Shown here in pieces: positions 1-64,000 of a DNA stretch of 64,000 bases. Under the pieces are notes generated by a model that saw nothing but the letters and a program-made list of their open reading frames with translations, had not been told where the DNA came from and did not search any database. The stretch comes from Glandiceps talaboti. Lineage: Eukaryota > Hemichordata > Enteropneusta > Spengelidae. Made by a program: the position numbers and the translations under genes. Position 1 is the stretch's first letter. Every line of letters starts with the position of its first letter. Location of the stretch: the NCBI RefSeq assembly GCF_964340395.1, contig NC_135567.1, forward strand, positions 20,374,001-20,438,000, read 5' to 3'.

Positions 1-1146
1 GCAAGGCATCACCAGTATGTATATACTAGTAATAATTATATATTCCCCTATATTTTTCTTTGTTCAGACAAGGAAAGTACAAGTGATCTAAGGGGCCTTC
101 TCACTACAAGTACAAGTGACCTAAGGGGCCTTCTCACTACACGTACAAGTGGCCTAAGGGGCCTTCTCACTACAAGTACAAGTGACCTAAAGGGCCTTCT
201 CACTACAAGTACAAGTGACCTAAGGGGCCTTCTCACTACAAGTACAAGTCACTAGATGCTAGACAAGTAATGACAAACCCCTTAGGTCATGAGTATTTTC
301 TGGTTGAATGAAGAAAAATATTGAGGAGTTATATAGTTATACCTCTCCAAGCATAATTTATGAAATTTTTTTGGGAAAGATGGAAATGTGGGAGATTTTA
401 TGTCAATTTTAAGCATGTACCATAGAACTGTTGACATAGACAGGGTTTTTTTGGGGCGTAGAACAACCAGGGTATATAGTCTAGATATTTCAAATTTTGT
501 CTATATTTTCTGTTCAAAGGCAATAACTTGGCTTGTGCATGGGATAATATACACCAGTGTGCCCACTAATGATAGCCAAATTTTATTGTTGCAAGTCAAA
601 ATGAGAAAAACTCATTTCTTGTGAGTCATCACATAGTAAGAGATAGGGGAACACCAAATTTTGGTGCGTCACTAGAAATTGTGTGCGTCAGTGGCATGTC
701 AAATTGGCTTAGAGGGCACACTGATATACACTTATTGCCTGGCTATGAGACATTAGTTGACATCTATTACCTTGAGGGCTGTTATACAGCGACTATTTGC
801 TGTGACTGAAAGCCGAGGGAAATAGTTGTTACATAACAGCATGAGGGGTAATATAATGTCTACTAGTGCCCGAATAAGGCCAGGCAATAAGTATTGTGTA
901 ACTCATGATCACATTCCCAGGCATGTAGTCTTTCCAGCATAAAGGAATATCACCAGCAGGACTACTCTTAATGTAATAGTGCCCTAGGGAAAATATAAAA
1001 TGAATAGTGCCCTCTGTATGCAAATTGAGATCACTATGGGTCTATTGTTCATACCATGTGACATGGTTCAGCCAATCACTGATGGATATAATACATTTTG
1101 TTTGTATATAGAGGTAACAAATCTCTATTCTTCCTTTACTTACTAG
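1..1146. other. Upstream flank / intron 1 of gene A, repeat-rich
   Basis: No coding exon is recognisable here. The expected exon 1 of gene A (a start codon, an I-x-L-V-F-like segment, and an end in Q-G before GT) was searched for on the plus strand and not found, so it probably lies left of the window. The stretch holds a hairpin element (33-339). It also holds a minus-orientation copy of a dispersed repeat (about 448-560) that recurs near 19826 and 46660, and a repeat at about 600-720 that recurs at 57400-57640. Confidence 0.6.
33..339. mobile_element. Hairpin MITE-like element, copy 1, with internal 33-bp minisatellite
   Basis: The two ends form imperfect inverted repeats of about 33 bp around a core reading ATATTTTTCTT on the left and AAGAAAAATAT on the right. 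Copies occur at 9241-9375 and 20001-20150, with a partial one near 33750-33815. In this copy the interior is expanded into about five tandem 33-bp units (77-250), each containing ACCTAAGGGGCCTTCTCAC. The unit has been amplified only here. The minus-strand open frame over it is a by-product of the repeat. Confidence 0.7.
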
Positions 1147-4100
1147 ATTGTTATTACATATGGGAGGAAGTAAGATGTACCAACAAATTAGACAAAATAT
1201 CTCATTCATTTGAAGCGTCGTCAAAAATGATATTACAACAGTTGCAGGAAGACACACTCTCTAGTAAAGGTGGGTATTATTGTTTGTGTTATCATTTCGT
1301 ATGTAACTGTGATGATAATAATAGTAATCTTTATTTATACGAGATAGTTCTTTAAGTATATAAACACTTGTCTCCCAAGAAGTCCAGTGAGGGCCATATC
1401 CCTCATTTGTTCAGTGTTAATGCAGGAGGAAACTGGAGTACCCGGGGAAAACCAGCGTTGTTCGGTAGAGTCAAACTGCATGAAACTCAAGACTGACAGT
1501 TTACAGTCAAAACCTCTCATCTTATCAACATTATCTTGTGTGTATTGGTTAAAATGTTAGTACTCAACTAAATTATTGTTTTTGAAAATTTGTATTTTTT
1601 TCTTTTTTCTGCAGACAAAACTACAATTCTGAATTTTCTATGTCAAACTGGAGCAGTTGATGTACAAGTGGTATCTTCAAATCCAAAAACTGATTCACAA
1701 CAAAGTATGAAGACGCTACCCAGAAAGGAAACTCTTCAATCTATCAATCCACACATTTCTCTAGGAAGCCGGTCACCTGGTAATAACAAAACAAGCAACT
1801 ATTCTGACAGACAAATGATAGTATCTGGTGGATTACTCATTGATGGACATCCAGAAGACAAGTCACCAGGAAATACGAAAGGGAACAACAATATCGGCTC
1901 TCGTCAAAGGCCGATGTTGAATACGAGTAACTCTCATCAAAGGCCGATGTCATCTAATAAGAGTAACAGAGGGCTGTTGTCCGAGGGAGCTTCCAGATCG
2001 GTATCTGAGCGAGCGTCTCGATCGGTATCTGAGGGAGCTTCTCGATCGGTATCTGAGGGAGCGTCTCGACCATTATCAGAGGGTTCTTCTCGATTGTTAC
2101 CTGAGGGAGCTTCTCGTAAAGGTCTTATTCCATCGATTTCACGGTCAATTTGTAATTCATACAAGAGATCTCGGAAATTCAGACTTGGTAAACCTAGGAG
2201 ATTTGGAATGAAACCTGTAACAATCTCAAACTATAATGAAATGGAAGATTCCATTATGATGGATGATTGCATTCTGCTAGAGGACCAGGATGGGCAGAGA
2301 AATGAGCCGATACAAGACCTTGATAGAGAGACACCACCAACAACAAATCAAAACTTAAGTGATGTTCCCGGAAGGTCAATGAACTTTTCAGACTCAGTAC
2401 CAATCCTTGATGCTTACACTGATTCAATTTTCCCAAAGAAAGCGACTGCTACATCTGGGAAACCAAGTGCAATAGCCAATGAAATTGAAGCATCTGAAAG
2501 TACCATTTTTCCATCCACCAATTGGATTGCAGAAGAATCTGTGGCAATAACTCGGGATGCATGCCTAGAAACTGAGCAGAGTGGTAAACCTGGTCATAGT
2601 GGTCAGACGACATTAAAAGGGATTGGAGAACAAACCGTAGAAAAAACATCTCAAGATGTACTATCTAGTGACTCTGCATCAATAACAACTCAGGGTGAAC
2701 CCTCCAATAAAAGTCTCCCATCCCCACAGGGGAAAGAAAGCATCACAGGTGAAATACAGAAGGGAAGGCTGATCAGAGAAGATTGGTTAGGTGTTGAGCA
2801 AATAGAATCACAGGGTAAAGAAAGCATCCCAGGTGAAATAACAAAGGCACGTCTCATCAGAGAAGATTCGTTAGGTGGTGCACAAATAGAACCACAGGGG
2901 AAAGAAAGCATCCCAGGTAAAATAACAAAGGCACGTCTCATCAGAGAAGATTCGTTAGGTGGTGCACAAATAGAACCACAGGGTAAAGAAAGCATCCCAG
3001 GTGAAATAACAAAGGCAACTCTACACAGAGAAGATTCGTTAGGTGTTTCGCAAACAGAATCACATGTTGCTCATTCCCTAGAAGATAAGAAGATTAGCCA
3101 CACAGATAGTACACATCAGGAAGTTCATCATGATAAAGCGAGAGGAACAAGAGCCGACTCTGAAAACCAAGTCCAGATCAAAGAGGAACCCAACTTAAAA
3201 GACGAGTGCAATACTTTCCATGTTGTTGAAGACAGTAATAGTTCACATCACCTGAATTCTAGCGAGACTAGTGAGAATTCAAGTGATTCTGATAGTCGAT
3301 TGAAGTTTGAAGAAGGTATGGCCTATCCAGGTAGAGCGTTTGATGACCTTTCATACTCTCCGAAAGGGAATACCGAATCGTTTCAAGGGAGTGCTGATTT
3401 TATGGAATCGCAATCTTCGTCTCAGAAACCGTCTACCTCGTACCAGTACAACCAAATGAATGCTGCGAATTTTCAGTTTGAAAATAATGATACCAAAATG
3501 GAATCTATGACACACCCTGAAAATGATAATTATTTGTTTGCTGTGAATCAATATTTAGCTCAGAACACTGATGAGACAGCAGAATTTGGCTTTGACGAAT
3601 CGGGCGTTGAATTGTCACATACAGAAGGTGAAAATGCAAAGAAATCGTTCCTTTGTATTGAGTGTGGAAAGAAATTCATGCATAAACGAAGTCTCGTATT
3701 TCACATGCGTATGCATAATGAGAAAAAAATCTATCAATGTAAAATATGCGGTGCGAAAACGCTCTGGCGAAGTAGTTTCCGACGCCATTTAAAATTACAC
3801 ACCGGGGAAGAGTTGTTCAGTTGTCAGTACTGTGGAAAGAACTTCCAAACGAAGACTATTTTGGAATGCCACTTACGAGGGCATACAGGTGAACGACCTT
3901 TTCAGTGCGAAATTTGTAAGAAGTCGTTCCGACAGAAAAATGTTTTGAAGACGCACATGCGAACTCACTCTGGTGAGAGACCGTTTGAATGTCCGTATTG
4001 TAAGAAGAATTACATCAGCAAAGACTATCTAACAAAACATGTCAAGTATCATACTGAAAAGAAATCGTTCCAGTGTGCCGAATGTGGTGCCATATTTGAT

Positions 4101-4196
4101 AACAAACGGGCGCTGAACTCGCACATGTGGGTTCACTCTGTAGAGGGTGCATATCTAAATGAAAAAAATCCATCAGCGCCCGTGAATATAGACTGA
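1147..4196 (+). CDS. Gene A: WEEA-module C2H2 zinc-finger protein, six fingers (5' partial)
   Basis: Two exons are visible: exon 2 at 1147-1269 and exon 3 at 1615-4196, with a 345-bp intron (AG/GT borders, phase 1). Exon 1 is not in the window, so about 901 residues are seen. Exon 2 begins D-C-Y-Y-I-W-E-E-V and ends S-S-K-G. Exon 3 opens D-K-T-T-I-L-N-F-L-C-Q-T-G. A long polar linker follows, with an 8-residue Ser-rich repeat (1980-2120), four 28-residue repeats beginning G-K-E-S-I-P-G (2728-3063), a SUMO consensus I-K-E-E (3177-3188) and an F-E-E-G-M-A-Y-P-G motif (about 3303-3335). Six C2H2 fingers occupy about 3650-4137; several linkers read H-T-G-E-R-P or H-S-G-E-R-P. Known of the family: tandem C2H2 fingers bind specific DNA. 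Inferred: a nuclear transcription regulator whose N-terminal module makes protein contacts. Finger 2 (C-G-A-K-T-L-W) lacks the usual F/Y core residue and matches finger 2 of gene D. Confidence 0.87.
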
Positions 4197-4289
4197 AAGA
4201 CGCATTGTTGGCGCTGATATCATCAGATAAACTCTCATTTGTATCAAGTGTTTAACGGAGTGTACACGTGACAAATCCTTTAGTAGTCT

Positions 4290-4620
4290 CCGAATGTATT
4301 GTGACGTTTGATAATTAACAAGACATGAACTCGCACATTCTGCAGAAGGTAATTATCTCGCTGAGAAAGACTTGTAAACACCCCATATTTGATTATAGAC
4401 GTTGATTGAACTCGCACATGTGGGTTCATTCTGCAAAAGACACACATCTCAATGGGAAATATTTGTAAACACCCCATGAATACGGTACCATATTTGATAA
4501 TTAACAAGATGTAAACTTGTACATGTTGATTCATTCTGCAAAAGACACATCACAATGGGAAAGATTTATAAACACCTCTGAATGTATACTGAATGAATCA
4601 TCATTGTTGGCACTTCTGTT
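4290..4620 (+). repeat. Three decayed tandem copies of the terminal zinc finger and 3' end of gene A
   Basis: Coding bases about 4090-4215 of gene A (GCCATATTTGATAAC, then CTCGCACATGTGGGTTC, then CATTGTTGGCGCT) reappear in order downstream of the stop. The copies run at about 4300-4382, 4383-4462 and 4485-4620. All have indels and in-frame stops, so they are non-coding. The last copy also matches the sequence after the stop codon (CATTGTTGGCACT), showing that the repeat unit spans the stop. Confidence 0.75.
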
Positions 4621-5164
4621 AACCATTAGCCATTGTCAAATAGACTGCACAATTTTTCCTAAGACGTGTACTTTGTTAGAGGTTTTGTAAGGAAAGGACC
4701 ATACAAATTTTGTATACTATGGGACTATAAGTTGAAAAACAAGAACTTTTTTATAAATGATTCCATGTACACTGAACAACAATAAATATCTGCATATTGA
4801 ATAGACATAGCACAAGATAGACAGAAAGATTCACCAGTGTCAGTGTTTTACATATTGTTGAATTTTGTGCTCTGTAAGCCACACAGTAATCTCTAGGGGC
4901 CCAGGGACCCACCAAATATTGGTGATCCCATAACTCTTGTATGGTGGCATGCAAGGAAACGTAGCTTTGATTATTTTAATCTCAGACGTGTCTCTCTCCA
5001 AAGTTTTATTTTAACTTCACTGGTCTCTCTGTGTGTCATCATGAGACCCATCGGTTCTTGTGAGAACACAGGTAACTAGTAATCACCATCTTTGGTTACC
5101 ATGGAGATGTGCATATATTCCCATAATCCTTTACTGTATATTTGGGTTTATGTTTCCTGTGTTT

Positions 5165-5287
5165 CTAACCAATCAGAATGAACCTTTTAAAGTGCTTCAC
5201 ATTCTCTAACCAATCAGAATGAACCTTATAAAGTGCTTCACATTCCCTAACCAATCAGAATGAACCTTTTAAAGTGCTTCACATTAT
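5165..5287 (+). repeat. 41-bp tandem repeat, three units, with CCAAT and TATA-like boxes
   Basis: Three near-identical 41-bp units begin CTAACCAATCAGAATGAACC and continue with TTATAAAG or TTTTAAAG. Four units of the same repeat occur at 33553-33716, with shared flanks (TTTCCTGTGTT on the left, CATTATCTG on the right). It is therefore part of a dispersed element and not a local expansion. Confidence 0.85.
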
Positions 5288-5490
5288 CTGTAAACTAAAC
5301 TGTGATTGGAGTTACCATATTCATGAAGGAGTATGCATGAAATTTTTTTTTGTAAAAAAATGATTTGCACAAATTATTTGTTAATATATGGAGGAATAGC
5401 AACACTTTTTGGATACAACCTTGGCTTTTTGGATATATGTGTTATGAAGTTTTAAAATCAGGAGTGTGGTGTTAAATTCATGGGTATCCT

Positions 5491-5571
5491 TAGTCTTGGT
5501 TACCCAGACTCCCACTTGGGGGAGGTCTCAGGTAGAGCACCCAGCAGAGAGAGTCTGGGTAACCAAGACTA
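5491..5571. mobile_element. 81-bp MITE with 20-bp perfect TIRs and 9-bp target duplication
   Basis: The left end TAGTCTTGGTTACCCAGACT and the right end are exact reverse complements (20 bp). The element is flanked on both sides by the direct repeat GGGTATCCT (5482-5490 and 5572-5580). A 9-bp duplication is typical of Mutator-like elements; the assignment is inferred. Relatives with the same GGTTACCCAGACT core are clustered at 29543-30025. Confidence 0.85.
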
Positions 5572-5811
5572 GGGTATCCTAAACTGATGTCATGGTATCT
5601 TTACTATATTCATAGAATCTCGAATTCAAATAATATAATTTAGAAATCACCGAACAGCAATGTATTGCTTACAAAGACTATATATGAAATATAATATTAT
5701 GGGATGTACATCTAGATATAGGCTGTTATTTATTACATTGAAATAAAGCACACATTTTAAATTTAGAGATTGTGGTTTGCATTTCATTGTAATTTGCAAA
5801 GAAAAGGGAGG

Positions 5812-6001
<190 letters not shown>

Positions 6002-7032
6002 TAGAGGGTTACTTTTGAGTTGAGATGAGATAGCCTTACAAATGAGATCAGAACACTTCACCTACAAAATGTGACATTTTACGACAGAACAACACTACAG
6101 CAAAAGATTGAACATCACATTACAACAGATGCATTAACTAACTCACTATAATGTGCGTGGGGGAAGGGGGTGGTCAGCAACCCGGGGTCACATTCAGTAA
6201 TACAGATACTGTAGGGTCTTGTGATGATGACAGATTTACCAGCCCACCCCCTGTGTTATAAAATGTGACCACACCCATGGGTTCCCCCTTTAGGCCTAGT
6301 CCCTTTACTCAAATATAATGAGCCAAGACTAAAACTTTTGATTTCATTCTTGTCTTGATGAACTAATTTCCACTTTTGAGACCCACCCTCCCCCATTTGC
6401 AGAACTTTTTGTAATTTACTGTTGACCAAAGTTTAAAATTTGGGTACAAATTAGACTGACATCAGTCCCTTTGGGAGATCTTTTAATCTCATAATCATCA
6501 AATGTTTTGAATTTGTCATTTGGAAAAGAAAATGTCCAACTTTTTTTTTATTTTCCCAATTAATTACAAATAATTTTACAAATAGTTACAAACTAAGTTT
6601 CGCAATAACTCAAGTCATGTGATGATTTCACACAAAAGAACACATTCGTGTGATGTTTTTTAAAAAAAAAGAAAAGCAGGGTTATGGTAAGTAAAATATC
6701 GAAATAAAAAATATTTCAATACAAGTGACGTTCTTGTGATTCTTTACTCTAGTTAGTACCTGCTTTTACAGATTTGGTTTCCAAGAAATGCAAATATGCA
6801 AGGAGGACGGTGACCGTTCTCCACCCCTCCCCCTATCTTCCCTTCCCCTCTCCTCCCCGTAAGGGTTTACGATATATGTTTACCCAGAATCCTTTGCGGA
6901 TATGTACATTGAACCGAAGTTGTGCGCATGTTTTTATCTGAACGCCTGCAGTCTAGTCTGCGATCTAGCTATCCACTTATCCGAGACGAGGTAAAAGGTT
7001 AAAACAGCCGAGATCTCTACTACTTTGTCACC

Positions 7033-11117
<4,085 letters not shown>

Positions 11118-11404
11118 TACAACTTATCTTACATTTCCATCGTAGATTGGAATCAGACTGTTTAAAGATGCTGCAATGGAGTTGAGGTAGTTATAGTGTT
11201 GTGACATTATAGGTCTGTGCCAGAGAATAATTAACAGCACTATGATGATGATATGGTGTTTAGACATACTAGATATTAATTATGAAGATAATTACCAGTA
11301 TCAAATGAAGGAAACTGATATCTTGGATAAATTGAATATGCAATGTGTCCATCAGGCTAGATACTATCTGTGGCATCAATTCTCAAGATTTCTGTCATCA
11401 CCAC

Positions 11405-11880
11405 TGTCTAGCTGAATGAGAAATCATGAACCAAAACTTGTTCATGCAAATGAGTAAACCCCAACTGTTAGAATGATGTAAACAATGTATAAGTAGTGTC
11501 CTGATATATGACAAATATACCATATTTGGACATCACTGTTCCATATTTGGACATTACTGTACCATATTTGGACATCACTGTACCATATTTGGACATCACT
11601 GTACCATATTTGGACATTACTCTACCATATTTAGACATCACTTTACCATATTTGGACATCACTGTACCATATTTGGACATTACGTAACTGCCCCAATAAA
11701 CACTAACTTATTATTGGTTAGAATTTTGTGATTGATTTAACAAAGACATGATGTTATTGACTTTGTGGGTGACTGGATGAATTTGAAATTGTGTCTCAGG
11801 ACCTCATTGAGCTAGACGTAAAGAGAGATCTTGAGATTTGATGCCATGGATAGCATCTAGACTGTATCATGGATTTATTC
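11405..11880 (+). repeat. Dispersed repeat with internal 21-bp minisatellite, copy 1
   Basis: Matches 43895-44245, and in its first part 43405-43525, from GAGAAATCATGAACCAAAAC through GTGTCCTGATATATGAC to GTTAGACGTAAAGAGAGAT. Internal 21-bp units ACCATATTTGGACATCACTG number about eight here (11518-11685) and three in the second copy. The satellite is therefore an expansion inside an older element. Confidence 0.8.
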
Positions 11881-12229
11881 TCATTGAATGTAAACATGCA
11901 GATATGTTTTCTGAAATTAATAAGTTAGACACTTTTATCATGGAAAATAATAACATACAACAAACTTGCTTTTTTGTATGAAAGTGGATCTCACAAATAT
12001 TGACATTTCAAGGGTTGTGATATAGTGAGGACATTTGAATATTAATGTATGATTTACATATTAATTAATTAGAGACAGATGTGCAACCATTCTATTGTAA
12101 CTCTCCACCACATCTGTAAATTTTAACTCTAAGAATTGTTAAACATTGATTACAAGACAAATAAAAGAGAAAAAACCTGCAGATTTTCCACATGATAAAA
12201 TGATAAATGGACTTGAAAATTCTTTTATG

Positions 12230-12340
12230 GAAGTGTGTGTGTGTGTGTCTGTCTGTGTGTGTGTATGTATGTATGTATGTATGTATGTATGTATGTATGC
12301 ATGTATATATAATATATATGTGTGTGTGTATATATGTACA

Positions 12341-12399
<59 letters not shown>

Positions 12400-12536
12400 C
12401 TCGGTGAGTATCAATCTGCTAAGACAGTGCTCTATACCGCAGTGGCAGAGCGTAATAGTTTTGGTAGTACTGGAACTCTTTCTTGGGTGTAACTCGGAGT
12501 TTCACGCATATTGCGATCATCAGACACTCATATATA

Positions 12537-12587
<51 letters not shown>

Positions 12588-12600
12588 GTGTATATATACA
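12230..12600 (+). repeat. Mixed TG / TATG / TA microsatellites
   Basis: Runs of TG (12235-12262), TATG (12262-12302), TG and TA (12340-12398) and again TG/TA/CA (12536-12590), separated by about 140 bp of unique sequence. All open frames across them are low-complexity artefacts. Confidence 0.95.
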
Positions 12601-13036
12601 CATGAGTCTCTGTGTTTTATATAGTTAATTCCTTCAAGTGTAAGTTCACAAAACAAACAATTTATTGATGATATAATTACATATTTTTAGTGTAAAGATT
12701 TTTACATAGTCAGAAAGTAAATAAATTAACATTAAAAGATTACTAGAAAAAGAACACCAGTTATGTTATATAATTGTAAATATATTATATTTTCGTTGGG
12801 CATCTCAGCATCACCAACAAGTTCAGTTCAGTGTGATGCCTCCACAGTGTCCATCCCTTCTCCAAAGGCCAGGATAGCGTACGCCCTCTTGTGGCAACTT
12901 TTGTATCCATCATGCTTTGCGTTCTACCCCAGCTGTGACTTTTTGTTTTACATTACAACAAAAACACTGGAAAGATACCATCACGAATGGCCACAATTTT
13001 TCAGCTTTCAAAGAAACACGTGGCAAATTTTCCTAA

Positions 13037-16000
13037 ATGAAAGCTGCGAGAAGCATGGCGTTATCTATTTTTAAGAAAATAGATCTAGTGTTCGAAGAGG
13101 ACTTGAACATCCACAGAAACAACAGCGATGTTACTCGACTTCCGGGTCAAGGATTGTCCAATGGCCTTAGTACTGAAGGTATGTTTACAAGTACACCCCC
13201 CCCCCCCACCTCAGCAATTTGTAGTGCAAATGAGGCAAAACAGCGTGACGTTTTCTTTTCGAATCGACTTTCTAAATTTTAACCCGTCTTTTAATGTTGT
13301 GACTTTGCTCTAAGTCTAACGTCATTCATTATAATATATTTGTTAATATTTCTGCATTATTTTGATTTCGATTATTCTTTTCCCCTTTCCCCTAGATTGT
13401 TACTACATTTGGGAAGAAGCCAGATATAACAATAAAATTGATAAATTGAGCCATTCTTTTGAAGAATCGTCTAAAATGATGTTACAGCAGCTTCAAGAAG
13501 ATTCTCTTTGTGAAAAAGGTTTGTCAATTATAATAAACACTCTACTACTAGAAGTGATCATATTTGACAATTTTGCTGTCACTCCTTGAACACCACTTTA
13601 GGAAATAGAGACATTTTCATAAACATTACTATATGTTCTGGAGAGTCGTTTCATGATTTTGTATCACCTACAATTACTTGCAATTTCAGAAAAACATCAA
13701 ATTGATCTTGTGCCTTTATCATGATGTATAGGGTATCTTTGCTATGGGCTATTGCATCATGGGAGTCAGCAGAAATAATTATTCATGGTTGCATAATGAA
13801 TATTCATGACTCCTGAGTGCTTATTCCCTTCAGTGTAAAAATATCTCTCATGAATATTCATCGTTCAAAATCATGAAATGCCCAGTAGTCATATCCATAT
13901 ATTGACCTGGGATAAAATGATCTGATTGGTTTAGAATGGCATTCCTGTATGAAGCGTGATTGGTCGAATACATGAGACATATTTAAATCATGCCATATGG
14001 TCACATAATGAAGCCACAATTAGGTGTTGTCATGGAAACATGACCCTTCACCTTCACTATGATAATTTATGTAACTCATATTCTAATCAAATTTACACTA
14101 GTGTCAGCACACATTATATGTATACTGAGCGTGGCTTAATACAAGTCAGCGTAGACTTGGAAACGATAGCGCTAGTCTACAGGTAGGCTACAATTATGAT
14201 AGTGGAATAGTGTAGTAGTGATAGTCCTTCAAGTCTACAGGTAGACTACAGTTAGGATAGTGGAATAGTGTAGTAGTGTTAGTCCTTCAAGTCTACAGGT
14301 AGGCTATAGTTAGGATAGTGGAATAGTGTAGTAGTGTTAGTCCTTCAAGTCTACAGGTAGGCTATAGTTAGGATAGTGGAATAGTGTAGTAGTGATAGTC
14401 CTTCAAGTCTACAGGTAGACTACAGTTAGGATAGTGGAATAGTGTAGTAGTGATAGTCCTTCAAGTCTATAGGTAGGCTATAGTTAGGATAGTGGAATAG
14501 TGTAGTAGTGATAGTCCTTCAAGTCTACAGGTAGACTACAGTTAGGATAGTGGAATAGTGTAGTAGTGATAGTCCTTCAAGTCTATAGGTAGGCTATAGT
14601 TAGTATAGTGGAATAGTGTAGTAGTGATAGTCCTTCAAGTCTACAGGTAGACTACAGTTAGGATAGTGGAATAGTGTAGTAGTGATAGTCCTTCAAGTCT
14701 ATAGGTAGGCTATAGTTAGGATAGTGGAATAGTGTAGTAGTGTTAGTCCTTCAAGTCTACAGGTAGGCTATAGTTAGGATAGTGGAATAGTGTAGTAGTG
14801 ATAGTCCTTCAAGTCTACAGGTAGACTACAGTTAGGATAGTGAAATAGTGTAGTAGTGATAGTCCTTCAAGTCTACAGGTAGGCTATAGTTAGGATAGTG
14901 GAATAGTGTAGTAGTGATAGTCCTTCAAGTCTACAGGTAGACTACAGTTAGGATAGTGAAATAGTGTAGTAGTGATAGTCCTTCAAGTCTACAGGTAGGC
15001 TATAGTTAGGATAGTGGAATAGTGTAGTAGCGATAGTACTTCTAGTCTACAGGTAGGCTATAGTTAGGATAGTGGAATAGTGTAGTAGTGTTAGTCCTTC
15101 AAGTCTACAGGTAGGCTATAGTTAGGATAGTGGAATAGTGTAGTAGTGATAGTCCTTCAAGTCTACAGGTAGGCTATAGTTAGGATAGTGGAATAGTGTA
15201 GTAGCGATAGTACTTCTAGTCTACAGGTAGGCTATAGTTAGGATAGTGGAATAGTGTAGTAGTGTTAGTCCTTCAAGTCTACAGGTAGGCTATAGTTAGG
15301 ATAGTGGAATAGTGTAGTAGTGTTAGTCCTTCAAGTCTACAGGTAGGCTATAGTTAGGATAGTGGAATAGTGTAGTAGTGTTAGTCCTTCAAGTCTACAG
15401 GTAGGCTATAGTTAGGATAGTGGAATAGTGTAGTAGTGATAGTCCTTCAAGTCTACAGGTAGGCTACAGTTAGGATAGTGGAATAGTGTAGTAGTGATAG
15501 TCCTTCAAGTCTACAGGTAGGCTACAGTTAGGATAGTGGAATAGTGTAGTAGTGATAGTCCTTCAAGTCTACAGGTAGGCTACAGTTAGGATAGTGGAAT
15601 AGTGTAGTAGTGATAGTCCTTCAAGTCTACAGGTAGGCTACAGTTAGGATAGTGGAATAGTGTAGTAGTGATAGTACTTCAAGTCTATAGGTAGGCTATA
15701 GTTAGTACCGGAGTTTTCCGAAAACTAGCCCTGGGCCACTATTCGGAAAATCAGCAAATTCGGAACCACAAAAGAGGAACTAAATAGAAGCTCAGGGCGA
15801 TTATTTGGCAGTCAACACTCAACAGCCATGTGGTTATATCATTACTAATAGGGACATACCAGTTTAGGGACACAACAATTAGGAAGACAAGAATAATCAT
15901 TTCATTTTATAATAATTCAAATATATCAAATGAAACATTTTATTTGCTGTCATTCTATCAGCATTGATTGTATTGTTGCGTCGATGCCTCAAAAATAACC

Positions 16001-19000
16001 ATTACAAATAGAATAGAATTGTCAATTGACTGAAACCAAGCATGTCAACATTATATTTATTATTATAAAGTGGATATTGTACAACTAAAAATAGTGTACG
16101 TCTGAATATACAGATTCATAGGCAAGATTCAATGTTTCACATTAACAGGACTTGGGACCACCAATTTTGTCAGCAGGACCACTGCATTTTTTTCATCACT
16201 GGTCCGGGGACCACCAGTTCACAAAATGATTTGTTCACCCTGGATAAACTTGACATTAGCCTTGTACCGATCGTTAAATCTCCATGAACTCATTTATACA
16301 TAACATTACACATTACTTCAACTCTCACTTGATGTAATTCACTTTGTGTGCACACTCACCATGCAAATTACCCTGACCTATTTTTAGACCCAGTGTGTCG
16401 CATTGACAGTGACGTCTGCTGGTCTCCATGAGTCATCTGCCGACTTGTTGATCGATCTCAGCACAAAGGTATATGTACCTACCTTCACGACCACATTCTC
16501 CTCGTGTAAAAAACATCCATTTTTTATTGGCACTCTAAGTTTATGGGTTTTTGTCAACGGAACATTCGAACTAAATAAAAACTAACGTTACCAATATAAC
16601 AAGGCAAAATTCTTGCCGTAGTGAATCTGAAAAACCCATTAGACGCCCACCCGCCAAATGATCGCCCATGGGCAACTTTTCGGATGGGCTTGTTTTCGGA
16701 AAACTCCGGTATAGTGGAATAGTGTAGTAGCGATAGTACTTCAAGTCTATAGGTAGGCTGTAGTTAGGATAGTGGAATAGTGTAGTAGTGATAGTACTTC
16801 AAGTCTACAGGTAGGCTATAGTTAGGATAGTGGAATAGTGTAGTAGTGTTAGTCCTTCAAGTCTACAGGTAGGCTATAGTTAGGATAGGTGAAATAGTGT
16901 AGTAGTGATAGTCCTTCAAGTCTACAGGTCTACAGTGAGGATAGTGGAATAATGTAGTAGTGACAGTCCTTCTAGTCTACAGGTAGACTACAGTTAGGAT
17001 AGTGGAATAGGTTGCCTAGGATAAAATCTTTTGTATGAAATAAATCTAAAAAGACTTAGAAATCTTACAAGATTGTGAGATTATTTTTTATCTTTTTCAT
17101 CTTTTACAGATAAAACAACAATCCTCAATTTTCTGTATCAGAGTGGAGCTGTCAGTATTAACGTCATCTCAACAAGAAACGGAAATCTTGTTATTCCTGG
17201 TAACCATGGAGACAACATGGTCAATGATAATGAAGTGAACAATGTAGACAACTCAACGCAACAGTGCCTGATTCCACCTCCAGAGGGCAGCATTAGTGGG
17301 AATGATTACCCAGAATACAATAGTCCAGAAGTTGATGTTGAGGAGAATGATCCAGAAAGTACACCTAGAAAATGCAATTATATACGCACATTCACACATG
17401 GAATCATTCCAAAGAGAACAGTTATTAGCAATGTTAAATCTTTACGAACTCGGGAACAAAATGGTGAATATGAATCTGTTGCTAGCTTTGATAATCATGT
17501 TAGGTCAAGGGTTAATGACAGTGATGATCACATGACTAATGAATATTCAACCACAAATTTGCATATGGAGGAGAGAACCAACCTTAAAGATGAATACGAA
17601 ATAGGTACAACGCAGGTATGTGCTTCTAGCTACATTAATTCAAGTACGTGTACAGGCGAAACTGATGATGGTACAAAGTCGTCACAAGCTAAAATGGATT
17701 ACTTCAATGCTGTGTCATCAGAAACCCAGCCTGAAAGTCCAATTATTGTGAAAATAGAAAACGATGTTAGCAGTTGTGCATTCATGGCACGATCATCATC
17801 ACATGACGAGAATGAAGGTCATCTCTCGGAATGCACATCGAACGGTAACGATACTGTGAGGGAAGCGAGTGTGAACACGCAACGACCACAACCAGGATCT
17901 GACGCACTGATTCCACAGACCGACAGTCTATCGTTCGCAACTAATCCATTCTTTGAACGTACAACTGCACCTCTTTTGGAATATGTATCGCACCCAAATG
18001 ATCCACGAACCCCATGCGACAATCTCATTTCAGAACGTACAGCTTGTGACAATCTTATTTCAGAACGTACGCCATGTGATAATTTCGGTCAAAATGTTCG
18101 TATGTTTGGACACCAATATCATCAGGTACTGCAAGAAAATCATAGTGATGACGAAGAATGTGTAAATACAGGAAGGGACCTCTTTCCACATCAAAAGCGA
18201 ATTCGCACTCAACGCATGTTTCAGCCGAAAACAAGAATAAGAAAGGGGAAGCTGCAAAAACAGGATTATGCGAGGAAAGTGTCGCACTTATCTAAACAGG
18301 CGTCAAAAGCGCCAAGTCACGAACTTTTAAATCCAGACAGTTTTGATTTATTAGCGATGAATTCCAGCGGTATTGGGTGTTCAAGTTTACCAGGAAATAG
18401 CGGTATGGAAGTAAATATCATTTCTGGAAGCATGGATACAAACAAAGTGAGACAAGAAGAAAGTATGGGAAGTGCCATGCAATTACATAACCGAGATGAG
18501 GCTAGCTATACTGAAATACAACAGTTGGGTGCTAGTCGAAAACCATCACATACATCGATACGAGAGAAACAAAATCCAAACAAAGAAAAGAGAGGAATCA
18601 TCTCTGATGACAGACCAATCATGTTCTCAGGTCAAAGTTCACAGATACGAGAAAAGCGATACGAGTGCGAGCAGTGTGGAAATAGATTCACACAAAAATT
18701 TAGTCTCAAAGTTCATCGGCGTATCCATACTGGAGAAAAACCGTATCAATGTGAAGAATGCGGTAAACGTCTACAAAATAAGTACAGTTTGCGTTGTCAT
18801 ATGCGAGTACATACGGGCGAGAGGCCATTTGCGTGTAAAGACTGTGGTAAAACGTTTAGCGATCGGAGTAATTATAACAGTCATGCTAAAACACACATGG
18901 TGATACAACCTTATCAGTGTTTCCATTGTGGAGCTGGTTTCAGACGTAAAAAAAGTTTAACGGATCATGTTCTTTTAAAACATAATAACGATTCGTTGAC

Positions 19001-19007
19001 CAGCTGA
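13037..19007 (+). CDS. Gene C: WEEA-module C2H2 zinc-finger protein, four fingers
   Basis: Three exons: 13037-13178, 13396-13518 and 17110-19007, both introns phase 1, 720 residues. Intron 2 is 3591 bp because of satellite and transposon growth. M-K-A-A-R-S-M was chosen as start; the in-frame ATG six codons on (13055) is an alternative. Exon 1 contains K-K-I-D-L-V-F-E-E. Exon 2 begins D-C-Y-Y-I-W-E-E-A. Exon 3 opens D-K-T-T-I-L-N-F-L-Y-Q-S-G, with Tyr where the paralogues have Cys. The linker holds V-K-I-E (17748-17759) and three short repeats around N-L-I-S-E-R-T (about 18018-18085). Four C2H2 fingers occupy about 18660-18985; the first two linkers are canonical T-G-E-K-P/T-G-E-R-P, the third is M-V-I-Q-P, and finger 4 has an extra residue in its H-x-H spacing. 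Inferred: DNA-binding nuclear regulator. The coding end starts a 25-bp tandem repeat. Confidence 0.88.
14175..15705 (+). repeat. 58-bp minisatellite, about 26 units (intron 2 of C)
   Basis: Unit of 58 bp containing GTCTACAGGTAGAC, a 6-bp-arm palindrome with a 2-bp centre, and TAGGATAGTGGAATAGTG. Units differ at linked sites (ACAGGTAGACTACAG or ATAGGTAGGCTATAG). Between about 14400 and 14960 several types alternate, giving a 116-bp higher-order period. The array continues at 16712-17010 beyond an inserted element. Confidence 0.95.
15708..16709. mobile_element. 1002-bp TIR element inserted in the 58-bp satellite, TA target duplication
   Basis: The ends are exact inverted repeats (CCGGAGTTTTCCGAAAAC, 18 bp) flanked by TA on each side. 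The site joins to GTTAGTATAGTGG, a variant found intact elsewhere in the array (near 14601). The TIR contains its own palindrome GTTTTCCGAAAAC. No transposase frame is visible, so this is probably a non-autonomous element. A TA duplication fits Tc1/mariner-type or another TA-targeting superfamily. Confidence 0.88.
16712..17010 (+). repeat. 58-bp minisatellite, right-hand part, about five units
   Basis: Same unit as 14175-15705, more degenerate toward the right end. It stops about 100 bp before the acceptor of exon 3 of gene C. Confidence 0.92.
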
Positions 19008-19075
19008 TGATAACGATTCGTTGACCAGCTGATGATAACGATTTGTTTACCAGCTGATAACAAGTCGTTGATCAG
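18985..19075 (+). repeat. 25-bp tandem repeat spanning the stop codon of gene C
   Basis: The unit ATAACGATTCGTTGACCAG-CTGATG encodes the last residues (N-D-S-L-T-S-stop) in its first copy at 18985. It recurs at 19010 and 19035, then degenerates near 19057. Confidence 0.85.
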
Positions 19076-19240
19076 TAAGTTGATGATTATATATATCTAA
19101 GTTAACGGATTTAACTTTATTTAATTAGCTTACTGAACTTTTGCACAGGTGAGCTTTCATCATTATAATGTATATCCATTCCAAGGATGTTAGATGCTCA
19201 TGACGTTCAAGTGTCAGTTTGATGTACACACAACTCTCAT

Positions 19241-19365
19241 ACATATTGGGGGTACGTCTTATTGCATGTATACATGTTGGGGGTATGTCTTATTGCATGT
19301 ATACATGTTGGGGGTACGTCTTATTGCATGTATACATGTTGGGGGTACGTCTTATTGCATGTACA
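19241..19365 (+). repeat. 31-bp tandem repeat, about four units
   Basis: Unit TGGGGGTACGTCTTATTGC followed by ATGTATACATG-T. Confidence 0.92.
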
Positions 19366-20000
19366 GTATTGAACTTACTGAAGCACACTTAACCACCACT
19401 TGCAATTGACTGAACTCAAATCTGGTATTAAGATATAACTCATAAATGATCTGATGATGTAATTTATATATTTAGTATACCACCCTCTAGTGTCTACTTA
19501 CTGTTATGTACTTAACCATCACTTGTAATTGACTGACCTCAAACCTGGTATTAAGATATAACTTATAAATGATCTGATGATGTAATTTTCAATACATATA
19601 CAAAATATTCAGGAAATCCGCAATATGCAATGTCTATTCTAAAAATACCAGAATACGCTTGTAATGTTATAGAATGTTTATATCTATGTAACTTACTTGA
19701 GGTTTTATGTATAAATGTAAGTACTTTCATTTGAGTAAAAAGTTTATACACTCAGCATATGACACTTAAAATGACAGACCATGTCAGATGTTTATCTTCT
19801 TCTAAATTCTCTGTATTGTACATTATACCACGCACAAGTCAAGTTATTGTCTTTGAACAGAAAATATGTGTTATGTAGCCTAGTCGTTCTATGTCACAAC
19901 AACCTGTGTCAACGTCATTGATTCAGCAGTGCCGGTAATATGATTCAAAACGTCCAAAATTTATTTTTCCTTATTTTTCATGAATTATGTTCGAGGAGGT

Positions 20001-20150
20001 ACAATTATATTATTCTGCAATATTTGTCTTCATTGAGCTGGAAAATGTTTGTGAGTTAAGGCTTCTCACTGCTCGTCTAGTGACTCATAGTGACAAGACC
20101 CCTTAGGTCACTCATATTTTCTTGAGCTGAATGAAGACAAATATTGGGAT
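20001..20150. mobile_element. Hairpin MITE-like element, copy 3
   Basis: Left TGCAATATTTGTCTTCATTG pairs with right AATGAAGACAAATATTG. It shares the interior CCCCTTAGGTCA with 33-339. Confidence 0.72.
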
Positions 20151-20572
20151 CTCCCTTCTACTTCTGGTTTAAGGATAACTTTATAAATAAAGGCTTGGAC
20201 CCTGGGAATGTGATGTATACTATAGATTAGACTCTCTTACAGTCTTTCTATTTTACACTTAGTCGGTATATCTACTCATCAAGGAGGTACATTTGTTGGT
20301 CTTTAATTTGTCTACTGTATATTTTCTGTGCTAGTATTTATTTGAAAGGGAAATAAATGTATTTCAATAAACCTGGGGTTCTGGATACTCATTTTGTGAT
20401 TTGACAGTACATGTCAATGTATATATTATTTCAATTTATTCAGTAATGTCATCAATTATTGCTTTGTTTGTTTATTTTTGTATCAGTTTTACTACTACTA
20501 CTTCTACTACTACTAATAATAACATGAATAAAGAGAGGTTATTTAAAGTTCAAATATTGTTATCCCAATGTG

Positions 20573-20826
20573 TGACAATGCAATCCATACTGAGCATGCT
20601 CAGATGCAAAGGACTATGGGATTATCTATAGTTATAATATCTAATCTGGAACTATTGATAGAATAAATCTCCTATTATGGTCAGGTAACCATGACTACAT
20701 TATTTGTTGTTACAAACAATGTAACAATTGTTTACAATACTGATTAATTCATGGTTATCATATTTCCCATGATGCAATGTTCAGGATATTCAAGATGGCA
20801 GCTTTGCAAGTTTCCATTCCTTCCTA
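20573..20826 (+). mobile_element. MITE family 1 (GAGCATGCTC element), copy 1
   Basis: Begins near GCAATCCATACTGAGCATGC and ends GGCAGCTTTGCAAGTTTCC. It belongs to a family of five in this window (31624-31892, 34962-35212, 42450-42692, 54264-54524) that share the CTGAGCATGCTCAG palindrome, CAAAGGACTATGGGATTAT and CCCATGATGCAA. The terminal repeat is best seen at 54264. Confidence 0.82.
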
Positions 20827-21235
20827 GTCTGACAAATCCAGTTGTTGGTCCAATTACGTAATTACTCTACTAAACGAGGGGCTGGAGTATATTTTGTCAT
20901 AAACAAACCACAGCCTCTTTTAAGGCACCATCCACAATGCACTGCCAAGAGGCCGTCGTTTCATTCACATACAAAACATGTATTTATCACAGTGGTTTTG
21001 TATATTGATACTACAACCAATCAGATTGCCTCATGCATACCACATGATATACAATGTCTTGGCAAGACACATACACTGAAAACTGACTTGGACAAGTTCA
21101 GTTCTCGTTATTTCACAGTGTCACAGAAGAAATAAAAGCTCTGGTTTGCGATAATGGAGTATATTACAATAAGTAGAAACAGTACCTATTGGTTTCAGGC
21201 TACCTTCCCTTATTAACTAGCTAGAATTTCACCTC

Positions 21236-21820
21236 TGATCTTATGCAACATTGACTCCCTAAGTTTATGCAACATTGACTCCCTAAGCTTATGCAACATT
21301 CACTCCCTAAGTTTATGCAACATTGACTCCCTAAGCTTATGCAACATTCACTCCCTAAGTTTATGCAACATTCACTCCCTAAGCTTATGCAACATTGACT
21401 CCCTAAGCTTATGCAACAATCACTCCCTAAGTTTATGCAACATTCACTCCCCAAGCTTATGCAACATTCACTCCCCAAGCTTATGCAACATTGACTCCCT
21501 AAGCTTATGCAACATTGACTCCCGAAGCTTATGCAACATTGACTCCCTAAGCTTATGCAACATTGACTCCCTAAGTTTATGCAAAATTCACTCCCTAAGT
21601 TTATGGAACATTCACTCCCTAAGTTTATGCAACATTCACTCCCTAAGTTTATGCAACATTGACTCCCTAACTTTATGCAAAATTCACTCCCTAAGTTTAT
21701 GGAACATTGACTCCCTAAGCTTATGTAACATTGACTCCCTAAGCTTATGCAACATTCACTCCCTAAGTTTATGCAACATTCACTCCCTAAGCTTATGCAA
21801 CATTCACTCCCTAAGCAATT
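21236..21820 (+). repeat. 24-bp satellite, about 24 units
   Basis: Unit TTATGCAACATTGACTCCCT-AAGC with few variants. Because 24 is a multiple of three, one minus-strand frame stays open for 85 codons as a Cys-Cys-Ile repeat. There is no sign that it is a gene. Confidence 0.96.
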
Positions 21821-21937
21821 AATTTTAAGTGTACAGAACTACTTTTCTATATATGGAAAGTGTAAGAGTATGAAAAAGATATAGTTAGTTTGTTTTGAAC
21901 GTGGAAAATGTCAAAGAAAAAGATCAACCATTATAAG

Positions 21938-22298
21938 AGACTCTTTGTACCCACTACATGATTACTTTCAATATTTACCATCAGGTCGACGCCTAATGAT
22001 GCCCAGAGTTCGAAAGAACGTATTTAAGAAGTCCTTTATTCCATCTGCTGTAAAACTTGGACTTTGCAGAGTAAATGCAAATTTCAATGCTTTTGTTCTC
22101 AGTCATTTTTCTGTAGCACAAGCAAGCACTTTTATTTATTTTTATGTATACCATCAGTTTTACATTGCTATTTTTTTTTTTTTTTTTTTTTTTTGTCTGA
22201 AAGTGTGTCTTGTCTTGTATTACATTTCATGTTTGCCTAGTGCCAAGACGTATTTCCATGTTTTTATGGACAATAAAGTATATTTATTCTAATCTAAT
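21938..22298 (+). mobile_element. 5'-truncated LINE with recognisable protein C-terminus
   Basis: The frame begins Y-P-L-H-D-Y, then L-P-S-G-R-R-L-M-M-P-R-V-R and F-K-K-S-F-I-P-S-A-V. This is the typical tail of the reverse-transcriptase polyprotein of CR1/Jockey-type LINEs. A T-rich 3' UTR, AATAAAGTATA and a short TCTAATCTAAT tail follow. The 5' part is missing, so it is a dead copy. Confidence 0.72.
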
Positions 22299-22329
22299 GT
22301 CTGATGCGGGATGTAGAGTCAGGGCTTGA

Positions 22330-22555
22330 AAACAATGGTAGTCCTGTATCCACTGACACCCAATTCTTGTTGTGAGGTTACCATAATTTACAGCTGGTAG
22401 TCACCTTGTGAGGTTACCATAATTTACAGCTGATGGCCACCTCGTGAGGTTACCATAACAGCTGGTAGCCACCTCGTGAGGTTACCATAATTTACAGCTG
22501 GTGGCCACCTCGTGAGGTTACCATAACAGCTGGTAGCCACCTCAGTTTTCTCTAC
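22330..22555 (+). repeat. Tandem repeat around GTGAGGTTACCATAA, about five units
   Basis: Units of about 28-38 bp read GTGAGGTTACCATAATTTAC, then AGCTGGTAGCCACCTC. The flank (CAGGGCTTGAAAAC at 22321) and content resemble 62812-63265 and 54140-54268, so these are copies of one dispersed element with CAGGGCTTGAAATTAA-like ends. Confidence 0.75.
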
Positions 22556-22569
22556 ATTTTCACTTACAA

Positions 22570-22608
22570 CTACAGACTGACCCAACACTCCAGGAAATAG
22601 CAAAGAAA
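22570..22608 (+). pseudogene. Relic of aldo-keto reductase exon 2 (39 bp, inverted)
   Basis: CTACAGACTGACCCAACACT and the bases that follow would read L-Q-T-D-P-T-L-Q-E-I-A-K-K. This matches the first 13 codons of exon 2 of the AKR gene (L-Q-S-D-P-T-L-Q-E-I-A-K-R), which lies about 1.1 kb away on the other strand. Similarity ends abruptly on both sides. Confidence 0.7.
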
Positions 22609-22969
22609 CCTGTATCAGCTACGAAATATTATGAAAGGGACATGAAAGTATTTCAATATTTTTATAACAGTGTTTAATACCATAGATCCCAACAGTAATG
22701 TGTCCTGGTGTCCCTCTAGGACCCATTTTTGACCACACAAAATAATTCAGAGTGGACCCCATTTTAGGATCTTCAGCTCAACCCCCCCCCCCCCATTTTA
22801 GACCAAAGGGTTAGAAAACACACCCCAAAGGGTGGCACATATACATATAGCCAGGCAGAGAAGTTTCTCATATATGGCTAAAATCAGAATATTTTATTTC
22901 GTACAGCAAAGTAACCATAAACTAGAGATTGCATACATGACAGAAAGTCAATATCAACAAATATTACAT

Positions 22970-23275
22970 ATGAACCAGAGATTACTTGCATCGGTGCATG
23001 CACATACTAGTGGTATTTTCACTGCCGTGCAATACTGATAACATTACAACCTGCATGCAAATGAGGACATTATCGTTTGCTCTACATGAAAGCATGTGGT
23101 CACATGGCGTCAAGTTATGGGAAATTGTTTTTTAATAAACATATGCAGTGGTATTTTCACTCCTGCTTGCAATCGCTACGCTCGTAAAAATACGGGCACA
23201 GAGAACACTGTAAGCACTCATGCAAATATCCTGATATGCCACAATTGTACTCATGTGTCATGAAGTTCTGTCATT
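22970..23275 (+). repeat. Dispersed repeat, copy 1
   Basis: Shares ACCAGAGATTACTTGCA, CTGCATGCAAATGA and GCACTCATGCAAATA, in order, with 32565-32965. A fragment also appears at about 54060-54125. Confidence 0.7.
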
Positions 23276-23510
23276 ATTTACATAAATTATTGTGTTGATA
23301 GATGTATACAACATGTGTTGATATCAACGAAAAATTAATGCGATGAACTCCCCTGGGGATGCAAATCACACGGAAATGTAGGTTACTTTTCTTACTACAT
23401 AGCTGTGGGGTCTAATCCTATTCTCAGCCGAACTGTGACTCCCTAACTTGCTAACAAATATGTGTCAATTACATTGCTGGTCCATTTTGAATATTGCATA
23501 AATTATAAAA

Positions 23511-25049
23511 TCATGCAACTTTAACAGGATCCCAACAATAATGAGTTCCTTGATGTAACTGTTCAAGTTTTGTCATATCATCCTCGGTCAAGGTCAAATT
23601 CCATATATTAATATTTTCTTCTAAATGTTCTTGACTTGATGCCTTTGGTATAACTCCAATACTTTGTTGTACAGCCCATTTCAGTAACACTTGACATCCA
23701 GTAACTCCATGTCTCTTTGCTATTTCCTGTAGTGTTGGGTCAGATTGCAGCTGTAAATTAAAATGTAGAGAACACTGAGAACTGTGGTTAAATTACCGAT
23801 CAACCGCTGTGTGAGAAATTAATGGCAACTGACAGGTAGCAAACTCTGTTGATCTTAATGGGTAACTCTAGGTCCTTACTTGAAATAGTGTATGACCTGT
23901 ATCTATAGTTAAACCCCCACCCCCACCCCCACCCACCACCACCACCAATTAAGATTGAACAAATTTGAAATATTACATACAAATTTCAAACCATCATAAC
24001 GAGTGACAAATACGATATTTTTTTATATTTTTTTCCTCACTATTCTTGCCTCCCTTTGATTTGTTTTGTTTTATTTGTTTCTCTATGTGATTATACTAGT
24101 CCTATCTTCTCTATTTTTTTTTAGTAGTATATCATATGTATTTTAATTTTCTGTTAGTGCTGTTCCTAGCTGCAATAATTGTAGCATCTTGTTGCAGTTT
24201 TGAGGGTTTTTTCGTCTGTTTTGGTGACTTTTTAAGTTTAAGTGTTTAACGCGGGTTACACTAAAACTTAAAGAGTCACCAAAACAGACGAAAAAAACAA
24301 CAAAACCGCAACAAGACGCTACAATTATTGCAGCTAGTGCTGTTCCTAACATGTTAGTGAGCCCCTGATGCAAAAGGGATGCAATAAATAAATTAATAAA
24401 CAAATGCAAAGTGTTAATATACCTGTTCGATGCCAATAGATCTGTAGGCTTGTAAATGAACTTGGTGACTTTGACACCACTCCAACAAATCTCTCTGAAC
24501 TAAATGTGGATGGAATTCCACCTGTAGAACTGCAGGTGATATACTGGTATATGTCACGGTGTCATCTAAATGTTTTACTGTGTAGTTCGACACTCCAATA
24601 TTCTTTACCAAACCTTTATGAACAAGTTTCTCCATATCTAGCCAACTTTCCATTCTATATTGTCTGTTCCTCGTGTCGTCTGGTTTTAGTTTGGTCTTTC
24701 CTGGCCAGTGGATGAGGTAAAGGTCCAGATATTCTAATTGTAAACGTGCAATGGATTTTAGACATGCTTCATACGCCAACCCTTGACCTTGATTTTTTGG
24801 TGACAATTTACTTGTAATAAAGACATCTTTTCTGTCTATTTGGTATTTTGGTAAAAGTTCTTTCAAAGCCGTCCCAATGTCCTCCTCGTTCTTGTACGAT
24901 TCTGCAGTGTCGATTGAACGATATCCCAACTTGAGAGCTCTATCGATGGTTTCATAAATTTTAGTTGTCCCAACAAGTCTGTACGTACCGAGACCAAAAA
25001 TTGGCATGCATGCTCCTGTGTTGAGTACCACGGTAGGGGTGTTCGCCAT
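23511..25049 (-). CDS. Aldo-keto reductase (AKR superfamily)
   Basis: Two exons: 24423-25049 and 23511-23750, phase-0 intron with GT-AG borders, 288 residues. M-A-N-T-P-T was chosen as start because homology begins there; 12 in-frame upstream codons from 25085 look like leader sequence. The AKR catalytic tetrad is complete: D47, Y52 (in A-E-S-Y), K81 (in T-S-K-L) and H114 (in L-I-H-W-P). Other family marks are F-G-L-G-T-Y near the start, G-V-S-N-Y, and the C-terminal I-P-K-A-S-S-Q-E-H-L-E-E-N cofactor region. Known of the family: cytosolic NAD(P)H-dependent reduction of carbonyls in a TIM barrel. The substrate cannot be read from sequence. The loop after L-Q-A-Y-R-S-I-G is short, as in small prokaryote-like AKRs. 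The gene is divergent from gene D (227-bp gap) and is the only gene here outside the paralogue family. Confidence 0.93.
24168..24335. mobile_element. 168-bp foldback element in the AKR intron
   Basis: Left arm AGCTGCAATAATTGTAGC and the right arm pair for about 80 bp with few mismatches. The 12-bp direct repeat AGTGCTGTTCCT flanks both sides (24156-24167 and 24336-24347), probably the target duplication. Confidence 0.85.
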
Positions 25050-25276
25050 TGTAAAATAAATATTTATAACACGCGTTTTGCACAAAATTGCAGTTGTCGT
25101 TCACTCGGTCTTGTAAGCCACTTGTTTCTTAGTGATTAGCGCCCTCAATTTCCCCAGAATTCATTGTAAATTGACCTGCAGTGACCTCTGTCTTGAATCA
25201 ATTTCCGGGTTTCGAGTGATAATTTAATATTTTCGTAATCCACGGACTACAGGCATTCAGAAGGATACGTGTCAAG
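25050..25276. promoter_or_regulatory. Putative divergent promoter between the AKR gene and gene D
   Basis: The start codons of AKR (minus) and gene D (plus) are 227 bp apart and point away from each other, so both core promoters must fit here unless one has upstream non-coding exons. No TATA box stands out. A bidirectional promoter is inferred from geometry only. Confidence 0.4.
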
Positions 25277-28200
25277 ATGGATGCAGCAGACGATATCGAT
25301 ATTTCACTTCATAAAAGTATCAAGTTAATTTTTGGAGAAATTCCTAAAGAATCGCCGTCGATAGAACAAAGTGTATGTGAACCATCGTCGGCAACAGAAC
25401 TTCACAATCACAGGAGCTCACGATCACATCCACGGGACAATAACACGACAGACTGCCTATCACCACAAGGTAGGGATATATGTATTTTTGTAATCTTTCA
25501 AGTCGGATATGATCGATAAATATATGTCTAAAAGTATATCTGAACAGAGTGGAAAATGCATTCCAGGAGAACTTCGACGTCTAATAATAAACTCACACCA
25601 TCCAAACATTGTGCATATTTTGGTGGTCTGACTCTACGAAATAAACAACCCTGGAAATTTTATCCACGGATCATGATGTATGCATTTTACAACAGATTCC
25701 CGGAAAAAGTAGCAGTAGTATGCCAGTGTCTTTTACACATGTTACTCATGAAAATTTGTACTCGCAGTATAAAAAAATCTAAGACCTGAATCTGAGATCT
25801 ACAGGTAACTGAGATGTGTAAGGGGAGTCTCCCTGCACTGAGAAGTGTAAGGGGAGTCTCCCTGCGTTCAGATGACATTCAATTTACATATGGTTATTAC
25901 ATGTCAATATTTTTTGAGAATTCTATGTTGCAGTAATTCTAATAAAAATATATGATATTGCAGACTGTCACCACATCTGGGAGGAAGCAAGGCATGCAAA
26001 TAAAGTAACCAAATTAACTCAGTGGTTTGAGAAATCCAGTACGACATTGGTACATCATATGACAGATGATGACATCACCAATACAGGTAAGTTTTGAATG
26101 GAACCACATGGAATTAATAGATTATGTACATCATTCCCTGATATCTAACTACGCTTATTCTATCTTTCAGGCGTGTTCTATAGGGTTCTTTTTGGTGCAC
26201 ATGACTTTTAGATCTTTCCTCGCATATTTTACCATTTATAAGAACTTGTGATGTGTCGTTCAAATTCCATAACATTTAGAGATATACAGTCAGGTGGTGA
26301 CCTACTATATATATCTTGCTTTGATATCCTCTGAGAAAGAATATTGATTTGAAACGTCAGGATTGAATTTACTTTTGCACTCATATGTTTTGAATGGTCT
26401 TTCTATTCACAATAGTATGAAAATGTGGAGTTTGTGCCATTTGTAACAAATAATTTAGCACCCTGTCATTGGTTGAAATGCGTCCAACGTAATACAAAAT
26501 ATGTAAAGAGAATGTAAATGAGGACTTCCAAATATGGTTGATCAACCAGACAATACAAAATATGTAAATAGAATGCAAATGAGCACTTCCAAATATGGTT
26601 GATCAACCAGATAATACAAAATATGTAAATAGAATGCAAATGAGCACTTCCAAATATGGTTGATCAACGAAACTGTGATAGTACATGTATACATACTTAT
26701 TATAGCATTGTTTTTTTTTTCTTCCAGACAAAACAGCGATTCTTAACTTCCTTTGTCAGATTGGAGCCATCAGCGTTAAGATGAACTCGACAAGAGATAG
26801 CATTTCAACACCAAAAAACCAACTATTTAAAAATTCTTGTCGGAGAAAGGAAGTTGCACTGGATGTTAAAAGCAGTGCATTGAATTGTAGTGGAAGTCTA
26901 GCTCCACCTAGTGGTGAAATTTGGAGACAAAATACAGAACTTAGTAGTGTAACAGGAACTCTAACAACAGCTGTCCTAAATGGTCAAACAATGAGTCCAA
27001 CTACAGATATAGCTGATGGCTGTATGTCAGTTAGTGATCAAAGTAGTGCAACGGACCCAAACATACCACATGACTCAACAGTTGAACAGAAAACAGAGAA
27101 TGGTCCAGTGGACGTAGAATGTACACACAGCAGTCCAGTCAACAGAGAACGTGCACACACTCATGGAGCAGACAGAGAACGCGCAGACACTGGTCTAGCA
27201 GACAGGGAACGTGCAGACACTGGTCTAGTAGACAGGAAACGTGCAGACACTGGTCTAGCAGACAGAGAACGTGCAGACACTGGTCTAGCTGACAGAGAAT
27301 GTACAGACGTACCCCATGGGTCAACTTTTAGGCTTAGATCAAACATAACCAATGGTCCACTTTCAAGACAGACAGCAGCATCGGGTAATAGTCATGTACA
27401 TCAACAATCAACAACTCTGTCTAATTGTGGAAACATCAGACAAAATAGAGATGTACTAACGGCTTCACCTCATAGAAGACTTAAACGTATGCTCGGTGGG
27501 CCAAAATTTAAATTTTTACCGAAGATACCAATGCGGGCACGACTGTTAAACACCCTAGGTTCTAGACGACCTATGGTCAAACGAGACATTCAGCACAGAA
27601 GTAGCTGTATGGTGGATAATGACAATGAAACTCCTAAGAGTTGTACGACATCATTGGCTGAAGAAATTGTATCGACCAATCATAGCAGTGAACAAAATGT
27701 ATCGACCAATCGTATCAGTGAACAAAATGTATTGACCAATCGTATCAGTGAAAAAATTGTATCGACCAATCGTAACATGGAAGAGAAGGATAGGATCATT
27801 GTCAAAAAGATGCGACTACAAAATAAAATACAAGTTGATGAATTGCAAGCAACCAATGAAAATGAAGGCGATGCGAGCACTCGTTATTATCATGTTGAAT
27901 ACGAAGGTGCAATGCCTATCATATCCGAATTACCGAATAATTCTGAGCCGACAACCGACAACGGTGAAATGTACTCTGCATCCTCGTTCAGAGACTCAGA
28001 AAGAACTGAGGGTGATTCCAGAAATTCAATTGTTGGATCAGAAAGAGATTACAGTATGATAAAAATCAAGCAAGAAAATACTTTTGATGATTTCGTTTCG
28101 GATTCACATTCTACTTGTGATGTAAATACTGGAAGAATGATGCCAAATAGTAACGTTGAGGATCGATCCAAAGTCATCGCCAGTGGCAACACGAAATATA

Positions 28201-29213
28201 CCACAGTCAGGGAACGTGAAGGAATGGGTAATGTCAGATGTACAAATGAGGAAAATAACACTGTTGCTATGGAAACTACTTCTGATGATCAACAAGCACT
28301 CAATGATGGTCAGATGTATCTAGAAACTGAACTAAATTTACCAGGTCAATCTTTGCTTTCATTGCAAAATACACGTGCGGATATGCAGAATGAGTTTTCT
28401 CTAGGTATGGGGACTGAAAGCACTGTAGGTCATCGTTTCCATGACGACGTGGCTACAACATCAAGGAACAAGGAAAAACACTTACCATTTAATATTTTAA
28501 ATGATATTGCGCAAAGAATTCTACCCTACGAGATTTCAAACTCAAACGATCTCAACACTCCAATGGCGACTTTACCTCGTCAAGAGAATTCTGGAATATC
28601 ATCTTTGAGTGATCGTATCGCAGATAATAACGTGAATGCAAATGAGCAAGACAGCGTCGAACAATCCGAAACTCGACGCTTTGGTGTCGGTGTCGAATAT
28701 GCTTTCGATAACTCAAACGGCGTACAAAACTTTAACACAGACAGAGGAATGAGTTATGAATGTTTGATTTGTAATAAACGTCTACCAAACAAAACCATGC
28801 ATACAGCTCACATGCGAAAACATGGTGCCCACACCGATATCTTTCAGTGTAGCATCTGTGGCGAGCAAACTGCGTGGAAAGCGAACTTTGCGCGACACAT
28901 GAAGTTACACATGGGCGTGAAGAAGTATCAATGTCAGTTTTGCGGGAAACGATTTCCGAATAAATACAATATGATGTGTCATACTCGTATTCACACAGGT
29001 GAAAAACCGTATCATTGTCAACTTTGTACGATGGCGTTTACACAGAAAAGTAGTTATAATTCACATATGCGGAGGCACACAGGAGAAACACCGTTAAGAT
29101 GCCATATATGCAAGGTTAGTTTTCCAGCGAAATCGTATTTGATTTCACATATGAAGCTACATGCACTGGGCAGTGCAAGCAAAGCTAATAATGTTCCTGA
29201 GAATTCCAACTAG
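25277..29213 (+). CDS. Gene D: WEEA-module C2H2 zinc-finger protein, five fingers
   Basis: Three exons: 25277-25469, 25964-26086 and 26728-29213, both introns phase 1, 933 residues. Exon 1 has the longest insert of the family, contains K-S-I-K-L-I-F-G-E and ends S-P-Q-G. Exon 2 begins D-C-H-H-I-W-E-E-A. Exon 3 opens D-K-T-A-I-L-N-F-L-C-Q-I-G. The linker has about six 10-residue repeats of the type D-R-E-R-A-D-T-G-L-A (27155-27310), three to four T-N-R-I-S-E-Q-N-V repeats (27670-27780), a SUMO consensus I-K-Q-E (28065-28076) and Y-L-E-T-E-L-N-L-P-G-Q (28317-28352). Five C2H2 fingers lie at about 28755-29165. Finger 2 has the atypical core C-G-E-Q-T-A-W seen also in gene A, so A and D share a finger ancestry. 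Inferred: nuclear DNA-binding regulator. Confidence 0.88.
26491..26668 (+). repeat. 61-bp tandem repeat, three units (intron 2 of D)
   Basis: Unit AATACAAAATATGTAAATAG, then AATGCAAATGAGCACTTCC and ATATGGTTGATCAACCAGA. Confidence 0.93.
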
Positions 29214-29218
29214 TCTAG

Positions 29219-29450
29219 GTTGGCATCAACTTAAAAAGACAATATAAACTGTTCTTCCAATCTGTAATGGCTGTACATCTGATAGGAAGAAATAAATAAC
29301 ACAGTGACCATTTGGAAAACAATGGCAAACCTGAACTAGACACTCACACATGTTATAAAAAAAATAATATAATAAAATAAAATATAAAAACTACCTAGCC
29401 CACAGATTTTAAAATTGAGTGTAATCAGAACCACACAATTTTTTTTAGGC
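29219..29450 (+). repeat. Dispersed repeat after gene D, copy 1
   Basis: Closely matches 38751-38975 over about 230 bp (CATCAACTTAAAAAGACAAT, CTGTTCTTCCAATCTGTAAT, ACCTGAACTAGACACTCAC). It contains AATAAA at 29291-29296, which gene D could use for polyadenylation. Confidence 0.85.
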
Positions 29451-29542
29451 CTTACATAGGATCATTCATTCATTCAAGACCAACTTTATATTTATAGATC
29501 TGCTGGACAGTCATTTTTCACAGCTAGATTTTAATCTAACAG

Positions 29543-30025
29543 TCGTCTCGGTTACCCAGACTCTCACCACTAGGGGGCGCTGCCTACGAGACCACCCCAA
29601 ACAAGAGAGGTCTCATAGGCAGAGACCCCAGCAGTGATAGTCTGGGTAACCCAGACTAGTCTGTATGTTGTCTTGGTTACCCAGACTCTTGCCACTAGGG
29701 GCTCTGGGCTATCAGACCTCCCCAAACAAGAGAGGTCTCATAGGCAGAGCCCCCAACGGTGATAGTCTGGGTAACTGAGACTGGTCTGTATGTAGTCTCA
29801 GTTACCCAGACTCTTGCCACTAGGGGCTCTGCCTACGAGACCACCGCAAATGAGAGTCTGTGGAAACAAGATTCAAACTTGCCCGCGCAGGGACTAGTAG
29901 CGTGTAGACTAAATGATAATAGATACTTCACTTCTCAAGTGAGTGATACATCTAAATTACAACAAACAGGTCTTGTCTTGGTGGTCTCGTAGAAGAGCCC
30001 GCTGAATAACCGAGACTGTCTCAAC
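29543..30025. mobile_element. Cluster of three GGTTACCCAGACT hairpin elements
   Basis: Copies at about 29543-29657, 29667-29782 and 29794-30025 each pair GGTTACCCAGACT with AGTCTGGGTAAC around CCACTAGGGG and AGAGGTCTCATAGGC. The third is split by about 130 bp of other sequence. They are related to the 81-bp MITE at 5491-5571. Confidence 0.78.
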
Positions 30026-30310
30026 AGTGCAATACATTGCTCATTTTCTGAAAATAGTTATTTCAATTTTGTAGAGTCAGTGTTTTAATAATGAGATATT
30101 CTTGTATTTTATCGTAGCAGAGGTTTTAAAGAGAAGTATTGAATAATTTTCCTAGAAATTCTGTCATTTCTGTTAGACTTGAGTATGTGATCATGTTATT
30201 GTCATTCAAAAAATTTAATTTTGTGAATGTTGTACTCTCTTTGATGTGAACAATAAATTTCTATCAATGTGATCAACGCTGTAAAGATTAGTAAATTATG
30301 TTGGATTTTA

Positions 30311-30327
30311 AGGTGTGTGTGTGTATT

Positions 30328-30359
<32 letters not shown>

Positions 30360-30690
30360 TGTGTGTGTATGTATGTATGTATGTGTGTGTATGTATGTAT
30401 GTATGTATGTGTGTGTACATGTCTGTATGTATGTATGTATGTATGTATGTATGTATGTATGTATGTATGTATATGTGTGTGTGTGTGTATGTATGCATGC
30501 ATGTATGTATGTATGTATGTATGTATGTATGTATGTATGTATGTATGTATGTATGTATGTATGTATGTATGTATGTATGTATGTATGTATGTATGTATGT
30601 ATGTATGTATGTATGTATGTATGTATGTATGTATGTATGTATGTATGTATTATGTATGTATGTATTATGTATGTATGTATATATATATGT
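30311..30690 (+). repeat. (TATG)n microsatellite, about 380 bp
   Basis: GTAT/TATG tetranucleotide run with TG interruptions. Long open frames in several phases (Cys-Met-Tyr-Val, Ile-His-Thr-Tyr) are artefacts. Confidence 0.98.
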
Positions 30691-31623
30691 GTTTCTGATG
30701 ACTTCCATGAGCTCACATTTACATGCTTGGAGACTACCAGTGTTTACATTATCTTGATTACAAGGTGATTATATATTGGCACAACTTGTGTAACCTGCCA
30801 CATTAAAGAGTATTCAAGCCCATGTCAGTGTCTTGACATTTACCAACATTTTCACAAATACAGTCCCCAAAACACAACTATTTTCAAAAATACAGTGACA
30901 GATTTCTTTCTTGTATATTCATAATACCGTAGTCCAACATTAGGAGATAAAAAAATCTTTAAAATTCTCAAAAATGACAGTTGTATAGACACACTGTGAG
31001 CTCTGTGAACATGTTACATGGTCAAAGTCATCTTGTATAATGAGCGTCATATCTTAATCTGACTGCTATTTATATGCAGAGTACTGAGGTCTTTTAATGA
31101 ATTACTTAAACTTGATTTGCACATAATTATAATAACCACTTTTATAAATTGTATATTACATACAATTTGCATAATTAATTATATTAAAGTTACCATATGG
31201 ATGTATGGAAGAGGATTGGGGTATTTATGTTGGATTTTTAATTTATACAACATTTTGAACATGGTTTCCTACTTGACAAATTAATATGAAACAACATTGA
31301 CAAAGTCTGTATTTGTAACTCAATAAATTGCAAAAGATAAATAAAATGTGTAAAATGTTTGTTATTGTACACTCAATAATAAACTTTTTATGTATTTTGT
31401 GTTTGTTTTTGTAATGTAATGAGTTACAAACACAGACTTGATCAATGTTGTTTTACATTGATGGTTCAACTAGAAAGACATTATAGAAAATTGTTCTATA
31501 AATGAAAAATCAAAATCAAATACCAATCCTCATCAATATGATCACTGTAAACACCAATAGATTTAGTTTGTGTTTATCTTAATTCAACGAAAGCATGGTT
31601 TCCTCAGTAGTAAATATCATCAC

Positions 31624-31892
31624 TCCCTGAATAGGGAACCTGCAAACCCACCATGTTGAATGTTGCATCATGGGAAATGTGATAATAAATACTAATCAAT
31701 AAGTATTGTAAACAATATTGTTACATTGTTTGTAACCACAGATAATTAATTCATCGTGACCCTAACAATTGTGGGAGGTTAATTTTATCAGTAGCTCCAG
31801 ATTAGGTATTACAATAACCACAGATAATCCCATAGTCCTTTGCGTCTGAGCATGCTCAGTCTGGATTGCAAGTTCCTGATTCATCCAACACA
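31624..31892 (-). mobile_element. MITE family 1, copy 2
   Basis: Minus-oriented copy running AGGGAACCTGCAAAC to GGATTGCAAGTTCCTG, with the internal CTGAGCATGCTCAG palindrome. Confidence 0.85.
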
Positions 31893-32139
31893 TTTCATAA
31901 ATTACATGTAAAACTGACCTAAGATACCAATAAAAGACTTTAATTCTGAAAAGAGAAAAATGACGCCAATTGACTCAGACTATATTGAATGTTACAAAAT
32001 ACTCTCAGGAAAAGAAATTCAGGAAAAGAAATTTAGGAAAAGAAATTCTGTTTAAATGGACACAAGCTAAGCTTATACAATTTTAGGAAGTAATGTTTGT
32101 TGTGGAATAAAATACACCTGTTGTATGCTACTCAATGAA

Positions 32140-32460
32140 GCATATTGTGATGTGTACACTACATAGGATTTTAATCAGATTCATGTACAGGTATGTAACG
32201 GGCACTACTCACAAAAGAACAAACAACAGTAAACGTAACAGCCAAAAAGAAATTGTGACGTGTACACTACATCAGCTTTTAATCAGATTGATGTACAGGT
32301 ATGTAACAGGCACTCACAAAAGAACAAACAACAGTAAACATAACAGCCAAAAAGAAATCGTGGCATGTACACTACATCAGCTTTTAATCAGATTGATGTA
32401 CAGGTTATGTAATGGGCACTCACAAAAGAACAAAAGACAGTAAACGTAACAGCCATTACT
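32140..32460 (+). repeat. 105-108-bp tandem repeat, three units
   Basis: Unit includes TTTTAATCAGATTGATGTAC, AGGTATGTAAC, CACTCACAAAAGAACAAA and CAGTAAACGTAACAGCC. Confidence 0.9.
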
Positions 32461-32564
32461 TGGTACTGACAAAACTCACACCTGGTATTTAGGGAAAATG
32501 ATGATATATCTAAATATTATTTTATCATACATGTATATACTGTATATTATCATGTTGTGGAAAC

Positions 32565-32965
32565 TATATGTACCAGAGATTACTTGCACCAGTGAGCACG
32601 CATACTGGTGATATTTGCACTGTAGTTCAATACAAAAAACATTATTGCATACCTGCATGCAAATGATATGCAAATGAGAACACTATTGCATACCTGCATG
32701 CTAATGATATGCAAATGAGAATGCGATCTTTCATTCTACATAAAAGCGTGTGATTGTAGAGTGTCATTTTTACATACACATATGAAAGAATAACAGAACC
32801 CCATGCCACGTGAGTGTAAGTGTGGTGTACTCGGGATATTTGCACGAGTGCTTGCAGTGTTTTATGCTGCACTTTCACTCTCTATGCTCGTGAAAGTATG
32901 GCCGCAAAGAACACTGCACGCACTCATGCAAATACCCAGAGTACGCCACATTTACACTCACATAT
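32565..32965 (+). repeat. Dispersed repeat, copy 2
   Basis: Second copy of the repeat at 22970-23275, here with a local duplication of GCATACCTGCATGC-ATGATATGCAAATGAGAA (about 32643-32720). Confidence 0.7.
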
Positions 32966-33189
32966 CATAGGACTTTATCATATTATGCTGTCACATATAT
33001 TTCAAGTATTCTCAGTTAACAAAACATGCCTTCATTGAGAAGACATAGCCCCCTACCTGGTGTGTCGCATGGCAAAGTTATTGTGCAAATTGGGAGCTAT
33101 AGTGACCACATAAGGTATCCTTCCTCTTGTGCAGGTTTAATAATAACATTCCCCAACGTTGGGGGCACTGTGAAGCTATAACAAGATTG

Positions 33190-33481
33190 TCACTAACCCC
33201 GGCTAGACGTAGATCATCCTACCTGAGGCAGTCCCAAGACCTACCTGAGGTAGGATAGGTTTGTGTCTACACATAGGAAGGTTGCGGCGTAGATGTCGCG
33301 CGTTCCGTCCTGACAGTACATAGGACAAAGACAGGAGGGTTTCAGGAAACCTTTTGAAGGTGTCCCAAGTCAGGACGGTTTAAGGACAGGTTTGGGATGT
33401 GTTTACGTCTACACAGGCTTCGAACTATCCTTAGTCCTGCCTCAGGTAGGATTTTTAGTGCCATGTAGATGGGGCTAGTGA
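33190..33481. mobile_element. Hairpin element with CACTA-like ends
   Basis: TCACTAACCCCGGCTAGACG on the left pairs imperfectly with the right end ATGTAGATGGGGCTAGTGA. CCTACCTGAGGCAG also pairs with CTGCCTCAGGTAGG inside. The CACTA ends suggest, but do not prove, a CACTA/EnSpm origin. Confidence 0.65.
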
Positions 33482-33552
33482 TTGGAAAACATCCACACAT
33501 TCATACATTAACAATACAGCCAAAATACAGATGTGCTTGTTTCCTGTGTTTT

Positions 33553-33716
33553 CTAACCAATCGGAATGAACCTTGTAAAGTGCTTCACATTCCTTAACCA
33601 ATCAGAATGAACCTTATAAAGTGTTTCACATTCCTTAACCAATCAGAATGAACCTTATAAAGTGCTTCACATTCCCTAACCAATCAGAATGAACCTTATA
33701 AAGTGCTTCACATTAT
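33553..33716 (+). repeat. 41-bp tandem repeat, four units (second locus)
   Basis: Same unit as 5165-5287, CTAACCAATCAGAATGAACC followed by TTATAAAGTGC. Confidence 0.88.
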
Positions 33717-34030
33717 CTGCAATAATCATCTGATGATCTCCCTTTAGCTTTGACTCGTAGTGACAAGGCCCCTTATTTTACTTGAATTTTCCTCAGGTGT
33801 ACAAAAACAAATATGTAAGGCTACTTTTAAAATGCACTGCTTACTTTATCACTGTTTACAGAGAGAGAAAGAAAATCTAGTCATGACAAAATAATAACAT
33901 TTTCTACCAGTTTTATAACAATCACAAAACTCACTTTAAAAAACTGTCAAATATTGACTCAGTTATAAAAATGTCCATTTGCTACCTGTTCTTTTATAAG
34001 AACTTAAGTTTTTAAAACTCAAATATTGAC

Positions 34031-39660
<5,630 letters not shown>

Positions 39661-39879
39661 GGTGACTATAAGTCGTCCGTCTTACTCTAAAATCAGTAAA
39701 AATGTCATGAATTAGTGGGAGGAAACGGTCTTTTCAGTTCGCATACAGCAAGGGCAGCTGACTCACAGACTTCCTGTCTCGTCGTTAGATGGCGCACTAT
39801 CATGTCGTCGAATGAAGGACACATTTACCACAGACACTTGTAACCCATCAAATGTTTCAGACTGTGATAGAGTATACAC

Positions 39880-40545
39880 ACTTACCATTGCTTGATGAGT
39901 TTGGCGATACCACACTCGCCATTGCTTGATAAGTTAGGCAATACTCGGCATACCCGCACACTTACCAGCCACTGCTTGATGAGTTAGGCAGTACTCGGCA
40001 CACCACACTTGCCGTTGCTTGATGAGTTAGCCAATATTCGGCATACCCGCACACTTACCAGCCATTGCTTGATGAGTTAGTCAATACCACACTCGCCATT
40101 GCTTGGTAAGTTAGGCAATATTAAACATACGACACTTGCTATTGCTTGATAAGGTAGGCAATACTCGGCACACCACACTCGCCATTACTTGATGAGTTAG
40201 GCAATACTAAACATACCACACTTGCTATTGCTTGATAAGTTAGGCAATACTAAACATACCACACTCACCATTGCTTGATGAGTTAGGCAATACTAAACAT
40301 ACCACACAAGCCATTGCTTGATGAGTTAGGCAATATTAAACATACCACACTCGCCATTACTTGATGAGTTAGGCAATACTAAACATACCACACTCACCAT
40401 TACTTGATGAGTTAGGCAATACTCGGCACATCACACCCGCCATTGCTTGATGAGTTAGGCAATACTCGGCACATCACACTCGCCATTGCTGGATGAGTTA
40501 GGCAATACTAAACATACTACATTGCCATTACTTGTAGTAACTCAT
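39880..40545 (+). repeat. 43-bp minisatellite, about 15 units
   Basis: Unit CATTGCTTGATGAGTTAGGC, AATACTAAACATACCACACT-CGC, with variants using ACTCGGCACACC. Confidence 0.93.
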
Positions 40546-40589
40546 ACACAAGTTACATACTATATTGTACTTATACAAGTAGCTTGCAA

Positions 40590-40945
40590 TTTATAACTTA
40601 TATGCAAATTATATAATCATCATGCAAGTTATAATGTATATGCAAATTATATATTCATTATGCAAGTTATAACTTATATGCAAAGTATATATTCATTATG
40701 CAATTTATAACTTATATGCAAATTACATATTCATTATGCAATTTATAACTTATATGCAAAGTATATATTCATTATGCAAGTTATAATTTATATGCAAATT
40801 ATATATTCATTGTGTAATTTATAACTTATATGCAAATTATATATCCATTATGCAATTCTTAACTTATATGCAAATTATACATATTCATTATGCAAGTTAT
40901 AATGTATATGCAAATTATATATTCATTATGCAATTCATAACTAAT
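40590..40945 (+). repeat. 38-bp minisatellite, about nine units
   Basis: Unit ATTATATATTCATTATGCAA followed by GTTATAATTTATATGCAA. Confidence 0.93.
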
Positions 40946-41389
40946 ATGTCATGTGAATATCATGAAATATACAATTTGTTATGGAAATTACATATTTTAT
41001 TATAAGTACCATGCATTTTATAAATCTGCTGCTGAAGAATAAACAAAATTACAATAAACATTAAATAGAGTAAAATTATCTCTCTCTACGAGCAGATCTT
41101 TATAAGATTGGATAAAGCCTATATCTGAAGCCTTCCTTTTACTAATTTTAGCTACTAAAATTACTCAACAACACAATCTGTACATGTGTCATCTCCAGGA
41201 TACTTCAGACATCTTCAAAGAATAGTAAATATGCAAATTATCAAACTGCATATCGAAACTGTCACATTTGCAAGACAACCTTGTATTCCTACAGATTACC
41301 TTGGGCACATTCAAGATAAAACGCACTTACCAATCTGTTTGATAGCTTTTCCTACAAATGGGTAAACGGTTCCTGGGTAAGTATACAAC

Positions 41390-41690
41390 CGGTGACAGGC
41401 AAGCATTTACAAAATGGAACTTGTTACAACCAGTGACATGTAAGCATTTACAAATGGAACTTGTTACAACCAGTGACATGTAGGCATTTACAAATTGAAC
41501 TTGTTACAACCAGTGACAGGCAGGTATTTACAAATGGAACTTGTTACAAACAGAGACAGGCTAACGTTAACAAACAGAACTTGTTACAAACAGAGACAGG
41601 CAAGCATTTACAAATGGAACTTGTTACAATCAGTGACAGGCAAGCATATACAAATGGAACTTGCTACAAACAGGGAATATATTAATTGGA
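41390..41690 (+). repeat. 40-bp minisatellite, about seven units
   Basis: Unit GGAACTTGTTACAACCAGTG, ACAGGCAAGCATTTACAAAT. The right flank to about 41835 (TTGGATTAATAACACTTGGC, ATGTTGGAAGTACAG) matches the foldback element at 46810-47184, so this array is an internal expansion of that family. Confidence 0.9.
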
Positions 41691-42004
41691 TTAATAACAC
41701 TTGGCACAGCATGTTGGAAGTACAGTGACTTGATTTACATTTCTTGCTTTGACATGATTTGAACAGTTTGATGGTCTCTTTACATAATAACTAACATTCA
41801 CTAATGAATTTCAAGTTCCCATAGCATTCACTAACCAATGTGACCAAAGTGCCTTTCACTAGTCGTTCACTGATGTTTTTTTTTTATTTTGAACGTGCCC
41901 ACAGTCTAATGTGTGTGTGGCATAACTACTACAAAAATGTTCAAATCAAAAACCTTACAATAATTCATTACGCTATTCCATAGGCCTTAAAAATTTGCAT
42001 TGGT

Positions 42005-42205
42005 GGAGCTCTACTTCCTGGCTGTGTGTACCTTGGGGGTGCTCTACTTCCTGTCTGTGTGTACCTTGGGGGTGTTCTACTTCCTGTCTGTGTGTACCTT
42101 GGGGTGCTCTACTTCCTGTCTGTGTGTACCTTGGGGGTGCTCTACTTCCTGTCTGTGTGTACCTTGGTGGTGTTCTACTTCCTGTCTGTGTGTACCTTGG
42201 GGGTA
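42005..42205 (+). repeat. 33-bp minisatellite, six units
   Basis: Unit CTCTACTTCCTGTCTGTGTG followed by TACCTTGGGGGTG. The unit length is a multiple of three, so false frames stay open on the plus strand. Confidence 0.95.
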
Positions 42206-42449
42206 TACATGGTAAAGGTTACTTGCTTGATCATAGAGCACTACTGCTTTCTTCGATGTCTGAACAATACGAAAAACATCCCTGATTTACACTTCTACAG
42301 AATACAAAGGAACATTACTATGAGGTGATGATACCCTGTTTGCAGTCTGGAATGGCCTATTGAAAATTTGACCTGTTACAGACTGTGTCACTTCATCAGA
42401 ATCTGTATCATCTCCACTAATTAGTGTATCCTCCAAGCCAATGGGCAAC

Positions 42450-42692
42450 TTACAATCCAGACTGAGCATGCTCAGATGCAAAGGACTATGGGATTTTCTG
42501 TGGTTATCATAATACCTAATCTGGAGCTACTGATGAAATAAACCTCCAACAATGATCAAGGTGACTATGAATTGATCATCTGGGCTTTAAAAACAATGTA
42601 ACCTTATTGTTTGCAATACTATTTGATTAGTATTTATTATCACATTTCCCATGATGCAACATTCAACATGGCGGGTTTGCAAGTTCCTTATT
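42450..42692 (+). mobile_element. MITE family 1, copy 4
   Basis: Runs from CAACTTACAATCCAGACTG to GCGGGTTTGCAAGTTCC, with CTGAGCATGCTCAG inside. Confidence 0.85.
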
Positions 42693-42834
42693 TGATGCAA
42701 CACTGAAATACATGTACATATACAAGAAAAATGAATAAAAATGAAAGATACAATAACACTTGGTGTTAGGATTGTTACCATGGTTACATATGTACTGAAG
42801 CTGCAACTGGACTGAACTAACTTATATCTCAATA

Positions 42835-43120
42835 TTGAATATTTAATGAGCACTACCATATATAGATATATTGAATATTTAATGAGCACTACCATATATA
42901 TGTATATTGAATATTTAATGAGCACTACCATATATTAGGTTAGGTACATTGCATATTTAATGAGCACTACCATATATAGGTATATTGAATATTTAATACC
43001 ATATATAGGTATATTGAATATTTAATTAGCACTACCATATATAGGTATATTGCATATTTAATGAGCACTACCATATATAGGTATATTGACTATTTAATGA
43101 GCACTACCATATAAAGATAT
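42835..43120 (+). repeat. 36-bp minisatellite, about eight units
   Basis: Unit ATTGAATATTTAATGAGCAC followed by TACCATATATAGATAT. Confidence 0.93.
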
Positions 43121-43404
43121 AGAGGCAAATCAAACTAAAATGACACTGGATTCAAATCCAGGCTCATGATTTCACTTGTGATTTCACTACACATAATCAT
43201 AAAATCAACCACAAATTAACAGGTAAAATGTCTTTTTACAAGTACCTGAATAATTTTAGTGGATATATATTTGGTTGCTTAATGAAAATAATGCTCTAGT
43301 TGCAGCCAGTGCAGGTTAAAAGCATGTACTGTAAACCTGGAAATTTTAACTTATTTCACCTTTTTTTTGCTGAAACAAAAACATGATTGAATCATCTCTT
43401 TACC

Positions 43405-44245
43405 CTGTCTATCTCAACGAGAAATCACGAACCAAAAGTTGTTCATGCAAATGAGTAAACCCCAAGTGTTAGAATGATGTAAACAATGTACAAATAGTGT
43501 CCTGATATATGACAAATATACCTGGACATTTTAACTCAAGACTCATTACAGAATCAAGCCATTAACTAAGGAAGTGGGGTTTCTTATCTTTCTTATCACT
43601 GAATAATGTTTGTTGCCATTATTTACAAATGTGATAAAGCACTATTACATAACACATCAGGCAAAGCTAAGCTCAATATCTAAGTGTGAAGCCCCTAATG
43701 TCATATCAGTTGTTATCAGTTTTACTGACCCATTATCAGTGACATTGCAAATAGCTTTAGAAATGCAAACAATTTTTATGACACCCGACTTGCTGGCTCA
43801 CCAAGTCGGGAAAGTTGCACTTGATCTGATAATGCAAAGAATCCGTCATGTTATTTCACCTTTTTTTTGCTGGATATCGAATCATCTCTTTACCCTGTCT
43901 ATCTCAACGAGAAATCACGAACCAGATGTTGTTCATGCTAATGAGTAAACCCCAACTGTTAGAATGATATAAACAATGTACTAGTAGTGTCCTGATATAT
44001 GACAAATATACCATATTTGGACATCACTGTACCATATTTGGACATTACTGTACCATATTTGGACATTGCATAACTGCTCCAACAAATACTAACTTTAATA
44101 TTATTGGTCAGAATTCTGGGATTGATTAACAAAGACATAATGTTTATGACTGTGTGGGTGTCGCTGAATTTGAAATTTCATCTCAGTACCTCATTGAGTT
44201 AGACGTAAAGAGAGATTTTGAGATTTGATTGATGTCATGGATGAC
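43405..44245 (+). repeat. Two copies of the dispersed repeat first seen at 11405
   Basis: The first copy (43405-43525) is cut short after GTCCTGATATATGACAAATA. The second (43895-44245) is full length with three 21-bp units. Between them is unique sequence plus a shared TTTCACCTTTTTTTTGCTG stretch. Confidence 0.78.
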
Positions 44246-44267
44246 ACTAGATTACTGTACGGTATGT

Positions 44268-44465
44268 TGTGTCACTCCACCCTCACTGCCCTCACCACCC
44301 TCACTGCCCTCACCACCCTCATCACCCTGACCGCCCTCACCACAATCACCACCCTCACCGTCCTCACCACCCTCACTGCCCTCATCATCCTCACTGTCCT
44401 CACCACCCTCATCACCCTCACTGCCCTCACTGCCCTCACTGCCCTCACCGCCCTCACCACCCTAC
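44268..44465 (+). repeat. CTCACC-type short tandem repeat
   Basis: About 200 bp built from CCCTCAC, CACC and CTGC blocks. His-Pro, Thr-Leu and Val-Arg frames in this run are artefacts. Confidence 0.95.
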
Positions 44466-44580
44466 AAGGACAGTGGTTGACCAATGTGTGAGGGCGCCCC
44501 ACCACAACGTACCTTACAGTCTGTAGCCTACTTTACTAACCTACCATCATGTTTTCAGATATTCTAAAAAAATAACTTTT

Positions 44581-47500
44581 TCAAGTACATGATGAAGTGC
44601 TTGTACAACTTTTCACTGTTTCTGAAATTACAATAGGATTTTGTACATTCATAATATGAAGTATTCCGTTATCTAAACCAACAGTTGTATCCTTTTCTCC
44701 TTTCAGTCGCCGTACTTTCTCACGATGACGTCTCTGTCTTTCCCGCCCAAGTTCACGTATTCTTTGTTTCTGGCTTTCAGTCAATACTTTAGGTGCAGGC
44801 GGTTCACCTTTCCTCTTGGCCTTTATGCTCTCTCTGTATCGTCTCTGTCTTTCTCGATCTTGAGCGCGAATTTTTTGCCGTTGACTTTCAGTTAGTGTTT
44901 GTCTCGCAGTTCGTACAAGTTCAGCTCTTTTTGCTCGATAATCACTCAGTTGTTTATCTCCATGGTGAAGGTTATATGCAAATTTCTGTTTGTCTCCATG
45001 GTGAGGGGCATATGCAAATTTTTGGATCGTTGGTATAATTTCCATTGGGTTTATCAGAGGCATTTTGATTTCACTGGATGGATTTTTATTTGTTGTTGCC
45101 ATGGTATCTGGTGAAGCACCACTTGTTACACCTCCGGACATTTTCTATTGACAAAATAAATGCATAAAATTATTGACTTTATTGAATTTTAAATCATTAA
45201 TTATGATCATAGTTTTACAAAACACAAACAAATATTGTAAACCTAGATATTTTCTCTACTACAAAATTTTGCAAATTTATAGTCTTCAGCAAGTTCTCAA
45301 AGACTAATTTCACTAATTACCAGATTAGTACTTTGCAAGTGCAAGGTGATATTTTGTCACACAGTCACACTGTGTAGATGGCTCCACACTGAGATGTACT
45401 TACCAAATATTGAGGAGTACTTTGCAAGGTGATATTTTGTCCCACAGTTAAACTTTGAGAGTTGAATACATTGTGCAGGTTTCCATCACTAGATGGCGCT
45501 GTTTCATTTACCTTCACAGTCCAGTATGAGGGCGCACGAGTAGCTGCACTCATGCTAGTTGTTGCTTCATCAAATCTATAAACATTTCCACTGCATTCTT
45601 TTTCCATTTCCAAATATTTCTTCCCTAAAATTGTCCTTTGAAGTGGCATACATCTAATGGGACCATCAACAGTTGTTGCATGATTTTCACCCTCCAATGT
45701 TTGTGATTCTGCATCCTGCTCTACCTTTACATGAGTGGTTTGGCCCTGATTAGCATCTTTATGACACTGTATTTTGCTAACTGTCGCTTTATCATCGTTT
45801 CTATCTTCACGATTACTTGAGCTATTGTTTTCACTCGGTTGCTCTCTCATTGGCTGAGTTCTTGACTGCATGCTTGTCATAGCTGCATCTGGTGTATTCT
45901 CCTCTAGATGGCGTTCAGTGCATTTCAAGTTCGCATCCCGGATCATAGACAAGGGCGTAGATATCGTGTCCTGATTCTCGCGTACACACATAGAGATTTC
46001 ACTTTGACGCTCACATGCAGCTATTACACACTGTGGACTCGTACCACACTGATCAGTTTGCGGGCTAGCTGTAACAGTCCCCGATTCCTCATTTCGGCAG
46101 TTTTGCGGTAAAGCGTTCTCTGACTGCGTAAAAATCGCTGGTTTACGGTTTCCAGATTTAGCTGCTGAATGGGCCAAGCTAGTATCCTTGAAACCATTCT
46201 CTGTGATCGCATTTTCTGACGTGACGATTGTTTGAAGACGTACAGACGATGAAACTTTCATTTTAATAATTCCATATTGACAAAGAAAATTCAGCATAGC
46301 CGTTTTATCTGTAATAGAAAGATAATGAAACAAGATAATAGAAAGATAATGAAACAAGATAATAGAAAGATAATGAAACAAGATAATAGAAAGATAATGA
46401 AACAAGATAATAGAAAGATAATGAAACAGGATAATAGAAAGATAATGAAACAAGATAATAGAAAGATAATGAAACAAGATAATAGAAAGATAATGACACA
46501 AGATAATAGAAAGATAATGAAACAAGATAATAGAAAGATAATGAAACAAGATAATAGAAAGATAATGAAACAAGATAACAGAAAGATAATGAAACAAGAT
46601 AATAGAAAGATAATGAAACAAGATAATAGAAAGATAATGAAACAAGATAAAACAGATCTTAGTATACCATGCGCAAGCCAAGTTATTGTCTTTGAACAGA
46701 AAATATGGATTATATACCCTGGTTGTTCCAGGATAACAGGACAATAGCCAATGAATGTTCTTATATTCATGGTCTACGTTTTACAGACTGTACATGAAAG
46801 GGTTTCACATACAACTGCCAACATCAGAGCATGGACAATGGAACCTATTACAAACAGAGAGAGTAAACAAATGAATTGGATTAATAACACTTGGCACAGC
46901 ATGTTGGAAATACAGAGATTTGTATCACATTCCATCATTTGATAAGAACAGTTTTATGCTCATTTTACTTAATAGTTCACATTCACAAACAAACTTCCAG
47001 TTCCCCTGGCATTTCATGTACACATAAAGAGACCATAAAACTGTTCTTATCAAACCATGGTGTGTAATACAAGATCTCTGCTGTTCCAACATACTGTGCC
47101 AAGTGTTGTTAGTCCAATGTGTTTGTTTGCTTTCCCTGTTTGTAACAGGTTCTGTTCGTCCATGGTCTGATGTCGGCAGTTGTAAAAGCATTTAAAAGTT
47201 TTGTATACCTTTTGCCTTGAGTGCTCCACTTCTCATTTGATGACTGATTTGTTGACTGCAAGCATCAAAGTAGTTTACAAGTTTATCTACGGTGTCTGTG
47301 CTAGTAGCTTCGTCCCAAAGACATTCACAATCTGTTAGAACAATAACATTTATTTTAAAATTCATTTATTCATGTATAGTTTGATTGCAGCTTTTAGATT
47401 TTTAAAAATTTTTAAAGTGGTTTATAATTTCTTTACTCATTTTAACAACTGCTTGAAATGTTAATCTTTCACAGTTAAATTGTTGTTGTTGTTGTTGTTG

Positions 47501-47630
47501 TTGATAATATTTACCAAAGTATACACCCACTGAATAGTCAAGTATAACAAAGTTTGTTTGTGTGCCTGTGTGTGTGCCTGTGTGCATGTGTGTGTGTATG
47601 TGTGTGTGCATGTGTATGTATGTGTGTGTA

Positions 47631-47719
<89 letters not shown>

Positions 47720-48326
47720 GCGTGTGTGTGCGTCTGTGTCAGTCATTGCATTGCTTGGATTATTTACCCATATCTTCTGTACAACTGGATCCCACTGGAA
47801 CTTTGTGTGTTATTCATGGTCAAAGAAAGTCAACAATTTATACCACTTTTTATTCGTGTATCTGTTTTATCGAATTTTGTTGACTTAATACTGAAATAAA
47901 CTAAAACATGTTTTGTTGCGTAAACATACAACTCCCCCACAAAGCGTACGACCCGAGGTAACCTCTGTCAAGCCGAGGTTTAAATCATATAAATATTCTG
48001 ACCTCAGGGCTTAGTCCTTCATTTATAAAAAAAAAAATATCTTATAACCTGTCAAACCATGCTTATTATGATCACCAACGACTTTCTGCGTCCATTAACA
48101 TAACTTGTATATAATTACTTTGTCATATTTGTGTCAAATTCATAAACTATAACACTGTGTGCGACTGTACATTACCTTGTGTACTGAGCGTCGGCGATTC
48201 TCCAACAGTAGAGCTTGAGACAAGATCGTGATTTTCAAGCTCACCATTTTCGATGTTCGAAGGTAAAATTAACTGAATTTTTCTCCAGAAGTTAAGCGAG
48301 ACTCCTTCAGAAATATCTACATCCAT
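44581..48326 (-). CDS. Gene G: WEEA-module protein with two basic Arg-rich repeats
   Basis: Four exons: 48176-48326, 47209-47331, 45404-46308 and 44581-45144. Phases are 1, 1, 0 (third donor TTG/GTAAGT), 580 residues. The start M-D-V-D-I-S-E-G was chosen by homology with gene F; 28 in-frame codons upstream (from 48410) are probably not translated. Exon 1 has R-K-I-Q-L-I-L. Exon 2 begins D-C-E-C-L-W-D-E-A. Exon 3 opens D-K-T-A-M-L-N-F-L-C-Q-Y-G. The linker holds V-K-V-E (45719-45730) and, like F, a late Y-W-[TA]-V and H-N-V-F. Exon 4 contains a short duplicated H-H-G-D-K-Q segment and two similar basic units, L-T-E-S-Q-R-Q-K-I-R with D-R-E-R-Q-R-R-Y-R-E, and L-T-E-S-Q-K-Q-R-I-R with G-R-E-R-Q-R-R-H-R-E. 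Inferred: nucleic-acid-binding nuclear protein. The shape resembles a bZIP basic region, but no leucine heptads follow. Confidence 0.85.
46313..46650 (+). repeat. 24-bp satellite, about 14 units, touching exon 3 of G
   Basis: Unit GATAATGAAACAAGATAATA-GAAA. In the sense of gene G it reads pyrimidine-rich (TTTCTATTATCTTG), and the last, mutated unit provides the acceptor TTTCTATTACAG for exon 3. Confidence 0.95.
46810..47184. mobile_element. Foldback element in intron 2 of G
   Basis: The left arm (46811-46957, ACAACTGCCAACATCAGA to GATAAGAACAGTTTTATG) and the right arm (47033-47183) are inverted repeats of about 150 bp around a 75-bp loop. The right arm ends about 25 bp from exon 2. A half copy lies at about 41650-41835. 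Confidence 0.85.
47560..47735 (+). repeat. (TG)n / TATG microsatellite (intron 1 of G)
   Basis: TG-rich run with TATG interruptions. All Val-Cys frames over it are artefacts. Confidence 0.97.
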
Positions 48327-48846
48327 TGTGGCACGAAACACAATATCTGGATGACGCAAATTAGCAACTTCACGGTTTGAAAATAGACCATTGAATGACA
48401 ACAAATTCACAGAGTACTGTGACCTACAGTGACCCCATTTTTTCTAAACGTTGAGGGCGGGATCACACACGCCTAGCGCCTTGCATCACAGTAATATGTT
48501 AGTTTACACGTCGAAACGGAAAGTATGTGTTTTGAGAGAGGGGGGGGGGGGTTCACCGGCGATGTTCAATGTCATATCAATAAATCACAGACTCTTGAGG
48601 CTTAAATGTTGACCCAGTTCATAGAGGGATGAACATTTTGGTGTGAAAAACATACATACGTAAACAGATAGTCCGAAACAAAATACTAGTAGTCTCGCGC
48701 TATCGATCTGTGGTATTGAATCTCAGAATCTCTCTACGGATAAAGAGATAATTCGATACCACGGGTAGTCGTAGATTTATAACAAAATAATAATTCCATG
48801 TAATCTATATGCTACATTGATAACATATTTAAACACCTGGTGTGAG

Positions 48847-48956
48847 TAGCCCTGCTTACAGGCGGTGCACGAGTCTATATTGCTGACTTGACTTGGATGT
48901 AGGATGGACAATTGTCAGAATCGAGTCCCGAATTACTCCATATGCAAGCAGGACTA
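48847..48956. mobile_element. 110-bp MITE with TGGTGTGAG target duplication
   Basis: The ends TAGCCCTGCTTACAGG and CATATGCAAGCAGGACTA are inverted repeats. The 9-bp duplication TGGTGTGAG is exact (48838-48846 and 48957-48965). A second copy is at 56827-56949, and one end recurs near 38345. Confidence 0.88.
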
Positions 48957-49449
48957 TGGTGTGAGAACCTGGGAATGAATCCTTGGACTTTAAGTAGTAC
49001 TAGTACTAATATTGGAAATTAAAAATTGATAACATAACGCATGTTAATTTTAACTTCACTTACAAAACTCTTTTAAAAAGTGAAAGGCGCTACACACACA
49101 TCCAGTCACTCGACATTGTCAATTCTTATATAAAAAATAAACGACGTTCGTTGTTGTAGACACGTACGTATTTCTAGTGACGCCCGGTGATCAGAGTTTT
49201 ACATTTTCATAGGATCGTGATCTTGTAAGATAATTTTCCATGATTCGTGACTGTTATTTCCATATTAAAGTTCTAATTAGGAAAATCTCTTTGTAAGACA
49301 CGTGACTTGGTCAATAATATCCTCTGCAAATCGTGACTTTTGAAAACTGCGATTCGTGATCAGGAAATCCTTATGGAGAATCATAATTAAGAAACACGAT
49401 TTTTATTATTTATCGATGCAGCGTTTCTTTGTGTTACGTATCATAGCTA

Positions 49450-49830
49450 TGGAAACGGGTAGAATTGACGACAGGAGGGAGCCTCAGGAGAAAATGGGGG
49501 TGGACACGATAAAAATAAGGTTGGGATGGGGTACTATGAAAAATGTGATGGTCTGAAGTGGGGGGGGGGGGGTCATGAAATACTTTGCTCTTGGGTTGTG
49601 ACTCGATCGTTGAACCAAATTATATCTCAGAATTGTTTAGAATTTACGACAGGGGGGGGGGGGCATGGGGAGAAAATGGGGAAATGGGGGAGGGGACGAT
49701 AAAAATAGGGTTGTGATGGGTACAATGAAAAATCTGATGATCTGAAGGGCCTGAAGGGGTGGGATGGGGTCATGAATGAAATATTTTGTTCTTGGCTTGT
49801 GACTCTTCGAACTAAATTAAACCTCAGCAT
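49450..49830 (+). repeat. Local duplication of about 190 bp, G-rich
   Basis: Two copies, about 49457-49635 and 49645-49830, share ACGATAAAAATA, GGGTTGTGACTC and a long G run. They differ by many small changes. Confidence 0.75.
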
Positions 49831-50062
49831 GAGTTATTTTCCTGTACTCTGTACATTTGTGGCAATAATGTATACTTTACAGTATTGTTGTATCACAAGT
49901 GATAACCAAGACAGTACTAGTGTGTTTGTGTCAGTCTCAGAGTCTCTCAGGAATAACCAAGACAGTGTGTTGGGGTCAGTCTCAATATCTCTCACTGAGG
50001 TAGTAAAGACCATATTCATATATCACATGGCTTCAAATTGTCATAGTAGAAATGTATACATA

Positions 50063-50142
50063 GTAGGTGAACAATGAATATTCATGATGTTTGCATTAAA
50101 GGGTAGGCTCTTCAGAGTCATGAATATTCATTGTTCACCTAC
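50063..50142. repeat. Perfect 25-bp inverted repeat
   Basis: GTAGGTGAACAATGAATATT-CATGA at 50063-50087 is the exact reverse complement of 50118-50142, with a 30-bp loop. The flanking CTCCCATGATGCAATG also occurs, inverted, near 13750. Confidence 0.9.
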
Positions 50143-50479
50143 TTCATATGTATTTCTGCAGACTCCCATGATGCAATGCGACCGACAGTAACAATTCCTG
50201 ACTGAGGGCAAACATTGTGTTTCTCTGAAATTGTGTGTAATGAAACCACAAAAAGAGTCAAAAAAGTTACTGAAAATGCCTTTATTTGCTGGAGTGGCAT
50301 TAACATTTCAAACAAAACATTTACTTACAGTATCACAAATTATTATAAACCGTTTTGATATATCAAATATTAAAAAAATTTGTTTAAGCAAAGTCCTGAC
50401 ATTTTCACTAAGTTTACACTGTGATTGTAATGACTTGTATGTTGTAGTATTTCAGGTATAGCTCTTCTCAGTCACTTGT

Positions 50480-50521
<42 letters not shown>

Positions 50522-50712
50522 TGTGTGTGTATATATGTGTGTGTCTGTGTGTGTGTGTATGTATGTATGTATGTATGTATGTATGTGTGTATGTATGTAT
50601 GTATGTATGTATGTGTGTGTGTCTGTGTGTGTGTCTCTGTGTGTATGTCTGTGTGTATGTGTGTGTGTCTGTGTGTGCGTGTTTGTGTGTGTGTGGTTGT
50701 GTGTGTGTACAT
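50480..50712 (+). repeat. TG / TATG microsatellite
   Basis: TG runs with TATG and CTGTG blocks. Cys-Val frames are artefacts. Confidence 0.97.
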
Positions 50713-51136
50713 ACGTGTTTGTAGCTATGACTGTGTGACAGTGACTGACTGTGTGTGACTGTCTATAACTGTTTTGTTATTAAAATCATCATCATAACAA
50801 TAATCATTATCCTAATTATTATGTCATTGCCAAGCAGAGAACATTTCCACAAAAGAGACCAAGAAACACAGAATCATGAATAGAAAATTATGGTGAAAAC
50901 ATCAGTTGATGTTTGTCTGGAATAAACACAAAATAACTACTTTAAAAGTTTGAAATACAAGTAGATATGGAGAACTAGTTTGAAAAATGTGAAAAATTAA
51001 GAAAGCAGGTTAATGACATTGTCATACTTTCTCTCTTTTACACCACTACTATTACAGATTGTCTGATCCAGTTGGTTAGAATGTACTAAATGTTCTGTAT
51101 TGCTTTTTGTGCAACAACTGTAGAAAGCTTATTCTA

Positions 51137-51183
51137 ACCCCCCCCCCCCACACACACACACCCCCCTCCCCCCCCCCCCCCCA
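51137..51183 (+). repeat. Poly-C and CA tract
   Basis: Two C runs separated by a CACACA stretch. It is a likely place for assembly error. Confidence 0.9.
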
Positions 51184-51634
51184 TCCCATCTGCCCCTTCC
51201 ATCGTAAGGCTGTGATTTCTTGGCCAGGAAATTGTATTTAGAAACATTTGGTTACTTTGTACCACTATGTTGCAAGAGCAGAATGTTATTTGACCTTTGA
51301 CCTGTAGCCAGTCCAATGATTCCTTGTGTGTACTCCCCATATACCACATATTCTGTACATGGGGTGGGGGTTGGGGGTTGCAGCTACTCAGGGGGGTGGT
51401 TGTCACCCGATCATACCCTGGATTTACCAGTAAAATCATTCTCTGTGAGTGTCATTAAAGGTATTCAGCTTTGTTCTATAAAAATCACTCACTAAAGGTC
51501 AACTTTTTTATCATTTCATGATAAAAATGATTTCAAATGTAATAACAGCAAAGGAAGTGACATCATCTCACGCAATGCATCTTGGAACCATAACTTTGAC
51601 TGCACTGTCTCACAAAAAAACACAAAGAGTTGAC

Positions 51635-54600
51635 TTATTTTAGATGACGTTTCATGTGTGCGACAAACGTTGTTTTCCACGTGAAACTTTGTCCGCATTC
51701 ATCACAATGGAATGGTTTTTCTTTAGTGTGTACCTTCATATGACGTTCCATTACGTGTTTATAATTAAAACATTTCCCACATTGCCCGCACTGAAATAAC
51801 TTGGAACCGAGATGTCGCTGCATGTGATTGGTCAAACTAGATTGCGAGCTGAATATCTTATGACACTTTTCACAATACAGTGGAAATTCACCTGCGTGTA
51901 CTCGCATATGAACATCGTACGTTTCTTGATGGACGAACTTCCGACTACAGAGATTGCATTGGATACATTTTTGTCGTAAGTGGAATTTCCTATGCGTATC
52001 TAGAGACGCTTTCTGACTGAAAGATTTGTCACAAATATCGCATTTATGAGGTTTCTCTGCAAGATGGCGCTGTATGTGTCGCGATAGTGTGATTTCATGC
52101 ATGAAAACCTTTCCACAGTATTCGCAAGTTAATGTTTTCTGCACATGCGTTTCTAGATGCGATACTAGCTGGCTTTCTTCGTTAAAACTAGCACGGCACA
52201 CATGGCACGCAAATATATTGTTCACGTCTTTTGATAAATGCGTTTTTTCGTGTTTACTGCAATCACTCTTTTGATAAAACGTCTTGTCGCACTGTTCGCA
52301 TTTATATGGCCGATCTCCTGAGTGCGACTGCATGTGTACGTTTAACGTCTTTTGTTGCGTAAACCGCGCCCCGCACTCCTGACATTGGAACGGCTTCTCC
52401 CCTGTATGTATCCTCATGTGAACATTAAGAGCACTTTGTGATGTCATACGTTTACCGCAAATTTGACATACAAAGTGTTTGTTTGTTGTGTGTTGTCTCA
52501 TATGTGCGTCAATATTCCATTGCGTACACTCTTTGCTACAGATATGGCATTTAATGGAGTCTGTAGACACACCTATCGATGTACTGCCTGTGTTATAGAA
52601 ATAGATATCCTGTTCTGCAGAAACGGTTTCTTGATTTCCGGGAATTTCTTCTGTATGGATTTCTAACGTTTCCTGTACTATAGATCCTGTGAATGGCTGA
52701 CTTGAATACCCTGCAGGGTCCTGCTGTACAAATTCACTGTCTCTCTGTGTTAGTATTCTTGAAGTGTCTTCCGTGTGTGAACCAGATGGTTGCTGTGTTG
52801 GAGAAATAGTAGTATGCATAACCATTGGTCTTCTTGGTTCACATGCTTGAGAAATAGTCATCGGTATGGCTGATGGTACAGATGTTCCCTGTGTTGAAGT
52901 TTTCAAAGTATCTTGTATCATTGGTCGTCTCAGCAATGATGTTGATTGAGACCCACTAACATCCTGTAGGAGAGATCTTTTCTTGTTTGGGTTTATTAAA
53001 ACACTGTTTTTCTGTAGATGAAATCCCGTATCGTCAGGTTTTTTGAGATCTGAGATTTCTTTCATCAAAGCTTTAATATTCTCCTGAGTGACAGAGTTAG
53101 TGGATTCTACAGATTGAATATCTGGTGTGCTCTGTCTTCTCTCCTGCCCACAGTTTTGGAATCTGCCATTTTCCTGTCTCTGTTGTTGTGACTGGGACTT
53201 TGTGTTTCCTAGACTCCCTGCAGATTTTGATGGGTTATCAGCAGTGTTGGAAGAGGCGTCGGAAGACTTTAGTTGAGTATGTTTTTTCACTAAATCCTGC
53301 AGAAATGGTAAATTCCTGGATTGATCTTCATCACCCGTACTATCTTGTCTCCTAGATTGACCCGGGTATTGTACACTTTCCATAAACAATAATTCACCGT
53401 TATTTTCACTATTGCCATGGCAACTCAAACCCTCAACCTGTGCATTGTTTTCATCTTTCTCTACTTCACCTGTAGATGGCACCCTTTGCATGAAATCATC
53501 ATGAGGAGAGCAATGTTCGCTAACTTCTTTTTCACTGACAATAGAGTCATGTGACTTGTCTATAGAAGGCGCACTTTGGGAGGTCGCAATAAAAACTGTA
53601 TTGCCATACTCGGTGTCCATTTCCTCTTTGATCTTGACACATGAAGCATCTGATGTTTTTCTAACTTTCTGAGGTCTAACAGATGGACTGTTTCTTGCTG
53701 ACGTAGACTCTTCATGGCTGGTGAACACGTTTTGTACATTATTACAAGTCTCCTTTGTGGTGTTCCACATGACTTGTGTGTTTTCTGTATTTTCAGAATC
53801 AGATGTGAATGGCATAACCTGGATATTAATAACACCATATCGATATAGTATATCCATTATTGTAGTTTTATCTGATGATCAAGAAGAAAGAAAGAAATAT
53901 ATATCATATGATTAATTAAAGGGAAACACACTGAGTTTATACGTATTTTGGCATATTTTTGCTGTATATGTAAAAGGTATTTATAGTATTGTATTTACTG
54001 AAGCACAATCACCAATTTGATTTCATGAAATTTGGATAAACATAACAGAATCTCACAATGTGTTAGTTTGGTGTACTTCTAAATATTTGCACCCATGCTG
54101 GCAGTGTTTTCTGCTCTAGTCTCTTCACTTATCTTGTAAAACATGTACATGTTTTCAGTTCAGGAATATGGGACTACAGGTCACAATCCTTGGGCTACCA
54201 ATTTCTGAAACTGGTAGCCCACTAGGACTGTGAAAGAAAAACTTAATTTCAAGCCCTGATCATCAATAGGGAACTTGCAAACCTGCCATGTTTAATGTTG
54301 CATCATGGTAAATGTGATAATAAATACTAATCAATTAGTATTATAAACAATATTGTTATATTGTTAGCAACCACAAATAATCAATTTATAGTCACCCTGA
54401 CCATTGTGGGAGGTTTATTTTATCAGTAGCTCCAGATTAGGTATTACAATAACCACAGATAATCCCATAGTCCTTTGTGTCTGAGCATGCTCAGTCTGGA
54501 TTGCAAGTTCCCTATTGACATGTATGTATCTAACCTACCTTTCTGACTTGGACTATTGTCGTTCAATCGTTGGAATATTTGTTTGATACATTCTTCAAAG

Positions 54601-55221
54601 TTGTTGTGTACTGTGTTGATTTCATTGGTTTTCTTGGCCTCCTCCCACAGATAGGAAAACAAAAAATCTGTAGTTCGGAAAAAATACATGCATACAGTTT
54701 AGTAAAATGCTAATATTGTATGTAATAATGCATTTATATGATTATCCCCGGTTTATATCACATCGTATATATACATGCACAGGTACTCGAATCAATCTGT
54801 ATGATTTTTAAAAAAATATATGTATAGTATTTAGTAAATAATTATTTACTATACATATTTTTTTTTTAAATCATACAGATTGATGCGAGTACCTGTGTAT
54901 ACATGTAATAGCTAGGTTATTTAGTATATAGTAACTCCATGGAAAGTTATACTTCCATGGTAACACACATCAAGTTTGTGTTTTTTGTTTTAAATCAGCC
55001 GACATCGTTCTAGTACTTCCCGTAACACCCCCCCCCCCTCCCCTCCCCCCTCCCTCATATTAAATGGCGGCACAAAAAGTTCATTCACCTTGTGGTCCCT
55101 GTAATCCACGATTACGGTTCAGGTCAGTTGACGATTTCGGGTCGTTTTGATCTGGTGCGACTCTCAACTGAATAGATGGTCTGATGTTGTCAGTCAATCT
55201 GCGAGAAGAGAACACCTCCAT
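51635..55221 (-). CDS. Gene H: WEEA-module C2H2 zinc-finger protein, eleven fingers
   Basis: Three exons: 55089-55221, 54539-54667 and 51635-53871, both introns phase 1, 832 residues. Exon 1 (M-E-V-F-S-S-R-R) has the most divergent segment, P-S-I-Q-L-R-V, and ends G-P-Q-G. Exon 2 is 129 nt, not 123, because of two extra residues before W: D-F-L-F-S-Y-L-W-E-E-A. Exon 3 opens D-K-T-T-I-M-D-I-L-Y-R-Y-G, the weakest match to the family. The linker carries I-K-E-E (53621-53632), M-E-S-V-Q-Y-P-G-Q (about 53353-53388) and a Gln/Ser-rich stretch. Eleven C2H2 fingers fill about 51640-52550. A five-residue-longer spacer separates fingers 4 and 5, so fingers 1-4 and 5-11 may act as two blocks. Inferred: DNA-binding nuclear regulator with the longest finger array in the cluster. 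Confidence 0.88.
54264..54524 (-). mobile_element. MITE family 1, copy 5 (intron 2 of H)
   Basis: This is the best-preserved copy: TCAATAGGGAACTTGCAA on the left and TTGCAAGTTCCCTATTGA on the right are exact inverted repeats of 18 bp. It ends about 15 bp from exon 2 of H. No clear target duplication was found. Confidence 0.9.
54772..54905. repeat. Near-perfect hairpin of about 134 bp (intron 1 of H)
   Basis: CAGGTACTCGAATCAATCTG and the following TATGATTTTTAAAAAAATAT pair with CATACAGATTGATGCGAGTA on the right. The stem is AT-rich and the centre is itself palindromic (AGTAAATAATTATTTACT), so there is almost no loop. Confidence 0.88.
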
Positions 55222-56408
55222 TGCCCGTAATAACCTGAAAATATCCCTGACAATTAAGAATCTCGTTAAATTTCGCTGCTACGGTGCCAGGAATGGATTT
55301 CTACAACACAACAATAAAAGCGGAAGTTCTAAATCCATGTCACGGTCGGTAGAGGACGCTCGTACAACGTCGGCCAGCTTTTGTGAGTTTTTGTATACAA
55401 ACAAATTTTATTATGATAAACATTCAAAATTTACGTATACAAAAGCTATTATTTACCAATAAAAATTAAATTTTCAGAAAAATATATAAATTATTCGCAA
55501 ATATATATAACTGACTAAATACATAACAGTTTAATACCGACAAATACATTTAGTACAAATAAAAAAAATAAAATACTGAACAACGTACCAAATATGCAAA
55601 TTAACTCCGCAATTAGCTTACATGTACACATGGATGTGATAGTGAGATCCGTGAAATTACACCATCTCAGACCACAACAAGTTTGGAGGTCTGAGATACT
55701 ACTTGTGTTGTGATTTACAATGGAAAGTTATATAACACGGGAATTTTTCAACTAGACAATTTCAATTTTCATTCCTTAGATAACAAAAGTAAATTTTTAC
55801 ATATTTTGTCTGCAGATGACAAACTTTCTCTTGGAAACTTTCTTGTTAATGTAAAAAATATAGCAGTTGGCTAAATGATTGTATTTTATTTACTTATTTT
55901 TGTATGCTTTACCATGCTCGCTAAAGCATGATGTTACGCAATAAAGATTGATTGATTGATTTCAATTTTCAAGTACTTTTCAGGAGTGCTTTAAAACTTT
56001 TATTATTTTACTTCCTATCCAGTCCTACTTACGGGCTATAGTATCTTTGCACACAACAATATCTGATAATATTAATAATTTGCCGACAACAGCAAAATAA
56101 AAATAACATAATGTAGCGAAACTTTATTACACATCTATACGCTTCCCTTAACTGTAACAGCATTTAACTGATTCTTTCCCAATTTGAATGTAATAAGAAT
56201 TGGCCTTCAGAATGGGTGTTTTATACACTAGGCAAAGACCATAAGTTAGGCGCATCTCTCAACCCACAAGCTCCTGTGTATGGCACTGCTTCCTGTCAGG
56301 TCGTCCTTGCACCTAATATTAATAAGTCTAGCGCCCTCTATAAATTTTCATTCGATGGATTGACCTTATAACATCATAATAACCGTGTGTAGCTTTAATA
56401 CTGAAGTC
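55222..56408. other. Divergent intergenic region between H and I
   Basis: The genes point away from each other. It holds a LINE-like tail (55775-55965) and otherwise AT-rich sequence. ORFs starting at 55184 run opposite to exon 1 of H and are not genes. Promoters of both genes are expected near the two ends; no clear elements are seen. Confidence 0.55.
55775..55965 (+). mobile_element. LINE-like 3' tail with (GATT)n, copy 2
   Basis: Shares GCAGATGACAAACTTTCTCT-type sequence, GCAGTTGGCTAAATGATTGT and TTGTATGCTTTACCATGC with 7797-8103. It ends AATAAAGATTGATTGATTG. Confidence 0.6.
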
Positions 56409-59400
56409 ATGTCGGATCTATCGCTTTGTGTTCGTAAACGAATTAGTCTTCGTTTTGACGATCAGTTGGGCGATTATTTGAACAAGCAAGAAAAGGACCA
56501 ACACCATGAATGGTCGAATAGTACGATTGATTTAGGACATCAAGGTGAGATGTTTGTTAATATTGTATTGGGAATTTCCATTCTCGAAATGCCTGGGATC
56601 ATGGCCATTGTAGGGGACGCAGTGTATGGTGTGAATATAACAACAAACTGTCTTCTCAAACAGCCAACTTCACGGTGTAAGCTCTACTACCATGGCTATA
56701 ATTCAGATTGTTTGATAGTAGTTGAAATAAAATACTTCGGTATTTGAAATAGTAACAACCAAGAGTCATCGGTTACAAATACTAAGTTAGAAATGAAACT
56801 GCTTGCACACGGAGTAAGTTCGAATCTAGTCCTGCTTGCATACGGAGTAATCCGGGACTCGATTTTGACAATTGTCCCTCCTACATCTAGAGTCAAGTTT
56901 AGAGTCAAGTCAGCAATATAGACTCGTGCACCGCCTGTAAGCAGGGCTAGTTCGAAGCCAGACTGCAGAGGTGAGAAGTACACGATCAACATCGGCCACA
57001 GACAAACCTAAAGTGGAGTAAGCAATGCCAATAATAAAAATATTTGTCTATTTACAGATTGTTGTCATGTCTGGGAAGAAGCAAAACGAACAGATAAAAT
57101 ATCCCAACTCAGTGAATCATTTACTAAAACAACAGACAAATTACAATGGAGATTAAAAAATAACATGTTGACTGAAAAAGGTAAGATATTTGACAGAAAT
57201 AAGGAAATATTCAGTGTGTATTTTATAAATATACATGTGTACTAAAGATCAATGTATCGTCACTTGAGTAAAAAGCTTATAAACTCAGTTTGTGCCACTT
57301 CAAGTTCAAAAATGTTACTTATTTGGAAAACTAGTTGTGACTTTTGATAAGTGTGTCCTCAAATAATAACTAAATTTTGTTGTTATGAGTCAAAATTATA
57401 AAAACTGGAATTTCTTGTGAGTCACCACATAGTTAGTCTGTAAGGTACGCCGTGACGAGGCACCCTCAAACATCAGGCAGCCCCTAACACTTCCCTGTGA
57501 GAGGAGGCCGGTGAGGGCGTAACGTCACAACGTATCTTACAGTCTACCACATAGTAAGAGATAAGGGAACACTAAATCTTGGTATGTCCCAAAATAGCAC
57601 TATTATGAAATGTGTTGCCACGGGTGGCATGCTCACTTTAGGAAGGTTGCAGCCACTTCTGTTTTGTTATTGTAATCAATTCCGTTTGTGATAGCATGTG
57701 CAGTGTAGTGGCATGCTGCACATGATCTAGCAAAAGGACTTATAAGTTCCTGTCTTAAGAAATACATACCTTACAATGTGTAGAGATATATTAGTTGCAT
57801 TCAGTGTTTTCAAATGAAATAATCCTGAGCAATATTGCAACGATGGTCATACAATCAACTCAGTCTTCCAAAAGTACTTTTGCTGGTGTCATGTGTGGTG
57901 GCACACACTATAGAAGTGACTGTGACCTACCTTGATTGAGCACATCGCCAGCGGCAAAACATACAATAACAAAAATTTGACACATGTATTAATCTTTTGC
58001 ACTGTATTGAGTTACAATCAAGGACTTGGTCTATGTTGTTTCACATTGATTTTTCAAGTAGGAAGCCATGAAAATAAATACCCAATTCTCATCCATATGG
58101 CCACTTTAATTGTGACTTTTTCTGATTTCTTTCCTTCCAGAAAAGTTTACCATAGTTAGTTTCCTGCGTGAGAGTGGAAGTATTCAAATGAAAGTGACAT
58201 CAAATGTACTGATGGAAAACAGGATACACAAAACTACAGGAAGTAGAAATGTGTTGGGTGTAGGAGCTGGGCATGCTGGGAAGGAAAACAATTCAGAAGA
58301 ATCTATTGATGATGGAATCATGAATGATGGTGTGTCTACCTTTGTCTCATCACGTATGCAACAATGTCAGAAACCATCATCCAACCAAAGCAGTTATAGC
58401 ATGGAGCAAGGCCTGAAGCAACTATCCAATCAAAACAACTCTAACAATGATCCAAACCAGAGGCCATCATCCAATGAAAGCATCTGTAGCACAGAGCAAG
58501 ATCAGAGACTGTCATCCAATCAAAGCATCTGTACCACTGACTCTGGGCCAGCCCAAAAATCACCTTCCCATCAAAGCATCATTAGCACAGGACCAGGACA
58601 GAGACTATCATCCAATCAAAGCATCTGTAGCACAGAGCTAGGTGAGGGTGTGTCATCCAATCAAAATGGCTGTATCAGCACTGACTTGGAACCAGATGAT
58701 AAAGAAAGACCACAGCAAGGCACGTATTCGTCTCAGGAGGATAACTCTACACAATATGATGAAAGTAGCAAGAATACGAGTGAAATTGTTATCAAAATGG
58801 AAGCCGAAGATAATATTATATACACTGCCACTGTTGAACCTAACGAATCTGAGGTTGATTTCGTTGAAAGTGTTTCTTTTCCAAGTGGAGATACAAAAAC
58901 AGTTCCTCCTGTTTTACATCATAATAATGCATCTGATTATTTTGTCAATAATGGCAGTGAGAATAAGTCCAACAGTTTCTCAGATGAAACTACTGATTAT
59001 TTCGGCACAAGTGAGAGTCAGTCAAACCGTTTCTCAGATACGGGTACAAAAATGAAAATTGTTGATATACGGACAGTTGCCAATAGTAACACAAACATAT
59101 CAAATGAAGTTACGCAACCTAATGAAACTGATTATACAGCCAATACGCAACAACAAGAAGTTGGAGATAATCAAAGTTACGATAGTCGTAAAATCAACGT
59201 TTCTTACGCAGTCAAACTCCGAAGACTGACCAAGTTATTTATTTGTGATATATGCGGTAAAGGGTTTAGTCAGAAATCGTCCCTCACCCAACATAATATG
59301 ATTCATACGGGTGAAAAACCATATCCCTGCTCGACGTGCGGAAAACATTTTCGACATAGCAATAATCTAATACGTCACATACGCATTCATACTGGTGAAC

Positions 59401-61949
59401 GGCCGTATCAATGTGGTATTTGTGGAAAGCGTTTTAATCAAACGAATATTCTTCGTATTCATCAGAAGAGACACCTAAAAGAAAGGGGAAGATGTGAAAT
59501 AGGAAAGATACGACAGAATGTCGCTGACGAGGGTAGATGTACGATTAGAAATATACTACAGAATGACGCGGAAAGGAGAAGATGTACGATTGGAGATGAA
59601 CAACAGAGTATTACTGAGGTACGACAATCTATGCAAGATATACAGCAATTGCGTAAAAATACTACACAGTTTAGCAGTAATATTGAACTATCTGCAGAAG
59701 AGATACAACAACCAATACGTAATGTACTATCAGACTCAGGGATAGAAAATGATCAACAACTGATGTGGAAAACGCAACAACCAGCGTACAAGATATTTCA
59801 ATCCAATGACAAGAGTCGGGAAATAACGAAGCATACACAAGAGATGGATGATGGTAATAATCGACAATCTACATGGAAGTTGAGACACCAAGGTGAATCA
59901 GTTTGGCAGAAACAGCAACAAAGAAGGGAAATTCAACAGTTGAGAGGCGAAGCACAACAGCAACAAGCACTACAGATGCAGCAACATTCAAGACAGATGC
60001 AGCAAACTGCAACCATATTGCAGCAACAAAGGGGAGAAATGCAGCAAACAGCAGACAAAATGCAAACAACTGTGGTACAGCAACAAACTGAGGAGATGCA
60101 GCTACCAATTGGAGAGGTACAGCAATCTGTAGCCAAGTTGCAGCAACAAACAAGACTACTGCAGCAAACAGGAAATGGAATGCAGCAACAAACACCAGTG
60201 TTTCGGCAACAAAGGGGTAAAGCACAGCTGCACGGTGGGGAACTAATGCAACCAACAGATGAAACATTCATAGAGACAGTCCATCAAAGAGATGAAATAC
60301 AACTTCCAACGGAAAATGCTTCTCTACTCACACCAGTTACAGAATTATATGAATGTCAAAAATGCAACGAAATGTTTGTCAATAAGAACCAGTATGATGA
60401 TCACATGACTCGACACGTAGATCACATGACTCTACACGTAGATGTCCGACCGTTTCAATGTAGTTATTGTTCGATGTCGTTTCGACAACGGAGTACTCTA
60501 AGGGGTCATTTGTTGATTCACACTGGAGAAGAACCGTTTCAGTGTCATTACTGCAATAAGAAATTTAGACACAAGAATAATTTGACGCGTCATATACGAA
60601 TTCATACAGGTGAGAGACCGTACCAGTGTAAGGTATGCGGCAAACGTTTCAACCAATCAAATGTCCTGCACATACACGAGAAGAGACACCACAAAGAGAG
60701 AGAGGGTGGGATGATACGAAGAAATGCAGAGATAAGACAACTCAAAGAGGGACATTTTACGAAGGTGACGGAAGATGCACAAATGAGACAGGGAGGAGAG
60801 GGAGAAAGTGAGACGATACATGAAAATGCAGAGATGAAACACCACAGACTTGGAGAGCTGGGAATGGTAACAGGAAATACAGAGATGGGACACCAAACTG
60901 ATGGAGAACTTGGAATGATAACGGAAAATGCCGAGATAAGACACCACAAACAGGGAACTGTTATGGAAAACACAAAGATGGGACTACAAAGAGTGGGAGA
61001 TCTTGACATGATACCGGAAAAGACACAATCTAGGAATCAAGGAAGATTGGTAGGAATACAACATAGTGAAGTGCAAGTGATACCAAGAGATATGAAATGT
61101 ACTAAAATCAGTGAAAGACAAGATACATTTGAAGGCATGCAACACTTTGAAAGCATAGGTACATCAATGAAAACTCGCAATAAAGGACACTTTGAAGAGA
61201 TACCACAGTATGAGGTGCAAGACATTCAACAGAATTCAGCTAATGTCGAGAATAGCGAGATAAGTGGACAAATAGTACACCAGGAGCAAGAGACAAGAGT
61301 GAGGCTAGCATACAGCAGTGAAACTCAGAACACAGAAATGGACCATGCCGAGAATAACGAGATGAGTGGACAAATAGAACACACGGACCAAGAAACTAGA
61401 GTGAGGCTAGCATACAGCGGTGAAACTCGGACCACAGAAATGGACCATGCCGAGAATAACGAGATGAGTGGACAAATAGAACACACGGACCAAGAAACTA
61501 GAGTGAGGCTAGCATACAGCGGTGAAACTCGGACCACAGAAATGGACCAATCTTTGGTTCTGAATACGTCTGAAATTAATAACACAGATGAGGATGTAAT
61601 TTATGTACACAGAAACATAGATGTAACGAGTCAACAATATCAACAACGATTTGTTTATAATATAGATCAGACAACAAATTCAAAACAAAAGACACTGAAG
61701 AGATATTCATGTAATCTTTGTCCAAAGCGATTCAATTCAAAATCCTGTCTGACGTATCACTCAAGAGTGCATTCTGGGGAGAAGCCGTATAAATGTACGC
61801 AGTGTGAGGCAGCGTTTGCAACTCGAGGTAATCTGGTGCGTCATAAACGAGTTCACACGGGAGAGAAACCGTATACTTGTAATATCTGTCACAGAAGCTT
61901 CAACCAGTCTAGTATATTGAAACGACATCAAAGGGTTCACTCACAGTAG
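56409..61949 (+). CDS. Gene I: WEEA-module C2H2 zinc-finger protein, ten fingers in three clusters
   Basis: Three exons: 56409-56544, 57058-57180 and 58141-61949, both introns phase 1, 1355 residues, the largest of the family. M-S-D-L-S-L-C was chosen over an ATG eight codons upstream because it fits exon 1 of the paralogues. Exon 1 has K-R-I-S-L-R-F-D-D. Exon 2 begins D-C-C-H-V-W-E-E-A. Exon 3 opens E-K-F-T-I-V-S-F-L-R-E-S-G. The linker has Ser-rich repeats around S-S-N-Q-S-I-C (58370-58680), I-K-M-E (58791-58802) and F-V-E-S-V-S-F-P-S-G (58857-58892). Finger clusters: three (about 59245-59475), four (60345-60690) and three (61705-61945). A Gln/Met-rich repeat region (59880-60250) separates the first two, and three 34-residue repeats (61230-61550) precede the last. 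The last two fingers of cluster 1 and of cluster 2 are near copies. Separate clusters may contact distant half-sites; this is inferred. Confidence 0.87.
56827..56949. mobile_element. 123-bp MITE (TAGTCCTGCTTGCA), intron 1 of I
   Basis: TAGTCCTGCTTGCA on the left pairs with TGTAAGCAGGGCTA on the right. The flanks GTTCGAATC and GTTCGAAGC are a 9-bp duplication with one mismatch. Inverted relative to the copy at 48847-48956. Confidence 0.85.
57434..57546. mobile_element. 113-bp MITE (TAGTCTGTAAGGTACG) with CCACATAGT duplication, intron 2 of I
   Basis: The ends TAGTCTGTAAGGTACG and CGTATCTTACAGTCTA are inverted repeats with two differences. CCACATAGT is duplicated exactly at 57425-57433 and 57547-57555. 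The same host repeat at about 620-650 lacks the element and has one copy of the site (TCACATAGT), so it is an empty site. One element end also occurs at about 44503-44525. Confidence 0.9.
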
Positions 61950-62509
61950 CCAATGACATCAAAGGATTCACTCACAGCAGCCAATGACATCAAAGGATTC
62001 ACTCACAGTAGCCAATGACATCAAAGGGTTCACTCACAGTAGCCAATGACATCAAAGGATTCACTCACAGTAACCAATGACATCAAAGGATTCACTCACA
62101 GTAACCAATGACATCAAAGGGTTCACTCACAGCAGCCAATGACATCAAAGGGTTCACTCACAGCAGCCAATGACATCAAAGGGTTCACTCACAGCAGCCA
62201 ATGACATCAAAGGATTCACTCACAGTAGCCAATGGCATCAAAGGGTTCACTCACAGCAGCCAATGACATCAAAGGATTCACTCACAGTAGCCAATGACAT
62301 CAAAGGATTCACTCACAGTAGTCAATGACATCAAAGGGCTCACTCACAGTAGCCAATGACATCAAAGGATTCACTCACAGTAGCCAACGACATCAAAGGA
62401 TTCACTCACAGTAGCCAATGACATCAAAGGATTCACTCACAGAAGCCAATGACATCAAAGGATTCACTCACAGTAGCCAATGACATCAAAGGGTTCACTC
62501 ACAGTAGTT
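61922..62509 (+). repeat. 31-bp minisatellite born from the 3' coding end of gene I, about 19 units
   Basis: Unit AATGACATCAAAGGATTCAC followed by TCACAGTAGCC. The first unit is coding: it specifies R-H-Q-R-V-H-S-Q and the TAG stop of gene I. About 18 further units follow in the 3' flank. The period is not a multiple of three. Confidence 0.95.
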
Positions 62510-62825
62510 AGCTGAAGTGTTGACAGTTTTCTGTGATGGTTTACAGATATCACTTCTGTTACAGCTCCACTATCTCAGCTATGCCCTCTCAACATCCACT
62601 TCGACATTTAAATTTAAATTAAAAAATTATGTAAATTCTTACTGGGCTTTAAATCTACTTCAGTGGAGTCACCATGTGATGTGAACCAATGAGGAGAATG
62701 GAACAGTGTGATGTAATATGCATCACTAGACATTATCAGCCAATCACAAAGAGAAGATTTTATGACAGACTTACACATATCTAGGTTCAATTGTGCCACT
62801 GTTCAGGGCTCGAAATTAACAGTAG

Positions 62826-63050
62826 TCCCATGTCCACAGACTACCAATTCTTGTCATGGGGCTACCATAGTCCCATACCCACAGACTACCAATTCTTGTC
62901 ATGGGGCTACCATAGTCCTATGCCCACAGACTACCAATTCTTGTCATGGGGCTACCATAGTCCTATGCCCACAGACTACCAATTCTTGTCATGGGGCTAC
63001 CATAGTCCCATGTCCACAGACTACCAATTCTTGTCATGGGGCTACCATAA
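62826..63050 (+). repeat. 45-bp tandem repeat, five units
   Basis: Unit CATAGTCCCATACCCACAGA, CTACCAATTCTTGTCATGGG-GCTAC. It lies within an element that begins CAGGGCTCGAAATTAAC (62805) and resembles 22330-22555. The terminal CAGGG and its inverse TTAATTTCAAGCCCTG near 54245 suggest a hAT-like origin. Confidence 0.9.
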
Positions 63051-63840
63051 TTTGCAGCTGGTAGCCCACTCAGGCTATCACTGATTATGTGATGACGATG
63101 GAACACTTATGGACATGAAAGTATTTTGATAACACACATATTTCCAATAGAGGAAATTTGTTTTCAATTCAGGAATATGGGACTACAGGTCACAATCCTT
63201 GGGCTACCACATTCTGAAACTGTTAGCCCACTAGGACTATGAAAGAAAACAAGTTAATTTTTAGTCTGCTGTTATGTTAAGTAATCTATTTTTAGGTTTG
63301 AATGCAAAATTGTTGAAGCAAACATTGAAGTACATGTGAACAGTGATCTGAGTTGCTATTCTTTTTAAAATGCAGTAAAAACCAGCTTCTACTGAAATGA
63401 CTACACTTGGACTTGATGAATTTAATGATTTCATTTGTTTACTTTCAACTGATAATCAAAATATCAACTTAACTACTTCTACATCCCCACTGTACCTAGA
63501 TAATTATTTAGTTTGTATTTGAGTTGTCTTATGTACCAACTATTGTGTCCAATGAGTAAAACACCATCACAATGTTATTTCTCTTGTATAAGTCTGTGGC
63601 CCAGTTTTACTCCTTGATAAGTGTCCCTGACAAGATTACAATAAAAAGTCACTTTTCACAAATAATTGGCACATTGATATTATCCATTTTTCAATTTTTT
63701 TTTACTTTTGTTGGAAAACATACCAAATATGCCAATGAATGTGGTTTCATCACAGTATGATTTGGCAATAAATATTTGAAACAAAAGCTATGTTACTTGT
63801 GGTTACATTAACATAAATTAATTTTGAGTTACTGTAATTG

Positions 63841-64000
63841 TGTGTGTGTGTATGTATGTTTGTATGTATGTATGTATGTATGTATGTATGTATGTATGTA
63901 TGTATGTATGTATGTTGTGGATGTTGTGGATGTGTATGTATGTATGTATGTACGTACGTATGGATGGATGGATGGATGTATGTATGTATGTATGTATGTA
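63841..64000 (+). repeat. TG / TATG / TGGA microsatellite
   Basis: Tetranucleotide TATG run with short TGTGGATG and GGAT blocks, reaching the window end. Confidence 0.97.

Follow-up and report, generated by a model that had tools for sequence, protein, structure and literature searches.

Eight neighbouring genes of the acorn worm Glandiceps talaboti (A, B, C, D, F, G, H and I) share a conserved N-terminal head that precedes DNA-binding tails of three unlike types. The genes lie in a single stretch of 64,000 nucleotides, referred to here as the window. Judged from sequence, the head is a conserved three-exon unit common to the window's subfamily, and the window genes belong to a family of predicted DNA-binding proteins, lineage-expanded in this species. 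Their parts, in window coordinates, are as follows:

1147..1269, plus strand: gene A exon 2, the module helix (splice phase; residues identical in NCBI LOC144449933)
1615..4196, plus strand: gene A exon 3, with module end, linker with psi-K-x-E and 6 C2H2 fingers
7033..7165, plus strand: gene B exon 1, the module start, resembling exon 1 of D, F and G; phase-1 donor GAAG|GTAAAC
8218..8340, plus strand: gene B exon 2
9526..11117, plus strand: gene B exon 3, with module end, linker and CENP-B/Abp1-type double helix-turn-helix (HTH) tail (about 10671-11080)
13037..13178, plus strand: gene C exon 1; donor GAAG|GTATGT
13396..13518, plus strand: gene C exon 2
17110..19007, plus strand: gene C exon 3, with module end, linker and 4 C2H2 fingers
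25277..25469, plus strand: gene D exon 1; donor CAAG|GTAGGG
25964..26086, plus strand: gene D exon 2
26728..29213, plus strand: gene D exon 3, with module end, linker and 5 C2H2 fingers
39483..39660, minus strand: gene F exon 1; donor CAAG|GTAAGA
38125..38247, minus strand: gene F exon 2
35305..36905, minus strand: gene F exon 3, with module end and linker, without fingers; phase-0 donor ATG|GTGAGT
34031..34627, minus strand: gene F putative exon 4, Arg-rich repeat tail (predicted splice)
48176..48326, minus strand: gene G exon 1; donor CAAG|GTAATG
47209..47331, minus strand: gene G exon 2
45404..46308, minus strand: gene G exon 3, with module end and linker; phase-0 donor TTG|GTAAGT
44581..45144, minus strand: gene G putative exon 4, Arg-rich repeat tail (predicted splice)
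54539..54667, minus strand: gene H exon 2 (DFLFSYLWEEA.., without the DC start)
51635..53871, minus strand: gene H exon 3, with module end, linker and C2H2 array (10 fingers by one pattern, 11 by a looser one)
56409..56544, plus strand: gene I exon 1; donor CAAG|GTGAGA
57058..57180, plus strand: gene I exon 2
58141..61949, plus strand: gene I exon 3, with module end, linker and C2H2 fingers in three groups, 10 in total

As the sequence-only reading had claimed, exon 2 and the start of exon 3 are common to all eight window genes, with all 8 exon-2/exon-3 pairs present. The motif it gave for exon 2, D-C-x-x-[IL]-W-[ED]-E-A, holds loosely: 4 of the 8 genes (B, C, D and G) fit it strictly and the others deviate in at least one place; its motif for exon 3, D-K-T-[TA]-I-L-N-F-L-C-Q, fits A and D, but the other six genes deviate, H and I most. 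Phase 1 fits the exon-2 acceptors, the exon-2 donors and the exon-3 acceptors in 8/8 genes (AG|A or AG|G; G|GT), and exon 2, with acceptor and donor both in phase 1 in every gene, is therefore a symmetric 1-1 exon. Exon 1 was located inside the window for six genes (B, C, D, F, G and I) and just outside it for gene A (C20:20373453-20373627); none that was recognisable turned up for gene H. In the NCBI protein LOC144449933, the model that corresponds to gene A, exons 1, 2 and 3 are spliced together as predicted, and the NCBI model of a related gene on contig C14 likewise joins the head exons; both agree with the earlier proposal that exons 1 and 2 are spliced to exon 3, and no contrary result was encountered. 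Exon 1 encodes a short run in which hydrophobic residues alternate, and then a variable spacer; the 41 residues of exon 2 are predicted to be helical (mean pLDDT of 88.4 and pTM of 0.55 when folded alone), and the start of exon 3 resembles 'DKTTILNFLCQSGAVSVKV'; a long, fast-changing linker follows 3' of the head and leads into the DNA-binding tail. Tryptophan, phenylalanine, leucine and glycine residues are conserved in the head alignments, which contain no invariant cysteine. ZAD domains carry four zinc-binding cysteines, and because the alignments hold no invariant cysteine the head is not a ZAD-type zinc fold. The dN/dS ratio of exon 2 is 0.12 (A/J), 0.17 (C/J), 0.37 (L/M) and 0.39 (T/U), the A/C comparison being saturated.

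No Pfam family attains its cut-off for the module, and a profile search placed it in no described domain family, which bears out the suggestion that the head stands outside recognised families. Specifically, KRAB, SCAN and zf-AD are absent from the Pfam families that 11 modules match at E<=1 and 4 modules at E<=10. A Sec7-like fold was considered and rejected, as this sub-threshold match occurs in 3 of 11 modules at E<=1 (best 0.0071), scores 18.2 and 16.2 bits against a gathering cut-off of 22 and covers positions 3-48 and 3-51 of 183, or about a quarter of the profile. A COMPASS/SATB-type head of ambulacrarians (PMC3784565) has no Pfam support and was also set aside. No convincing PDB relative was found for either the exon-2 profile or the C14 protein. 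In the protein database, the exon-3 head of gene D returned zero matches, not even gene D itself (5 candidates), whereas Glandiceps proteins only were returned by the C14 gene (1 match, 1821 candidates, E<=1) and by a composite query (3 matches, 1504 candidates, E<=10). These searches depend on 5-residue words in common, and only part of this species appears to be in the database, so the absence of the head elsewhere is weak evidence. No description of the head appeared among the papers listed by literature searches, and in an article on hemichordate genomes (PMC11175523) the word 'zinc' occurs 0 times in the part of the main text examined.

Exon 2 is found at 25 places in the Glandiceps talaboti genome, 24 of them on contig C20; with whole-genome E-values of 2.6e-15 to 0.02, the similarity is not due to chance. 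The eight clustered genes reported earlier are real, but they are merely part of a larger cluster that spans C20:20.371-20.477 Mb and contains 14 exon-2 places; further groups lie on the same contig at 8.4, 14.2-14.8 and 19.9 Mb. A divergent C2H2 subfamily (subfamily 2, the window genes belonging to subfamily 1) is represented on 14 contigs by about 50 exon-3 places, of which 46 reach E<=0.001. The two subfamilies are homologous in exons 2-3 (98.2% and E 3.1e-14 in a single profile-profile comparison), and a search for exon 1 in subfamily 2 gave no convincing candidate. The C14 gene is AT-hook-like, and its protein has the head and no fingers. The head is not universal among the finger genes of this worm: among 65 finger loci, assembled from the 150 best finger matches, it is present within 4.5 kb upstream in just 30, and five additional finger loci, inspected over 5 kb each, yielded no copy.

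The tails consist of C2H2 fingers (A, C, D, H and I), a CENP-B/Abp1-type double HTH (B) or Arg-rich repeats (F and G). Tandem zf-C2H2 domains exceed the Pfam cut-off in A, C, D and H, and gene I was assigned by its finger pattern. The three types are as first described, but in F and G the Arg-rich tail appears to lie on a separate exon 4, which we infer to be joined via phase-0 splice sites. These two tails are related (27% identical); that of gene F has no Pfam match, and a genome search for their source at E<=0.001 (2 candidates) found gene F exon 4 alone. The gene B tail resembles CENP-B/Abp1 in its Pfam match to HTH_Tnp_Tc5 (E 1.2e-12, 51.2 bits against a cut-off of 22.2) and in its best structures, 1hlv (E 8e-7) and 1iuf (E 1.2e-6); a model built without an alignment (mean pLDDT of 66.9) also retrieves 1hlv with Foldseek (E 1.2e-4), which is supportive and not proof. 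It differs from CENP-B/Abp1 and from the Tigger/jerky-type transposases in that Pfam finds neither CENP-B_N nor DDE_1 and the first HTH matches only below threshold (HTH_32, HTH_ABP1_N). With its two HTH units, gene B classes with the CENP-B-type DNA-binding domains and not with the Tc5/pogo-type transposases. Gene B groups with D, a C2H2 gene (support 86), so that a replacement of its tail under a kept head is probable, and the idea that the tail itself is exchanged thus gains one probable case. Recent capture from a surviving transposon is not supported: the tail has four other matches in the genome, and because these are just 29-33% identical, either the capture happened long ago or the source has been lost. 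Tail exchange would be only apparent if B, F and G were decaying or mis-modelled, with heads lying beside unrelated exons. The reliance of the F and G exon-4 joins on phase-0 splice sites, the missing exon 1 of gene H and the absence of B, F and G from the NCBI models returned by searches with other queries are compatible with this explanation; we nevertheless consider it unlikely, as the head part of exon 3 and the double HTH of gene B share one uninterrupted 541-codon frame, F and G retain open exons, phase-0 donors and related tails, and the exon 1 and 2 frames are open in all three genes.

Three neighbouring genes outside the window, L, M and O, are mosaics, in which the heads are similar although the tails diverged long ago. 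L and M are 91.7% identical over 133 bp at exon 2 and 94.7% over 281 bp at the exon-3 start region, as compared to 70.7% in the finger region, and their synonymous distance is 0.13-0.18 in the head pieces, which are short, 1.0 in the linker and 2.9 in the fingers. L and O are 95.1% identical over 185 bp, reaching about 56 bp past the exon-2 donor, and 88.6% identical over the next 193 bp, which are intron. From these comparisons, it looks as if head exons were exchanged independently of tails among the three neighbouring paralogues. Constraint at the DNA level, such as splicing or codon signals, could in principle produce the same identity, as constraint is strongest on exon 2 with its splice sites and only three genes were compared. 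However, the L/O and L/M blocks extend into unconstrained intron and linker sequence, the 281-bp L/M block beginning in an intron and running about 190 bp past the head into the linker, which makes constraint an improbable explanation. Recombination between head and tail is directly testable in these genes.

We propose, at close to an even chance, that the head is a portable protein-interaction module, similar to KRAB, ZAD and FiNZ in use and not in sequence, and that the family are likely repressors. The head would mediate dimerisation and/or recruit co-regulators, and the tail would select the DNA target. A psi-K-x-E site in the linkers of the window's subfamily may be SUMOylated and may help to recruit silencing factors. 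By analogy with KRAB, ZAD and FiNZ proteins, the family would most likely be repressors with quickly changing targets, transposons included. The psi-K-x-E motif is present in 15 of 15 subfamily-1 exon 3s and in 4 of 6 cut ones (19/21 altogether), the other two cut linkers having none in the part examined; its chance expectation is 0.05-1.03 per linker, and long linkers often contain a single such motif by chance. It is not a feature of the head everywhere, since it occurs in 1 of 13 subfamily-2 linkers and there within finger-like sequence. Contact positions of the fingers are more varied than other variable positions in subfamily 2 (mean 2.37 versus 1.34 bits) and slightly more so in subfamily 1 (3.39 versus 2.87 bits). 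A real, if somewhat doubtful, alternative is that the head is a homo- or multimerisation domain of the SCAN/ZAD kind in architectural or developmental regulators that do not act mainly in silencing or transposon defence. The predicted helicity of exon 2, the conserved W, F, L and G residues, the lack of a known repressor domain in the head by Pfam, the weak diversification of contact residues in the window's own subfamily and the near absence of psi-K-x-E from subfamily-2 linkers all fit this alternative, whereas the frequency of the motif in subfamily 1 and the extensive growth of finger genes in clusters, a pattern that in other animals tracks transposon load according to the FiNZ study (PMC10547256), argue against it.

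Like KRAB and SCAN in vertebrates and ZAD in insects, the acorn-worm head is conserved, precedes variable C2H2 tails and occurs in clusters; unlike them, it matches none of the Pfam profiles KRAB, SCAN and zf-AD. KRAB is a TRIM28-binding domain that recruits H3K9 methylation. Large families that couple a head to fingers have been described in tetrapods, insects and cyprinid fish. The FiNZ genes of cyprinid fish also form a large lineage-specific family in which an N-terminal module without known relatives lies 5' of C2H2 arrays (PMC10547256). That module comprises 28 Glu-rich residues in a single exon, whereas the acorn-worm head has three exons, one of them helical and 41 residues long, and is also joined to tails other than zinc fingers. 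The analogous head and variable-tail system envisaged by the sequence-only reading stands as regards an undescribed head, clustered genes and unlike tails, and exons 2-3 of the head occur genome-wide. Taken jointly, and more tentatively, with the chance somewhat under even, hemichordates would have an effector head of their own, independent of KRAB, ZAD and FiNZ, which occupies ~70-75 places in one genome, has been re-dealt among neighbours through recombination and also heads a captured transposase-type domain and an unclassified Arg-rich tail, and the head-only C14 gene may be near the founder. An apparently unrelated head in an invertebrate deuterostome, if true, would mean that such systems arise repeatedly, and a tail swapped under a kept head, if true, would separate head function from zinc-finger function.

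Host-transposase fusion genes are a known class, which gene B resembles in that its host head is linked to a DNA-binding domain of transposase type (CENP-B/Abp1 class), and from which it differs in having no DDE domain. An F-box example is given in PMC12062965. Elsewhere in the Glandiceps talaboti genome, locus L055 contains an open frame that combines CENP-B_N, HTH_Tnp_Tc5 and DDE_1.

The eight window genes (A, B, C, D, F, G, H and I) carry a common head made of exon 1, exon 2 and the start of exon 3, which is followed by a linker and then by the tail. The sequence-only reading had these genes sharing exon 2 and the exon-3 start, and both were recovered in all eight with fitting splice sites (phase-1 acceptors and phase-1 exon-2 donors). 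Comparison of upstream frames yielded exon 1 of B, C, D, F, G and I, all of them ending at candidate phase-1 donors. A profile built from nine exon 1s, whose E-values refer to a small library, located exon 1 of gene A outside the window (E 2.6e-4) and that of gene J, a further paralogue (E 8.2e-5), as well as weaker candidates at loci L040 (E 0.028, 0.38) and L043 (E 0.025); the 2.5e-8 match in L043 is the profile's own member. Exon 1 of gene H was found neither by frame comparison nor with this profile. For gene A, NCBI's predicted protein LOC144449933 joins all three exons, with exon 1 at L039:9453-9626 ahead of the other two.

This is a new lineage-specific head, in an arrangement of the KRAB/ZAD/FiNZ kind. 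As had been proposed, it matched no described family in the searches made: no Pfam family reached its cut-off with 11 spliced modules, the best sub-threshold family being Sec7 (3 of 11), and nothing convincing was obtained from NCBIfam with one module or from the PDB with an exon-2 profile and the C14 protein described below. No description of the head was found in the literature searched, where coverage of subscription journals is thin. In a fold computed from the eight window sequences, exon 2 is predicted to be one helix (mean pLDDT 88.4, pTM 0.55), and the alternation of hydrophobic residues in exon 1 and at the end of exon 3 (e.g. NITLSLSKQISVCF and GAVSVKV) suggests that these parts may form strands. 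Purifying selection acts on exon 2 in all four measurable gene pairs.

The cluster of eight is real, but its extent had been understated, as the module occurs well beyond it in the genome (590 Mb, 47 contigs searched). A consensus of the window genes' form, subfamily 1, gave 44 matches at E<=10 among 52 candidates; 25 exon-2 places reached E<=0.02, one on contig C14 and 24 on C20, where the window occupies 20374001-20438000.

Exon-2 places on C20 (E<=0.02)
20.37-20.48 Mb: 14 places
14.2-14.8 Mb: 6 places
19.91-19.92 Mb: 2 places
8.4 Mb: 2 places

At L023 (C20:19.92 Mb), the 'FTDKSVLVNFL' of the exon-3 start and the splice acceptor region form about five tandem repeats.

Several of the best-scoring C2H2 loci in the genome open exon 3 with a divergent sequence, 'DKSIIIDCLCQHGLVTLDEV', which defines subfamily 2. 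Searching with it gave 57 matches, from which 7 rows were removed as extra pieces of loci already counted. The remaining 50 places are spread over 14 contigs; 46 of them reach E<=0.001, and the weakest, at 0.14, has a stop inside. A matching exon 2 lies upstream in 7 of 11 inspected loci (L002, L046, L058-L062, with L046 a member of the profile used), and no convincing exon 1 was seen in the inspected loci. Single-exon similarity between the subfamilies is weak, since subfamily-1-only profiles matched subfamily-2 exon 2s with E-values between 0.0004 and 0.9 and exon 3s at 0.15 or worse; joined exon 2+3 profiles of 21 and 7 sequences, respectively, aligned with 98.2% probability (E 3.1e-14, 25% identity, 55 columns). 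Exons 2 and 3 of subfamily 2 are also joined in the NCBI models P0002 (C12) and P0003 (C8), though behind parts of unrelated genes, which encode a TNF-domain and an NB-ARC/TPR protein; these fusions are perhaps annotation chimeras. Among 65 finger loci made from the genome's 150 best finger hits, 30 have subfamily-2 exon 3 within 4.5 kb upstream. A search of 5 kb at each of five of the remaining 35 loci did not find the module, and four of these five open with another head, 'MExIIVKQEDS' or similar. This head class, with several copies of the candidate SUMO-type motif psiKxE, is seen at L065, L066, L068 and L069 (C4, C12, C5 and C17), where the module was not found.

The three tail types that had been read from the sequence hold: C2H2 arrays in A, C, D, H and I, a CENP-B-type double helix-turn-helix in B, and Arg-rich repeats in F and G. 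In gene B the tail scores 51.2 bits against HTH_Tnp_Tc5 (cut-off 22.2), with its first unit sub-threshold, and matches CENP-B (1hlv, E 8e-7) and Abp1 (1iuf, E 1.2e-6) by sequence. By fold it also finds 1hlv (E 1.2e-4), on which it superposes poorly as a whole, given TM-scores of 0.35-0.41 and an rmsd of 12.6. F and G have no fingers; their exon 3 ends at a phase-0 donor, and a phase-0 acceptor opens the putative Arg-rich repeat exon. Probable tail replacement, which had been proposed for the family in general, is its unusual side: in an exon 2+3 tree (63 columns, ultrafast bootstrap), B groups with the C2H2 gene D (86), so that the fingers of B were probably replaced by its present tail. F groups with G (94), where a replacement may have run in either direction, and A, C, J, B and D form a wider group (70). 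Beyond exon 3 of F, its presumed intron contains, at 34760-35305, repeats like 'GTAAGTTAAAGGGTCTGAGTA' that are similar to the exon-3 donor region. Elsewhere, L055 (C5) encodes CENP-B_N, HTH_Tnp_Tc5 and DDE_1 in one open frame of 549 codons, which we take to be a Tigger/jerky-type transposase.

Four genes outside the window may bear on the history of the head:

C20:20445.5 kb: gene L
C20:20460.5 kb: gene M
C20:20469.5 kb: gene O
L044:1738-5076: C14 gene, full three-exon head, AT-hook-like stretch, no fingers

L and M are 91.7% identical in exon 2 (133 bp) and 94.7% at the exon-3 start (281 bp), and 70.7% in the finger region (273 bp); their synonymous distances agree with a mosaic pattern. L and O share exon 2 and some intron (95.1%, 185 bp), with no exon-3 match at E<=1e-5, and M and O fall in between, with 86.4% identity in exon 2 (199 bp) and 80.5% at the exon-3 start (87 bp). 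These three genes look like mosaics, and heads therefore seem to have been exchanged or converted between genes with long-diverged tails. The protein spliced from the three C14 exons is identical to NCBI 'uncharacterized protein LOC144444709' of Glandiceps talaboti, an enteropneust hemichordate (282/282 residues); it has three psiKxE sites, and its AT-hook-like stretch matches Pfam AT_hook at E 0.072. This gene is a possible founder.

In a set of 15 subfamily-1 exon 3s (8 in the window and 7 outside, one of them cut short), all linkers contain psiKxE, commonly as [VI]K[VIM]E with acidic residues after it; of 6 additional exon 3s, each cut by the locus end, 4 have it. Taken singly, its number exceeds shuffles in just two of the 15, C14 (p 0.030) and the one cut short (p 0.048), so the argument depends on how often the motif recurs and on its context. 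As only 1 of 13 subfamily-2 linkers has the motif, within finger-like sequence, a SUMO-type mechanism, if real, would be confined to the window's subfamily rather than general to the head. Family members would be nuclear DNA-binding proteins in which the head may serve as an interaction module, the SUMO-type site may act in subfamily 1, and targets may change quickly. Finger contact positions vary more than their neighbours in subfamily 2 (2.37 vs 1.34 bits, 81 fingers) and little more in subfamily 1 (3.39 vs 2.87 bits, 56 fingers). A comparable zebrafish family is reported to silence transposons (PMC10547256).

Within the cluster, the long intron of gene C contains an array of ~58-bp units (14174-15705 and 16711-17010), and a dispersed ~250-bp element is present at 31630-31884, 34950-35206, 42439-42697 and 54261-54517, its copies 87-92% identical. 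A frame at ~24414-25100 (-) is presumably part of an aldo-keto reductase. The mitochondrial contig C40 (51222 bases; GC 53% in 10 kb counted) has three COX1 copies 15435 bp apart and is likely a tandem assembly of the circular genome. The tRNAs before COX1 are Asn, Trp (reported as SeC, anticodon tca), Ala and Tyr; TGA is read as Trp, and COX1 is without AAA and AGA/AGG, a codon use that fits hemichordates.
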